DNA from: an uncultured Ruminococcus sp.
Lineage (GTDB): Bacteria; Bacillota; Clostridia; Oscillospirales; Acutalibacteraceae
DNA: 64,000 nucleotides
NCBI GenBank assembly: GCA_905233755.1
Contig: CAJODM010000012.1
Location: 26,207-90,206, forward strand
Direction: 5' to 3'
This document shows positions 1 to 64,000 of the stretch, piece after piece (the first letter of the stretch is position 1; every line of letters begins with the position of its first letter). The position numbers and the translations under genes were made by a program. The notes under the pieces were generated by a model. It saw only the letters and a list, made by a program, of their open reading frames with translations. It had not been told where the DNA came from and ran no database searches.

Positions 1-1
1 C

Positions 2-1891
2 TATGTGGACAGCAAGGGCAACTTCGGCAAGTTCTATTCCCGCGATATGGCGTGGGCGGCGTCCCGCTATACCGAAGCAAAGCTCGATCCCATCTGCAAC
101 GAGCTGTTCCGTGATATCGACAAGGACACCGTCGACTTTGTTGACAACTATGACAACACCATGCAGGAGCCGACCCTCCTGCCCGCGTCCTATCCGTCGG
201 TGCTGGTGAACGCCAACACCGGCATCGCCGTCGGCATGGCGTCGAACATCTGCTCGTTCAACCTGCGCGAGATATGCGAGACGACCGCCGCACTCATCCG
301 CGACGGCGACCACGATATCCTGTCGACCCTGCCCGCGCCCGACTTCTCCGGCGGGGCCCAGATCATCTATGACGAGGACGCGATCCGCGAGATCTATGAG
401 ACCGGCCGCGGGTCGATACGGGTGCGCTCCACCTATACCTATGACAAGTCAGCGAACTGTATCGATATCCGCGCTATCCCGCCGACCACCACCACCGAGG
501 TCATCATCGAGAAGGTCATCGACCTTGTCAAGACCGGCAAGGTGAAGGAGATCTCCGATATCCGTGACGAGACCGGTATCGACGGGCTGAAGATCACCAT
601 CGACCTCAAGCGCGGCACCGATCCCGAGAAGCTGATGCTCAAGCTTTATCGCTTCACGACGCTCGAGGATTCGTTCTCCTGCAACTTCAACGTCCTCATC
701 GGCGGGGTGCCGATGGTGCTCGGCGTGCGCGAACTGCTCAACGAGTGGATCGCGTTTCGCATCGAGTGCATCCGCCGTCGTACCTACTTCGATCTTCGCA
801 AGAAGCAGGAGAAGCTCCATCTGCTGCAGGGGCTGCAGCTCATCCTGCTCGATATCGACAAGGCGATCCGCATCGTCCGCGAGACCGACGAGGAGGCCGA
901 GGTCGTCCCCAACCTGATGATCGGGTTCGGCATCGACAAGATCCAGGCAGAGTACGTCGCCGAGATCAAGCTGCGCCATCTGAACCGCGAGTATATCCTC
1001 AAGCGCACCTCCGAGATCGAACAGCTCGAGCAGGATATCGCCGAGCTCGAGGCGATCCTGTCGTCCAAGGCACGCGTCAAGACCATCATCGTCCGCGAGC
1101 TGCGCGAGGTCGCCGAGCATTATGGCAGGGAGCGCCGGTGTGCGCTGCTGCACATATCACAGGCGCAGACCAACGTATCACTTGAAGAGGAGATCCCCGA
1201 CTATCCCGTCAACCTGTTCTTCACCCGCGAGGGATATTTCAAGAAGATCACGCCCCAGTCGCTGCGCATGAGCAGCGACCAGAAGCTCAAGGAGGACGAT
1301 GCGGTCGTCACATCATTCGAGTCCACCAACAACACCGAGCTTATGTTCTTCACAAACCTGTGCCAGGTCTACAAGGCCAAGGTCTCTGACTTTGCCGATA
1401 CCAAGGCGAGTGCCTACGGCGACTATATCCCCGCCAAGCTTTCGATGGACGAGGGGGAGAGGGCGGTGTTCATGCTGAACACCCGCGACTATGCCGGCTA
1501 TCTGTTGTTCGCGTTTGAGAACGGCAAGGTCGCCAAGGTCGACCTCAAGTCCTATGAGACCAAGACCAACCGCAAGAAGCTCGTCGGTGCCTACTCCGAC
1601 AAATCCCCGCTCGCCGGTATCGCCTACTGTGCCGTTGACAGCGAGTTCGTCCTCACTTCATCCTCGGGGAGGATGCTGCTGCTCCACTCGGGTGCTATTG
1701 CGCTCAAGTCCACCAAGGCGACCCAGGGCGTCGCCGTCATGAAACTCAAGAAGGGCCACCGCCTGATGTCGATCGAGCCCTATGCCGAGGGTCGGTTCTC
1801 CAAGCCCTCGCGCTATCGCACCCGTACCCTGCCGGCTGTCGGCGCGCTGCCGTCGGCGGACGATGAGGCGACCCAGCTCTCGATCCTGTAG
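2..1891 (+). CDS. DNA topoisomerase (ATP-hydrolysing) subunit A, GyrA/ParC family, 5'-truncated by window edge
   Basis: Translation contains AASRYTEAKL (active-site Tyr region), NYDNTMQEPTLLPASYPSVLVNANTGIAVGMASNI and a coiled-coil followed by a beta-pinwheel-like C-terminus; the frame is open to the window start. Confidence 0.93.
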   Translation, partial: YVDSKGNFGKFYSRDMAWAASRYTEAKLDPICNELFRDIDKDTVDFVDNYDNTMQEPTLLPASYPSVLVNANTGIAVGMASNICSFNLREICETTAALIRDGDHDILSTLPAPDFSGGAQIIYDEDAIREIYETGRGSIRVRSTYTYDKSANCIDIRAIPPTTTTEVIIEKVIDLVKTGKVKEISDIRDETGIDGLKITIDLKRGTDPEKLMLKLYRFTTLEDSFSCNFNVLIGGVPMVLGVRELLNEWIAFRIECIRRRTYFDLRKKQEKLHLLQGLQLILLDIDKAIRIVRETDEEAEVVPNLMIGFGIDKIQAEYVAEIKLRHLNREYILKRTSEIEQLEQDIAELEAILSSKARVKTIIVRELREVAEHYGRERRCALLHISQAQTNVSLEEEIPDYPVNLFFTREGYFKKITPQSLRMSSDQKLKEDDAVVTSFESTNNTELMFFTNLCQVYKAKVSDFADTKASAYGDYIPAKLSMDEGERAVFMLNTRDYAGYLLFAFENGKVAKVDLKSYETKTNRKKLVGAYSDKSPLAGIAYCAVDSEFVLTSSSGRMLLLHSGAIALKSTKATQGVAVMKLKKGHRLMSIEPYAEGRFSKPSRYRTRTLPAVGALPSADDEATQLSIL

Positions 1892-1928
1892 CGGCATGAG
1901 CGGCGTCCGCATTTTTTCACAAAAAAGC

Positions 1929-1957
1929 TTGCATTCTCTGTGAGAATATGCTACAAT
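1929..1957 (+). promoter_or_regulatory. sigma-A-like promoter upstream of secG
   Basis: TTGCAT - 17 nt - TACAAT; the spacer contains ATTCTCTGTGAGAAT. Confidence 0.55.
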
Positions 1958-2025
1958 AACCTTTGCACATGAGATTATGACCCGTCTGCCGAACGTCAGA
2001 CAGATTCGAAAGGAAGAACGATATT

Positions 2026-2274
2026 ATGTCAGTTATTCAGTATATCCTCGGAGCACTCCTCATCGTCGCGTCTATCGTGATGATCGTCGTCATCATCCTG
2101 CAGGAGGGCAACCAGCAGGGTATCGGTGTTGTCTCCGGCGGCGCCGACACCTTCTTCTCGAAGAACAAGGCGCGCTCCTATGATGCGTTCCTCGCCCGCG
2201 CGACCAAGTGGTTTGCGATCGGGTTCGTCGTCGTGGTGCTCGCGCTGAACATCATCGCGTTCTTCGTCGGCTGA
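2026..2274 (+). CDS. secG: preprotein translocase subunit SecG
   Basis: 82 aa, two TM segments, ILQEGNQQGIGVVSGGADTFFSKNKARSYDAFLARAT. Confidence 0.9.
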   Translation: MSVIQYILGALLIVASIVMIVVIILQEGNQQGIGVVSGGADTFFSKNKARSYDAFLARATKWFAIGFVVVVLALNIIAFFVG

Positions 2275-2304
2275 TGCTTCTATTCTGACCCATTTGTTCA
2301 TATG

Positions 2305-2336
2305 ATAGACTATCGGATATCCGGTAGTCTTTTCTT
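2305..2336 (+). terminator. intrinsic terminator after secG
   Basis: GACTATCGGATATCCGGTAGTC hairpin followed by TTTTCTTTTTT. Confidence 0.75.
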
Positions 2337-2384
2337 TTTTGTCGCATCATCACATGGATGGTCATTTGATCGCGGGGGATCGGT

Positions 2385-2636
2385 ATGTGGAAGCTGGTAC
2401 TGACGCTGTTGGGCGCGTTCTTTCTGTTCTCGTTCATCCTTTTTGCAGCCAAAAACAAAAAGCCCTTCAAGAGGGCTTTTCTGTATCTGCTGTTCGGGGT
2501 GCTTTCTTTGACGGTTGTCAACCTGTGCTCGTCGATGACCGGGGTGTATATCCCCGTCACGCGGCTGTCGCTGATCGTCAGCACGGTCGGCGGGCTGCCG
2601 GGCGTCGCGCTGCTGGTGATGCTGACGCTGCTGTAG
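2385..2636 (+). CDS. small membrane protein resembling pro-sigmaK processing inhibitor BofA
   Basis: 83 aa, hydrophobic, C-terminal pattern VNLCSSMTGVYIPVTRLSLIVSTVGGLPGVALLVMLTLL fits the BofA family pattern. Confidence 0.6.
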   Translation: MWKLVLTLLGAFFLFSFILFAAKNKKPFKRAFLYLLFGVLSLTVVNLCSSMTGVYIPVTRLSLIVSTVGGLPGVALLVMLTLL

Positions 2637-2682
2637 CCCGTATAGGGTAATCCCGCAGGGCATCATCCCCATATACCCCCTG

Positions 2683-3279
2683 CTAGATGACCGATCCGAA
2701 CTCGGACAGGATATCGGTGACGGCGCGCTTGTTGCGGGTGAGCATCGCGATCATCACCTCATAGAACAGCTCGGGGTTCTTGTAGAAGTTCTTCCTTAGC
2801 AGCCGCGCCTGGGTGATATCCGGCACATAGACCGAGAACCGCAGAAGATCCATCTCGCCGCCCGAGATGGCACAGTTCACCGTATAGCCGTTCTCACCTT
2901 TCTCGATCGTGACCTTGTTCTCGCGCTCGATCCGCTCCCGCTCGAGGAGCAGCAGCGCACACTCGGTCGCGCGTTCTCTGACGGTGAGGGCGAGCGTGTC
3001 CTCGAGTTGCGTCGCGATCATCTCGCCGTTCTCGGTGTTTCGGTACAGCGTATCGCTGCCCTCGATGGGGGCGATGTTCCCGTTACGGCTCAAATCGTCG
3101 AAGCATGTGCTCGCCTCAAAGTAGTTCGCAAGCCCCTTCTCAAGCAGGGCGTTCACCACCGTCTCCTTGCTCATCGGCTGGCCGACCGTCTTGAAGAGGT
3201 AGCAGATGAGGGTGCGTATCTCGGTTTTGGAGCGCATCCCGCCGAGGATGATCCCTTCGTCAAAGGTATCAAATGCCAT
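2683..3279 (-). CDS. DUF4364 family protein
   Basis: FDEGIILGGMRSKTEIRTLICYLFKTVGQPMSKETVVNALLEKGLANYFEAS... with C-terminal LRKNFYKNPELFYEVMI. Confidence 0.75.
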   Translation of the reverse strand: MAFDTFDEGIILGGMRSKTEIRTLICYLFKTVGQPMSKETVVNALLEKGLANYFEASTCFDDLSRNGNIAPIEGSDTLYRNTENGEMIATQLEDTLALTVRERATECALLLLERERIERENKVTIEKGENGYTVNCAISGGEMDLLRFSVYVPDITQARLLRKNFYKNPELFYEVMIAMLTRNKRAVTDILSEFGSVI

Positions 3280-3393
3280 ATCGTCACACCGCCTTTCTGA
3301 TACACAATTATACCATTTTATCCCGTTCGATGTCAACAGAAACCGGAGGGCTTTTTCGGCCCTCCGGTCCCGTTTTTTGCCGAAAGATTCGTT

Positions 3394-4173
3394 TCAGCTT
3401 GCATTCTTCATTTGCAGACGGAGCTTATCGGATATCATCGCGATGAACTCGCTGTTGGTGGGCTTTCCGCGCGATCCCTGGATGGTATAGCCAAAGTACG
3501 AGTTCAGCACTTCGACGTCGCCGCGATCCCACGCCACCTCGATCGCGTGGCGGATGGCACGCTCGACGCGCGATGAGGTCGTCTCATACTTCTTGGCGAC
3601 CGACGGATAGAGCTGCTTGGTGACCGCGTTGATGATCTCGGGCTTCTCGATGCACATGATGATCGAATCGCGCAGGTAGTGGTACCCCTTGATATGCGCC
3701 GGTACACCGATCTGGTGCAGGATCTCGGTCACCTTCAGCTCGAGGTTATAGCTCTCATAGGACGAGGGGCGGATGCCGCCCTTCTGGCGGATCTTGCTGC
3801 GCTTGTTCATGCGAACGATATTCTCCGCCAGATCAGACAGATTGAACGGCTTGAGCACAAAGTAGCTCGCGCCCGCGCTCATGACCTCGCGCTCCAGCAC
3901 CGGACTGTCAAACGACGAGTAGATGATGAACAGCGGCAGCTTCTCTGGCTTGGAGCGACGGACAGCGCGCATCACCCCGATGCTGTCGACGTGCGTCATG
4001 AACAGGTCCATGACGACTACGTCCGGATGATCCGAGTCGATGCGGGCGATGAGCTCTTCGCCGTCTTTTGAACATACGCCGGTGATGATGTTGTGCTTCT
4101 CAAATTCGCTTTTGGTTTCTGTAATATTGTCAGCCGAGTCCTGCGTAATCAAAAGTTTGATTTTTTCAGTCAT
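3394..4173 (-). CDS. spo0A: sporulation transcription factor Spo0A
   Basis: Receiver domain plus Spo0A C-terminal domain ([22 protein letters not shown]..., [54 protein letters not shown]). Confidence 0.93.
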
Positions 4174-4204
4174 TTTTACATCTCCTATTTCTTTTTGTAA
4201 GGAT

Positions 4205-4227
4205 AGTTTACCATAAATTGGTAAACT
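4205..4227. promoter_or_regulatory. perfect inverted repeat upstream of spo0A
   Basis: AGTTTACC-ATAAATT-GGTAAACT. Confidence 0.5.
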
Positions 4228-4263
4228 TGGCAATAGAAAACATAAAAATTTTTTAGAGAAATA

Positions 4264-4272
4264 TTCGACAAA
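4264..4272 (-). promoter_or_regulatory. candidate 0A box
   Basis: Minus strand TTTGTCGAA matches the 0A-box consensus; located about 90 nt upstream of the spo0A start. Confidence 0.55.
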
Positions 4273-4294
4273 TTCTGTGCGTTTTGCACCGAAC

Positions 4295-5293
4295 CTAGCC
4301 CGTTATCCCGCCATAGCTTGCATAATTCCTCCGCATATTTCCGATTGAGATCCCGTATCCCTTCTCGGGCGCGTTGACGAACACATGGGTCACCGCGCCG
4401 ACGAGCTTTCCGTTCTGGACGATGGGGCTGCCGCTCATCCCCTGGACGATGCCGCCGGTCTTTTGCAGCAGCGTTTCGTCCGTGACGCGGACGACCATGT
4501 TCTGGCCGTTCTTATTGTCGGGGGTGACGGTCTCTATCTCGACTTTATACGGAGTGACACCGCTGTCGTCCACGGTTGCATACAGGGTCGCGTCTCCTGT
4601 GGTGATCTCTTCATCGCCGGCGCACTGGATGCGCGTATCACTCATCAGGGTGTGATACCGTCCATACACGCCGAACGCGTTGTTCAGCGTGATGGAGCCG
4701 ATGCTCGTGTCGCTCATATAGCCGTTCAGCCCGCCGGCGACACCGCGCTCTGCGCGCGTGATCGAGGTGATCTGTGCGTCCATGATCTCGCCGTTCTTCA
4801 GCGGCATGAGCATACCGGTGTCGCGGTCACATACGCCGTGTCCCAGCGCGCCGAACGACATCGTGCTCTCGTCAAAGTAGGTGACGGTGCCGAGCCCTGC
4901 GGTCGAGTCGCGCACCCACAGCCCCGCTTCATATTCGCTGTCGTCATTCATCCCGGGGGTCAGGGTTACGGTTATTGGGGTGTTATCGCGCGATAGCAAT
5001 AATTCAATATCCTCTCCCTGAGACGTCGTGATGATCTCTTTGAGCTGTTCGTTCGAGGTGATCTCCTCATCGTCTGCTGTCATGATGACGTCATTCTTTT
5101 TGATACCGGCCATATCCGCGCTGCTGTAGGTGTCGACGTTAATCACAAGAACGCCGCTGGTGTACAGCTTGAGCCCGAACGGCATCCCGCCGAGGAAAAC
5201 CGTGTCGTTATCCTTAGCAGCCGCGCGCGGGCATATCGCGCACAGAAGGCACAGCACAAAGGCAACTGTCAAATTTTTCTTCCATCTATTCAT
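4295..5293 (-). CDS. spoIVB: SpoIVB peptidase (S55, PDZ domain)
   Basis: Signal peptide, PDZ-like segment, GALGHGVCD and [28 protein letters not shown]. Confidence 0.9.
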
Positions 5294-5417
5294 TATATCC
5301 CTCCTTTACGTTGCCTATGCTATTATTTGCAATATCGCTTTCGTCATGTTGTCAATCGCTGTATGTTGTCGGATTGTCCGACGATACCGCTTTTTGCGAA
5401 TATATGTCAATTTTTAT

Positions 5418-5430
5418 TTCTGATTTAGAA
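5418..5430. repeat. dyad motif TTCT-N5-AGAA, intergenic upstream of cca
   Basis: TTTTTAT-TTCT-GATTT-AGAA-TTAAAT. Confidence 0.6.
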
Positions 5431-5489
5431 TTAAATATAAGAAAACCATGCTATAATTTGAGAGAGTATAGAGAGAGGGGGGTGACGGG

Positions 5490-6824
5490 ATGCCGACGAT
5501 CGTTCTGCCCGATGACGCGCGCACGATCATCGACCGGCTGCACGACGCGGGATACGAGTGTTATGCGGTCGGCGGATGTGTGCGCGACTGTCTGCTGGGG
5601 ATGACGCCCCACGACTGGGATTTTGCCACCTCGGCACTGCCCGATGAGATCGAGCGGGTGTTCTCTGACCTTGTTACCGTGGATGTGGGCAAGCGATACG
5701 GTACCATCGCGGTACTCCTGAACGGTCACTCGTATGAGGTGACGACCTATCGCGTGGACGGCGACTATACCGATGCGCGCCACCCCGACGAGGTGCGGTT
5801 CTCGCCTTGTCTGAGGGATGATCTGTCGCGCCGCGACTTCACCGTGAACGCGATGGCGTACGATCCGATCGGCGGGCTGTACGACGCCTTTGACGGGGAG
5901 CGCGACCTTCGATATCGGGTGATCCGGTGCGTCGGCGACCCGACACATCGGTTCGGTGAGGATGCGCTGCGCGTGCTGCGCGCGCTGCGGTTCTCCTCGG
6001 TGCTGGGATTCTCGATCGAGCCCGCGACTGAGCGCGCAATCTTCTCCTGCTGTGACCGCCTGTCCGATATCGCGCCCGAGCGACTGATGCGCGAGCTGCT
6101 GCGCCTGCTGTGCGGCGATAACGTCAGCGCTGTGCTGCGGCGGTATCGGTCGGTGATCGCTGTGTTCATCCCCGAGCTGTCCGGTACCTTCGACTTTGCC
6201 CAGAACACCCCTCATCATAACCGCGACGTGTATAAGCATATCGTCGCCTCAATCAAGAATATCGAGCCCGATCCGGTGCTGCGGACGACCATGCTGTTCC
6301 ACGATATCGGCAAGCCGATGTCGCTGGTCGTTGACCGTCGCGGGATATCGCACTTCAAGGGACACCCGATGCTCTCTGCTGCGATGAGCGAGGAGATTCT
6401 GCGCCGACTGTGCTGTTCGAACAACTTCATCGATGACGTGTGCACCCTGATACGCTACCATGATGAGCGGCTGACGCCCGATCCGCCGATGCTCAAACGG
6501 TACCTGAAGACCCTCGGCGAGCGGCGGATGCGGATGCTGTTATCGGTACAGCGCGCCGATATCCTTGCTCAGTCGATGTACCTGCGTCAGGAGAAGCTGT
6601 CGACCCTTAGCCAATGCGAGCAGGAGGTCGAGCGGATCCTCTCGTCCGGCGAGTGCTACCGCCTGTCGATGCTCGCAGTCAACGGGCGGGATATCCTGCA
6701 TCTCGGTGTCAGCGCGGGCGTCAGGATCGGCGAGCTGCTCGACGAGGTGCTCGACAAGGTGATTGACGGCGAGCTTTTGAACGACCGCGACGCGCTTCTG
6801 TCCTATCTCAGACAGCGGATTTGA
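5490..6824 (+). CDS. cca: CCA tRNA nucleotidyltransferase
   Basis: YAVGGCVRDCLLGMTPHDWDFATSA, RRDFTVNAMAYDPIGGLYDAFDGERDL and an HD domain (LFHDIGKP). Confidence 0.93.
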   Translation: MPTIVLPDDARTIIDRLHDAGYECYAVGGCVRDCLLGMTPHDWDFATSALPDEIERVFSDLVTVDVGKRYGTIAVLLNGHSYEVTTYRVDGDYTDARHPDEVRFSPCLRDDLSRRDFTVNAMAYDPIGGLYDAFDGERDLRYRVIRCVGDPTHRFGEDALRVLRALRFSSVLGFSIEPATERAIFSCCDRLSDIAPERLMRELLRLLCGDNVSAVLRRYRSVIAVFIPELSGTFDFAQNTPHHNRDVYKHIVASIKNIEPDPVLRTTMLFHDIGKPMSLVVDRRGISHFKGHPMLSAAMSEEILRRLCCSNNFIDDVCTLIRYHDERLTPDPPMLKRYLKTLGERRMRMLLSVQRADILAQSMYLRQEKLSTLSQCEQEVERILSSGECYRLSMLAVNGRDILHLGVSAGVRIGELLDEVLDKVIDGELLNDRDALLSYLRQRI

Positions 6825-6849
6825 CAAATCTTCCGCGCTATCTTATAAT
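6821..6849 (+). promoter_or_regulatory. sigma-A promoter of rnpB
   Basis: TTGACA - 17 nt - TATAAT immediately upstream of the RNase P RNA; the -35 overlaps the cca stop codon. Confidence 0.8.
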
Positions 6850-6855
6850 AGAACG

Positions 6856-7203
6856 GCGAGTAAATCAGGCAGTCGCGGGCGACGGCCGAAAGGCCCCGTC
6901 CGAGGAAAGTCCGGGCTTCACAGAGCGAGGATAACGGCTAACGGCCGCCGGGGGCGACCCTAGGGATAGTGCAACAGAAAAGAACCGCGAACCTTATAAA
7001 AGGCGCAAGGGTGGAAAGGCGAGGTAAGAGCTCACCAAGGCAGGGGAGACCCTGTCGTTGTGTAAACCCTATCCGAAGCAACACCGTGGAGGGACATACG
7101 GCCTGCTCGGCCGTCCCGAGGAGGTGGCATTGAGCCGTAGCGGCAACGCACGGCCAAGATAGATGACTGCCCGATACAGAACCCGGCTTACAGATTTACT
7201 CGC
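6856..7203 (+). ncRNA. rnpB: RNase P RNA (class A)
   Basis: GAGGAAAGTCCGGGCTTCACAGAG near the 5' end, ACAGAACCCGGCTTACAG near the 3' end, terminal pairing GCGAGTAAAT/ATTTACTCGC. Confidence 0.95.
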
Positions 7204-7216
7204 TACATCATAACAG

Positions 7217-7244
7217 AAGGACGCGGCATACGCCGCGTCCTTTG
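7217..7244 (+). terminator. intrinsic terminator of rnpB
   Basis: GGACGCGGC-ATAC-GCCGCGTCC-TTTGT. Confidence 0.75.
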
Positions 7245-7287
7245 TGACTATATCGACTGCTGTGTACTGTTTCGATCGCTGACGGGG

Positions 7288-7965
7288 TCAGTTCCGATCA
7301 CGATGCGGCTCGACCCGTATGACTTCGCGCCATACGCTCACAAGGTTCTTCGAGACCGTCCGATCCTCGTGCAGGCATCCGAAGTACCAGCACCTAAACC
7401 GCGTGTTCCTGAGCACCGTATCGAGGAAGAGGTTGAGGTCGTTGACCGCCGCTGACCTGTCCACCACGCGCTTCACCGATGCCGGCGGCTCGTGGGTGAC
7501 GATGATGTCGACGCGTAGGCGCCGGCTGCGGATGTTCTCGACCGCATAGGCGAGCTCCTCGTCCGTCGGCATCGACAGCGGATGCTCGGACTCGTCATGG
7601 GTATGGGGATCGAGCCCGCCGCCGATCGCGAGCACCTGTAGCCCGTCGATGGTATAAATCTCGCCCCGCTTCAGACAATAGATATTGTGGTCGATGCGAT
7701 ACCCTTTGGCACAGTAGAGGTCCACCTCGCGGAACGCCTTGAGCCGCTCGTGGTTCTCGTGCGCGCCGTCGACGAACAGGATATCGAACTTCTTCTTCGA
7801 GAGCTTTTTGAGGTTTTTTAGTTCTTTTTCAGAATTATCCCAGATAAAGCCGAAGTCGCCCGTGACGATGAGCTTGTCGCCTTTCTTGAGCCCCTTGAGC
7901 CGTCGATCGTTGAGGTCATCGAGGTCGCCGTGGGTATCGCCGGTGATAAAAATCACGTTATCCAT
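7288..7965 (-). CDS. metallophosphoesterase
   Basis: FITGDTHGDLDDL, LIVTGDFGFIWDN, VDGAHENHERL, VTHEPP: calcineurin-like phosphoesterase motifs. Confidence 0.85.
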   Translation of the reverse strand: MDNVIFITGDTHGDLDDLNDRRLKGLKKGDKLIVTGDFGFIWDNSEKELKNLKKLSKKKFDILFVDGAHENHERLKAFREVDLYCAKGYRIDHNIYCLKRGEIYTIDGLQVLAIGGGLDPHTHDESEHPLSMPTDEELAYAVENIRSRRLRVDIIVTHEPPASVKRVVDRSAAVNDLNLFLDTVLRNTRFRCWYFGCLHEDRTVSKNLVSVWREVIRVEPHRDRN

Positions 7966-8078
7966 CTCTTTTCTATAAAAAAACTTGATATAATTTGCAG
8001 AATGGTGTAAAATTATCATGAATATATATGTTGATGAGGAACGTACCATTATCTTATCATAGTCCGAGGGATTTTTCT

Positions 8079-9458
8079 ATGAACAAAAAGGTTACATTTT
8101 TACTGTCCCTGCTGCTGATATTTACCATCCTGGTCGGCGCTCTCGCGCTTCCCGCGTCCTCCTATGAGAACAACGTGAATCCGACCTCCTCTGCGATACT
8201 GCTTGTGAACCTCGATACCGACACGGTCGTATATGAGCGGAACGCCGATACCACATGGTATGCCGGCAACCTGTCTGAGCTGATGACCTTCATCGTCGCG
8301 TATCAGAACAACTCCGACCTCGAGAACAGGAAGGTGAGCGTTACGCGTGACTTTGTCGATCAGCTCGACAGCCCTGACGGGTGTCTTGATCGGTTCGTCG
8401 GGCGCGCGATCACGGGCCGCGATTTGCTGGCGGTGATGCTGCTGACATCGGGCAGCGACGCCGCCTACCTGCTCGCACAGCAGACGACGAACGGCGATAT
8501 CGATGCCTTTGTCGATCTGATGAACCAGAAGGCAAAGGAGCTCGGCTGCCGTTATACGACCTTCACGTCTCCCGGTGCTGACACATCGCGGTCCCAGATG
8601 ACGAGCTGCTCCGATATGGCGCTGATCTATCGCAGCGCGATGGGGATCGAACTCTTCGACGACCTGATGGCGTCGGCTGAATATGTGCCCGATGGATTTG
8701 ACGAGGACAAGTTCACCGTCACGGCCCAGAATTCTATGATGATCGAATCAAGCCCCTACTACTTTCGCTATGTTACCGGCGGCAAGTATGCGTACAGCAC
8801 GCTCTCCGCATCGAACTTTGTCTGCACGACCGTGTATCGGAACCAGAGCTATCTTTTCGTTGCGCTCAAGGGCAAGCATTCTGCCGAGCAGAACCCCTTT
8901 GTCGATGCAAAACGCCTCACCACATGGGCGTATCTGCATCTGACGAACCAGCGCGTCGTTCCGGTCGATACCCTGATGGCGTCCGTGAAGTATAAGATGC
9001 CGTGGGGCAAGGGCTCGATCGAGCTGTACGCCGCGAACGCTGCCGTGCGCACCGTTCCGAGCGACTATGATACGGCGGATTTTACGGTGAAGCTCGATGT
9101 GCCCAAGACCGTCTCCCTGCCTGTCTTCGAGGGGCAGAACATCGGCAGCGCGGGCATCTACTACGGCAAGGAGAAGATCGACGAGGTCGCGCTGGTCGCC
9201 TCGCGGTCGAAGGGCGTCTCGATGATCACCGACGTGCGCGGGTTTCTCAAGGGTGCCTACTCGCGGCTGATGCCGCTCGATCCCGGCGAAGAGGTCGAGC
9301 CGACCGCGCAGCCGACCGCATCCGAATCATCCGATGGATCGGCGAGCTCGGCAACCTCTGCAACGACAGCGACCTCAGCGACCTCGGCTACCGCCGCGAC
9401 GACAGCGTCATCCGCGACTGCTGCGACCTCGGCTTCGTCCGCCGAACCCTCTGAGTAA
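8079..9458 (+). CDS. D-alanyl-D-alanine carboxypeptidase (DacF/PBP5, S11) homologue with degenerate active-site motifs; S/T/A-rich C-terminus
   Basis: Signal peptide, VNLDTDTVVYERNADTTWYAGNLSELMTFIVAYQ aligns with the S11 SxxK region; SGSDAA at the SxN position; GGKYAYST at the KTG position. Confidence 0.8.
   Translation: MNKKVTFLLSLLLIFTILVGALALPASSYENNVNPTSSAILLVNLDTDTVVYERNADTTWYAGNLSELMTFIVAYQNNSDLENRKVSVTRDFVDQLDSPDGCLDRFVGRAITGRDLLAVMLLTSGSDAAYLLAQQTTNGDIDAFVDLMNQKAKELGCRYTTFTSPGADTSRSQMTSCSDMALIYRSAMGIELFDDLMASAEYVPDGFDEDKFTVTAQNSMMIESSPYYFRYVTGGKYAYSTLSASNFVCTTVYRNQSYLFVALKGKHSAEQNPFVDAKRLTTWAYLHLTNQRVVPVDTLMASVKYKMPWGKGSIELYAANAAVRTVPSDYDTADFTVKLDVPKTVSLPVFEGQNIGSAGIYYGKEKIDEVALVASRSKGVSMITDVRGFLKGAYSRLMPLDPGEEVEPTAQPTASESSDGSASSATSATTATSATSATAATTASSATAATSASSAEPSE
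9340..9440 (+). repeat. low-complexity Ser/Thr/Ala-coding tract
   Basis: Encodes SSATSATTATSATSATAATTASSATAATSASSA. Confidence 0.7.
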
Positions 9459-9474
9459 CGATACGGAGAACCCT

Positions 9475-10794
9475 ATGAAGAGTGTTATTCGACTTGTTTC
9501 GATCCTGCTGAGCATGCTGATCCTGTCGGCGGCGCTGTTTTCTGTGCCGGCGGGGGCGGTGACCTTTGACTGCGACGTGACGACCTACTCCGACTCGATA
9601 CTGATGATCAACCTCGACACCGGTATGGAGGTCTACAGCAAGGACGCCGACGCACAGCGCTATCCTGCCAACCTCACCAAGATCATGACCTATATCGTCG
9701 CCGCCGAGTACTTCGACGACTTCGACAACACCAAGATCCCCGTCAAGCAGAGCATCGTCGACGGCGTGCTCGACAGCGGGATGACCACCTCGGGGATGGA
9801 GTGGCACACCGGCGAGAACCTCAGCGTGACCGATATCCTGTATGAGATGATGATGACCCAGGGGCACGACGCCGCGCTCCTGCTCGCCGACTATATCGGC
9901 GAGGGGGACATCTCGGCATTCGTCGAGCTGATGAACGAGAAGGCACAGCAGCTCGGCTGTACCGGCACCCATTTTGCGAACCCGACCGGCGTCCATGACG
10001 CCGACCACTATACCACCGCGCGCGACTTGGGCATTATGACGCGCTATGCGATGGGGCTGCCGCTGTTCTCCAAGATCTGCGGCACCGCCACCTACTATAT
10101 GGAGGGCGACGATTATCCCATCGTCACCACCAACTATATGATCGATCCCGGGCGCGGCGGCGAGTACTTCTATACCTATGCCACCGGCGTGAAGAACGGC
10201 ACCACCGAACAGGCGGGACGGTGTCTTGTCGCGACGGCGGTTTATGACGGCTATGCCTACCTGTGCATCTGCCTGCACGCGCCGTATGATGAGGAGAAGG
10301 AGAAGACCGACCAGTACTGTATGATCGAGGCGGCAGACCTGTTCCGCTGGGCGTTCCTGAACCTGACCTTCGTGACCGCGGTGACCCGCTCTACACCGGT
10401 ATGCGAGCAGCAGGTCGATCATGCGTGGGATACCGAGTCGATCCTGCTCGTGCCCGAGACGGATCTGAACATCGTCCTGCCCGACGACTATACGGACGGC
10501 GATGTCACCATCACCCCCGATTCGACCGACTCGGTCAGCGCGCCGATCACCAAGGGCGATGTGGTCACCACCGCTACCGTCAGCTATCGGGGCGAGCCGT
10601 TCACCACCATCAACCTTGTCGCGGGCGATTCGGTCGCTGTCAGCCCGATCCTCTATACCACCGACGCGATCCGTACCGTGCTGACCTCGCCGTGGTTCCT
10701 GCTTGCGGTTGGCGTGATCGTCATCCTGTTCATCATCTATGTCTCGGTGTCGTCCTCCTATGCGAAGAAGAGACGGCGCGACAAGCGAAGATAA
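9475..10794 (+). CDS. DacF/PBP5-like (S11) homologue with degenerate active-site motifs and a C-terminal TM anchor
   Basis: INLDTGMEVYSKDADAQRYPANLTKIMTYIVA (SxxK Ser replaced by Asn), QGHDAA, GVKNGTTEQAGRCLVATAV; C-terminal TM WFLLAVGVIVILFIIYVSV plus a basic tail. Confidence 0.85.
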   Translation: MKSVIRLVSILLSMLILSAALFSVPAGAVTFDCDVTTYSDSILMINLDTGMEVYSKDADAQRYPANLTKIMTYIVAAEYFDDFDNTKIPVKQSIVDGVLDSGMTTSGMEWHTGENLSVTDILYEMMMTQGHDAALLLADYIGEGDISAFVELMNEKAQQLGCTGTHFANPTGVHDADHYTTARDLGIMTRYAMGLPLFSKICGTATYYMEGDDYPIVTTNYMIDPGRGGEYFYTYATGVKNGTTEQAGRCLVATAVYDGYAYLCICLHAPYDEEKEKTDQYCMIEAADLFRWAFLNLTFVTAVTRSTPVCEQQVDHAWDTESILLVPETDLNIVLPDDYTDGDVTITPDSTDSVSAPITKGDVVTTATVSYRGEPFTTINLVAGDSVAVSPILYTTDAIRTVLTSPWFLLAVGVIVILFIIYVSVSSSYAKKRRRDKRR

Positions 10795-10804
10795 ATTGAG
10801 ACTT

Positions 10805-10840
10805 CTGAGCACTTCTGACATTTTTCAGAGGTGCTCTTGT
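10805..10840 (+). terminator. putative terminator
   Basis: GAGCACTTCTGA-cattttt-TCAGAGGTGCTC hairpin followed by TTGTGTT. Confidence 0.45.
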
Positions 10841-10949
10841 GTTATCATGGGATCGTTCCGCGTTGTTTACAAAACCTTAACTTGACTTTGCTGCTGCCAA
10901 CCGATACAATATATAGTGAAAAGAAATAGCTTTATAAGGAGGATCTGTC

Positions 10950-12110
10950 TTGACTTCTAAGCTTTCATGGATCACGTTTATTCCGCTGACGGTAGCGGCG
11001 GTGTTCTTTAAGTTTGTGCAGATGATGTATATCGACTCCGGCTCCAGCGTCGTGTTCGGGCTGACGCCGCAGTGGTGCGAGTACATATCGCTGTTCTGCA
11101 TCGCGGGCGTCTTTCTGTTCTCGGTGCTGTTCTGTGTGATCGACCGCCGCATCTCGCCGTACTATGCCGTGCGGCGGAACTTCGGCGCCGGTGTGTTCGG
11201 TATCCTGATCGGGCTGCTGCTCGCCGCCGACGGCGCCAAGTCCGTATTCGACGTCATCGAGACCGGGCTCTTCACTGTGATGGAGATCGTTGAGATCGTC
11301 TTTATGATCCTCGCGGCGGTAGCGTTCATCGTGCTGGGGCTCGCCCACTTTGTCAGGCGGAAGAACTCGACCTTCGCGCTGTTCTATCTGATGCCCGCGC
11401 TGCTGTGTGCGGTGCGGCTGGTGCGCGTTTTCATGGGGATCACGACGATCTCGGTGATCAACGCCGACATCAGCTTGCTGCTCAGCTATGTTTTTGCGAC
11501 CCTGTTCTTCTTCAACTTTGCGGTGCTTCTGTCAATGACCAAGGCGAAGAACGCCGTGAAGTGGTGCTTTATCTATGGGTTTCCGGCGGTGGCCGCGCTG
11601 CTCGCCTATGCCGTATCGGAGATCTACTTCGGCTTTGACTATGTCGAGCTGTGGAGCAACGCCGAGATGGTCGAGCTTGCGCTGATCGGGCTGTATATCC
11701 TGAGCTTCTTGATCGAGCTGACCGTGTTTGCTAAGCGCCGCGAGCACGTCATCGTCGACGGGCTTGACGAGACGGACGAGTATGAACAGCTGCCGGACGA
11801 GAACGAGGAGCCCACAGAGGATCCGGTCGTCGTCACCGGCAGCGATATCGAGGACGATCCCAACCCCTCGTCCTACCTCTCGACCGCCGATACCAGCGAC
11901 TACCTCTACCGCGTGACGACCCCCAGCGATGAGATGAACCGTGACATCAAGGTCCAGGATACCGATGCCGACGTCGCCGATGACTATATCATGAGCAAGT
12001 CCCGCGACTATAACGCCGACAGCGAGGCGTCCTCTGACGATGGGTACTCTTCCCGCATGGACGAGATAGACAAGCTGATCCTCGAGATATCCGAGGAGGA
12101 GTATCAGTAA
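10950..12110 (+). CDS. hypothetical polytopic membrane protein with long acidic cytosolic-like tail
   Basis: TTG start with AAGGAGG upstream; about 8 hydrophobic segments followed by about 125 residues rich in D/E/S/T. Confidence 0.75.
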   Translation: MTSKLSWITFIPLTVAAVFFKFVQMMYIDSGSSVVFGLTPQWCEYISLFCIAGVFLFSVLFCVIDRRISPYYAVRRNFGAGVFGILIGLLLAADGAKSVFDVIETGLFTVMEIVEIVFMILAAVAFIVLGLAHFVRRKNSTFALFYLMPALLCAVRLVRVFMGITTISVINADISLLLSYVFATLFFFNFAVLLSMTKAKNAVKWCFIYGFPAVAALLAYAVSEIYFGFDYVELWSNAEMVELALIGLYILSFLIELTVFAKRREHVIVDGLDETDEYEQLPDENEEPTEDPVVVTGSDIEDDPNPSSYLSTADTSDYLYRVTTPSDEMNRDIKVQDTDADVADDYIMSKSRDYNADSEASSDDGYSSRMDEIDKLILEISEEEYQ

Positions 12111-12142
12111 TCCCCAGCAAGTATTAGAAAAGGACTGATCTT

Positions 12143-13543
12143 TTGAAACGAACCGTTGCTGTGCTGCTCTCCATACTGCTGCTGTCGTGCTTTCTGCCGA
12201 CGGTGATAGCGAGCTCTGCGTCCTCTGACTTTACGGTAGAGGGCGGTGTTCTCGTATCCTACAGCGGCGGCGACACATCGGTCAGCATCCCCGACACGGT
12301 CTACAGCATCGCGTCCTCTGCGTTTATGGGCAACACCGATATCACGAGCGTGACGATCCCCTCGTCGGTCGTGTCGATTGGTGATCGCGCGTTCTACGGA
12401 TGCTCGTCGCTCTCATCGGTCAGCGGCGGGACGAACGTCAGCTATATCGGTGCGGCGGTGTTCGAGGGAACGCCCTACCTGACCGATTCTACCACCAAGT
12501 ATATCACCCTGGGCAACACCGTGGTATGGTACAACGGGACCTCGACCTCGGTGACGCTCGCCGACAAGTATGTGTGCGTCGCGCCCTATGCCTTTGCCTA
12601 CAGCGCGCTCAAGTCCTTTAGCGGGCCGTCGCTGCGCACGGTGGGCGAGGGGGCGTTCTACGGATGCGATGCGCTGACCTCGGTGACGCTGCCGTCATCG
12701 CTCTCGTATGTCGGGGCGTATGCCTTCTTTGGCACGCCGTATCTTGACTCTCTGGGCGATTTTGCGGTTGTCGGCGACGGGATCATGGTCGCCTATCAAG
12801 GCGACGATACCACCGTGTCGGTACCTGCCTCGGTGCGTCAGATAGCGCCCCGCGCCTTTGCCGAGAACACGACCGTGACCGCTGTTACCCTTCCGTCCGC
12901 GACCTTCTCTGTCGGGAGCCAGGCGTTTTTGAACTGTACCGCGCTGCGCGAGCTGAATCTGTCAAACGGGCTTGTCAGCATCGGGAGAGAGGCGTTTGCC
13001 TGCTGTACCGCGCTTTCACAGCTCATCACCCCCGACAGCTTGTCGAACATCGGCGTCGGCGCGTTCCTCTCTTGTACCGGGCTGGGTTCTGTATCGCTCA
13101 GCGGCAACTCGCTGACGATCGGCAACGCGGCGTTCTCGGGATGCACCGCGCTCGAGGTGGCGATGTTCTCGAACACCGTGTTCATCATCGGCGCGTCTGC
13201 CTTTGACGGGGATGAGAACCTGCGGGCGATCTCGGTATGCCCGTCGGTCGGAATGATCGCGTCCAACGCGTTCTTAGGATGTCAGCCGCTGACCGCCGTG
13301 GTGGACGAGGGCTCCTATGCCCAGAGCTCGCTCTACGGTACGGCGACGCTGCGGACTGCGCGCGGCGATGCCGACGAGGACGGTACGGTCTCGATCTTCG
13401 ACGTTACGCGCATCCAGCGGTATGTTGCCGAGATGTCATCCCTCACCCCGATCCAGCTTGCGCTTGCCGATACCGATATGGACGCGCTGGTCTCGATACT
13501 CGACGCGACACGCATCCAGCGACAGCTCGCCCAGCTTGGATAA
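12143..13543 (+). CDS. secreted BspA-like leucine-rich repeat (LRR_5) protein with C-terminal dockerin
   Basis: Repeats such as ITSVTIPSSVVSIGDRAFYGCSSLSSV; C-terminus GDADEDGTVSIFDVTRIQRYVAEM...ADTDMDALVSILDATRIQRQLAQ (two EF-hand-like loops). Confidence 0.88.
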   Translation: MKRTVAVLLSILLLSCFLPTVIASSASSDFTVEGGVLVSYSGGDTSVSIPDTVYSIASSAFMGNTDITSVTIPSSVVSIGDRAFYGCSSLSSVSGGTNVSYIGAAVFEGTPYLTDSTTKYITLGNTVVWYNGTSTSVTLADKYVCVAPYAFAYSALKSFSGPSLRTVGEGAFYGCDALTSVTLPSSLSYVGAYAFFGTPYLDSLGDFAVVGDGIMVAYQGDDTTVSVPASVRQIAPRAFAENTTVTAVTLPSATFSVGSQAFLNCTALRELNLSNGLVSIGREAFACCTALSQLITPDSLSNIGVGAFLSCTGLGSVSLSGNSLTIGNAAFSGCTALEVAMFSNTVFIIGASAFDGDENLRAISVCPSVGMIASNAFLGCQPLTAVVDEGSYAQSSLYGTATLRTARGDADEDGTVSIFDVTRIQRYVAEMSSLTPIQLALADTDMDALVSILDATRIQRQLAQLG

Positions 13544-13559
13544 GTGATTGACACCGCCC

Positions 13560-13821
13560 GCTTTTCGTGGTATAGTAGACACCGAGATAGATGATCGTTG
13601 ATGGGGACAACGCCCCCGCTCGCTGCGCTCCAGAGAGCCGCCTGTTGCTGTGATGGCGGTGCGCTGCGCCGGACGGATACCACCCCTGAGATCGTGCCGG
13701 AATGCACGACGTTCGCCGCGTTAAGGCATATGAAGGGTATCGTATGATACCGAAGTTGGGTGGAACCACGTTGTAAGACGTCCCGATAGTTCTTTTCAAG
13801 AATTATCGGGCGATTGTTTTA
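13560..13821 (+). ncRNA. T-box leader upstream of thrS
   Basis: GGGTGGAACCACG T-box sequence followed by a terminator hairpin CCCGATAGTTCTTTTCAAGAATTATCGGG; position upstream of thrS. 5' boundary approximate. Confidence 0.85.
13782..13821 (+). terminator. T-box regulated terminator
   Basis: CCCGATAGTTCTT-ttc-AAGAATTATCGGG with a T-rich tail. Confidence 0.75.
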
Positions 13822-13948
13822 TATACTAAGTTGAAGGAGAGATCAAGATGATACAAGTAGAGCTTAAGGGCGGCGTTGTCCGGCAGTTTGATGAGAACAC
13901 CACTCCCGCCGAGATCGCCAAGTCGATTACAAGAACACCTGTGCCGCC

Positions 13949-15778
13949 ATGGTCGACGGCAAGGTGAGCGATCTGCGTACGCCGCTTATGGCGGACTGCA
14001 AGGTCGAGCTGCTGACCTTTGATGACGACGAGGGGAAGAAGGCGTTCTGGCATACCACCTCGCATATCCTTGCTCAGGCGGTCAAGCGTCTGTATCCCAA
14101 TGCAAAGCTTGCCATCGGGCCCGCGATCGACGAGGGGTTCTACTATGACTTTGACGTCGAGAAACCGTTTGACAGCGACGACCTCTCCCGGATCGAAGCC
14201 GAGATGAAGAGTATCGTCAAGTCCGGCATCGAGATATCGCGCTTTGAGAAGAGCCCCGAGGACTCGCTCGCCCTGCTGAAGGAGATGAACGAGCCCTACA
14301 AGGTCGAGCTTGCATCCGAACACGCCGACAAGGGCGAGCCCATCAGCTTCTACAAGCAGGCCGAGTTCACCGATCTGTGTGCCGGGCCGCACCTGATGTC
14401 GGTCGCTGCTGTCAAGGCGTTCAAGCTCACCAACTGTACCGGCGCCTACTGGCGCGGCGATTCGAAGAACGCCCAGCTCTGCCGCGTATATGGGATCTCG
14501 TTCCCGAAGGCGGCGATGCTCGACGAGTATATCACCCGTCGGGAAGAGGCGCTCAAGCGCGATCACAACAAGCTCGGCCGCGAGCTCGAGCTGTTCACCA
14601 CCGTCGACTATATCGGACAGGGGCTGCCCATCATGCTGCCCAAGGGCGCGCGTGTCATCCAGCTGCTGCAGCGGTTCGTCGAGGACCTCGAGCAGAAGCA
14701 CGGCTGGCAGCTCACCAAGACCCCCTTCATGGCTAAGTCCGACCTCTACAAGATCAGCGGCCACTGGGATCACTACAAGGACGGGATGTTCGTCCTCGGC
14801 GACGAGGAGAAGGATGACGAGGTCTATGCCCTGCGTCCGATGACCTGTCCGTTCCAGTACCAGGCGTTCCTCAACCGCGGGCGCAGCTATCGCGACCTGC
14901 CGATGCGCCTCAACGAGACCTCGACCCTCTTCCGCAACGAGGCGTCCGGCGAGATGCACGGGCTGATCCGCGTGCGCCAGTTCACCATCTCCGAGGGGCA
15001 CCTCATGTGCACCCCCGAGCAGCTTGCCGGCGAGTTTGAGCATTGTCTGTCGCTCGCTATCTACTGTCTCAAGACCCTCGGGCTGTATGAGGACGTGTCC
15101 TACCGCTTCTCCCAGTGGGATCCCGACGACCGCGAGAAGTACATCGGTACCCCCGAGCAGTGGGCTGAAGCCCAGGGCGTGATGAAGGAGATCCTCGATC
15201 ACCTCGGCATCGCCTACAAGATCGGTATCGGCGAAGCCGCCTTCTACGGGCCTAAGCTCGATATCCAGATCAAGAACGTCTTTGGCAAAGAGGACACCCT
15301 CATCACCATCCAGATCGACCAGATGCTCGCCGAGAAGTTCGGCATGGAGTATGTCGACCGCGACGGTGTGAAGAAGAACCCGTATATCATCCACCGCACC
15401 TCGATCGGCTGCTATGAGCGCACGCTTGCGCTGTTGATCGAGAAGTACGCCGGCGCGTTCCCGCTGTGGCTCGCTCCCGTACAGGTCAAGCTGCTGCCCA
15501 TCGCCGACCGCCATCTCGACCGTATCTATGAGATCAGCCGTGCGCTCGACGATATCGGGATGCGCGTCGAGGTCGACGACCGATCCGAGAAGATCGGCTA
15601 TAAGATCCGCGAGGCCCAGATGCAGAAGGTGCCCTATATGGTCATCATCGGCGACAAGGATATCGAGAACGACACTGTTTCGATCCGCCACCGCAAGGAC
15701 GGCGACCTCGGCTCGATGCCGCTGAGCGACTTTGTTGCCATGATGCGCGACGAGATCGATCACAAGGTGATTAAGTAA
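13949..15778 (+). CDS. thrS: threonyl-tRNA synthetase (TGS N-terminus apparently frameshifted; see finding)
   Basis: FWHTTSHILAQAVKRLYP, GPHLMSVAAVKAFKLTNCTGAYWRGDSKNAQL, RPMTCPFQYQAF class II catalytic core and anticodon-binding domain. Confidence 0.93.
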   Translation: MVDGKVSDLRTPLMADCKVELLTFDDDEGKKAFWHTTSHILAQAVKRLYPNAKLAIGPAIDEGFYYDFDVEKPFDSDDLSRIEAEMKSIVKSGIEISRFEKSPEDSLALLKEMNEPYKVELASEHADKGEPISFYKQAEFTDLCAGPHLMSVAAVKAFKLTNCTGAYWRGDSKNAQLCRVYGISFPKAAMLDEYITRREEALKRDHNKLGRELELFTTVDYIGQGLPIMLPKGARVIQLLQRFVEDLEQKHGWQLTKTPFMAKSDLYKISGHWDHYKDGMFVLGDEEKDDEVYALRPMTCPFQYQAFLNRGRSYRDLPMRLNETSTLFRNEASGEMHGLIRVRQFTISEGHLMCTPEQLAGEFEHCLSLAIYCLKTLGLYEDVSYRFSQWDPDDREKYIGTPEQWAEAQGVMKEILDHLGIAYKIGIGEAAFYGPKLDIQIKNVFGKEDTLITIQIDQMLAEKFGMEYVDRDGVKKNPYIIHRTSIGCYERTLALLIEKYAGAFPLWLAPVQVKLLPIADRHLDRIYEISRALDDIGMRVEVDDRSEKIGYKIREAQMQKVPYMVIIGDKDIENDTVSIRHRKDGDLGSMPLSDFVAMMRDEIDHKVIK

Positions 15779-15796
15779 TCAGAAGGTTGATGCCGA

Positions 15797-16585
15797 TTGC
15801 GAAAGCATAAACTGTACAAGGTCAGCCGCGGCGCGCTCGAAGAGCAGCGGCTGCGCGAGGACAACCGAACCGAGACCCAGCGCGCGCTGCTGTTCATCCT
15901 GCCGGTGCTGATGGTGGCGGTGCTTGTGCTGGGGCTGTACTTCGGCTACCAGACCTATCGTCATACCTTTGTCACCTCCTCCACCGTATCCTCTGCCGGG
16001 ACGGCGGGTGACGAGGACCGCGATCCGATGCTGCTTTCGGTCGTCAGCTCTGCGTCGCCGCTCGAGCAGGACTATGTGCCAACGCTCTCGACGGTGCGGG
16101 GGGTCGAGGTATCCGCCTATGCTGCCGATATGCTCGAGCGGATGCTCACCGATGCCGACAGCGACGGTGTCGAACTGATCCTGAGAGAAGGTTATATTTC
16201 TTTTGCAGAAGAAAAGGAGCGATATGACGCCGCTGTCGCCGCCTACAAGAAGTCGTCCAAATCATCGACCGTGAAGGCGGAGTCCTACGTCAAGCGCACC
16301 ATCCCGAAGGAGGGCGAGAGTGAGCAGCAGACGGGGCTGATCGTCTATCTCGATGCGGACAGCGATGCGGACAGCGATGCGTTCGAGTCCACTCCTGCGT
16401 TCTCGTGGTTGTTGAAGAACGCGTCCGACTACGGATTTGTGCTCCGCTATCCCGAGCAGGAGAACGTCGGCGGCATCCGCTACACGCCCCACCTGTTCCG
16501 GTATGTCGAGGTCGAGGACGCCTATTTTATCCGCGCGTATGATATGAGCTTTGACGAGTATGTCGCCTATATCGAAGCAAAATAA
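15797..16585 (+). CDS. membrane-anchored VanY/M15B D,D-carboxypeptidase-like protein lacking zinc ligands
   Basis: N-terminal TM; ESEQQTGLIVYLDAD aligns with SEHxTGxAxD, WLLKNASDYGFVLRYP is typical M15B, RYTPHLFRYVE aligns with EPWHFRYVG. Confidence 0.72.
   Translation: MRKHKLYKVSRGALEEQRLREDNRTETQRALLFILPVLMVAVLVLGLYFGYQTYRHTFVTSSTVSSAGTAGDEDRDPMLLSVVSSASPLEQDYVPTLSTVRGVEVSAYAADMLERMLTDADSDGVELILREGYISFAEEKERYDAAVAAYKKSSKSSTVKAESYVKRTIPKEGESEQQTGLIVYLDADSDADSDAFESTPAFSWLLKNASDYGFVLRYPEQENVGGIRYTPHLFRYVEVEDAYFIRAYDMSFDEYVAYIEAK
16198..16210. repeat. dyad motif TTCT-N5-AGAA inside the vanY-like CDS
   Basis: GGTTATAT-TTCT-TTTGC-AGAA-GAAAAGG. Confidence 0.5.
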
Positions 16586-16615
16586 CCGGTTTCTCCTATT
16601 TTTCGAAAAAAATGC

Positions 16616-16644
16616 TTGCATTTTGTATTTCTTTATAGTATAAT
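16616..16644 (+). promoter_or_regulatory. sigma-A-like promoter of rpmE
   Basis: TTGCAT - 17 nt - TATAAT. Confidence 0.6.
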
Positions 16645-16687
16645 TCATGTGTTATGATTTGCTCTTGATGTGAAAGAGGTGAACAGA

Positions 16688-16891
16688 ATGAAGGAGAACA
16701 TCCATCCCCAGTATGAGCAGACCACCATCACCTGTGCCTGCGGCAACGTGATCGAGACCGGCTCTACCAAGAAGGATATCCGCGTTGAAATTTGCTCCAA
16801 GTGCCATCCCTTCTTTACCGGGAAGCAGAAGCTGGTTGATACCGGCGGTCGTGTCGATCGTTTCAAGAAGCGTTTCGGCATGGACAAATAA
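16688..16891 (+). CDS. rpmE: 50S ribosomal protein L31
   Basis: [63 protein letters not shown] (zinc-type L31). Confidence 0.95.
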
Positions 16892-16904
16892 TTTTATCCG
16901 AGCA

Positions 16905-16936
16905 TAAGGCGGTACATCGGTACCGCCTTATTTTGT
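16905..16936 (+). terminator. intrinsic terminator of rpmE
   Basis: TAAGGCGGTAC-ATCG-GTACCGCCTTA-TTTTGT. Confidence 0.8.
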
Positions 16937-16961
16937 CATATCTGTAGGATGGTGGCTATCT

Positions 16962-17585
16962 ATGAATGTCTATAAGACCGTTGCGTCCTCTGTCTGTGCC
17001 GAGCTGGTAGAGAAGCGGTCGCGGTTTCTGGGCTATATCTGTCCTGTTACGACCGAGCAGCAGGCGCTCGCGTTTCTGTCCGAGAAGCGAAAGCTCCACT
17101 GGGACGCCACCCATAACGTATATGCCTATATCATCCGCGATACCGGTACGGTGCGCTACTCTGACGACGGCGAGCCGCAGGGGACCGCCGGCATGCCGGT
17201 GCTCGATGTGTTGCAGAAACGCGGGCTGTGTGATCTGGTCGTCGTCGTGACGCGCTACTTCGGCGGCGTGCTGCTCGGCGCGGGCGGGCTGGTGCGCGCC
17301 TATTCGGCGGCAGCATCGCGCGCGGTCGAGCTCTCCGGCGAGCGCGAGATGACGATGTGCTCGGTGTGCGAGGTGCGGCTATCCTATACGCTGTACGGTC
17401 GTGTGCCCGCGCTGATCGCGTCGCTCGGCGGCGTGGTGGATGACGCGGTGTTTGCCGACGATGTGGGGCTGACCTTCCATCTGCCCGAGGAGATGCTCGC
17501 TCCCTTTTGCAAGGAGCTGTCCGAGCTGTCGAACGGCAAATGTCAGCCAAAAGAGCTGCGAAAAGAATTTTTTTGCCTGAAATAA
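16962..17585 (+). CDS. YigZ/IMPACT family protein
   Basis: KRSRFLGYICPV, ATHNVYAYII, RYSDDGEPQGTAGMPVLDVLQKRGLCDLVVVVTRYFGGVLLGAGGLVRAYS. Confidence 0.92.
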   Translation: MNVYKTVASSVCAELVEKRSRFLGYICPVTTEQQALAFLSEKRKLHWDATHNVYAYIIRDTGTVRYSDDGEPQGTAGMPVLDVLQKRGLCDLVVVVTRYFGGVLLGAGGLVRAYSAAASRAVELSGEREMTMCSVCEVRLSYTLYGRVPALIASLGGVVDDAVFADDVGLTFHLPEEMLAPFCKELSELSNGKCQPKELRKEFFCLK

Positions 17586-17645
17586 AGGGTATTCTTCGCT
17601 TTTTGCGTAAATAATAGACAGAGAACAATGTGAATAAATAGCAGA

Positions 17646-19424
17646 ATGGAGCAGAATATGCGACTATCGGATGATTTCCTCAGCGAGCTGAAGTACCGCA
17701 ACGACCTGTCTGAGATCGCCGCGGGCTATATGCAGCTCAAGCGGCGGGGCAGGAACCTTGTCGGGCTGTGCCCCTTTCACGGGGAGAAGACCCCCTCCTT
17801 CAACATCTATACCGAGAACGGCTCGTTCTACTGTTTCGGGTGCGGTGTCGGCGGCGACGTCATCACCTTTATCCGAAAGATCGAGAATCTCGATTATATC
17901 GAAGCGGTGCGATTCCTCGCCCAGCGGGCGGGGATGACGATGCCCGAGGACGACGTCGATGACTCTATGTCGCGGATGCGCACCCGTATCTATGAGGCGA
18001 ACCGCGAGGCGGCGCGCTTCTATCATGCTGCGCTGACCGGCAGCGGAGGACAGGCGGCGCTCGGCTATCTTCGGTCGCGTGCGCTGAGTGACAGCACCAT
18101 CCGGCATTTCGGGCTGGGATATGCCCCGCCGTCGCGCTTTGCGCTTGCGGATCACCTGCGCTCCAAGGGGTTCTCCGAGAGCGAGCTGATCGCCGGAAAC
18201 CTCGTGTTTCGCTCCCGCTCGGGCAAGGGGGTCGTCGATCGGTTTGCCGATCGGGTAATGTTCCCGATCATCGACCTGCGCGGCAACGTGATTGCTTTTG
18301 GCGGGCGGCTGATGGGCGACGGCAAGCCCAAGTACCTGAACACCTCGGACACCGTTGTGTTCTCGAAGAGCAGCAACCTCTTCTCGCTGAACAACGCCAA
18401 GAACGCGAAGTCCTCCTCCCTCATCCTGTGCGAGGGGTATATGGACGTGATCTCACTGTGTCAGGCGGGATTTGCTGAAGCGGTGGCGACGCTCGGCACC
18501 GCGCTGACCGCCGATCAGGCGGCGCTGATGAAGCGCTACTGTGACGATGTCGTCATCTGCTATGACGCCGACGAGGCGGGGCGCAAGGCAACCGCCCGCG
18601 CGATCGAGATCCTGCGGCGCGCCGGCGTGAACGTCCGCGTGCTGACGATCCCCGATGGCAAGGACCCCGACGAGTTCCTGCGCCGTCACGGCGACAAGGC
18701 GTACGAGGCGTTCAAGAATCTCCTCGACAACACCGGCAACGATATCGACTATCGGCTCTATCAGCTGCGTGCCCGTTACGACATGACCTCCTCATCGGGG
18801 AAGCTCGGGTACCTGTCCGATGCGGTCGCGGTGCTCTCGTCGCTCGAGAACCCGCTCGAGCGCGACATCTATGCATCGAAGCTGTCCGATGAGACCGGCG
18901 TCAACAAGGCATCCGTCATGGAGCAGGTCGACCGGCTGATGAAACGTCGCCGTACCGACCGCCGCCGCACCGAGTTCCGCGATATCGAGAAGCGGATCGC
19001 CGCCCGTGACGACCGCGTGAACCCCCAGCACGCCGATAACCTGCGCGCCGTCCGCGCCGAGGAGAACCTCATCGCCTTTCTCGTCAACAACCCGGACAAG
19101 CTCGATCATATCACCTCCCGCATCACTGCGGATGACTTTGTCACCGATTTCAACCGGAAGCTGTTTACATATTTCTCTGAGAGAATTAAAAACGGTGTCG
19201 ATCCCATGGCGTCGGTATCGGCGGATTTCACCGCCGACGAGCTGTCGCGGGTGATCCGGATCGTGACCTCTTACTCGTTCGTCTCGTCCACCGTTGACGC
19301 GATGAACGAGTATATCGACGTGATCCTCTGCCAAAGCGCCCGTCCCTCTTTGACCGATATCCGTGACGCGTCGGACGACGAGCTGAAGAAGTATCTCCAA
19401 GATCTCAAGGAATCGAAGAAATAA
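17646..19424 (+). CDS. dnaG: DNA primase
   Basis: CHC2 zinc motif [36 protein letters not shown] segment [17 protein letters not shown]. Confidence 0.95.
19173..19185. repeat. dyad motif TTCT-N5-AGAA inside dnaG
   Basis: TTACATAT-TTCT-CTGAG-AGAA-TTAAAAAC. Confidence 0.6.
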
Positions 19425-19459
19425 CTATATCTTTACTGTACCGAAAGGAAGGATGTATT

Positions 19460-20572
19460 ATGGCCGCACCTGTATCTGACAAGAAGCATCTCGTCAGGGA
19501 TCTCACCGAGCTCGGAAAGGCCAAGGGATCGCTGACGAACCAGGATATTCTCGACGCGATCGGCGAGATGGATATCGACCCCGAACAGCTCGAGAAGCTA
19601 TACGACGCGCTCGAGGCGGCGGGCATCGACATCGTCGAGACCGACCTCGAGGAGGACCTCTCGCTCGAGGGGCTGAACCTCTCTGAGGACAGCGCGGACG
19701 ATGCGTCCGCCTCCGGCGACAGCGTCGATAACACCGACAACATCTCGATCGACGATCCGGTCAAGGTGTACCTGCGCGAGATCGGCCGTGTGCCGCTTTT
19801 GACGCCTGAAGAGGAGGTCGAGCTTGCGATCCGCATCTCTGAGGGCGACGTCAGCGCCAAGCAGCGGCTGTCCGAAGCGAACCTGCGCCTTGTCGTCAGC
19901 ATCGCCAAGCGATACCTCGGCCGCGGGATGCACTTCCTCGATCTGATCCAGGAGGGCAACCTCGGTCTGATCAAGGCGGTCGAGAAGTTCGACTATACCA
20001 AGGGTTTCAAGTTTTCCACCTATGCCACATGGTGGATCCGTCAGGCGATCACCCGTGCGATCGCCGACCAGGCGCGCACCATCCGCATCCCCGTCCACAT
20101 GGTCGAGACCATCAACAAGGTCAAGAAAGTCTCGTCCCAGCTGTTGCACCAGAACGGGCACGAGCCCTCGGCCGACGAGATCGCCGAGGAGCTCGGGATG
20201 CCGGTCGAGAAGGTGCGCGAGATCATGCGCGTGGCACAGGAGCCCGTCTCGCTCGAGACCCCGATCGGCGAGGAGGAGGACAGCCACCTCGGCGACTTCA
20301 TCCCCGATGACGACGCGCCGGCTCCCGCCGACGCCGCCTCCCACACCATGCTGCGTGAGCAGCTCATGGAGGTGCTCGATACCCTCACCCCCCGCGAGGA
20401 GAAGGTGCTGCGGCTGCGGTTCGGGCTCGAGGACGGGCGCTCCCGCACCCTCGAAGAGGTAGGCAAGGAGTTCAACGTCACCCGCGAGCGTATCCGCCAG
20501 ATCGAGGCAAAGGCCCTTCGCAAGCTGCGCCATCCCTCCCGCTCGAAGAAGCTCAAGGACTTTCTCGACTAG
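19460..20572 (+). CDS. rpoD: RNA polymerase sigma factor RpoD (sigma-70/sigma-A)
   Basis: [25 protein letters not shown], region 2 [40 protein letters not shown], region 4 helix-turn-helix. Confidence 0.96.
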
Positions 20573-20575
20573 CGT

Positions 20576-20956
20576 ATGATCAGCTACGAGGAATGCGGCG
20601 ATATGCTCGATCAGATCGCCGAGTCGATGCCGCGCGAGCTGTTCCGCGAGCTCAACGGCGGGGTTGTGCTGTGCCGTGAGGCGCGGCTGCATCCGTATGC
20701 GCAGGACCACGATCTGTACATACTCGGCGTCTATGTGCGCGACAATCTCGGCAAGTCGATCAAGCTCTATTACGGCAGCTTTGTGCGGGTCTTCCGTGAC
20801 AAGTCGCGCGACGAGTTCCGCGAGCTGCTGCGCCATACGCTCTCGCACGAGCTGCGTCATCACAACGAGTATCTCGCCGGTGCAGACGATCTTGTCTACT
20901 ATGACGACGAGCAGATCAGCCGTTATCTTCGCTCTAAGGGATTCACGATTCAATAA
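20576..20956 (+). CDS. zincin-like metallopeptidase domain protein
   Basis: HTLSHELRHHNEYL (HExxH) in a 126-aa protein. Confidence 0.75.
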   Translation: MISYEECGDMLDQIAESMPRELFRELNGGVVLCREARLHPYAQDHDLYILGVYVRDNLGKSIKLYYGSFVRVFRDKSRDEFRELLRHTLSHELRHHNEYLAGADDLVYYDDEQISRYLRSKGFTIQ

Positions 20957-20960
20957 CGAT

Positions 20961-21107
20961 GGGGCTGTCACAAAATAGAAAAATGTCATTCTGAACGCCA
21001 GTGAAGAATCTGAAAGTGCTCTCCTTTCGATCAGATTGGACATGACAGGTGTAATCATATTGGATAGATTGCACTATAAGATACTTCGCTAATGCTCAGG
21101 ATGACAC
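20961..21107. repeat. MITE-like imperfect inverted repeat
   Basis: TGTCATTCTGAACGCCAGTGAAGAATCT (20984-21011) versus reverse complement of 21080-21107 TGTCATCCTGAGCATTAGCGAAGTATCT; the first 42 nt recur at 63808-63849. Confidence 0.65.
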
Positions 21108-21228
21108 ACTGAGGGGCTATCGCATTTCTCCTTTCTTTATATCGGCGACAGCACGATTTGACCGTGCTGTCATATTTCTCTTCTTGTCCTAATAGAATGT
21201 ACAAAAAAGCGATACAAGGAGAGAGACG

Positions 21229-22755
21229 ATGGAATATAACCTCAAGAAGACCCCGCTGCCGGTGCTCACACCGGTGCTCGACACCGTATCGGAGCAGAGC
21301 GTGGACGTCGATATCACCCTGCCCGATTACTGTCCCGATGTACAGCGGGTGCTGCGCTGTACCATGTGCCCGATGATCTACTCGACATCCCGCAGCGGCG
21401 GTCAGCTGACCGTGGACGGCGGGGTGCTGCTGCGCGTGATGTACACCGACAGCGTGCGCAGTAACATCCGCTCCTATGAGCATACCGTGCCGTTTACTGC
21501 CGGGTTTGCGATGCGGGACGTCACCGACGAGGTGGTCGTATGTACCGATACCAAGGTCGAGTACCTGAACTGTCGCGTCCACAGCCCCCGCAAGCTGAGC
21601 TTGCACGGGGCGTTCTCGCTGTATGTCACCGCGTCGTGCAGGGGAGAGGTGCGCTTCGCTTATGACGGCGGGAGGGATGACCTGCAGCTGTTGACAGAGA
21701 CCACCTCCCTGTGTGCGCTGAGCTGTCTGTGCAGCGACAGCTTCTCCTATGCCGAGGATATCTCGCTGAACGACAACCCGCCGATCGAGGCGATGATCTC
21801 CCATTCGCTGTCGGTGCGGCTGACAGAGCTGCGTGCCGTCAGCGGCAAGATCCACCTGTCCGCCGAGGGTCAGCTGCGGTTGATGTATCTGAGCGATCTC
21901 GAACAGGGCAGCGTCGAGCATCTGTCCTATGTGTTCCCCATCTCGCGCGTAGTCGACTGTGACGGCGTGACGGACGAAACCGTTCTGCGCGCGCAGCTGT
22001 GCCTGATGAGCTATGATCTGCGCCGCAACACCGACGCGCTGTCCGAGGGGACGCTGTTGTCGCTCGATATGCGGCTGTGCTTCTCGGCGTTCGGTTATGA
22101 GGAGCAAGCAGTGACGATGATCGCCGACGCCTTCTCGACCTCGTGCGACGTCAGCTGTACCGTCGATACGGCGTCGTGTATCGCCGATCTGCACGTGGAT
22201 ACCTACAGCCATGTCGAGCGCGGGACGGTATCGACCGGTGACGACAGCATCGCGTCGGTCATGGATCTCTATGCCGACGGGGTGACCGTGACCCCCTCGA
22301 TCAGCAACGGAAAGCTGATCCTGTCGACCAAGGTGAGCGTCTGTATGCTCTTGATGAATACCGACGACCAGCCGGTCTATCTCGAGCGGGCAATCAGCTT
22401 TGACTATGAGACCGACTCGGGCGGGCTGAGCGAGGTCGTCGCTGTCGATGCTTTGGCGGACAGCGTCAGCTACCGCATCGTCGACGAGCATACCATCGAG
22501 TTGCGCGCCGACGTTCGCTATACCGTCTGTCTGTGCGAGCCGGTGACGCTCTCGGCGGTGAACGCGGTGACAGCCCTCGAGGACACCGCGGCGATACGCG
22601 ATGACAGCGCGCTGACCCTCTGCTATGCTCAGCCGGGCGAGCGCGTCTGGGATATCGCCAAGCGGTATGCCGCCCGCCCCGATATGCTCAAGGCAGAGAA
22701 CGGGATCGACGGCGATCGTGTCGAGAACGCGATGATGCTGCTCATCCCCACCTGA
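21229..22755 (+). CDS. SPOCS (DUF3794) domain protein with C-terminal LysM
   Basis: SVDVDITLPDYCPDVQRVLRC...; C-terminal GERVWDIAKRYAARPDMLKAENGI...LLIPT LysM-like. Confidence 0.85.
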   Translation: MEYNLKKTPLPVLTPVLDTVSEQSVDVDITLPDYCPDVQRVLRCTMCPMIYSTSRSGGQLTVDGGVLLRVMYTDSVRSNIRSYEHTVPFTAGFAMRDVTDEVVVCTDTKVEYLNCRVHSPRKLSLHGAFSLYVTASCRGEVRFAYDGGRDDLQLLTETTSLCALSCLCSDSFSYAEDISLNDNPPIEAMISHSLSVRLTELRAVSGKIHLSAEGQLRLMYLSDLEQGSVEHLSYVFPISRVVDCDGVTDETVLRAQLCLMSYDLRRNTDALSEGTLLSLDMRLCFSAFGYEEQAVTMIADAFSTSCDVSCTVDTASCIADLHVDTYSHVERGTVSTGDDSIASVMDLYADGVTVTPSISNGKLILSTKVSVCMLLMNTDDQPVYLERAISFDYETDSGGLSEVVAVDALADSVSYRIVDEHTIELRADVRYTVCLCEPVTLSAVNAVTALEDTAAIRDDSALTLCYAQPGERVWDIAKRYAARPDMLKAENGIDGDRVENAMMLLIPT

Positions 22756-22760
22756 CTATG

Positions 22761-22789
22761 TCATAAACCTCTGCACAGCGTCATACTAT
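22761..22789 (+). promoter_or_regulatory. candidate sigma-E promoter of spoIVA
   Basis: TCATAAA - 14 nt - CATACTAT, close to the sigma-E consensus. Confidence 0.45.
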
Positions 22790-22816
22790 CTACTAACTTT
22801 TTACCGGAGGAAAACT

Positions 22817-24295
22817 ATGGAAGAGAGAAATATCTATAAGGATATCGAGACGCGCACCGGCGGCGATATCTATATCGGGGTGGTCGGGCCGGTTCGCACC
22901 GGCAAATCGACATTCATCAGGCAGTTCATGGATACGCTGGTGCTGCCGCATATCGACGACGACAGCCGTCGCGAGCGCGCGAACGACGAGCTGCCCCAGT
23001 CCTCCGCCGGCAGGACGATCATGACCACCGAGCCCAAGTTCGTCCCCGAGAACGCCGTCGGGATCACGCTGGACGGAACCGCTCACCTTCGGGTACGGAT
23101 GATCGACTGTGTCGGGTATATCGTCGATTCGGCGATGGGATATATCGAGGATGACGCCGAGCGGCTCGTTAACACCCCGTGGAACGATGCGCCGATCCCG
23201 TTTCGTGATGCAGCAGAGACGGGGACGAGAAAGGTGATATCCGAGCACGCGACCATCGGGATCCTCGTCACCACCGACGGCTCGTTCGGCGATATCCCGC
23301 GCGGCGACTATACCGCTGCCGAGGAGCGGGTCGTTTCTGAGCTGCACAGCAGCGGCAAACCCTTCATCATCCTGCTGAATACGACCGATCCCGACAGCGC
23401 GAACTCCCGCGAGCTGTCGCGCGCGCTGTCAAAGAAGTATGACGCGCCGACCGTCGCCGCCGACTGTCTGACGCTCGACGAGAACAGCATCAAGGGGATC
23501 CTTGCGTCGCTGCTGTTCGAGTTCCCGATCCGCGAGATCCGTATCGCGCTGCCCCGATGGATGACGCGGCTCGAGGGCGACCACTGGCTGCGCTGTTCGG
23601 TGTTTGATGCGATCCGCCAAAGCTGCGAGAAGCTGTGCAGGATCCGCGAGGTGAACGACGCTGCCGCCGCGATGCCCGCGTGCGAGTATATCGACGACGC
23701 GTCGATCGATGCGCTCGAGCTGGGTCAGGGTAGGGCGGACGTCTCTGTGACCCTATCCGAAGGGCTGTTCTACCGGGTTCTGTCCGAGAAGAGCGGGCTC
23801 GATATCGCCGACGAGCGATCGCTGCTCGATTGTATCTGTACGCTGTCGGGCAGCCGCGAGCGGGTCGAGAAGATATCCGACGCGTATGAGGATGTGATGT
23901 CCACCGGCTACGGCATCGTGATGCCCTCGATGGAGGAGCTCTCGCTCGAGGAGCCCGAGATCGTCCGCCAGAACGGCAAGTACGGCATCCGGTTGCGCGC
24001 CTCGGCGCCGTCTATCCACATGATGCGGATCAACACGACCGCCGAGGTGACGCCGATCGTCGGCAGCGAGCAGCAGAGCGAGGAGCTGGTGTCCTATCTG
24101 CTGCGCGAGTTCGAGGAGAACCCCGCCAAAATCTGGGAGAGCAACATCTTCGGCAAGTCCGTCAGCGACCTCGTCGGCGAGGGGCTGCACAACAAGCTCT
24201 ACCGTATGCCGCCCAAGGCACGCGCCAAGGTAGGGGAGACCGTCGAGAAGATCATCAACGACGGATGCAACGGACTCATCTGCATTATTCTCTGA
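22817..24295 (+). CDS. spoIVA: stage IV sporulation protein A
   Basis: RNIYKDIETRTGGDIYIGVVGPVRTGKSTFIRQFMDTLVLP and the full-length SpoIVA pattern. Confidence 0.96.
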   Translation: MEERNIYKDIETRTGGDIYIGVVGPVRTGKSTFIRQFMDTLVLPHIDDDSRRERANDELPQSSAGRTIMTTEPKFVPENAVGITLDGTAHLRVRMIDCVGYIVDSAMGYIEDDAERLVNTPWNDAPIPFRDAAETGTRKVISEHATIGILVTTDGSFGDIPRGDYTAAEERVVSELHSSGKPFIILLNTTDPDSANSRELSRALSKKYDAPTVAADCLTLDENSIKGILASLLFEFPIREIRIALPRWMTRLEGDHWLRCSVFDAIRQSCEKLCRIREVNDAAAAMPACEYIDDASIDALELGQGRADVSVTLSEGLFYRVLSEKSGLDIADERSLLDCICTLSGSRERVEKISDAYEDVMSTGYGIVMPSMEELSLEEPEIVRQNGKYGIRLRASAPSIHMMRINTTAEVTPIVGSEQQSEELVSYLLREFEENPAKIWESNIFGKSVSDLVGEGLHNKLYRMPPKARAKVGETVEKIINDGCNGLICIIL

Positions 24296-24394
24296 AAGAA
24301 AAAATATATCCGCCTCCATTTTGGTGTTGAATTATCTCATGGTTTGTAGTATAATACATACTGAGATAAGTTGGACCATATGGAGGCATTTTTT

Positions 24395-24757
24395 ATGGCT
24401 GATAAGCTTACGATATCGCTGACGATCCTGCTGACAGGGTTCGTGGTCGTGTTTGCGGTGCTCTTGCTGCTCATCGGGATCATCAAGCTCTACGGCACCG
24501 TCGTCTACCGCATCCAGACCGGCAGGAAGGAGAAGCCCGCCGTCATCCCGACCCCCTCGACGTCGGAGCCGACACCTGAGCCGGTGGCGGTTGTCGAGTC
24601 GAGCGCTGACCCCGATGCGCTGATCGCCGTGATCTCTGCGGCGGTATATGCTGTCTACCCATCCGATCAGGTGCGCATCAAGAGCATCCGCAAGGCGCCT
24701 GTTTCTTCGAACGAGTGGCACAGGGCGGGGCTCAACGACAGCATCAGACCGTTCTGA
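24395..24757 (+). CDS. OadG-family Na+-pumping decarboxylase gamma subunit
   Basis: Single TM (LTILLTGFVVVFAVLLLLIGIIKLYG) plus Pro-rich linker and C-terminal segment. Confidence 0.75.
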   Translation: MADKLTISLTILLTGFVVVFAVLLLLIGIIKLYGTVVYRIQTGRKEKPAVIPTPSTSEPTPEPVAVVESSADPDALIAVISAAVYAVYPSDQVRIKSIRKAPVSSNEWHRAGLNDSIRPF

Positions 24758-24767
24758 GGAGGCAGCT

Positions 24768-26006
24768 ATGACGATTTTGAATGGATTTTTTGACGCGCTG
24801 AAGGGGTTGTATCAATCCTCGGGGATGTCGACCCTTGTCTGGCAGAACTATGTGATGATCGTTGTCGCGTGTTTTCTGATGTATCTGGCGATCAAAAAGC
24901 AGTACGAACCGCTCTTGCTGCTGCCGATTGCGTTCGGTATGCTGCTCGTGAACCTGTATCCGGCGATCATGGACCCGCCATCGACCAACATGGTGGAGAT
25001 GTCCGAGTACCTCAAGACCCACGACGGCCCGCTGAACTATGCCGTCACCACCATTGGCGGCGTCGATTATGTGAACGTCCCGACCTACGGCGGGCTGCTA
25101 TACTATCTCTATCAGGGCGTGAAGCTCGGTATCTATCCGCCGCTGATCTTCCTGGGCATCGGGTGCATGACCGACTTCGGTCCCCTTATCGCCAGCCCCA
25201 AGAGCTTTATCCTCGGCGCGGCGGCTCAGATCGGTATTTTCATCACTTTCATCGGCGCGATCTTTCTCGGCTTTACCCAGCCGCAGGCGGGCGCGATCGG
25301 GATCATCGGCGGCGCGGACGGCCCGACCGCTATCTATGTCACTTCAAAGCTCGCTCCCGAGCTGCTCGGGCCCATTGCCGTGGCGGCGTATTCCTACATG
25401 GCGTTGGTGCCGATCATCCAGCCGCCCATCATGCGCGCGCTGACCACGAAGAAAGAGCGTTCGGTCGTGATGGAGCAGCTGCGTCCGGTCTCCAAGCTCG
25501 AGAAGATCATGTTTCCGGTCATCGTTGTCATCGTGGTGGCGATCGCGCTGCCCTCTGCGGCGCCGCTGGTCGGGATGCTGATGCTCGGCAACATCTTCAA
25601 GGAGAGCGGCGTGGTCGAGCGTATCTCCAAGACCGCCCAGAACGAGCTGATGAACATTATCACCATCTTCTTGGGTACCACCGTCGGCGCGACCGCGACC
25701 GGCACCGTGTTCCTGACCCCCAAGACCCTCGGTATTATTGCGCTGGGACTGTTCGCGTTCTGCATGGGCACCGCGTTCGGCGTGCTCTTCGGCAAGATCA
25801 TGTATAAGCTCAGCGGCGGCAAGGTGAACCCCCTGATCGGCTCTGCCGGCGTCTCGGCTGTCCCGATGGCGGCGCGCGTCGCGAACAAGGTCGGCCAGGA
25901 GGAGAACCCCGGCAACTTCCTGCTGATGCACGCGATGGGGCCGAACGTCGCCGGCGTGATCGGCTCAGCTGTCGCGGCGGGCGTGCTGATGAGTATTTTG
26001 GGATAA
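24768..26006 (+). CDS. Na+-translocating decarboxylase beta subunit (OadB/GcdB)
   Basis: MTDFGPLIASPKSFILGAAAQIGIF, GIIGGADGPTAIYVTSKLAPELLGPIAVAAYSYMALVPIIQPPIMRALTTKKER. Confidence 0.93.
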   Translation: MTILNGFFDALKGLYQSSGMSTLVWQNYVMIVVACFLMYLAIKKQYEPLLLLPIAFGMLLVNLYPAIMDPPSTNMVEMSEYLKTHDGPLNYAVTTIGGVDYVNVPTYGGLLYYLYQGVKLGIYPPLIFLGIGCMTDFGPLIASPKSFILGAAAQIGIFITFIGAIFLGFTQPQAGAIGIIGGADGPTAIYVTSKLAPELLGPIAVAAYSYMALVPIIQPPIMRALTTKKERSVVMEQLRPVSKLEKIMFPVIVVIVVAIALPSAAPLVGMLMLGNIFKESGVVERISKTAQNELMNIITIFLGTTVGATATGTVFLTPKTLGIIALGLFAFCMGTAFGVLFGKIMYKLSGGKVNPLIGSAGVSAVPMAARVANKVGQEENPGNFLLMHAMGPNVAGVIGSAVAAGVLMSILG

Positions 26007-26040
26007 CAACGGATATTGTATCCTGTATGACAGAAGAATT

Positions 26041-26066
26041 TGGCGTGAACCATCACGCCATTTTTC
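26041..26066 (+). terminator. intrinsic terminator after oadB
   Basis: TGGCGTGA-ACCA-TCACGCCA-TTTTTC. Confidence 0.75.
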
Positions 26067-26091
26067 TTTTTGGAAAATAAACTTGATAATA

Positions 26092-26104
26092 TTCTAATTT
26101 AGAA
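26092..26104. repeat. dyad motif TTCT-N5-AGAA, intergenic between oadB and wzz
   Basis: TTGATAATA-TTCT-AATTT-AGAA-TTAAAACCG. Confidence 0.6.
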
Positions 26105-26165
26105 TTAAAACCGAACATTTTTCGATATAATATAAGTTGATAACCTATGTAAAAGGGGGAATAGT

Positions 26166-26861
26166 GTGACAAAGCAGCTGACGATCGGCGATCTGCTGCA
26201 GATGTTTCTGCATCATATCCGGCTGATCATTATCCTGACACTTGTCGCGACGCTTATCGCGTTTTTGTATGTGACCTATATGGTGACGCCCGTCTATACG
26301 ACCTCTGCGCTGATCCTGGTTCAGACGGATTCGGCGTTTGACTACAGCACGTCCACCAGCTCCAGCTTATCGGGCGAGAAGGTCGACGTGAACAGCGTGA
26401 GCTCATCGGTCACGCTGGCTAACACCTGCGCCATCATGTTCACCCAGGATCCCGATATGAAGAGCATCATCAGCGGCGCGTCGGTCTCCATTAACTCGGT
26501 CGAGGACACGTACTTTCTGAGGATCACCGCATCCTCGCCCGATCCCAACACCGCCGCGACGATCGCCAACCGCGTTGCCGAGACGGCTCCGGCGGTATTT
26601 GCCAAGTACTTTGCCGACGCCGGCAAGGTCGACACGGTCGAAGAGGCGTCGATCCCATCGACCCCCTCGTCCCCCAACAAGTCGCGGTATATCCTGATGG
26701 GCTTTCTCATCGGGATCGTGCTGTCGCTTGTGATTTCGTTCTTGCTGGAGATTGTCGACACGACCATCAAGCCCGGCGACGATCTCTACAAGATATACGA
26801 TATCCCGGTGTTCGGCGAGATCATCGACTTTGATGCGGAAGGCGGTGCGAAGAAGAAATGA
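26166..26861 (+). CDS. Wzz/YveK-type chain-length determinant, BY-kinase modulator
   Basis: Two TMs flanking an extracellular domain; EEASIPSTPSSPNKSRYILMGFLIGIVLSLVISFLLEIVDTTIK. Confidence 0.85.
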   Translation: MTKQLTIGDLLQMFLHHIRLIIILTLVATLIAFLYVTYMVTPVYTTSALILVQTDSAFDYSTSTSSSLSGEKVDVNSVSSSVTLANTCAIMFTQDPDMKSIISGASVSINSVEDTYFLRITASSPDPNTAATIANRVAETAPAVFAKYFADAGKVDTVEEASIPSTPSSPNKSRYILMGFLIGIVLSLVISFLLEIVDTTIKPGDDLYKIYDIPVFGEIIDFDAEGGAKKK

Positions 26862-27598
26862 AAGTAAGCTCCAAGAAGCAGAAGACCGAAGCCCCCGAGA
26901 AGGCGAAGAACATCCTCTCTGCCGACTCCAAGTTTGCGATCGTCGAGGGCTACAAGATCGCGCGTACCAACCTCGTGTTCTCGCTGACCGCACAGGAGAA
27001 CAACTGTGTCGCCGTTACCTCATGGTCGAAGGGCGAGGGCAAGAGTACCGCCACCGTGAACCTCGCTATCTCCTTCGCCAAGATGGGGAAGAAGGTGCTG
27101 CTACTCGATACCGACCTGCGCCGCCCGAACATCCATAACCTGCTCAAACTCAAGAACGAGGAAGGGCTGTCCAATATCGTCGGCCAGTTCGGCAAGTTCG
27201 ATGAGATCGTGAACCGCAACGCGGTCCAGAACCTGGACGTCGTGACCTCCGGCCCGATCCCGCCCAACCCGTCCGAACTGCTCGCGTCACCGTCGTTCGA
27301 GAAGTTCATCACCCAGATGAAGGCGGACTATGACTATGTTATCATGGACACTCCGCCGCTCGGCGTTGTCGCCGATACCGTGCTGTTGAAGGACTATGTC
27401 GGCGGCTATGTGCTGGTCGTCCGCGAGAAGATCACGACCCACGGCGATGTGGAGCGTGCGATCCAGAACATCACGCTGGCGGATTCGAAGATCCTCGGAT
27501 TCCTCAAGGTCGGCTGCTCGATGCACAACCGCTCCGGCTACAAGAAGTATCGGTATCACTACAACTATAACTACAACTATACCTACTACCGCTACTGA
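26858..27598 (+). CDS. CpsD/YwqD-family bacterial tyrosine kinase
   Basis: Walker A SWSKGEGKSTATVNLA, Walker A' VLLLDTDLRRPNIHN, MDTPPLG; Tyr-rich tail SGYKKYRYHYNYNYNYTYYRY. Confidence 0.9.
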   Translation: MKVSSKKQKTEAPEKAKNILSADSKFAIVEGYKIARTNLVFSLTAQENNCVAVTSWSKGEGKSTATVNLAISFAKMGKKVLLLDTDLRRPNIHNLLKLKNEEGLSNIVGQFGKFDEIVNRNAVQNLDVVTSGPIPPNPSELLASPSFEKFITQMKADYDYVIMDTPPLGVVADTVLLKDYVGGYVLVVREKITTHGDVERAIQNITLADSKILGFLKVGCSMHNRSGYKKYRYHYNYNYNYTYYRY

Positions 27599-27688
27599 TA
27601 TCCCCTTGCGAGCGCGACCGATGATCTACCGCAGTGTGCCGAAGGACTGACATCTCAGCGTGTCCGAATACGCTATCGGATGCCTGCC

Positions 27689-27716
27689 GAAGACCCCCGA
27701 ACGGGGGTCTTCTTCA
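27689..27716 (+). terminator. intrinsic terminator
   Basis: GAAGACCCCC-GAAC-GGGGGTCTTC-TTC. Confidence 0.7.
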
Positions 27717-27870
27717 TATAGAAGGAATTCGTTATCACTATCTGCATCCCGTTCATATCATAAAATAATTGCAAGAATATCACAAAAGTATTGCAAAAAC
27801 TCGAATTTTGCGGTATGATAGTAGGACAACAGCGAAAAATTCTGCAATTTTTATCGAAGAAGGGTGCAAA

Positions 27871-29151
27871 ATGCAGTATCAAGATTATACGAGAGAGCAG
27901 CTTTTGGCCGAGCGCGACCGCCTGCGCGCCGACTATCGCGAGATCAAGAAGCTCGGGCTGCGGCTGAACATGTCCCGCGGGGTTCCCAGTCCCGAGCAGC
28001 TGGGGCTGTCGCTGCCGATGCTGGATATCATCCACAGCGAGTCGGACTGCCGCGCGATCGACGGCTCCGACTGCCGCAACTACGGGCTGCTGGACGGCAT
28101 CCCCTCCTGCCGGCAGATGATGGCGGATATGATGGAGGTCACCCCGAACATGGTCATGGTCGGCGGCAACTCGTCGCTGAACATGATGTTCGACACCATC
28201 GCCTGTTTTATGAACAAGCCGGTCGTCAAGGGCGAGCGCCCGTGGTGCGAGGTAGCGGACAGAAAGTTCCTCTGTCCCGCGCCGGGCTATGACCGCCACT
28301 TCGGCATTACCGGTTACTTCGGCTTTGAGATGATACCGGTGCCGATGCATCCCGACGGCCCCGATATGGATCTTGTCGAACAGCTCGTCAAGGATCCGTC
28401 CGTCAAGGGGATCTGGTGCGTACCGAAGTACTCGAACCCCGAGGGCATCACCTACTCAAACGAGGTCGTGCGCCGGTTCGCGTCGCTAAATCCCGCTGCG
28501 CCCGACTTCAGGATCATGTGGGACAACGCCTACTGCATCCACGATCTCACCGATTCGGGCGATACGCTGCTGCCGATCATGGCGGCGTGTGAGCAGGCGG
28601 GACATCCCGACCTGCCGATCCTGTTCTGCTCGACCTCGAAGATCACCTTCCCCGGTTCCGGCGTCGCGGCGATGGCGGCGTCGATGAACAACATGAAGGT
28701 CATCAAGAACAAGTACAAGTACCAGACCATCGGTTATGACAAGATCAACATGCTCCGTCATGTCCGGTTCTTCGGCAGCTTTGACGGGATGAAGGCGCAT
28801 ATGGCAAAGCACCGCGCCGTTATCGCGCCGCGGTTCGAGCTCGTGATGGATCGTATCGATACACAGCTGTCGGACTACGGCGTGATCTCCTACAACCGGC
28901 CGCGCGGCGGGTACTTCGTCAGCGTCTATGTGACGCACGGCACCGCCAAGCGCGTCGTTGACCTGTGCACCGAGGCGGGGGTGACGCTCACCAACGCCGG
29001 CGCCACCTATCCATACGGCAAGGATCCCGACGATTCGAATATCCGTATTGCGCCGACCTATCCGTCGCTCGACGAGCTGTCGAAGGCGATGGATATCTTC
29101 TGCATCTGTACACGGCTCGCATCGGTCGAGAAACTCCTTTCGGATGCTTGA
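27871..29151 (+). CDS. PLP-dependent aminotransferase (class I/II-like)
   Basis: GLRLNMSRGVPSPEQL, YGLLDGIPSCRQMMADMM, MWDNAYCIHDL, CSTSKITFPGSGVA (PLP Lys region). Confidence 0.88.
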   Translation: MQYQDYTREQLLAERDRLRADYREIKKLGLRLNMSRGVPSPEQLGLSLPMLDIIHSESDCRAIDGSDCRNYGLLDGIPSCRQMMADMMEVTPNMVMVGGNSSLNMMFDTIACFMNKPVVKGERPWCEVADRKFLCPAPGYDRHFGITGYFGFEMIPVPMHPDGPDMDLVEQLVKDPSVKGIWCVPKYSNPEGITYSNEVVRRFASLNPAAPDFRIMWDNAYCIHDLTDSGDTLLPIMAACEQAGHPDLPILFCSTSKITFPGSGVAAMAASMNNMKVIKNKYKYQTIGYDKINMLRHVRFFGSFDGMKAHMAKHRAVIAPRFELVMDRIDTQLSDYGVISYNRPRGGYFVSVYVTHGTAKRVVDLCTEAGVTLTNAGATYPYGKDPDDSNIRIAPTYPSLDELSKAMDIFCICTRLASVEKLLSDA

Positions 29152-29379
29152 TCGACGCTTATGATCTCCTGTTCCTGCGGGCTGACCGACGATCGGTCGG
29201 CCTCGTCTTTTATTCTTAATCGGAATAATGACTATTTTGTCATTTTCTGCATCGTTTCTTGACTTTTAGCGGAATAGTCTGTATAATTATTCTGTTATGA
29301 TTGAAAGTGTATCTTGTGGTAGTGCCGTCTGACAGTCCCAAGATATGGCTTTCGGAAAGAAACATATGGAGGTTTAGGC

Positions 29380-30717
29380 ATGAAAAGAATTCCAAAGCCG
29401 GTATTCTTCATTGTCGCCATCCTGATCCTTGTCTTTGCCTGTACGGCATTCTTCGGCGTCAAGTACTATGACGGCGATGTACAGCATACGGTGATCAAGG
29501 GTCTGAGCGACATCCGATGGGGAATAGACATCCGCGGCGGTGTTGAGGCGACCTTCAAGCCGGCAGGCGAGGTCGACGCGACGGATGAACAGCTTGATTC
29601 TGCAAAATCTATTATCGAAACCCGTATGGTCTCCAGCGGTATCACCGACTATGAGCTGTACGTTGACTATGGTTCAGATCGTATCATCGTTCGCTATCCG
29701 TGGAAAGAGGACGAGACCGAGTTCGATCCGGTCGCGGCTATCGACGAGCTTGCCGCTACGGCGCACCTGTCGTTCCGCAACTCTGACGGCGAAGAGCTGA
29801 TGGACGGCTCCTCTGTCCAGAGCGCCCAGGCGGGCGTCAACACCGAGAGCGGTTCTTCGAGCGAGTACCTCGTGCTGCTCGATCTCACCGACGAGGGTGC
29901 CGACCTGTTCGCCTCGATCACCGAAGAGTATCTGAACCAGACCATCGCTATCTACATGGATGATATCGAGCTTTCGGCACCGACGGTCCAGTCGGTCATC
30001 TCTGACGGCTCGGCACAGATCACCGGTGACTTCACCGCCGAGGAGGCGGTCCAGCTTGCGAACCAGATCAACGGCGGTGCGCTGCCCTTCGATCTCGAGA
30101 CCGCGTCCTTCGGTTCGGTCTCCGCGACATTGGGTCAGAACTCGCTGATCGCGATGGGCTATGCTGCGATCATCGCGTTCGTGCTGATCGCGCTGTTCAT
30201 GATCCTCCGTTATCGCGTACCGGGGTTCGTGGCGGTCATCGCGCTGATCGGTCAGCTTGCGCTGTCGGTTGCCGCTGTCAGCCGCTACTTCAACGTGTTC
30301 AACTCCTTCACCATGACCCTGCCCGGTATCGCCGGTATCATCCTGTCGGTCGGTATGGGCGTTGACGCGAACATCATCACCGCCGAGCGTATCAAAGAGG
30401 AGTTCCGCTCCGGCAAGACGCTCGACTCAGCGATCGAGCGCGGCACCAAGAACTCGCTGTCTGCTATCATTGACGGTAACATGACGGTCGTTATCGTGTC
30501 CATCATCCTGCTGCTGGTGTTCGGCCCGTCCAACATCCTCTCGGTGATCTTCGGCCAGTCCACCACCGGTACCATCTATGCCTTCGGTTATACGCTGCTC
30601 GTCGGCGTTATCTCCAACTTCATCATGGGCGTATGGCTCTCGCGCACGATGCTCAAGAGTATAGCCGGCGTCGGATTCCTGCGTAAAAAATGGTTGTTCG
30701 GAGGTGCCGGAAAATGA
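29380..30717 (+). CDS. secD: protein translocase subunit SecD
   Basis: LSDIRWGIDIRGGVEATFKPAG, ITGDFTAEEAVQLANQINGGALPF, GVDANIITAERIKEEFRSGKTLDSAIE. Confidence 0.93.
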   Translation: MKRIPKPVFFIVAILILVFACTAFFGVKYYDGDVQHTVIKGLSDIRWGIDIRGGVEATFKPAGEVDATDEQLDSAKSIIETRMVSSGITDYELYVDYGSDRIIVRYPWKEDETEFDPVAAIDELAATAHLSFRNSDGEELMDGSSVQSAQAGVNTESGSSSEYLVLLDLTDEGADLFASITEEYLNQTIAIYMDDIELSAPTVQSVISDGSAQITGDFTAEEAVQLANQINGGALPFDLETASFGSVSATLGQNSLIAMGYAAIIAFVLIALFMILRYRVPGFVAVIALIGQLALSVAAVSRYFNVFNSFTMTLPGIAGIILSVGMGVDANIITAERIKEEFRSGKTLDSAIERGTKNSLSAIIDGNMTVVIVSIILLLVFGPSNILSVIFGQSTTGTIYAFGYTLLVGVISNFIMGVWLSRTMLKSIAGVGFLRKKWLFGGAGK

Positions 30718-31652
30718 AAAGAGACATGAACTTCATCGGTCATAGCAAGATATTCTTCACTATCTCTCTGTGCATCATTCTCATCGGTATCGTCTGCAAC
30801 ATCATCTTCGGCGCGACCCTGGATATCCAGTTCAAGGGCGGCACCATCATCACCTACGGATTTGTGGGCGAGGTGGATGAGAACGCGCTGAAGGATACCA
30901 TCCAGGGCGCCACCCCCGACAACAACGTCACCTTTACCATCACCCGCGATATCCTCAACAATACCGAGGACGAGGACGCCTATGCCATTCAGATCCAGTT
31001 CTCCGGCGAGGAGGCGATCGAGACTGCCGATCAGCAGGCGATCACCGATGCGCTGACCGAGGCGTTCCCCGACAACGGATTCGTCTATCAGGAGGCGTCG
31101 TCCGTCGAGGCGTCGATGGGTCTGAAATTCCTGCTCAAGTGTCTTGTCGCGGTAGCGATCGCGTCTGTGCTGATGGTGCTCTATGTCACCATCCGGTTCA
31201 AGCGCATCGGCGGTCTGTCCGCCGGTGTGATGGCGCTGGTCGCACTGTTCCACGATGTGGCGATGATCTACTTTATGTACGTCATCTTCCGCATGCCGAT
31301 CGACTCGAACTTCATCGCGGTCGTGCTGATGATCCTCGGCTACTCGCTCAACGATACCATCGTCATCTATGACCGTGTCCGTGAGGAACGCCGTGTCATG
31401 GGCCCCAAGGCCGACCTTGCCGATGTCTTCAACCATTCGGCGAGCTCCGTGTTCTCGCGTACCATCGCGACCTCGATCACGACCCTTGTCGCGATCGCGA
31501 CGGTCTATGTGGTCGCTGTGATATTCTCGCTCGACTCGGTTCAGAGCTTTGCGCTGCCGATGATGATCGGCGTCGTCTCCGGATGCTACTCGTCGCTGTG
31601 TATCGCCGGTCCCCTCTGGGTTTTCTGGAACAAGCGCAAGCAGTCATCGTAA
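30714..31652 (+). CDS. secF: protein translocase subunit SecF
   Basis: TLDIQFKGGTIITYGF, GYSLNDTIVIYDRVREE; ATG overlaps the secD stop. Confidence 0.93.
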   Translation: MKRDMNFIGHSKIFFTISLCIILIGIVCNIIFGATLDIQFKGGTIITYGFVGEVDENALKDTIQGATPDNNVTFTITRDILNNTEDEDAYAIQIQFSGEEAIETADQQAITDALTEAFPDNGFVYQEASSVEASMGLKFLLKCLVAVAIASVLMVLYVTIRFKRIGGLSAGVMALVALFHDVAMIYFMYVIFRMPIDSNFIAVVLMILGYSLNDTIVIYDRVREERRVMGPKADLADVFNHSASSVFSRTIATSITTLVAIATVYVVAVIFSLDSVQSFALPMMIGVVSGCYSSLCIAGPLWVFWNKRKQSS

Positions 31653-31677
31653 CATCAGCTTCACGTATCTGTATATC

Positions 31678-31710
31678 AAACGCACCGCAGGGATCCTGCG
31701 GTGCGTTTTG
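31678..31710. terminator. bidirectional intrinsic terminator between secF and the DUF421/DUF4363 pair
   Basis: CGCACCGCAGG-GAT-CCTGCGGTGCG flanked by AAA/TTTT. Confidence 0.8.
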
Positions 31711-32091
31711 CTATAGGATGTTCTCGATACACGGCGTCTGGGCGTTCGACAGGTTGATGAGCTGTCGCTTTGCCACCGCCGACACGGCGAGAAACTCGCT
31801 GATATCACCCGTCTGTGAGTATCGCCTGAGCATCGCGATATTCAGCGCGATCTCGCTGACGTCGCTGTGCTGGAGAAAGATCTCCATCGTCCGCTCGCCG
31901 AGCGTGAACCGATGATCGAGCTTCTCGACCGTCTCCTGAGCATCGGTGATGGCGTTCTGCTCGATCTGTTCCTCGGCGGTGCTGAGCATCTCGATATAGA
32001 TGTCCGCGCTTGAGGTGATATAGAAGTACTGGTAGAGCGTGAACGCCGCTACCGCGATCACGATGAGCAGCGCGATGATCCCTCGTTTCAT
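31711..32091 (-). CDS. DUF4363 family protein
   Basis: Membrane-anchored small protein MKRGIIALLIVIAVAAFTLYQYFYI...; partner of an adjacent DUF421 protein. Confidence 0.7.
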   Translation of the reverse strand: MKRGIIALLIVIAVAAFTLYQYFYITSSADIYIEMLSTAEEQIEQNAITDAQETVEKLDHRFTLGERTMEIFLQHSDVSEIALNIAMLRRYSQTGDISEFLAVSAVAKRQLINLSNAQTPCIENIL

Positions 32092-32615
32092 GTGTTCTCC
32101 CCGCCTTTTTCTACGCTCTCGATCTCGTCTATGAGCTCTGTGCTCTCGACGGTATCGTCCCGATCCTCTTGCATCAGCACGCTGATGCTGCCATTCGGCT
32201 CGATGATAGCATACCGGATGCTCTCTGTATCGAACACCTGCTGCTGCCGCAGCAGCGAGTAGACGTCCTCCTCGCTCACCCTCAGGCGCCTTAGCTCGCT
32301 TTTGATCATCCTGCCGTCCTTGATGACGACGATCGGATGACCGCACACGATCCCCCTGAACCGACGGGACTTGAGCATGATGATCGAGACGCACAGCTCC
32401 AGCGCGATGAGCAGCATCACCGGCACCGCGCTCATCATCAGCGGGCGCGAGGGATTCTCGAGCGGCAGCGACGCGATCTCGGAGATGATGAGCGTGATGA
32501 CCAGCTCTGAGGTCTGCATATCGCTGACCTGGCGTTTTCCCATCAGCCGCACGGCGACGATGACCAGGATGTAGACGATGACGGTTCTGATGATGATTGT
32601 CAACATATGCTTCAC
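32088..32615 (-). CDS. DUF421/YetF-family membrane protein
   Basis: VRLMGKRQVSDMQTSELVITLIISEIASLPLENPSRPL, GHPIVVIKDGRMIKSELRRLRVSEEDVYSLLRQQQVF. Confidence 0.88.
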   Translation of the reverse strand: MKHMLTIIIRTVIVYILVIVAVRLMGKRQVSDMQTSELVITLIISEIASLPLENPSRPLMMSAVPVMLLIALELCVSIIMLKSRRFRGIVCGHPIVVIKDGRMIKSELRRLRVSEEDVYSLLRQQQVFDTESIRYAIIEPNGSISVLMQEDRDDTVESTELIDEIESVEKGGENT

Positions 32616-32672
32616 CCATCCTAGTATGCGCTTTTTCCGTCGGTTTATCCCGCGACAAAATGGGGAGAATAT

Positions 32673-32695
32673 TTTTATGCAATTTCTGCATAAAA
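32673..32695. promoter_or_regulatory. perfect inverted repeat upstream of hprK
   Basis: TTTTATGCA-ATTTC-TGCATAAAA. Confidence 0.45.
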
Positions 32696-32786
32696 CCGTG
32701 CATATATTCTTTATTAGGTTTATAACCCCAACTCGTTGGAGTATAATATACTATGATTCAAAATATCGTAGGAAAGAAGGCGCATT

Positions 32787-33755
32787 ATGAGCGATAATCC
32801 GTATTTTGTCACCCTGACACAGCTGATCCGTGAGATAGGTCTGACCGAGTACTATATGCCTGCCGAACCGTCCGATATCCATATCACCGTCAACGACGTC
32901 GACCGTCCGGGGCTGGAGCTTGTGGGGTATATGGACTTCTTCGACAGCCGCTATCTGATCGCCTTCGGACGCACCGAGATGTCTTTTCTCGAGTCCGAGA
33001 CCACCGAGAAGCAGATCGAGCATCTCGAGCCGATTTTTGAGCAGAAACCGCCGGCCGTGATCGTCGCGCGCGACATCACCCCGCTGCCGGTGATGCTGGA
33101 GCTGGCACAGACCTACGGCGTGCCGATCCTGACCACCCCCGATACCACCTCTGCTGTCACGGCGGGGATCGTGGCGTTGCTGAGCGTTGAGCTTGCGCCC
33201 CGTATCACCCGTCACGGCGTGCTGGTCGAGGTGTACGGCGAAGGATGCCTGCTGATCGGCGACTCCGGCGTCGGCAAGTCCGAGACCGCGATCGAGCTTG
33301 TCAAGCGCGGCCATCGGCTGATCGCCGACGATGCGGTCGAGATCAAGCGCGTCTCCAAGCGTTCGCTGGTCGGCTCCTCACCCGAGAACATCCGCCACTT
33401 TATCGAGCTGCGCGGTATCGGCATCATCAACGCCCGCCGGATCTTCGGTATCGGCGCGGTGAAGGTATCCGAGAAGATCGACCTCGTCATCAACCTCGAG
33501 CTGTGGAACTCGAAGAAGGTCTATGACCGCATGGGCATGGATGACGAGTATATGGAGATCCTCGGGCTCGAGGTCCCCGTCGTTACTATCCCTGTCAAGC
33601 CCGGGCGCAACCTCGCCGTGATCATCGAGGTCGCCGCCATGAACCATCGCCAGAAGAAGATGGGCTACAACGGCGCACAGGAGCTGCTGCAGAACCTCGG
33701 GATGGATATCAGCCCCGACGACATCGGCAAGAAGCGCATCGATACCAACTGGTGA
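32787..33755 (+). CDS. hprK: HPr kinase/phosphorylase
   Basis: GDSGVGKSETAIELVKRGHRLIADDAVEIKR, LRGIGIINARRIFG, VPVKPGRN-type motif. Confidence 0.95.
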   Translation: MSDNPYFVTLTQLIREIGLTEYYMPAEPSDIHITVNDVDRPGLELVGYMDFFDSRYLIAFGRTEMSFLESETTEKQIEHLEPIFEQKPPAVIVARDITPLPVMLELAQTYGVPILTTPDTTSAVTAGIVALLSVELAPRITRHGVLVEVYGEGCLLIGDSGVGKSETAIELVKRGHRLIADDAVEIKRVSKRSLVGSSPENIRHFIELRGIGIINARRIFGIGAVKVSEKIDLVINLELWNSKKVYDRMGMDDEYMEILGLEVPVVTIPVKPGRNLAVIIEVAAMNHRQKKMGYNGAQELLQNLGMDISPDDIGKKRIDTNW

Positions 33756-33761
33756 TGTGAT

Positions 33762-34664
33762 ATGATGAACCAACTGACAGCTTTCTTGGAAGAACAGCAT
33801 ATCGCCTATCGGCTGCACGAGCCCATGCGGGCGCATACCACCTTTAAGATCGGCGGCGAGGCGGACGTCTGTCTGACCGTCTGTTCTGTCGACGAACTCA
33901 TCGGTGTGCTCGCGCGCTGCCGTGCGCTCGGCATCCCCGCCATGGTGATCGGCAGGGGGTCGAATCTGCTCGTGTCCGACGAGGGGATCGAGGGCGCGGT
34001 GATCGAGCTGGGCGGTGCGTTCCGTAAGCTTTCGGTCGACGGCGATACCGTCACCTGCGGCGCGGGCGTCAGCTTGTCAAAGCTCTGTACCGTCGCCTGT
34101 GAGCACGGGCTCTCCGGGCTCGAGTTTGCCTACGGAATCCCCGGGTCTGTCGGCGGCGCGGTGTATATGAACGCCGGCGCCTATGGCGGCGAGATGCGCG
34201 ATGTCTGCGCGGATGTGACCGCACTCTCCGAGAGCGGTGCGATCTGCGTTGTCGATAGAGCGGACTGTGCGTTCGGCTACCGCACCTCTGTCTTCAAGAC
34301 GAGTGGCGATATTATTCTTTTTTCGAAATTTATGTTACATCCCGACGACAGTGCAGCGATCCGTTCCCGCATGGACGACTACATGGATCGCCGCCGCTCA
34401 AAGCAGCCGCTGGAGTACCCCTCTGCGGGCTCGGTGTTCAAGCGCCCTGTCGGCGCGTTTGCCGGCACGCTGATCGAGTCCTGCGGGCTGAAGGGGACGT
34501 CCGTCGGCGGCGCTCAGGTCTCTATAAAGCACGCCGGATTTATCATCAACACCGGCGGCGCGACCTGTGACGATGTGATGCGCCTTGTTGCGCTGATACA
34601 AGAGCGCGTCAAGCACGAGACCGGCTATGACCTTCAGCGCGAGATCATCCGGATAGGGAGGTAG
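33762..34664 (+). CDS. murB: UDP-N-acetylenolpyruvoylglucosamine reductase
   Basis: MRAHTTFKIGGEADV, IGRGSNLLVSDEGI, GIPGSVGGAVYMNAGAYGGEM, PSAGSVFKRP. Confidence 0.95.
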   Translation: MMNQLTAFLEEQHIAYRLHEPMRAHTTFKIGGEADVCLTVCSVDELIGVLARCRALGIPAMVIGRGSNLLVSDEGIEGAVIELGGAFRKLSVDGDTVTCGAGVSLSKLCTVACEHGLSGLEFAYGIPGSVGGAVYMNAGAYGGEMRDVCADVTALSESGAICVVDRADCAFGYRTSVFKTSGDIILFSKFMLHPDDSAAIRSRMDDYMDRRRSKQPLEYPSAGSVFKRPVGAFAGTLIESCGLKGTSVGGAQVSIKHAGFIINTGGATCDDVMRLVALIQERVKHETGYDLQREIIRIGR

Positions 34665-34667
34665 AGG

Positions 34668-35534
34668 ATGGAATTTGTCATTGTCACCGGACTCTCGGGC
34701 GCCGGCAAGACCAACGCCCTGCACGCGATGGAGGATCTCGGGTTCTACTGCGTCGATAACCTGCCGCCTCAGCTGCTCATTACCTTCTATGAGCTGTGCG
34801 AGAAGAGCACCGACAAGCGGATGCAGCGCGTCGCCGTGGTGGCGGACGCCCGCTCCGGCGAGATGTTCGCCGATATCGACAACGTGATCCGCTCGGCGCG
34901 GGCCTTGGGCAAGAAGTTCAAGATCCTCTATCTGGATGCGAAGAACGATACCCTTCTCATCCGCTACAAGGAGACCCGCCGCAAGCACCCGCTCTTTGAC
35001 GAGCTGGCGACCGCGTCGGTCGAGGACGCCGTCGAGCTCGAGAACGAGCTGATGAAGGTCGTCAAAGAGTCCGCCGACTATATCATCGACACCACCTACA
35101 TGGATCTCAAGCAGCTGCGCGAGCGCGTGAACACCCTGTTCACCGACGAGAGCGGCGCGCCGATGGTCGTCACCTGTGTTTCATTCGGGTTCAAGTACGG
35201 GATCCTGCGCGAGGCGGACCTTGTGATCGACGTCCGCTGCCTGCCCAACCCGTTCTATATCGAGGAGCTCAAGCCCCTCACCGGCCTTGATGAGGAGGTC
35301 AGGAGCTATATCAACAGCTTTGACGTCACCGGTGAATTCATGACAAAGCTGATCGACTTCATCGACTTTACGCTCCCTCTCTATCAGAAGGAGGGGAAGA
35401 GCGAGCTTGTCATCGGCATCGGCTGCACCGGCGGCAAGCACCGCTCCGTTACCGTAGCGCGCGCTGTGAACGCCCATCTGATCGAGCATCATCAGCGCTC
35501 GCTGATCCATCACCGCGACATCTGGAAGGCATAG
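34668..35534 (+). CDS. rapZ: RNase adapter/nucleotide-binding protein RapZ (YvcJ)
   Basis: VTGLSGAGKTNALHAMEDLGFYCVDNLPPQLL, FGFKYGILREADLVIDVRCLPNPF, GIGCTGGKHRSVTVA. Confidence 0.95.
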   Translation: MEFVIVTGLSGAGKTNALHAMEDLGFYCVDNLPPQLLITFYELCEKSTDKRMQRVAVVADARSGEMFADIDNVIRSARALGKKFKILYLDAKNDTLLIRYKETRRKHPLFDELATASVEDAVELENELMKVVKESADYIIDTTYMDLKQLRERVNTLFTDESGAPMVVTCVSFGFKYGILREADLVIDVRCLPNPFYIEELKPLTGLDEEVRSYINSFDVTGEFMTKLIDFIDFTLPLYQKEGKSELVIGIGCTGGKHRSVTVARAVNAHLIEHHQRSLIHHRDIWKA

Positions 35535-35544
35535 GGGGCGGCGT

Positions 35545-36483
35545 ATGTCCTTTTCATCCGATACCAAGCGCGAGCTGTGCACAAAGCTCTCGACCCGCCG
35601 GTCGCTGCAGCGCAGCGAGCTGTATGCGATGCTGCTGCTATCTAAGACCTTCTCGTCCTCTTCGATCGTCTTCAAGACCGAGAACGAGGACACCTTCTCC
35701 CACTTTGTCTTTCTGCTGACGGGACTGTTCAAACCGCAGTTCGAGGTCACCGGCCCTTTGCGCGGCGAGAGCGGCAAGAACCGCAGCTTTACCGTCACCG
35801 TTACGCGGCCGTCCGACTGTCGGCGCATCTATGACGACTTCGGGCACGACGACCGTGACGTTACTTTGCGCGTCAACCGCGCCAACCTCGATGACGAGGA
35901 GGCGCATCGCGCGTTCATCCGCGGAGCATTCATCGCCTGCGGCTCCGTCACCGATCCCGAGAAAGGATATCATCTGGAGTTCACCGTCAGCCACCGCAAC
36001 CTCTGCCTTGATATCTGCCGCATCATCTGCGAGATACAGGACTGTGATATCAGCGTCAAGCTCCTGTCCCGCTCGGGCTCCTATATCGCCTATGTCAAGG
36101 ACAGCGAGCAGATTACCGATCTGCTCACCTATATGGGCGCTGCCGTGTCCGCCATGAACATCATGGGCACCAAGGCGCTCAAGCAGGTGCGCGTCGCCGC
36201 AAACCGCCGTACCAACTCCGAGATCGCAAACCTGCAGAAGACCGCCGCCGCCTCTGCCGCCCAGCTGCGGGCGATCCAGACGCTGCGCGCCGACGGACGG
36301 TACAACACCCTCTCTGACGAGCTCAAATCTGTCGCAGAGCTGCGTCTCGAGTACCCCGAGCTGACGCTGCGCGAGCTGGGAGAGCGGCTCGATCCCCCCA
36401 TATCCCGCAGCGGCGTGAACCACCGCATCGAGAAGATCATGAAACTGGCGTCCGTACAGCCGAAGGAGGAACATCATGGATAA
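35545..36483 (+). CDS. whiA: DNA-binding protein WhiA
   Basis: SFSSDTKRELC, RGAFIACGSVTDPEKGYHLEF, LRLEYPELTLRELGERLDPPISRSGVNHRIEKI. Confidence 0.95.
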   Translation: MSFSSDTKRELCTKLSTRRSLQRSELYAMLLLSKTFSSSSIVFKTENEDTFSHFVFLLTGLFKPQFEVTGPLRGESGKNRSFTVTVTRPSDCRRIYDDFGHDDRDVTLRVNRANLDDEEAHRAFIRGAFIACGSVTDPEKGYHLEFTVSHRNLCLDICRIICEIQDCDISVKLLSRSGSYIAYVKDSEQITDLLTYMGAAVSAMNIMGTKALKQVRVAANRRTNSEIANLQKTAAASAAQLRAIQTLRADGRYNTLSDELKSVAELRLEYPELTLRELGERLDPPISRSGVNHRIEKIMKLASVQPKEEHHG

Positions 36484-36709
36484 CGAGAAACGCTCTTTTG
36501 AAGAAGTCTACCGTCAGCTCACCGAGACAGTACACGCGATGGAGGACCCCGCCGTCACGCTCGAGCAGAGCATGGAGCTGTACGAGCGGGCAGGGACGCT
36601 CGTCGTCGAGTGCGAGCGGATCCTCAAGGACGCAAAGACCGAGATCACCGATATCAACACCCGCATCAGCGAGCTGCGTGCCCGCGAGCTGGGTGATTTG
36701 GAGGAGTGA
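36476..36709 (+). CDS. xseB: exodeoxyribonuclease VII small subunit
   Basis: SFEEVYRQLTETVHAMEDPAVTLEQSMELYERAGTLVVECERILKDAK. Confidence 0.88.
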   Translation: MDNEKRSFEEVYRQLTETVHAMEDPAVTLEQSMELYERAGTLVVECERILKDAKTEITDINTRISELRARELGDLEE

Positions 36710-36714
36710 GCCCG

Positions 36715-37590
36715 ATGCTTACCGATAGCTTACAGCAGGTAGAATCCCTGCTGCGCGATACCTTCTCTGTCAGCGTCCCGCCGGCCCAGAAGGTCTATGA
36801 CGCTGCGCTGTACTCATTGATGCTGCCCGGCAAGCGCGTGCGCCCCACCTTGACGCTGCTGTTCGCACAGGCGTGCTGCGGCTCGTCGGCGCACGCCGTG
36901 CCGTTCGCTGCGGCGGTCGAGATGATCCATACCTACTCGCTGATCCATGATGACCTGCCGGCGATGGATGACGACGACTTTCGCCGCGGACAGCCCTCGA
37001 ACCACAGGGTGTTCGGCGAGGATATTGCGATCCTTGCCGGCGACGCGCTGCACAGCGCGGCATATACCGCGATGCTCAGCGATGCGGTGTTCCTGTCCGT
37101 CGGCGTCGAGAGCGCCGCACGCGCCGCCTACGTCCTCTCTGAGAAGAGCGGGATCCGCGGGATGGTCGGCGGCCAGACCACCGATGTCATGAGCGAGGGT
37201 CGGCATGTCGGGATCGACACTATGACCTTCATGGATGAGGGCAAGACCGCCGCGCTGATCGAGGCGGCTTGTATGATGGGCTGTATCGTGTCGGGCGGCG
37301 ACAGTGGCCAGATAGCCGCCGCCGAGAGCTACGGCCGCCATATCGGTATGGCGTTCCAGATTATCGACGATATCCTCGACGTCACCTCCACCACCGAGGA
37401 ACTCGGCAAGCCCGTCGGCAGCGACGCCGAGAACAGAAAGTCGACCTATGTCTCGCTGCTCGGGATCGAGCGATGCCGACAGCTTGCTGATGAATATACC
37501 CGCAGCGCGCTCGATGCGCTCTCGGTATTCGAGGGGGATACCACCTCGCTTGCCGAGTTTGCGCTGCAGCTGCGTGATCGCAGAAAATAA
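36715..37590 (+). CDS. ispA: polyprenyl synthetase (geranyl/farnesyl diphosphate synthase)
   Basis: GKRVRPTLTLL, EMIHTYSLIHDDLPAMDDDDFRRGQPSNH, FQIIDDILDVT. Confidence 0.93.
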   Translation: MLTDSLQQVESLLRDTFSVSVPPAQKVYDAALYSLMLPGKRVRPTLTLLFAQACCGSSAHAVPFAAAVEMIHTYSLIHDDLPAMDDDDFRRGQPSNHRVFGEDIAILAGDALHSAAYTAMLSDAVFLSVGVESAARAAYVLSEKSGIRGMVGGQTTDVMSEGRHVGIDTMTFMDEGKTAALIEAACMMGCIVSGGDSGQIAAAESYGRHIGMAFQIIDDILDVTSTTEELGKPVGSDAENRKSTYVSLLGIERCRQLADEYTRSALDALSVFEGDTTSLAEFALQLRDRRK

Positions 37591-37611
37591 TTTTTCAGAT
37601 AAGGTAACCCC

Positions 37612-39483
37612 ATGTCCTACGAGATTCTAGCGACAATTCAATCTCCGTCCGACGTCAAGGCGCTCTCTGCCGACGAGGTATCCACGCTGTGTGCCGAGAT
37701 CCGCGAGAAGCTGATCGACGTCGTATCGGTCAACGGCGGCCACCTCTCGTCGAACCTCGGCGTGGTGGAGCTGACCGTCGCGCTGCACCGGTGCTTTGAT
37801 ATGCCTGACGATTCGATCGTGTTTGACGTCGGGCACCAGTGCTATACCCACAAGATGCTGACCGGCCGCTATGACCGGATCGACACCATCCGCCGCGAGG
37901 GCGGGCTGTCGGGATTTCCCAAGTCCGGCGAGTCCCCCTATGACAGCTTTAACGCCGGTCACTCGAGCACCTCTATCTCCGCTGCCTTCGGCATCGCGAA
38001 GGGCAAGCAGCTCCTCGGCGACGACAGCTATACCGTCGCGGTCATCGGCGACGGGTCGCTCACCGGCGGCATGGCGTACGAGGGGATGAACAACGCCGGC
38101 CGGTTCAATAAGAATTTTATCGTCATCCTCAACGACAACAAGATGTCGATCTCGAAGAACGTCGGTGCGATGGCGCGCCATCTCACCTATATCCGCATGA
38201 AGCCCGGGTATCTGCGGATGAAGAGCTTGCTCGAGCGGGGCATCTCCCATATCCCGCTGTTCGGGCGGCGGCTCTCCGATGCGCTGCGCCATTCGAAGGC
38301 GAGCGTCAAGCACCTCGTCTATCGCCATACGATATTTGACAAGCTCGGGTTCTCCTACTATGGGCCGGTCGACGGCCACGATATGGTCGCGCTGACGAAC
38401 GCGATGAACGCCGCAAAGCGCGCCAAGACCCCGGTCCTCATCCATGTCATCACCAAGAAGGGCAAGGGCTACAAGTTCGCCGAGGATGACTCGGCGCACT
38501 TCCACGGGATCGGCTCGTTCAACATCGACACCGGCGAGACGATCTCCGGCAAGCGCACCTTCTCGGATGTGTTCTCTAAGGCACTGTGCGATCTGTCAGA
38601 GGACGACGAGCGAATATGCGCGGTGACCGCCGCGATGCGCACCGGTACCGGACTGGTGGACTTCTCCCATCGGTTCAAGGATCGGTTCTTCGACGTCGGT
38701 ATCGCCGAGCAGCACGCCGTGACCTTCTGCGCGGGGCTCGCTACACGGGGGCTTATACCGGTGTTCGCGGTCTACTCGACTTTTTTGCAGCGCGGCTATG
38801 ACCAGCTGCTCCACGACGCCGCCATGCAGCGGGCGCATATCGTGCTCGCCGTGGACAGGGCGGGCATTGTCGGCGAGGACGGCGAGACCCACCAGGGGGT
38901 GTTCGACATCCCGATGCTCTCGTCGGTGCCGAACGTCACGATCTACTCTCCCGCATACTTTGACGGGCTGCGCTCGTGCCTCTCTGCTGCGGTGCACGAT
39001 GACGAGTCGGTCGCGTGTGTGCGCTATCCGCGCGGGGGAGAGGGCTGTCGCCCCGACGACTATCCCGATGAGGATACGAACTTTGATTTCTACGGCGATC
39101 CCAGGGATCGCGTGCTGATCGTCTGCTACGGGCGGCTGTTCTGTGAAGCGGTGAGCGCCCGACGGTCGCTCTCTGAGAGGGGTATCTCCGTTTCGGTGCT
39201 GAAGCTCTGCCGCGTCAAGCCGATCGACCTTGATGCTGTGCGCATCGCCTCGGGGTTCGATACCGTGTACTTCTTTGAAGAAGGGATGCGGCGCGGCGGT
39301 ATCGCCGAGTACTTTGGCGATCTGCTGGGGCAGCGCGGCTATGGCGGGCGGTATCGCGTGACCGCGATCGACAATGTGTTCGTCCAGCACGCCGCCGTAT
39401 CGAGCGCGCTGCACCGGCTGGGGCTCTCTGCCGCGTCGATGGTCGCCGCTATATCGGAGGAGCAATATGAAGAAACGACTTGA
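37612..39483 (+). CDS. dxs: 1-deoxy-D-xylulose-5-phosphate synthase
   Basis: NGGHLSSNLGVVELTVALHRCFD, VIGDGSLTGGMAYEGMNNAG, DVGIAEQHAVTFCAGLATRG. Confidence 0.95.
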   Translation: MSYEILATIQSPSDVKALSADEVSTLCAEIREKLIDVVSVNGGHLSSNLGVVELTVALHRCFDMPDDSIVFDVGHQCYTHKMLTGRYDRIDTIRREGGLSGFPKSGESPYDSFNAGHSSTSISAAFGIAKGKQLLGDDSYTVAVIGDGSLTGGMAYEGMNNAGRFNKNFIVILNDNKMSISKNVGAMARHLTYIRMKPGYLRMKSLLERGISHIPLFGRRLSDALRHSKASVKHLVYRHTIFDKLGFSYYGPVDGHDMVALTNAMNAAKRAKTPVLIHVITKKGKGYKFAEDDSAHFHGIGSFNIDTGETISGKRTFSDVFSKALCDLSEDDERICAVTAAMRTGTGLVDFSHRFKDRFFDVGIAEQHAVTFCAGLATRGLIPVFAVYSTFLQRGYDQLLHDAAMQRAHIVLAVDRAGIVGEDGETHQGVFDIPMLSSVPNVTIYSPAYFDGLRSCLSAAVHDDESVACVRYPRGGEGCRPDDYPDEDTNFDFYGDPRDRVLIVCYGRLFCEAVSARRSLSERGISVSVLKLCRVKPIDLDAVRIASGFDTVYFFEEGMRRGGIAEYFGDLLGQRGYGGRYRVTAIDNVFVQHAAVSSALHRLGLSAASMVAAISEEQYEETT

Positions 39484-40270
39484 CGTCCTCCTTGTCGAGC
39501 GGGGGTACTTTGACTCGCGCGAGAAGGCAAAGGCGGTGATCATGTCCGGCGTCGTCTACGCCAAGGGCATGAAAGCCGACAAGCCCGGCACCTCATTCGA
39601 CGAGGATGTCGCGCTTGAGGTGCGCGAGAGCGGGCTGCGCTATGTCAGCCGCGGCGGCTACAAGCTCGAGAAGGCGATAGAGGTGTTCTCTATCGACCTT
39701 GAGGGCAGGGTCGCGATGGATATCGGCGCATCGACCGGCGGGTTCACCGACTGTATGCTTCAGGGCGGCGCTATCCGTGTCTATGCGATCGACGTCGGCT
39801 ACGGACAGCTCGCGTGGAAGCTGCGCACCGATCCGCGCGTTGTCAACCTCGAACGCACCAACATGCGCTATGTGACCGACGAGCAGGTGCCCGAGAAGCT
39901 CGATTTCTTCTCGGCGGATGTCGCGTTCATCTCGCTGAAGCTGATCCTGCCGCCGGCGCGCGCGCTGTGTGCTGACGGCGCGCGGGCGGTATGCCTGATC
40001 AAGCCCCAGTTCGAGGCCGGACGCGAGCACGTCGGCAAGAACGGCGTCGTCCGCGACCGCGCGGTTCACGCCGATGTAGTCGAGGGGATCATCTCCTTTT
40101 GCCTTAATGAGGGATTCTCGGTGCTGGGGCTCGACTACTCGCCCATCAAGGGTCCACAGGGGAATATAGAATACCTGCTATATATCGAGAAGAGCGACGC
40201 TCCCGAGAACCGGCTGACCGTATCCCCGGATGAAGTGGTCGACCGCTCGCACGCCGCTCTCGACAGATGA
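39467..40270 (+). CDS. TlyA-family rRNA methyltransferase
   Basis: S4 domain KKRLDVLLVERGYFDSREKAKAVIMSGVVY; MDIGASTGGFTDCMLQGGA; KPQFEAGREHVGKNGVVRD. Confidence 0.92.
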   Translation: MKKRLDVLLVERGYFDSREKAKAVIMSGVVYAKGMKADKPGTSFDEDVALEVRESGLRYVSRGGYKLEKAIEVFSIDLEGRVAMDIGASTGGFTDCMLQGGAIRVYAIDVGYGQLAWKLRTDPRVVNLERTNMRYVTDEQVPEKLDFFSADVAFISLKLILPPARALCADGARAVCLIKPQFEAGREHVGKNGVVRDRAVHADVVEGIISFCLNEGFSVLGLDYSPIKGPQGNIEYLLYIEKSDAPENRLTVSPDEVVDRSHAALDR

Positions 40271-40279
40271 GGTGAAGAG

Positions 40280-41128
40280 ATGAAGATAGGATTGATCGCC
40301 AATAAGGAGAAGCCCCATGCCGCCGAGGTATGTGCTCAGATCGCCGCGCGGCTGTTGAGCGGCGGCGCGTCGGTATGCGCGAACCTTTCGCTGCCGGGGG
40401 CTGCGTTCTGTGACGGCGGCGAGCAGGTCATCCGTACCTGTGATATCGCCGTGACCGTCGGCGGCGACGGCACCATCATCCATAACGCCAAGCACGCCGC
40501 GTTCTATGACCGTCCGCTCCTCGGCGTGAACCTCGGGCGGGTCGGGTTTGTGGCGAACATCGAGCCGTCGGAGCTCGACGAGCTCTCGGGGCTGCTTGAT
40601 GGATCGTATCAGATTCAGGAGCGGATGCTCCTCGATATCACGATCGAGAAGGATGGCGAGATACACCGCTATACCGCCGTCAACGAGGCGGCGCTGCACC
40701 GCGACTCGCTCTCCTCGATGGTGGATATCTCGGTATCGCTCGACGGCGAGCGCATCATCACCTACCGCGCCGACGGGATGCTGTTCTCCACGCCCACCGG
40801 CTCGACCGCCTACTCGTTCTCTGCCGGAGGGCCGGTGCTGCAGCCGGACCTTGCCTGTATCCTGCTGACGCCGGTATGCCCCCACGCGCTGTCATCACGT
40901 CAGGTGGTGTTCGGTGCCGACGCGGTGCTCACCGCCGAGGTGATGCCCGGCTCTGATCAGAAGTGCTATATGACCGTCGATGGTCAGAACTATGTGGCGA
41001 TATCGTCCGACGACCGGATCACAGTGCGCCGCTCTGACCGCAAGCTGAAGCTGATTATTCTTAAAGAGAAGAATTTCTACACATTACTGAACGAAAAGCT
41101 AAAGGAGCCCTCGTCCTATGAAGACTAA
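40280..41128 (+). CDS. nadK: NAD kinase
   Basis: VTVGGDGTIIHNAKHAA, GVNLGRVGFVANIEPSEL, TPTGSTAYSFSAGGPVL. Confidence 0.95.
   Translation: MKIGLIANKEKPHAAEVCAQIAARLLSGGASVCANLSLPGAAFCDGGEQVIRTCDIAVTVGGDGTIIHNAKHAAFYDRPLLGVNLGRVGFVANIEPSELDELSGLLDGSYQIQERMLLDITIEKDGEIHRYTAVNEAALHRDSLSSMVDISVSLDGERIITYRADGMLFSTPTGSTAYSFSAGGPVLQPDLACILLTPVCPHALSSRQVVFGADAVLTAEVMPGSDQKCYMTVDGQNYVAISSDDRITVRRSDRKLKLIILKEKNFYTLLNEKLKEPSSYED
41058..41070. repeat. dyad motif TTCT-N5-AGAA inside nadK
   Basis: CTGATTA-TTCT-TAAAG-AGAA-GAATTTC. Confidence 0.5.
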
Positions 41129-41570
41129 CCGACACCAGAAGATCCTCGAGCTGATCTCCCGCTATCCCATCAACACTCAGGAGGAGCTGATCGAGCATCT
41201 ACGCGCAGACGGATATGATGTGACCCAGTCCACCGTCTCGCGGGATATCAAGCAGCTCCGCCTTGTCAAGACGCTCATGCCCGACGGCAAGTACCGCTAT
41301 CAGCAGGTGTCCTCTGCGCCCGAGAACGCGGTACAGAACAACATCACCTCGCTATTCTCCGGCGTGGTGCTGTCGGTGAGGAGCGCGATGAACATGGTCG
41401 TCATCAAGACCCATCCCGGCATGGCACAGAGCGTGTGTGTCGCGTTCGAGTCGTTGTCCTTCGAGGATATGCTCGGCACCATCGCCGGCGATGACACCAT
41501 CTTCGCGCTGTGTGCCGACGAGCTCTCGGCGAAGAAGTGCGCTGAGGACTTTCTCAAATATATCGGGTGA
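41118..41570 (+). CDS. argR: arginine repressor
   Basis: TNRHQKILELISRYPINTQEELIEHLRADGYDVTQSTVSRDIKQLRLVK; IAGDDTIFALC. Confidence 0.95.
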   Translation: MKTNRHQKILELISRYPINTQEELIEHLRADGYDVTQSTVSRDIKQLRLVKTLMPDGKYRYQQVSSAPENAVQNNITSLFSGVVLSVRSAMNMVVIKTHPGMAQSVCVAFESLSFEDMLGTIAGDDTIFALCADELSAKKCAEDFLKYIG

Positions 41571-41578
41571 GGGTGCCT

Positions 41579-43243
41579 ATGTTATCCGCTCTTTATATCG
41601 AGAATATTGCTGTGATAGAAAAAGCGAATATCGAATTCTCCGCCGGGCTGAACGTGCTGACCGGCGAGACCGGCGCCGGCAAGTCCATCGTCATCGACTC
41701 TATCAACGCCGTGCTCGGCAAGCGGTCGTCCAGGACCCTCGTGCGCGCGGGAGCCGACGCCGCCTATGTGTCGGCGACGTTCGAGAACCTGTCACAGCTC
41801 ATCCTGCGAAAGCTCTCTTCCATGGGATATGATGCCGAGGACGGTACGCTCATCCTCTCCCGCCGGCTGACCGCATCCGGCAAGAACACCTGCCATATCA
41901 ACTCCCGTCCCGCACCGGTGTCCGCACTGCTGCAGATCGGCGAGTACCTTGTCAGCATCCATGGCCAGAACGACAACCTCGAGCTGATGAACCCATCGAT
42001 GCACATCGTCTATATCGACGCGCTCGCCGATGTTGCGGCAGAGCTCTCCGCTTATCGCAGCGTGTATCGCGAGCTGACGGATGTGCGCCGCCGGCTCGCT
42101 GAAGAGGCGACCGATGAACAACAGCGGCTCGCCGATATTGACCTGCTGACCTTCCAGATCCGCGAGCTCGAGGATGCCGACATTACCGTCGGCGAGTACG
42201 ACGCGCTGGTCGCCGAGCGCACCGCCCTGCAAAACCGTGAGAAGATCTCGAGACACCTCCTTCTGTCCTCGCGCATCCTCAACGGCGACGATGAGATCGA
42301 CGGCGTGCTGCGGATGCTCGACGATGCGTCGTCCTCTGTGATCGATGCGTCATCGTTTCTGCCCGCGGCGTCGGGGATCGCCGACCGGCTGTCCTCTGCG
42401 CTGTATGAGCTGCAGGATATCTCCGGCGAGATCGAGAACGCGCTGTATGATATCGACGCCGACCCGATGCGCCTCGACCAGATCGAGGAGCGCCTCGATC
42501 TGCTGTACCGTCTGCGCCGCAAGTACGGCGATACCGAGGGGGAGATGCTCTCTGCTCTCAGCGCCGCCCGCGAGCGGCTCGAGGAGCTGTTGAACTATAC
42601 CCGCGACCGTGACGCTCTCGAGGCGCGCTGTCGCGAGCTGGACGTAGAGGCGCATCGGCTCGCCGATACGCTCAGCGCCCGCCGGCGCGATACTGTGTCG
42701 CGCTTTTGCAAGGATGTTGAGCGCGAGATGACCTTTCTCGAGATGCCCGCCGTGAAGCTTACGGTGCGGCACGATACAACCGAGCTGTCACCTCGCGGCA
42801 CGGACGCGATCGAGTTTCTCATCTCGACCAACCCCGGTGAGGAGCCCAAGCCCGTGTCGAAGATTGCCTCGGGCGGCGAGCTGTCGCGCATGATGCTCGC
42901 CATCAAGACCGTGCTCTCCCGCGCTGACTTTGTCGATACGATGATCTTTGACGAGATCGACACCGGCATCTCCGGCTCTGCCGCCGGCAAGGTCGGGCGA
43001 AAGCTCCATGATTTGTCTAAGACGAGCCAGGTGATGTGCGTCACCCATCAGGCGCAGATCGCCGCCTTTGCCGACCGTCACCTGCTGATCGAGAAGTCCG
43101 TGCATAACGGGCGCACCTATACCGACATAACGCCCCTTGACGAGGACGGCAGGATTCGCGAGCTGTCGCGCATCGTCGGCGGCGAGCAGATCACCGACAG
43201 CGCCGTCGCCCATGCGCGCGACCTGCTGCGTACCTCTCGCTAG
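41579..43243 (+). CDS. recN: DNA repair protein RecN
   Basis: LYIENIAVIEKANIEFSAGLNVLTGETGAGKSIVIDSI; ASGGELSRMMLAIKTVL; FDEIDTGISGSAAGKVG. Confidence 0.95.
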   Translation: MLSALYIENIAVIEKANIEFSAGLNVLTGETGAGKSIVIDSINAVLGKRSSRTLVRAGADAAYVSATFENLSQLILRKLSSMGYDAEDGTLILSRRLTASGKNTCHINSRPAPVSALLQIGEYLVSIHGQNDNLELMNPSMHIVYIDALADVAAELSAYRSVYRELTDVRRRLAEEATDEQQRLADIDLLTFQIRELEDADITVGEYDALVAERTALQNREKISRHLLLSSRILNGDDEIDGVLRMLDDASSSVIDASSFLPAASGIADRLSSALYELQDISGEIENALYDIDADPMRLDQIEERLDLLYRLRRKYGDTEGEMLSALSAARERLEELLNYTRDRDALEARCRELDVEAHRLADTLSARRRDTVSRFCKDVEREMTFLEMPAVKLTVRHDTTELSPRGTDAIEFLISTNPGEEPKPVSKIASGGELSRMMLAIKTVLSRADFVDTMIFDEIDTGISGSAAGKVGRKLHDLSKTSQVMCVTHQAQIAAFADRHLLIEKSVHNGRTYTDITPLDEDGRIRELSRIVGGEQITDSAVAHARDLLRTSR

Positions 43244-43305
43244 GCGCAGCATCCCGCAGTTCGTGTGACGCGACACGGTCAATAGAAAACGATTCGGAGT
43301 AGAGT

Positions 43306-45354
43306 ATGAAGAAATGGACGACCCAAAAACTGAATAAGGAAAGCGCGCTTGCCATTTCTCAGAAGCATTCGCTGCCGATGCTGATCGCCATGCTGCTCGA
43401 TATCCGCGGGATTACCGACGATCAGCAGATCATCGACTTTCTCACCTTAGAGACGCTGACCGCCTCTCCGTTCGAGATACGCGATATGGACGTTGCCGCC
43501 GCACGCATCCGCGACGCCATCGAGAACTTTGAGAAGATCTGTATCTTCGGCGATTTTGATGCCGACGGCGTGACCTCGACTGCGCTGCTATATTCGTATC
43601 TGAGCGACATCGGCGCCGACGTGATGTACTATATCCCCTCGCGCGAGACCGAGGGTTACGGCATGAACAAGGACGCTGTTTCCAAGCTCTATGGGCAGGG
43701 CGTCAAGCTCATCATAACGGTCGATAACGGGATCGCCGCGGTGGATGAGATCGCCTATGCCAACGAGCTAAACATCGACACCGTCGTCACCGATCACCAC
43801 GCCGTTCCCGATGTTCTGCCCGATGCAGTCGCGGTGGTCGATCTTCACCGCCCCGACTGCCATAGTTCGTTTAAAGAATTATCGGGTGTCGGCGTCGCCT
43901 TCAAGTTGGTCCAGGCGATCGAGGGCGAGTATGCCGATGTCGACGGGCTGCTGGACAACTACTCGGACCTTGCGGCTCTGGGTACCATCGGCGACATCGT
44001 ATCGCTCACCGGTGAGAACCGCGTGCTCGTGAAGAACGGGCTGAGACATATCAACAACGGCGACCGCATCGGGATCGCCGCTCTGACCGACGCGTCCGGT
44101 ATTGCCGGACGGCGCATCACCTCGGGCAACATCTCGTTCACCTTGGTACCGCGCATCAACGCCGGCGGGCGGCTGGGGCTGTCCTCCAAGTCGGTGGCGA
44201 TGCTATTGTCCGAGGACGATGACTATGCCGCCGAGATCGCCGACGAGCTGTCGGCTGACAACACCGAACGACAGCAGATCGAGCGCGATATCCTCTCGGA
44301 TATCGACGACATGATCCGCGAGGATCCCCGCATCACCCAGAACCGCGTCATCGTCGTCAGCGGCGAGGGCTGGCACAAGGGCGTGATCGGGATCGTCGCC
44401 TCTCGTATCAAGGAGATCTACGGCAAGCCCGCGATCGTCATCTCGCTCGATGACGAGGTATGCCGCGCATCGGGACGGTCGGTCAAGGGATTCTCGCTGA
44501 TCGACGCGCTGTTCGCGTGTTCCGATCATCTTCTGCAGTGCGGCGGCCATCCCATGGCGGTCGGGCTGGGGATCCGACGGGGAGAGATCGAGCCGTTCAT
44601 CAGTGCGCTGAACGCCTATGCCGAGCAGCACCCCGTTCCTTTGCCGACACTCGAGCTCGACTGCAAGCTCAATCCCCTCCTGCTCTCGGTAGAGCTCGCG
44701 TCGGGGCTGGAGCTGCTCGAGCCGTTCGGCGCGGGGAACCCGACGCCGCTGTTCGGGCTGTACAACATGACGCTGCGCGATATCCGTGAGCTCGGCGGGG
44801 GCAAGCACCTGCGCCTTACGCTCAGCCGCGACAGCGCATCGGTACAGGCGATGCGGTTCTCGACCACGCTGTCCGAGTTCCCGTATCAGGTCGGCGATAT
44901 CGTCGATCTGGCGGTTACGCTGGACGTAAGTGTGTATAATAATACCGAGACCCTCTCTGTCATCATCCGCGAGATGCGGTTCTCGGGTCTGGATGAGGAC
45001 GAGTTTATTTCTTCAGAAGAAATTTTTTCTTCCTTCTGTCGAGGGGATGCGTTGAGCAGCGCCGACGCGCTCTCTATCACCCCCTCGCGCGAGGAGTTCG
45101 CGGTGGTCTACCGCTATCTGCGATCCCACAATGGCTATCGCTACAGCTTCGATACCCTCCTCTACCGCATCGGTGCATCATTGAACTACGGCAAGCTGCG
45201 GGTGATCCTCGAGTGCATGAACGAGCTTCGGCTGATCCGCATCTATGAGGGGATGTACGACTGCGAGATCGAGATGTGCGCGGTCAACGCTAAGGTGAAT
45301 CTGTCCGACAGCGTGATCATCAGAAAGTTACAGGAGGTGGCACAGCTTGACTGA
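43306..45354 (+). CDS. recJ: single-stranded-DNA-specific exonuclease RecJ
   Basis: IFGDFDADGVTSTALLYSYL, VTDHHAVPDVLPDAVAVVDLHRPDC, GGHPMAVGLGIR. Confidence 0.92.
   Translation: MKKWTTQKLNKESALAISQKHSLPMLIAMLLDIRGITDDQQIIDFLTLETLTASPFEIRDMDVAAARIRDAIENFEKICIFGDFDADGVTSTALLYSYLSDIGADVMYYIPSRETEGYGMNKDAVSKLYGQGVKLIITVDNGIAAVDEIAYANELNIDTVVTDHHAVPDVLPDAVAVVDLHRPDCHSSFKELSGVGVAFKLVQAIEGEYADVDGLLDNYSDLAALGTIGDIVSLTGENRVLVKNGLRHINNGDRIGIAALTDASGIAGRRITSGNISFTLVPRINAGGRLGLSSKSVAMLLSEDDDYAAEIADELSADNTERQQIERDILSDIDDMIREDPRITQNRVIVVSGEGWHKGVIGIVASRIKEIYGKPAIVISLDDEVCRASGRSVKGFSLIDALFACSDHLLQCGGHPMAVGLGIRRGEIEPFISALNAYAEQHPVPLPTLELDCKLNPLLLSVELASGLELLEPFGAGNPTPLFGLYNMTLRDIRELGGGKHLRLTLSRDSASVQAMRFSTTLSEFPYQVGDIVDLAVTLDVSVYNNTETLSVIIREMRFSGLDEDEFISSEEIFSSFCRGDALSSADALSITPSREEFAVVYRYLRSHNGYRYSFDTLLYRIGASLNYGKLRVILECMNELRLIRIYEGMYDCEIEMCAVNAKVNLSDSVIIRKLQEVAQLD
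45009..45021. repeat. dyad motif TTCT-N5-AGAA inside recJ
   Basis: GAGTTTAT-TTCT-TCAGA-AGAA-ATTTTTTC. Confidence 0.5.
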
Positions 45355-47539
45355 CATCATCCATTATCAAGACTTTGACGAGCTGCTCGATATCATCGAC
45401 AAGAGCCCGGTCCGCTATAATAAGAAGAAGATCAAGAAGGCGTACGAGCTCGCCTGTGTTGCCCACGGCGACCAGCGGCGCGTCTCGGGCGTGCCGTATA
45501 TCCTGCATCCGACCTCGGTGGCGTGTATCCTTGCCGATATGGGGATGGACACCGACTCGATCGTCGCAGCCCTGCTGCACGATACCGTCGAGGACACCGA
45601 CGTGACCCTCGACGATTTGTCCGACCAGTTTGGTGAGGAGGTCGCCGCGCTGGTTGACGGCCTGACCAAGATCCGCAAGATCCAGTACACCGACCGCGAG
45701 GAACGCCAGGCGGAGAACGTCCGCAAGATGCTCATCGCCATGTCCAACGACATCCGTGTCATCATCATCAAGCTTGCCGACCGGCTGCACAATATGCGCA
45801 CCATCGAGTGCGTCAGTGAGCAGAAGCGCCGTGACAAGGCGCTCGAGTGCATGGAGGTCTATGCCCCCATCGCGCACCGTCTGGGCATGAAGGCGATCAA
45901 GGAGGAGCTCGAGGATCTCTCGATTAGGTATCTCGATCCGGTCGGGTATCAGGAGATCGAGAAGGAGCTTGCCATGACCGAGAACGAGCGCAACGTCTTC
46001 ATCGAGGAGATCAAGCGCAAGATCCTCGACAAGATCGGCAAGAGCATCTCCAACGTCACCATCGACGGGCGCGTCAAGTCGATCATCTCCATCTATCGCA
46101 AGACCTATATGCAGGGTCGTGAGATGAACCAGATCTTCGACGTGTTCGCGGTGCGGGTGATCGTGAACACCATCGCCGACTGCTACAACGTCCTCGGGGT
46201 TGTCCACGATATCTTCACCCCGCTGCCCAACCGGTTCAAGGACTATATCTCGACCCCCAAGTCGAATATGTACCAGAGCTTGCATACCACGGTGTTCGAC
46301 AAGAGCGGCATCCCGTTCGAGATCCAGATCCGTACCTACGAGATGCACCATACCGCCGAGTACGGCATTGCCGCCCACTGGAAGTATAAGCTGCGAATGG
46401 GCCGCACCAAGCAGGATTCGCTCGAGGAGCGCCTCGTATGGATCCGCAAGATGCTCGAGACCCAGTCCGACTCCGACGACGCCACCGATATCGTCAAGAC
46501 CATCAAGTACGATCTGAGCGCGAACGAGGTCTATGTCTTCACCCCCAAGGGCGATGTCATCCAGCTCCCGTTCGGCGCAACTGCCATCGACATGGCATAT
46601 GCGATCCACTCGGGCGTCGGCAACCGCATGATCGGCGCCAAGGTGAACAACCGGATCGTGCCCATCGACTATCAGCTCCGCTCGGGCGATATCGTCGAGA
46701 TCCTGACCCAGAAGGAGGGCACCGGCCCCAAGCGCGACTGGCTCAAGATCGTCAAGACCAACTCTGCGCGCACCAAGATTCGCCAGTGGTTCAAGAAGGA
46801 GCGCCGCGAGGAGAACATCGTCGAAGGCAGGACGATGTTCGAGCACGAGCTCAAGAAGGCGGGGATGCAGTTCGAGAGCGACGATCTCGAGGAGTGCCTC
46901 AGCCCGATCCTTCAGCGGCACTACTGCAACTCGCTCGACGACTTCTATGCCTCTATCGGCTACGGCGGCATCCAGCTATGGAAGATCATGCCCCGTGTGC
47001 GCGAGATCTATACGAAGAAGTACAAGAAGACCGCCGAGGAGCCGACCCCCATCACCGAGGATCGCCCCCAAAAGGCCCGCCGGCATATCGGCTCGGGCGT
47101 CACCGTCGAGGGCGTGGACGACTGTCTGATCAAGTTCTCGCGGTGCTGTAACCCGCTGCCCGGCGACGAGATCATCGGCTATATCACCCGCGGGTTCGGC
47201 GTCAGCATCCACAAGCGCTCGTGCACCAACGTCCCCGAGCACCTCGATGATTGTGAGGAGCCCGAGCGGTGGGTCAGCGCTCACTGGGACGAGGATATCC
47301 ACGAGAGCTTCCAGTCCACGCTCGAGATCATCTGCAACGACCGCACCGGGTTCCTTGCCGATGTGACCAAGGAGTTGTCCGCGATGCGTATCTTCATCCA
47401 TATGCTCAACTCGCGCCAGCTCAAGGATAACCAGGCAATGGTGACCGTCACCATCGAGATCAACAACATGGATCACCTGCGTTCGGTGATGGCGCATCTT
47501 GGACACATCAACGGTATCGTGTCCATCACGAGGGTATAG
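45347..47539 (+). CDS. rel: bifunctional (p)ppGpp synthetase/hydrolase (RelA/SpoT family)
   Basis: HD domain, synthetase segment, TGS and ACT domains; ALLHDTVEDTDVTLDDL, YQSLHTTVFDKSGIPFEIQIRTYEMH. Confidence 0.95.
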   Translation: MTDIIHYQDFDELLDIIDKSPVRYNKKKIKKAYELACVAHGDQRRVSGVPYILHPTSVACILADMGMDTDSIVAALLHDTVEDTDVTLDDLSDQFGEEVAALVDGLTKIRKIQYTDREERQAENVRKMLIAMSNDIRVIIIKLADRLHNMRTIECVSEQKRRDKALECMEVYAPIAHRLGMKAIKEELEDLSIRYLDPVGYQEIEKELAMTENERNVFIEEIKRKILDKIGKSISNVTIDGRVKSIISIYRKTYMQGREMNQIFDVFAVRVIVNTIADCYNVLGVVHDIFTPLPNRFKDYISTPKSNMYQSLHTTVFDKSGIPFEIQIRTYEMHHTAEYGIAAHWKYKLRMGRTKQDSLEERLVWIRKMLETQSDSDDATDIVKTIKYDLSANEVYVFTPKGDVIQLPFGATAIDMAYAIHSGVGNRMIGAKVNNRIVPIDYQLRSGDIVEILTQKEGTGPKRDWLKIVKTNSARTKIRQWFKKERREENIVEGRTMFEHELKKAGMQFESDDLEECLSPILQRHYCNSLDDFYASIGYGGIQLWKIMPRVREIYTKKYKKTAEEPTPITEDRPQKARRHIGSGVTVEGVDDCLIKFSRCCNPLPGDEIIGYITRGFGVSIHKRSCTNVPEHLDDCEEPERWVSAHWDEDIHESFQSTLEIICNDRTGFLADVTKELSAMRIFIHMLNSRQLKDNQAMVTVTIEINNMDHLRSVMAHLGHINGIVSITRV

Positions 47540-47541
47540 CG

Positions 47542-47997
47542 ATGAGAGCGGTACTGCAACGTGTGACCCATGCCGCCGTGTCGGTCGGCGATAGGATCGT
47601 CGGCGCGATCGATAAGGGGCTTTTGATCCTGCTCGGGGTGGTCGACGGCGATACCCCGCGTGACGCCGAGGTGCTTGCCGACAAGATCGCGAACCTGCGA
47701 ATCTTCTCGGATGATGACGGGCGGATGAACCTGTCGGCGCTCTCGGTCGGCGGCAGCGCGCTGGTGATCTCTCAGTTCACCCTGTGCGCCGATTGCAGCC
47801 ACGGGCGGCGTCCCGATTTCTTCTCGGCGGCAAAGCCCGCGATCGCCGAGGAACTGTATTTATATTTCTGTGAAAGAATGAAAGCCGCCGGTATCTCCGC
47901 CGTCGAGAAGGGTATCTTCGGTGCAGATATGCAGGTCGAGCTTCTCAACGACGGCCCCGTCACCATCCTGTTGGATACGAAGGATATGAAGAAATGA
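47542..47997 (+). CDS. dtd: D-aminoacyl-tRNA deacylase
   Basis: MRAVLQRVTHAAVSVGD, LILLGVVDGDT, ALVISQFTLCADCSHGRRPDF, VELLNDGPVTILLD. Confidence 0.95.
   Translation: MRAVLQRVTHAAVSVGDRIVGAIDKGLLILLGVVDGDTPRDAEVLADKIANLRIFSDDDGRMNLSALSVGGSALVISQFTLCADCSHGRRPDFFSAAKPAIAEELYLYFCERMKAAGISAVEKGIFGADMQVELLNDGPVTILLDTKDMKK
47866..47878. repeat. dyad motif TTCT-N5-AGAA inside dtd
   Basis: TTTATAT-TTCT-GTGAA-AGAA-TGAAAGCC. Confidence 0.55.
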
Positions 47998-48614
47998 TCA
48001 AGATTGACAACTTTATCGTCGGCGAGATACAGACCAACTGCTATCTGCTCGAGGACGACGCGACCGGACGGCTGCTGGTGATCGACCCGGGCGACGATTC
48101 GCCCGCGCTGATCGACGAGATCGAGCATAGGGGAGGGGAGCTTGACTATATCCTCCTGACGCACGGCCACTATGACCATATCATCGGGGTCGCGTCGCTG
48201 TGCCGCCGCTATCACCCGACCGTCTGCGCGTGCGAGCAGGAGATGCCGCTGCTCAGCTCCGGTATCTACAACCGCTCGTCGGTGCACAACATCCGGCTCA
48301 ACTCCTTTGCGGTCGACCGGCTGCTGTCCGACGGCGACGTCATCGAGCTGGGCGAGAGCCGGTTGACCTTCCTCCATACCCCGGGGCATACCGCGGGCTC
48401 GGGATGCTATTTGACCGAGAACTACCTGTTCTCGGGCGATACCATCTTCTGCGAGAGCATCGGGCGCACCGATCTGCCCACCGGGGATCCTGCCGCTATG
48501 CGCCGCTCGGTCGAGCGGGTGAAGAACCTTGACGGCGACCTCTATATCTTTCCGGGGCACGACATCCCCTCCACCCTCGACCATGAGCGAAAGTACAACC
48601 CCTTTATGCAATAA
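47994..48614 (+). CDS. MBL-fold metallo-hydrolase
   Basis: ILLTHGHYDHIIGV, LHTPGHTAGSGCYL, SGDTIFCESIGRTDLPTGD. Confidence 0.92.
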   Translation: MIKIDNFIVGEIQTNCYLLEDDATGRLLVIDPGDDSPALIDEIEHRGGELDYILLTHGHYDHIIGVASLCRRYHPTVCACEQEMPLLSSGIYNRSSVHNIRLNSFAVDRLLSDGDVIELGESRLTFLHTPGHTAGSGCYLTENYLFSGDTIFCESIGRTDLPTGDPAAMRRSVERVKNLDGDLYIFPGHDIPSTLDHERKYNPFMQ

Positions 48615-48615
48615 C

Positions 48616-50046
48616 ATGAACCTGTATATCCGTAACCACCCCTATCATTATGAGATGGAGAACCTCACCCGCGCGTTCCTCTTCGCGTCCCCGGTTAGGG
48701 TGCTCCGCGATCCCGATATGCTGATCGAGCCGTATATCCTGACGTGTGTCTCTGATGACGTCTCGGTCGAGCTTGCGGACGGTGACTTCTGCCGCGTACT
48801 TCGTTGCGACAGGGGAGAGGACGACGAGCTCTCGATGGCGCGGCTGCTCTATGCGCTGCTGTCCGACTATACCGGTCGGACGCTGCCGTGGGGCGTGCTC
48901 ACCGGCGTGCGTCCGGTCAAGCTGTTCTCCCGATTGTGTGACGAGCGGGGTGTGCTGGGCGCGTCGGCGTACTTTCGCGAGCAGCTCCTCGTCAGCGACG
49001 AGAAGATTCGGCTGTGCGAGCGCGTCAGAGACGCCCAGCGCGACGTCATCGCGCGATCGTCCCGTCGATCCTTCTCGTTATATGTGTCGATCCCGTTCTG
49101 TCCCACGCGGTGCAGCTACTGCTCCTTTGTGTCCCAGTCGATCGAGCATGCACGGGGGCTGATCGACGACTATCTGCCGTGCCTGTTGCGCGAGCTGTCC
49201 TATACTGCGTCGCTCGCCCGCGCGTTGTCGCTGCAGCTCGAGTCCGTCTATATCGGCGGCGGTACGCCCACCACCCTGTCGGCAGCGGCGCTCGATACCC
49301 TGCTGTCTGCTATCAGCGCGGATTTCGATCTGTCCGCTTGTCAGGAGTTCACGGTCGAAGCGGGTCGTCCCGACACCGTCACGCGCGAGAAGCTCGACGT
49401 CCTGTTCCGCCGCGGCGTCACCCGCATCTCGATCAACCCCCAGACCTTTTCTGACGAGGTGCTCGAGACCATCGGCCGCCGCCATACCTCCCGCCAGACG
49501 CTCGACGCGTTCTCTTTGGCGCGAGATGTCCCCATGAACAACATCAACATGGACCTCATCGCCGGGCTGTCGGGCGATACGCCCGACTCGTTTCGCCGTT
49601 CGGTCGATACCGCGCTGTCGCTCTCGCCCGAGAGCATCACCGTGCATACCCTTGCGATCAAGCGCAGCGCACGCATCGACGCCGCCTCCAGTGCGCGCGA
49701 GTTCACCGCTACCGGCGAGATGGTCGACTATGCGACCCGTGCGCTCACGGATGCGGGCTACATCCCCTACTATCTCTATCGCCAGTCAAAGATGCTCTCG
49801 AACCTCGAGAACATCGGCTGGGCACGCGATGGGTACATCAGCCCCTACAACATCTATATCATGGAGGAGACCCATTCGATCCTCGCCTGCGGCGCGGGCG
49901 GGGTGACTAAGCTCCGCGATACCGGGTCGAACCACATCGAGCGCATATTTAACTTCAAGTTTCCGTATGAATATATCGGCAGATTTGACGAAATGATAGC
50001 CCGAAAGTCCGCCGTTACCGCTTTTTATGGTGAATATAACAAATAG
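48616..50046 (+). CDS. hemZ: coproporphyrinogen dehydrogenase HemZ-like radical SAM protein
   Basis: YVSIPFCPTRCSYCSF radical SAM motif, YIGGGTPTTL, GVLTGVRPVKL. Confidence 0.9.
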   Translation: MNLYIRNHPYHYEMENLTRAFLFASPVRVLRDPDMLIEPYILTCVSDDVSVELADGDFCRVLRCDRGEDDELSMARLLYALLSDYTGRTLPWGVLTGVRPVKLFSRLCDERGVLGASAYFREQLLVSDEKIRLCERVRDAQRDVIARSSRRSFSLYVSIPFCPTRCSYCSFVSQSIEHARGLIDDYLPCLLRELSYTASLARALSLQLESVYIGGGTPTTLSAAALDTLLSAISADFDLSACQEFTVEAGRPDTVTREKLDVLFRRGVTRISINPQTFSDEVLETIGRRHTSRQTLDAFSLARDVPMNNINMDLIAGLSGDTPDSFRRSVDTALSLSPESITVHTLAIKRSARIDAASSAREFTATGEMVDYATRALTDAGYIPYYLYRQSKMLSNLENIGWARDGYISPYNIYIMEETHSILACGAGGVTKLRDTGSNHIERIFNFKFPYEYIGRFDEMIARKSAVTAFYGEYNK

Positions 50047-50123
50047 CGTTGTTTTTGCTTGCATTTTTTTTATGGTGTGCTAAAATACCTATTTGATAAG
50101 CCAACAGTATTGGAGATTGTTCC

Positions 50124-51917
50124 ATGCAGAAGAATCAGTTGAAACAGAATAGCTCCCAAACCTTCCTCAAGGGCGCCATGATCATGAGCATCAGCATGAT
50201 CGTCGTAAAGCTTCTGGGGATGCTCTTCAAGGTGATGCTCACCCGCCTGTACACCAATTTCGGCGACGAGTTCGCCGGTATCGGCACCGGGCTTTTGAAC
50301 AACGCCTATGAGGTGTATAACCCGCTGTTCACGCTGGCGACCGCCGGTTTTCCGATCGCGGTATCGCGCCTCATCTCCGAGAGCATCGCCCAGAAACGCT
50401 ACAGGGACGTCGCCCAGATCCACAGGGTGTCGAAGCCGTTCTTCATCTTGATGGGTGCGGTGTGCTTCCTCTTGATGGTAGGGGTCAGCTTTGTCTATAT
50501 CCGTATCATCAAGTCGCCGTACTCGATCTACTCGATGATGACGCTCGCGCCGTCGGTGTTCTTCGGGTGTCTGGTGTCTATCTACCGCGGCTACTATGAA
50601 GGACAGCGAAACATGTTCCCGACCGCGGTGTCCGAGGTGATCGAGGCGCTGTGCAAGGTGTTCATCGGGCTGTCGCTCGCGTTCCTTGTGATGACGATCG
50701 GGATGAACGAGTTCACCGTCTATGGCACCGTGTTCGGCCGCGCGTTCGCATCGCCCTATGACGCGATGTATACCCTGCTCGCCTACTCGGTCGCAAGCGC
50801 TATCGCCGGCATATCGCTCGGCTCGCTCGGAGCGTTTCTGTTCCTTCGGATCTACTATATCAAGCACAAGTTCGTCGTCCCCGACGATCAGCTTGCCGAT
50901 ACCGTTGATGCACGGTCGCGGCGCGAGACCTTCAACCTGCTGCTCAAGACCGCTATCCCCATCGGGCTTGCCGCGCTGGTGATGAGCGCGTCGGCGTCTA
51001 TCGACACGCTGGTGATTCAGAACGTGCTGTATCATACCGCGACGGTGAACCGCGAGGGGTTGCTCGCCCAGTATGACGCGTCCCAACTCGAGAGCATGAT
51101 ACCGCTGAACCCTACATCCGACAACCCCATCACCATCCACACCTATCTCATGGGCGCGTTCAGCTATGCTTTGACGATCATGCAGCTCGTCACCACCCTG
51201 ACCCAGGCGTTCGGCACCTCGGCGATGCCGTCGGTCACCGCCGCCTATACCAAGGGCGATAAGACCGAGCTCAAGAAGAGCATCGAGACAGTGCTCAAGC
51301 TGACGATGCTGTTCACCCTGCCGGCGGGGCTGGGGCTGTTCGCGATTCCGTATCCGATCATCTCGCTGTTGTACACCGGCTACTCTGCCGAGATCGGCTC
51401 TCATGTGCTGCGCGTGATGGGGCTCTCGGTGATCGTGATCGCTGTCAGCACCCCGATCTGCAGCATGCTGCAGGGGGTGGGCAGGGTCGATCTGCCGCTG
51501 AAGCTCTATGCCATCGCCATGGCGATGAAGATCGCGCTCAACTACCTGTTCGTCAGCAACGTGCGGATCAACATCGTCGGCGCGACGGTCGGCTCGCTGG
51601 TCGCGTACCTCTTCGTCTGTATCGTCGGGATGTACTTTCTCATCAAGCGCGCGGGCGTTGTCCCCGACTTTGTGAACACGACCCTCAAGCCCCTTTTGGC
51701 GGCTGTCGGATGCGGTGTGACGGCGTTTTTTGCCTATCGGCTGTTCTCGACCCTGCTCGGTGCGACGGTCTCGACGCTGTTGTCGATCGTCTCTGCAGCG
51801 GTGATATACGTCATTTTGCTGCTGATTTTGCGTACTTTCAGCGAATCTGAGGTCAATATGCTGCCAAAAAGTAAAAATCTTGTAACAATCCTTGCAAAAT
51901 GCCATCTGTTAAGGTAG
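50124..51917 (+). CDS. SpoVB/PST-type polysaccharide (lipid) flippase
   Basis: Multi-TM; GAMIMSISMIVVKLLGMLFKVMLTRLY, ATAGFPIAVSRLISES. Confidence 0.87.
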   Translation: MQKNQLKQNSSQTFLKGAMIMSISMIVVKLLGMLFKVMLTRLYTNFGDEFAGIGTGLLNNAYEVYNPLFTLATAGFPIAVSRLISESIAQKRYRDVAQIHRVSKPFFILMGAVCFLLMVGVSFVYIRIIKSPYSIYSMMTLAPSVFFGCLVSIYRGYYEGQRNMFPTAVSEVIEALCKVFIGLSLAFLVMTIGMNEFTVYGTVFGRAFASPYDAMYTLLAYSVASAIAGISLGSLGAFLFLRIYYIKHKFVVPDDQLADTVDARSRRETFNLLLKTAIPIGLAALVMSASASIDTLVIQNVLYHTATVNREGLLAQYDASQLESMIPLNPTSDNPITIHTYLMGAFSYALTIMQLVTTLTQAFGTSAMPSVTAAYTKGDKTELKKSIETVLKLTMLFTLPAGLGLFAIPYPIISLLYTGYSAEIGSHVLRVMGLSVIVIAVSTPICSMLQGVGRVDLPLKLYAIAMAMKIALNYLFVSNVRINIVGATVGSLVAYLFVCIVGMYFLIKRAGVVPDFVNTTLKPLLAAVGCGVTAFFAYRLFSTLLGATVSTLLSIVSAAVIYVILLLILRTFSESEVNMLPKSKNLVTILAKCHLLR

Positions 51918-51962
51918 AATACTAGATGAAATCTGAACTTTTTGGGATTTTCGGAGGCAGGC

Positions 51963-52751
51963 ATGAACTTTGACAGGAAGGAACGATATGATATCTCCGA
52001 CCTTATAGAGATTATGCACCTTCTCCGCGCTCCCGACGGCTGTCCGTGGGACAAGGTTCAGACGCACGCGAGCATCCGCCAGAACTTCATCGAAGAGACG
52101 TACGAGGCGGTCGAGGCGATCGACACCGAGGACTACGACCTTCTGCGCGAGGAACTGGGCGATGTGCTCATGCAGGTCATCTTTCATGCCATCATGGAGG
52201 AGGAGACCGGTCGGTTCACCTTTGACGATGTGTGCAACGACGTGTGCCATAAGCTGATCGTCCGCCATCCCCATGTGTTCGCCGATACTATCGCCGACAC
52301 CCCCGACGAGGTGCTCCGCAACTGGGACGCCATCAAGATGCGCACCCATCAGCAGACCACCTATGCCGACGCGGTCGACGCGGTCGCCCGTTCCCTTCCC
52401 GCGCTGATGCGCGCCCAGAAGGTGCAGAAGCGCGCATCAAAGTCCGGCTTTGATATCGAGAACGTCGACGGCGCGTTCGATAAGATCCTCGAGGAGCATG
52501 ACGAGCTGCGGCTCGCCGACCTCTCGCGCGAGGATCCCGATCGCCTGACAGAGGAGCTCGGCGATCTGCTGTTCTCGGTGGTGAACACCGCGCGGTTCCT
52601 CGGCGTTGATGCCGAGCTGGCGCTGACGCGGGCGACCGAGAAGTTCGCTACCCGTTTCCGCAAGGTGGAGCAGCTTTGCATCGAGCGGAACATTGACATG
52701 AAGTCGACCCCGATCCCGTTAATTGATTCCCTTTGGGAAGAAGTTAAATAA
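51963..52751 (+). CDS. mazG: nucleoside triphosphate pyrophosphohydrolase MazG
   Basis: [50 protein letters not shown]. Confidence 0.94.
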
Positions 52752-52789
52752 ATCGCGGCACTGACCGCAAATTTTTGGAGGAAACTAAA

Positions 52790-53065
52790 ATGAAAAAGAC
52801 TGAACTCATCGCTGCTGTTGCAGAAAAGGCAGGCATCTCGAAGAAGGACGCTGAGGCAGCCGTCTCCGCTACCTTTGACACCATCGTTGACACCATCGCT
52901 GCCGGCGACAAGATCCAGCTTGTCGGCTTTGGTACCTTCGAGAGAAGAGAGCGCAACGCGCGCACCGGTTGTGACCCCAGAACCAACGCGAAGATCGAGA
53001 TCCCCGCGTCCAAGGTTCCCGCTTTCAAGGCCGGCAAGGCGTTCAAGGAAGCTGTCAACAAGTAA
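52790..53065 (+). CDS. HU family DNA-binding protein
   Basis: [32 protein letters not shown]...[41 protein letters not shown]. Confidence 0.96.
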
Positions 53066-53084
53066 TTTATACCCCAGCGTATGA

Positions 53085-53117
53085 GAGCCGGCTGCCACAG
53101 CCGGCTCCCAGTTTTTT
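53085..53117 (+). terminator. intrinsic terminator of the HU gene
   Basis: GAGCCGGCTG-CCA-CAGCCGGCTC followed by CCAGTTTTTT. Confidence 0.78.
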
Positions 53118-53127
53118 GGAGGATAAC

Positions 53128-53367
53128 ATGAGACTCGACAAGTATCTCAAGGTGAGCCGCATCATCAAGCGGCGCACCGTCGCCAACGAGGTATGCGACG
53201 CCGGCAAGGCGGTCGTCAACGGCCGACCCGCCCGCGCGTCCTATGATGTGAAGGTCGGCGATATCATCGAGCTGAACTTCGAGACCCGCTCGGTGCGGTT
53301 TCGTGTCGAGAAGGTCGCCGATACCGTCCGCAAGGAGGACGCCGATTCGATGTACACCCCGCTCTAG
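53128..53367 (+). CDS. rqcP: S4-domain RNA-binding protein RqcP (YabO-like)
   Basis: MRLDKYLKVSRIIKRRTVANEVCDAGKAVVNGRPARASYDVKVGDIIEL. Confidence 0.92.
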   Translation: MRLDKYLKVSRIIKRRTVANEVCDAGKAVVNGRPARASYDVKVGDIIELNFETRSVRFRVEKVADTVRKEDADSMYTPL

Positions 53368-53444
53368 GAATCTATCTATCGCGTATCTTTTTGAGCTGCC
53401 TGCCATATAATCTATTGATATAGGTTATAAGGCAGGTATTGTTT

Positions 53445-53720
53445 ATGCAGGAATCATCGAAGAAACCGTCACCCCACACCCTCACCCTGACCGACCGGCA
53501 GTCGCTGACCCTCACCGGCGTCGTCGACGTCCCCGGGTTTGACGAGGAGACGATCCATATCAAGCTCGATTCCGGTACGCTCGTCGTCAAGGGCGCTTCC
53601 CTTCATATCAACAAGCTGAGCTTGGACTCGGGCGACGTCTGTATCGACGGCGTGGTCAACTCGCTGCAGTATCTCTCATCACCCTCCGGTAAGAGCGTGC
53701 GCTCGCGGATCTTCCGGTGA
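53445..53720 (+). CDS. yabP: sporulation protein YabP
   Basis: PHTLTLTDRQSLTLTGVVDVPGFDEETIHIKLDSGTLVVKGASLHINKLSLDSGDVCIDGVVNSLQY. Confidence 0.92.
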   Translation: MQESSKKPSPHTLTLTDRQSLTLTGVVDVPGFDEETIHIKLDSGTLVVKGASLHINKLSLDSGDVCIDGVVNSLQYLSSPSGKSVRSRIFR

Positions 53721-54262
53721 TGTGGCTCTCGCTGTCGGATCAGACGATCTACTTCCTCTCGTCGCTGGTGTTCGGCGCGGTGCTGGGGGTGCTGTATGAT
53801 CTGCTGCGGCTCTCTCGCGCGCTGACGCATCCTTCGACACGCGGCGTGATCGTCGGCGATATCCTGTTCTGTACGCTGTGCGGGATGCTGACGGCGCTGT
53901 TCTCGATTCCGTATAACTTCGGCGAGGTGCGGCTGTTCATTATCCTCGGCGAGGGGGTCGGGTTTCTCCTGTATCGTCTGACCATCGGTACGCTGACGCC
54001 AAAGCTCTTTTTGCCGCTGTCACGGTTTCTGCGTCTTGTGGTGAAAAAAAGTTTAGAAATTCTGACAAAAATTTATACTTTTCTATTGAAAAGCACCCGA
54101 TTTGTGGTGTATAATGTAGTTGGATTATTATACAAACTACTACATCTGGTGCATCCACCATCTGAGGAGCCCACCCATGAGCGAGAAGAACCGTCCCCTC
54201 GACGTCACCCCCGACGTCATCGGATCCGACGAACCCGAAACAACCGCAAAACCCACCAGTAA
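53717..54262 (+). CDS. yabQ: spore cortex biosynthesis protein YabQ
   Basis: TM protein directly after yabP; FGAVLGVLYDLLRLSR, GDILFCTLCGML. Confidence 0.82.
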   Translation: MMWLSLSDQTIYFLSSLVFGAVLGVLYDLLRLSRALTHPSTRGVIVGDILFCTLCGMLTALFSIPYNFGEVRLFIILGEGVGFLLYRLTIGTLTPKLFLPLSRFLRLVVKKSLEILTKIYTFLLKSTRFVVYNVVGLLYKLLHLVHPPSEEPTHEREEPSPRRHPRRHRIRRTRNNRKTHQ

Positions 54263-54551
54263 GCGCACCCGACGCCTTGCGTTCGTTGCGCTGTATGTGG
54301 TTGTGTTCATATTTGCCATCTATGCCGTTGTGACCCTTGTCGGGCTGCACTCCCAGATACAGGAGCGCCGCACCGAACTCGAGGAGCTGCAGGGCGAGAT
54401 CATCGTCCAGGAGATCAAGAACGACGAGATGAGCAAGCTGTATAACTACACGGATGATGAGTTCTCCGACTATGTGGAGCAGATCGCCCGCGACGACCTC
54501 GACTATGTGAAGTCGGGGGAGAGGGTGTTTGTCAACGTATCGGGCGACTGA
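54177..54551 (+). CDS. FtsB/DivIC-family septum formation initiator
   Basis: Single TM plus coiled coil (LHSQIQERRTELEELQGEIIVQEIKNDEM), EQIARDDLDYVKSGERVFVNV. Confidence 0.85.
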   Translation: MSEKNRPLDVTPDVIGSDEPETTAKPTSKRTRRLAFVALYVVVFIFAIYAVVTLVGLHSQIQERRTELEELQGEIIVQEIKNDEMSKLYNYTDDEFSDYVEQIARDDLDYVKSGERVFVNVSGD

Positions 54552-54557
54552 TTATAT

Positions 54558-54570
54558 TTCTAAATAAGAA
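54558..54570. repeat. dyad motif TTCT-N5-AGAA, intergenic upstream of the S1-domain gene
   Basis: TGATTATAT-TTCT-AAATA-AGAA-TTTTAAGG. Confidence 0.6.
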
Positions 54571-54591
54571 TTTTAAGGGGTTTTTTACTGA

Positions 54592-55074
54592 ATGTCATTG
54601 AAAGTCGGCACCATTGTCAACGGTAAGGTTACCGGTATCACCGGTTTCGGCGCGTTTGTCGAGACCGAAAGCGGCGAGAAGGGGATGATCCATATCTCCG
54701 AGATTTCCCGCTCCTACGTCGAGGACATCAAGGCGGTCCTCAAGCTCGGACAAGCTGTCACCGCCAAGGTCATCTCCGTCTCGAATGACGGCAAAATCGC
54801 CCTGTCGATCAAGCAGCTCGATTCCGCCGACAAGGGCGACAAGTCCAAGAAGCCCTACAAGAAGTCCGAGAAGCCGAAGCCCCGTTATGAGAAGTATAAG
54901 CCCGCACCCGCGGTGACCTCTCCCGGCGACTATGAGTGGGAGAGCAGCCGCAACAGCGGAACCTTCGAGGACATGATGTCGAAGTTCAAGCGCACCTCCG
55001 AGGACAAGATGTCCGACCTGAAACGTGGAGAAAGCCGCGGCTATTCCCGTCGGGGTGGCAGCGGAAGAAAATAA
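54592..55074 (+). CDS. S1 domain RNA-binding protein (YabR-like)
   Basis: VGTIVNGKVTGITGFGAFVETESGEKGMIHISEISRSYVEDIKAVLKLGQAVTAKVIS. Confidence 0.92.
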   Translation: MSLKVGTIVNGKVTGITGFGAFVETESGEKGMIHISEISRSYVEDIKAVLKLGQAVTAKVISVSNDGKIALSIKQLDSADKGDKSKKPYKKSEKPKPRYEKYKPAPAVTSPGDYEWESSRNSGTFEDMMSKFKRTSEDKMSDLKRGESRGYSRRGGSGRK

Positions 55075-55103
55075 TCCTATAGCATGACAAAGGAGACATC
55101 ACT

Positions 55104-55637
55104 ATGAACATTACCTATACCGCGAGAAAGGTAACGCTCCGCGACAACTTCAAGCAGCGCGTCGAGAAGAAGCTGAAGAAATTCGACAAGATCTTCTCCG
55201 ATGACGCGACGGCGAACGTGGTCGTCACCCTTGACAAGAACTCTCAGACCGTTGAGATCACCATCCGCGATAACCAGATGGTCTACAGAGCCGAGAAGAC
55301 GATGCTCGAGATGAACGATGCGCTCGACAAGTGTATCGACGTGCTCGGCCGCCAGCTCCGCAAGAACAAGTCCCGCCTTGAGAAGCGGCTGCGCAGCGGC
55401 TCGATCGAGGAGCTCACCGCCCCCGTCGAGGAGCCGGTCGTCGAGGACGAGTTCGAGATCGTCCGCACCAAGTCCATCCCCGTCAAGCCCATCTCGGTCG
55501 AGGAGGCGATCCTTCAGATGAACATGGTCGGCCACAAGTTCTATATGTTCACCGACGCTGATTCCGGCGAGATCAACGTCGTCTATGTCCGCGACGACGG
55601 CGCCTATGGGCTGCTGCGGCCCACCGTGGACGAGTAA
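55104..55637 (+). CDS. hpf: ribosome hibernation-promoting factor, long form
   Basis: MNITYTARKVTLRDNFKQRVEKKLKKFDKIF; C-terminal SVEEAILQMNMVGHKFYMFTDADSGEINVVYVRDDGAYGLL. Confidence 0.95.
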   Translation: MNITYTARKVTLRDNFKQRVEKKLKKFDKIFSDDATANVVVTLDKNSQTVEITIRDNQMVYRAEKTMLEMNDALDKCIDVLGRQLRKNKSRLEKRLRSGSIEELTAPVEEPVVEDEFEIVRTKSIPVKPISVEEAILQMNMVGHKFYMFTDADSGEINVVYVRDDGAYGLLRPTVDE

Positions 55638-55645
55638 CGATATAT

Positions 55646-55658
55646 TTCTTTGTTAGAA
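55646..55658. repeat. dyad motif TTCT-N5-AGAA between the hpf stop codon and its terminator
   Basis: GATATAT-TTCT-TTGTT-AGAA-TTAAACGGG. Confidence 0.6.
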
Positions 55659-55660
55659 TT

Positions 55661-55692
55661 AAACGGGAGCATTGTCTGCTCCCGTTTTTGTA
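55661..55692 (+). terminator. intrinsic terminator of hpf
   Basis: AAACGGGAGCA-TTGTC-TGCTCCCGTTTTTG. Confidence 0.82.
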
Positions 55693-55779
55693 TGTCGAAA
55701 AACTTTCCTATTTCCTTGCAAATGTACGATGATTGTGCTATGATGATGTCAGTATTTGCAGGATAAGGAGATATCCGAT

Positions 55780-56901
55780 ATGTGCAAGAGGTTTTTTTCG
55801 GCGGCGATTGTTGTATCGCTGCTGTTGATGATGTTCGCGGTCGTACCGGCGGCGTCCGCGCTGACGTCGGGCGACTATAGCTATGTTGTGAAGGACGACG
55901 GCACCGCGCGGATCACCGACTACTCCGGCAGCGCCGAGACGCTCGTCATCCCGTCGCGCCTCGGCGGGTACACCGTTAGCGAGATCGGCGAGGACGCGTT
56001 CGGGTTCTCCTATACCCTGCGGGATGTGACGATCCCCGACACCGTCCGTGTCATCGACGCGCTTGCGTTCGAGTACTGTGACAGCATCACGAGCGTCACA
56101 TTCGGCAGCGGCGTCGAGCAGATCGGCGAGAGCGCGTTCTGGTTCTGCATGGCGCTGACCGAGATCACCCTTCCCGATTCGCTATGCGAGATGGGGGACT
56201 GGGTGTTCTCCGGATGCTCTGCTCTTTCTGAGATCGACTTTCCCGATCAGGCGGTTCGGATCGGCTCCTATGTCTTTGAGGATACCGCATGGTATCTCTC
56301 TCAGCCCGCGGGGCTGATCTTCGCCGGACAGACGCTCTATACCGTCAAGGGTGACTGTCCTGCGTCGGTCACGATCCCCGACGGCACGCTGGCGATCGCC
56401 GACAGCGCGTTCAGCGCGCGCACCGCGCTGACTTCGGTCACAATCCCCGACTCGGTGCGGATTATCGGATGGGCGGCGTTCTATGGCTGTACGGGGCTGT
56501 CTGATGTCTATATCCCCGACACGGTCGAGTTTATCGGCGAGCTGGCGTTTGGCTACTGCAACACACGCGACAGCAGCGGCAAGGTCGTTCGCTCGGCGAT
56601 AGAGGGATTCGGTATTACAGCGAACGTCAATACCGCCGCCGAGAGCTATGCTGCGAATAGCGGCATCGGCTTCTCTGCGCTCAACGAGACGACAATCCTC
56701 GGTGACGCCGACAACGACTATCTCGTGTCGATCGACGATGTCACGCTCATTCAGCGGGTGCTGGCGAATTTGGCGTCTGATCCGTTCGACAGGATCAGCC
56801 GTCACGGCGACGTCTCTGCCGACGGGCTGGACATCACTGACGCCACCTATATCCAGCAGTACCTCGCGCACTATACCGTCCGCTACGCTATCGGCAAATA
56901 G
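55780..56901 (+). CDS. secreted LRR_5 (BspA-like) protein with C-terminal dockerin
   Basis: LRDVTIPDTVRVIDALAFEYCDSITSVTFGSGVEQIGESAFWFC repeats; GDADNDYLVSIDDVTLIQRVLAN...GDVSADGLDITDATYIQQYLA. Confidence 0.87.
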   Translation: MCKRFFSAAIVVSLLLMMFAVVPAASALTSGDYSYVVKDDGTARITDYSGSAETLVIPSRLGGYTVSEIGEDAFGFSYTLRDVTIPDTVRVIDALAFEYCDSITSVTFGSGVEQIGESAFWFCMALTEITLPDSLCEMGDWVFSGCSALSEIDFPDQAVRIGSYVFEDTAWYLSQPAGLIFAGQTLYTVKGDCPASVTIPDGTLAIADSAFSARTALTSVTIPDSVRIIGWAAFYGCTGLSDVYIPDTVEFIGELAFGYCNTRDSSGKVVRSAIEGFGITANVNTAAESYAANSGIGFSALNETTILGDADNDYLVSIDDVTLIQRVLANLASDPFDRISRHGDVSADGLDITDATYIQQYLAHYTVRYAIGK

Positions 56902-56921
56902 CTATCATAGCATATAACATC

Positions 56922-56962
56922 ATCACCGCCCCTGCGTGAATGCAGAGGCGGTGATTTCTTCT
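56922..56962. terminator. bidirectional terminator between the LRR-dockerin gene and rex
   Basis: ATCACCGCCCCTGC ... GCAGAGGCGGTGAT followed by TTCTTCTTT. Confidence 0.7.
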
Positions 56963-57595
56963 TTATCTGTTGTTCTCGTTGATGCGGTAGCACAGCGTCA
57001 TGAGACTGTCGCCCATGTGCACGTTCTCGACCACCGTATCGGCGTATTTCTTCGCGATGTCAAAGTGGCTGAAGTTCCAGTAGTTGCGGATGCCTAAGCG
57101 ATACAACTGCTCGACCAGCGGCTCTACGCTGTCCTTGGGCAGCGAGAGGAACGCGGTATCCACCTCATGCTCCAGCAGATACCCCTCGAGCTGCTCGTCG
57201 CTCTGCACCGTGATCCCGCGCAGCATCGTGCCGATGAGCCGGTGATCCTTCTCGAAAATACCGACCAGCCGGAACCCCAGCTCCTCAAAGTTCATGTGCG
57301 TGGCGATCGCCCTGCCCATGTTCCCCGCGCCGAGGAGCACGGCGTTATGCAGGTGCTGCAACCCGAGGATCCTGCCGATCTCGTCCTTCAGCGAGCTGAC
57401 CGAGTAGCCGTAGCCCTGCTGACCGAACCCGCCGAAGCAGTTGAGATCCTGCCTCACCTGAGAGGCGGTCGAGCTCATCACCGACGAGAGCTTGGTGGAG
57501 CTGATCTTGTCCACGCCCGCGCGCTCGAGCTCCGAGAGGAACCGATAGTAGCGCGGCAGCCGCCGGATCACCTGGATAGAGATGTTCTTCGCCAT
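56963..57595 (-). CDS. rex: redox-sensing transcriptional repressor Rex
   Basis: QVIRRLPRYYRFLSELERAGVDKISSTKLSSVMSSTASQVRQDLNCFGGFGQQGYGYSV; Rossmann segment LLGAGNMGRAIA. Confidence 0.95.
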   Translation of the reverse strand: MAKNISIQVIRRLPRYYRFLSELERAGVDKISSTKLSSVMSSTASQVRQDLNCFGGFGQQGYGYSVSSLKDEIGRILGLQHLHNAVLLGAGNMGRAIATHMNFEELGFRLVGIFEKDHRLIGTMLRGITVQSDEQLEGYLLEHEVDTAFLSLPKDSVEPLVEQLYRLGIRNYWNFSHFDIAKKYADTVVENVHMGDSLMTLCYRINENNR

Positions 57596-58806
57596 CACAT
57601 CGCCTCGCACAGCCGGCTTGCGACCGCGTCGAGGAACAATTCGGTACTGACCTTCTGTTTGTTCTCGAGGGAGCTTAGCAGATACAGGTCGCCGGTCATC
57701 ACGCCGCTTTCGATGGTGTCGATGGTCGCCTTCTCGAGCCGATCGGCGAACGCCGACAGCTCCGGCAGCTCGTCGAGCTCGCCGCGCTTTCTCAGCGCGC
57801 CGCTCCATGCAAAGATGGTCGCAACCGAGTTGGTCGATGTCTCTTCACCCTTGAGATGCTTGTAGTAGTGGCGCTGAACCGTGCCGTGCGCCGCCTCGTA
57901 TTCATACACGCCGTCGGGCGATACGAGCACCGACGTCATCATCGCCAGCGACCCGAACGCGGTGGCGATCATATCGCTCATCACGTCGCCGTCATAGTTC
58001 TTGCACGCCCAGATATAGCCGCCGGACGAGCGGATAACGCGCGCTACGGCGTCGTCGATGAGGGTATAGAAGTATTCGATACCCGCCTGTTCAAATTTCT
58101 GTCGATATTCGGTCTCGTATATTTCCGCGAAAATATCCTTGAACGTATGGTCGTATTTCTTCGAGATGGTGTCCTTGGTCGCAAACCATATATCGAGCCC
58201 TTGGTCGAGCGCATAGTTGAAGCACGCCCGCGCAAACGATGCGATAGAGGCGTCGAGGTTATGCATCCCCTGGATGATGCCGTCGCCGCTCTTAAAGTCG
58301 AAGATCAGCTCTCGGCTCTCTTCACCGTTCTCGTCGGTAACGCACAGCTCGGCTTTCGATCCTTTCTGTACCTTCATCTCGGTGTTCTTGTACACGTCGC
58401 CATACGCGTGACGCGCGATACAGATGGGGCGGGTCCAGCTCGGGATATAGGGGGTGATGCCCTTGACGAGGATCGGCGCGCGGAACACCGTGCCGTCGAG
58501 GATGGCGCGGATGGTACCGTTCGGCGACTTCCACATCTCCTTGAGGTGGTACTCGTCCATGCGCGCGGCGTTCGGGGTGATCGTGGCGCACTTGACCGCG
58601 ACGCCGTATTTCTTCGTTGCCTCTGCCGAGTCTACCGTGACCTGATCGTCGGTCTCGTTGCGATACTCGAGCCCCAGGTCATAGTACTCGGTTTTCAGGT
58701 CGACAAAGGGGAGGATCAGCTTCTCCTTGAGCATCTGCCATATGATGCGGGTCATCTCGTCGCCGTCCATCTCGACGAGCGGGGTTTTCATCCGGATTCT
58801 AGACAT
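57595..58806 (-). CDS. icd: NADP-type isocitrate dehydrogenase
   Basis: [85 protein letters not shown]. Confidence 0.95.
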
Positions 58807-58817
58807 GGTTACCTCCG

Positions 58818-60746
58818 TTATTTCGATGTGGTGTAGTTGAGCAGCCCGCCCGAGAGGATGATCTCTTTCTGGCGGTCGGTCAGGATACACCTGGTTTGGA
58901 TTTCTGTGTTCTTCGTCTTGTTGACGACGGTGACGGTGTCGCCGTTTTTGATCTGGGCGCGCACATCGTCGATCACGATCTGGTCGCCCAGCGCAACGGT
59001 GTCATAGTCGCTCTCATCGACAAACTCGAGCGGGATGATACCGGCGTTGATGAGGTTTGCGCGGTGGATGCGGGCGAACGACTTCACCAGCACCGCCTTG
59101 ACGCCCAGATACAGCGGCGCGAGCGCGGCGTGCTCGCGCGACGAGCCCTGACCGTAGTTAGAGCCGCCGACGATGATCGACGCGCCGAGCATCTTGGCGC
59201 GCGCGGGGAACTCGCTGTCACATACCGTAAAGCAGTATTCCGAGATCGCCGGGATGTTGGAGCGCAGCGGCAGGATCTTCGCGCCGGCGGGCATGATATG
59301 GTCGGTGGTGATGTTGTCCTCGACCTTCAGCGCACAGGTGACGTTCAGCTCCTTTGGCAGCGCGGTCGTCTGGGGGAACTCCTTGATGTTCGGGCCGCGC
59401 AGCACCTCGATCTGATCCATCTGATCGATAGGCGCGGGCTCGATGATCATGTTGTCGTTGATGAGGAACCGCGCGGGCATCTCGACCGTGTAGCCGTCCG
59501 AGAACTTTCTCGGGTCGGTGATGACGCCCGTCAGCGCCGATACCGCCGCGACCTCGGGCGATACCAGATAGATATCCGCGTCCTTGGTTCCGCTGCGTCC
59601 CAGGAAGTTGCGGTTGAACGTGCGCAGCGACACGCCCTTCGAGTTGGGCGACTGACCCATCCCGATACACGGGCCGCACGCGCTTTCGAGGATCCGTGCG
59701 CCGGCGTCGATGAGGTCGGACAGCGCGCCGTTCTGCGCGAGCATATTGAGCACCTGCTTCGAGCCCGGGGCGATCGCGAGCGATACGTTATCGGCGACGG
59801 TCCTGCCCTTGAGGATATGCGCGACCTTCATCAGGTCGGTGTAGCTGGAGTTGGTGCACGAGCCGATGCAGACCTGGTTGATCGGCATCCCCTCGAGCTC
59901 TGTAACGGGCTTTACCGCGTCGGGCGAGTGGGGACACGCCGCGAGCGGCTGCAGGGAGCTTAGGTCAATCGTGATGACTTCGTCATATACCGCGTCGTCG
60001 TCCGCATGTAGCTCGGTATAGTCCTCTTCGCGTCCCTGAGCTAAGAGGAACGCGCGGGTGTTCTCATCCGAGGGGAAGATCGAGGTCGTCGCGCCCAGCT
60101 CTGCGCCCATGTTGGTGACGGTGGCGCGCTGGGGGACAGAGAGCGACCTGACGCCTTGTCCCGAGTACTCGATGATCTTGCCCACGCCGCCCTTGACGGA
60201 CAGGATGCGCAGCACCTCAAGGATGATATCCTTCGCCGAGACGTTCTCCTGAAGCGCGCCGGTAAGCTCTACGTTTACGATCTTCGGCATGGTGATATAG
60301 TATTCGCCGCCGCCCATCGCGACCGCGACATCCAGCCCGCCTGCGCCGATGGCGAGCATCCCGATGCCGCCGCCGGTGGGAGTATGGCTGTCCGATCCGA
60401 TGAGCGTCTTTCCGGGGACGCCAAACCGCTCGAGGTGTACCTGATGACAGATCCCGTTGCCCGGCCGCGAGAAGTAGATCCCGTGCTTCTTGCATACCGT
60501 CTGGATGAACCGGTGATCGTCGGCGTTCTCGAAGCCGGTCTGCAGTGTGTTGTGGTCGATGTAGGCGACCGATCGCTCGGTACGCACGCGGTCGATCCCC
60601 ATCGCCTCGAACTCGAGGTAGGCCATGGTGCCGGTCGCGTCCTGGGTCAGCGTCTGGTCGATCCTCAGCCCGATATCGGTGCCCTTGACCATCTTCCCGG
60701 TGACGAGGTGATTTTTGATGATTTTTTCAGCTAGTGTCAGTCCCAT
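58818..60746 (-). CDS. aconitate hydratase
   Basis: [84 protein letters not shown]. Confidence 0.94.
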
Positions 60747-60845
60747 ATGTTCCTCCGTTCTGCCGCCAAAGCTGCGGCCGAAATAGTATCTATCTGTGAA
60801 AAGGCGGCGCACAGGTAGCGACCTGCGCCTCGCCGGTACTTCGGG

Positions 60846-60863
60846 TTGTTAAAATATACACAA
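60846..60863. promoter_or_regulatory. candidate Rex operator upstream of acn-icd-rex
   Basis: TTGTTAA-AATA-TACACAA against TTGTTAA-N4-TTAACAA (12 of 14 positions), 3 nt downstream of a minus-strand TATAAT at 60867-60872. Confidence 0.6.
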
Positions 60864-61001
60864 TCTATTATACATCCTCTGTGTTATAAAGTAAAGCAAA
60901 TATTCATTTGACAAATCTGCGCTTTTTCGGTCAAAATCAACATAGTATTCCGGCTGTAACCGTGCTATAATAACTACTGGTATAGAAGAAAGGTGAACGG
61001 T

Positions 61002-62828
<1,827 letters not shown>

Positions 62829-62868
62829 CCCTCTCAGCCCACCGCTGAGCCGCCTATCCGCTATTGAT

Positions 62869-63756
62869 ATGAATTATGTTATCCTTGATTTAGAGTTCAA
62901 CGGAACCTACAGCAAGCGGCGTCACCGATTTGTCAACGAGATCATCGAGTTCGGCGCTGTCAAGCTGGACGAACAACTGCATATCATCGACACCTTCTCA
63001 CAGCTCGTCACCCCCCAGATCAGCAAGAAGCTGAACACCCATGTCTCCGAGCTGACCCACCTGACGATTGAGCAGCTGAATAGCTCGCACAAGACGTTCA
63101 CCCACGTCTACTCGCGGTTCAAAAAGTTTCTGGGCGACAGCGTGCTGCTGAGCTGGGGCACCAGCGATGTGCTTGTGCTGATGGAGAACTGCCGCTACTA
63201 CATGGGTGACGAACAGATCCCCGGGCTGTGCCGGTACTGCAACCTCCAGATTTTCTGTCAGGATGCGCTGCGCTATACCGACCGCGCGCACCAGATGGGG
63301 CTGTCCGGATGCGCCGAGCGCGTCGGTATCGTGACCGACACGCTGTCGCTGCACCGCGCTCTCACCGACGCCGAGCTGTCCGCGATGTGCTTCCAGAAGC
63401 TCTACGACGCCGAGCTGCTCGAGGCGAACACCTATGACGTGGACGACGAGTTCTACCGCCGCATCACGTTCAAGAAGTATAACCTCTATGACATCCGCGA
63501 TCCGCTGATCGACCGCAAGGAGATGTACTTCGACTGTGACCGCTGCGGCAGACGCACCCACCGCAAGACCAAGTGGCACGTCAAGAACAAGTCCTTCCGC
63601 GCGCGGTTCCGCTGTGCCAAGTGCCGCCGCGAGTTCGAGGGCAGGATCACCTTCAAGAAGCACTTTGACTATGTCGAGGTGGATCGGCGTATCGTCGAGC
63701 TCAAGCCACCCGAGCCAAAAGAGAAAGACAAATCAACAGGAGCGGACGCCCCGTAG
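62869..63756 (+). CDS. DEDDh 3'-5' exonuclease with C-terminal Cys-rich zinc-ribbon-like domain
   Basis: YVILDLEFNGTYSKRRHRFVNEIIEFGAVKLDE; LSLHRALTDAELSAM; CDRCGRRTHRKTKWHVKNKSFRARFRCAKCRREFEG. Confidence 0.88.
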   Translation: MNYVILDLEFNGTYSKRRHRFVNEIIEFGAVKLDEQLHIIDTFSQLVTPQISKKLNTHVSELTHLTIEQLNSSHKTFTHVYSRFKKFLGDSVLLSWGTSDVLVLMENCRYYMGDEQIPGLCRYCNLQIFCQDALRYTDRAHQMGLSGCAERVGIVTDTLSLHRALTDAELSAMCFQKLYDAELLEANTYDVDDEFYRRITFKKYNLYDIRDPLIDRKEMYFDCDRCGRRTHRKTKWHVKNKSFRARFRCAKCRREFEGRITFKKHFDYVEVDRRIVELKPPEPKEKDKSTGADAP

Positions 63757-63785
63757 CGATAGGGAGGAGCCGCTCCTGTTTTTCT
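63735..63785 (+). terminator. terminator enclosing the exonuclease stop codon
   Basis: AACAGGAGCGG ... CCGCTCCTGTT-TTTCTG; the stop codon lies in the loop. Confidence 0.6.
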
Positions 63786-63807
63786 GTTATATCGAACGAT
63801 CGACTGC

Positions 63808-63849
63808 GGGGTTGTCGCAAAATAGAAAAATGTCATTCTGAACGCTAGT
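63808..63849. repeat. second copy of the 42-nt repeat seen at 20961-21002
   Basis: GGGGTTGTCGCAAAATAGAAAAATGTCATTCTGAACGCTAGT, 39/42 identical to 20961-21002. Confidence 0.75.
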
Positions 63850-63852
63850 AGT

Positions 63853-64000
63853 CTGTTAGGCCTAAAACTTTATAAGCATTACTGCGTCTATTTGCGTCAT
63901 GCTTCGTCCTTGACCTTGACAGGCGCCAGCCTGCCTGCGGTCTCGTCCTCGTCTGACACAAATATACTTGTAATCAGATATCAACTTTTAGACTTAACAG
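63853..64000. mobile_element. MITE-like element with terminal inverted repeats (may extend past the window)
   Basis: Left end CTGTTAGGCCTAAAACT versus reverse complement of right end CTGTTAAGTCTAAAAGT (14/17); inner TATTTGCGTCA / TGACACAAATA also pair. Confidence 0.55.

Follow-up and report, generated by a model that had tools for sequence, protein, structure and literature searches.

Terminus macrodomains have been described chiefly in Gammaproteobacteria that possess MatP. In the MatP/matS system of the E. coli Ter macrodomain, matS has the consensus GTGACRNYGTCAC, and the Noc sites of B. subtilis as well as the SlmA and SeqA sites of E. coli avoid the terminus. Twenty-three copies of matS are present in 800 kb (PMC3330122), SlmA with SBS and SeqA with GATC in E. 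coli have been reviewed as proteins with domain-specific DNA-binding sites (PMC3116907), and a linker between the Z-ring and the terminus has been described in Caulobacter (PMC7188993).

The motif TTCT-N5-AGAA, which recurs in the window (i.e., the whole stretch of 64,000 nucleotides analysed), resembled matS in being a 13-bp palindrome with an odd centre that is repeated over a terminus-side domain. It differed from matS in its sequence, in its AT-rich flanks, in belonging to a different phylum, in its greater density (approximately 2 per 10 kb) and in being sparse close to the inferred terminus, and no MatP homologue was found in the 39 genomes searched. Confinement of sites to the terminus side was found, with a gap near the terminus as placed by GC skew only. 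By the tests run, the site system would appear to be functionally closest to matS while lying outside the MatP system. Noc and its sites (NBS) in Bacillus share with the present system dispersed palindromic sites that are shut out of one chromosome domain, but the polarity was reversed, the present sites avoiding the origin. Similarly, a bias of sites toward one chromosome domain was shared with SlmA/SBS and SeqA/GATC, from which the present sites differed in their opposite polarity and unrelated motif, while the resemblance to the Caulobacter linker was one of role (i.e., non-MatP, lineage-specific handling of the terminus).

Fifteen TTCT-N5-AGAA cores were present in the window (Table 1) compared with an expectation of 0.53 and a maximum of 3 among 100 shuffles, and AT-rich flanks were noted for 11 of these. 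All 15 matches were obtained with a spacer of 5, whereas each remaining spacer from 0 to 12 gave 0–4. These counts bear out the initial annotation of this DNA, which had put the chance expectation below one core per 64 kb and had described the centre as variable in sequence but fixed in length; the core coordinates that it listed were all correct, and the search added one exact core that it had missed, at 24288. The cores at 17074 and 23778, set aside at that time as chance occurrences, have GC-rich flanks, were not conserved and are protein-driven chance matches. The core at 13790 may belong to a strong terminator-like hairpin. The one-mismatch sites proposed earlier are plausible, though not equally so. 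Among core substitutions, only the replacement of the innermost T by C in one half-site showed clear enrichment with the 5-base spacer (15 vs 1.3), and the site at 29213 is of this type; those at 34315 and 43866 are only of the type with an innermost G in one half-site, for which enrichment was weaker (5 vs 1.1).

Table 1. Matches to TTCT-N5-AGAA in the window, with the A/T content of their flanks, setting and conservation
Position	Strand	Match	Flanking A/T	Setting	Conservation or remark
1934..1946	.	core	7/12 (weaker)	intergenic, upstream of secG	uncertain
5418..5430	.	core	12/12	intergenic, divergent spoIVB-like and CCA-transferase genes	
7822..7834	.	core		within minus-strand gene 7288-7965	identical codons in 7/9 relatives
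13790..13802	.	core	7/12	in terminator-like hairpin after thrS T-box match	uncertain
16198..16210	.	core		within VanY-type carboxypeptidase gene 15797-16585	identical codons in 6/12 relatives
17074..17086	.	core, chance match	5/12 (GC flanks)		unconserved in 10 orthologues
19173..19185	.	core		within dnaG (17658-19424)	identical codons in 5/8 relatives
23778..23790	.	core, chance match	2/12 (GC flanks)		unconserved in single aligned orthologue
24288..24300	.	core		overlapping stop codon of gene 22817-24295	absent from initial list
26092..26104	.	core	12/12	intergenic, 61 bp upstream of Wzz-like gene	
29213..29225	.	one mismatch, TTCT-N5-GGAA			tolerated type; probable
34315..34327	.	one mismatch, TTCT-N5-CGAA			weakly enriched type; possible
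41058..41070	.	core		within NAD kinase gene	identical codons kept in G016
43866..43878	.	one mismatch, TTCG-N5-AGAA			weakly enriched type; possible
45009..45021	.	core		within recJ-like gene 43306-45354	
47866..47878	.	core		within D-aminoacyl-tRNA deacylase gene	identical codons kept in G016
54558..54570	.	core	12/12	intergenic, DivIC-like and S1-domain genes on either side	
55646..55658	.	core	11/12	intergenic, immediately ahead of terminator-like hairpin	

In the whole of the own genome (G000, 1.67 Mb in 41 contigs, the window being on contig C12), 149 cores were counted compared with 13 matches to a reversed control pattern. The nearest named relatives of its thrS protein come from metagenome-assembled genomes of the rumen and gut that are labelled uncultured Ruminococcus or Clostridiales, Neglectibacter and Merdimmobilis being more distant, and the organism thus probably belongs to the order Oscillospirales. 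Across the 1.21 Mb of this genome examined, cores numbered 118 at spacer 5 and 4–51 at other spacers, while the corresponding numbers of AT-flanked cores (i.e., those with 9 or more A/T bases among the 12 flanking positions) were 97 and 0–12. No other spacer was enriched to a comparable degree. Under a null in which synonymous codons were shuffled within each called gene and intergenic DNA was shuffled in blocks, 20.2 ± 3.7 cores would be expected in total and 3.2 ± 1.6 with AT-rich flanks. The full element was approximately 23 bp long, roughly TATAATTCT-N5-AGAATTATA, with a relative-entropy profile that was symmetric across this length and free at the centre. Each of the 36 listed genomes of the genus had more cores than control matches, although by a slight margin in some AT-rich ones, and about 100–200 copies were present per genome. 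Cores with three A/T bases on each side numbered 87 in the own genome (control, 1), 0–15 in 19 genomes from other genera of the same family and no more than 20 in nearly 200 genomes from other families; these low counts indicate a genus-level trait. The motif represents a real and strongly selected site system of one genus, which is kept out of the origin region.

Placement of the sites, previously described as genome-scattered, was instead uneven and concentrated in an ori-distal domain. Contigs C1, C2, C4, C6 and C12 of the own genome were site-rich whereas C3, C5, C7, C8, C9 and the examined part of C22 (which carries dnaA and gyrB) were nearly empty, with similar GC content, and 20-kb bins were overdispersed (P = 5e-7). 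In the best-assembled congener, G016 (15 contigs), dnaA, dnaN, gidA, gidB, a noc-like gene, soj and spo0J are located at 338–352 kb of the 374-kb contig C13, and the GC skew of this contig changes sign near the dnaA/spo0J cluster. One AT-flanked site, within spo0J, was found over the full contig, which makes up 21.6% of the sequence and would carry about 20 of the 93 sites of G016 with A/T triplets on both sides if these were uniformly distributed (binomial P of one or fewer approximately 4e-9). Similarly, 1 site was found in the 100 kb examined of the 287-kb contig C5, while C6 (550 kb), C3 and C1 together carried 56 sites, or approximately 2 per 10 kb, over 270 kb that excluded a sparse stretch. 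The window maps mainly to C6:434–488 kb, within the site-rich zone.

In sampled windows, the GC skew of C6 stayed mostly above zero as far as 180 kb and was below zero from 220 kb onward; the change of sign, between the windows at 160–180 and 220–240 kb, probably marks the terminus. Sites listed for C6 were dense at 11–123 kb and from 293 kb, absent at 520–550 kb and sparse from approximately 123 to 293 kb, i.e., over some 170 kb about the presumed terminus. Because of this sparse centre, "terminus-flanking" or "ori-distal" is a more exact description than "terminus". In the simplest picture, the domain would extend approximately 300 kb in both directions from the terminus and be sparse at its centre, contigs C5, C3 and C1 having no physical link to C6. 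Among all 4+4 gapped palindromes with spacers of 0–12, TTCT-N5-AGAA was the most biased between the site-poor (C13, C5) and site-rich (C6, C3, C1) contig groups of G016 (P = 1e-12, for groups chosen with site counts known, except C13, which was defined by origin genes); it ranked first by six orders of magnitude, and the runner-up was the same motif in a shifted register. The ParB contigs of three other congeners carried none of 45 sites in the genome (G003, at least 90 kb), none of 27 (G020, at least 70 kb) and 2 sites (G015, at least 136 kb), respectively. A mirrored origin-side motif of G016, TTGT-N8-ACAA, could not be reproduced in the own genome, a dif pattern failed validation on the single-contig control genome G043, and the gene order of G043 was too scrambled for placing contigs.

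A Noc-like binder had been suggested by the initial annotation, and a Noc-like ParB paralogue is present, as part of a ParB_N pair approximately 2 kb apart that was noted in most of the genomes of the genus searched and lies at the origin, beside soj-spo0J, where this could be checked. Of the 36 genomes of the genus, 35 had no canonical NBS (ATTTCCCGGGAAAT), and the near absence of these sites from the order would allow the paralogue a different target. That the present motif serves this paralogue through a change in sequence specificity is nevertheless quite improbable, given that an equal ParB_N pair occurs in other families without the motif, that spacing and core differ from those of ATTTCCCGGGAAAT and that avoidance of the origin is opposite to the polarity of Noc, on which point the earlier suggestion was wrong. 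In addition, the recognition region of the paralogue, GKxQSTIANKLRLL, presumably resembles that of ordinary Noc (B. subtilis Noc), which counts against a changed specificity.

Selection on the sites was evident from coding sequence. Among 95 AT-flanked sites classified in the own genome (coding density 88%), 62 were inside genes and 33 were intergenic. Coding sites were found in all three reading frames, and a protein motif therefore fails as an explanation. In orthologues of window genes that were merely 45–72% identical (approximately), sites were found on identical codons, and the N5 centre varied while the core stayed. Identical residues were written with the identical codon at a frequency of 90% in the site of gene 7288-7965 compared with 45% outside, and at 68–69% compared with 47–51% for two other genes in the neighbourhood of thrS. 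Relatives without a site often used GC-richer codons for identical residues, as was seen at the 16198 site among relatives without shared codons, which suggests that sites are gained or lost as units. In the comparison with G016, 10 of 23 aligned coding sites were kept in register, and the same codon was used for the same amino acid at a rate of 0.70 in sites as opposed to 0.35 elsewhere. None of 4 coding sites with a G016 orthologue on C13 was retained compared with 10 of 19 elsewhere, a contrast of small numbers whose direction is as expected if chromosomal position rather than the gene decides site retention. For example, a block at 64–78 kb of contig C6 of the own genome, which contains three coding sites, corresponds to C13:146–159 kb of G016, approximately 190 kb from the origin, where none of these sites is present. 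In dnaG, recJ and similar genes, the choice of codons and amino acids can thus be influenced by signals of DNA-level architecture.

The intergenic sites (33 of 95, compared with approximately 12% intergenic DNA) would suit the operator of a global transcription regulator with a regulon located by chance in the ori-distal half, as would the many sites at promoters or terminators, including some 20–60 bp upstream of genes (e.g., clpX and tsf), and the occurrence of close double sites. In some cases neighbouring sites adjoin each other head to tail, at a distance of 13 bp and with a AGAATTCT junction, and other close pairs, few in number, are 24–67 bp apart. Dense arrays were noted in G016 at C1:17010–17212, immediately beyond ftsK on its 3' side (another two sites being located just upstream of ftsK), at C6:502528–502693, where selD and a cysteine desulfurase gene flank the array, and at C15:39527–39667. 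An operator of this kind is rather unlikely, however, because the sites are not confined to upstream regions, 62 of 95 being in coding sequence and many of these conserved, because neighbouring genes are mixed housekeeping genes and because near-total absence from the origin contig is unexpected for a regulon.

The 4-bp arms of the motif can pair, and the sites at thrS and 55646 are in or next to strong hairpins, features that would fit an RNA hairpin acting as a signal for processing, which was the other early suggestion, or for termination. Flank positions 7–12 paired no more often than shuffled, independent columns, and in the absence of such covariation the motif appears to function at the level of DNA and not as an RNA hairpin. 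Moreover, three of four other folded sites were no more stable than shuffles, the fourth, 19173, being moderately stable (z -2.75), and sites were biased by chromosomal domain. The RNA hairpin reading is largely refuted and exceedingly improbable. AT-rich flanks and an ori-distal position might instead point to a terminus-proximal nucleoid-associated or silencing factor for AT-rich DNA, similar in role to H-NS, Rok or Lsr2. Such a factor is highly improbable in view of the strict 8-base core with fixed spacing, the occurrence of lone sites within GC-rich housekeeping genes and the similar GC content of site-rich and site-poor contigs.

The motif with its fixed spacing, selected in coding sequence, restricted to one genus and excluded from the origin region, probably represents the sites of a putative dimeric protein of this genus whose role would be to mark or fold a chromosome domain on the terminus side. 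The dimeric nucleoid organiser envisaged by the initial annotation is supported by the enrichment of spacer 5 and by the retention of sites at orthologous positions in relatives, both for window genes and in G016. The putative dimer would bind the motif, and selection would maintain its sites across the ori-distal portion of the chromosome, within as well as between genes, and out of the origin region. Once bound, the protein would most likely mark or fold the terminus-side domain, possibly by bridging sites, by linking the terminus with the site of division or by modulating SMC loading. This function is suggested by the distribution of sites, and the terminus position by GC skew. The chances appear about even that the sites belong to a terminus macrodomain system that is independent of MatP and originated within one genus of Clostridia, i.e., to a new organiser with 100–180 sites per genome that are gained and lost according to position and override codon bias. 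A sequence-defined terminus-side system in Firmicutes, if true, would mean repeated evolution of such domains from proteins and sites that are unrelated to each other, and its function could be tested by comparing close genera with and without the system.

A search over approximately three quarters of the own genome found no binder among the candidates considered. MatP homologues (PF06303) were absent from all 39 genomes while the E. coli control was positive, the second copy of a YerC/TrpR-like protein occurs beyond the genus and YerC was not found in two congeners, and the product of gene 7288-7965 is phosphoesterase-like. A crude regular-expression search for ribbon-helix-helix proteins gave mostly membrane proteins and no candidate, and no obvious autoregulated DNA-binding protein was encoded by genes adjoining double sites. 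A calcineurin-like fold was suggested, with a sub-threshold score, for the product of gene 7288-7965.

Copies of the TTCT-N5-AGAA motif were found in a dense array at the 3' end of ftsK in the congener assembled in 15 contigs (G016), where part of the copies abutted with a period of 13 bp, and two further sites were noted at the 5' end of the same gene. A second array in G016 was located within and around the intergenic region between selD and a cysteine desulfurase gene.

On the origin contig of G016, the sole AT-flanked site (i.e., a core with at least 9 of 12 flanking positions A or T) was within spo0J/parB. Canonical Noc sites were nearly absent from the order, even though the origin of the window's own genome (G000) carries a gene for a Noc-like protein paired with one for ParB. 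The sequence TTGT-N8-ACAA was commoner on the origin-side contigs of G016 (C13 and C5; 45 versus 9); no origin-side excess of this sequence was found in G000, and that seen in G016 probably reflects chance.

The match to the thrS T-box leader in the window scored 88.8 bits, slightly below the Rfam gathering score of 93, and was followed 3' by a strong terminator-like hairpin that contained the core at 13790. In two relatives (L040 and L048), a core was likewise present upstream of thrS, at a distance and in an inverted-repeat context similar to those in the window. The window also carried an RNase P RNA gene of bacterial class A.

Two YerC/TrpR-like paralogues were present in G000, the second with approximately 90% identity in close relatives.

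Locations of the features described in the text
Feature	Sequence	Position
ftsK 3' array (L181)	G016 C1	17010-17212
selD/cysteine desulfurase array (L206)	G016 C6	502307-502693
AT-flanked site in spo0J/parB	G016 C13	351937
Noc-like and ParB pair	G000 C16	33047, 34903
thrS T-box leader	window	13589-13788
RNase P RNA gene	window	6857-7206
YerC/TrpR-like paralogue	G000 C3	53170
YerC/TrpR-like paralogue	G000 C6	55794
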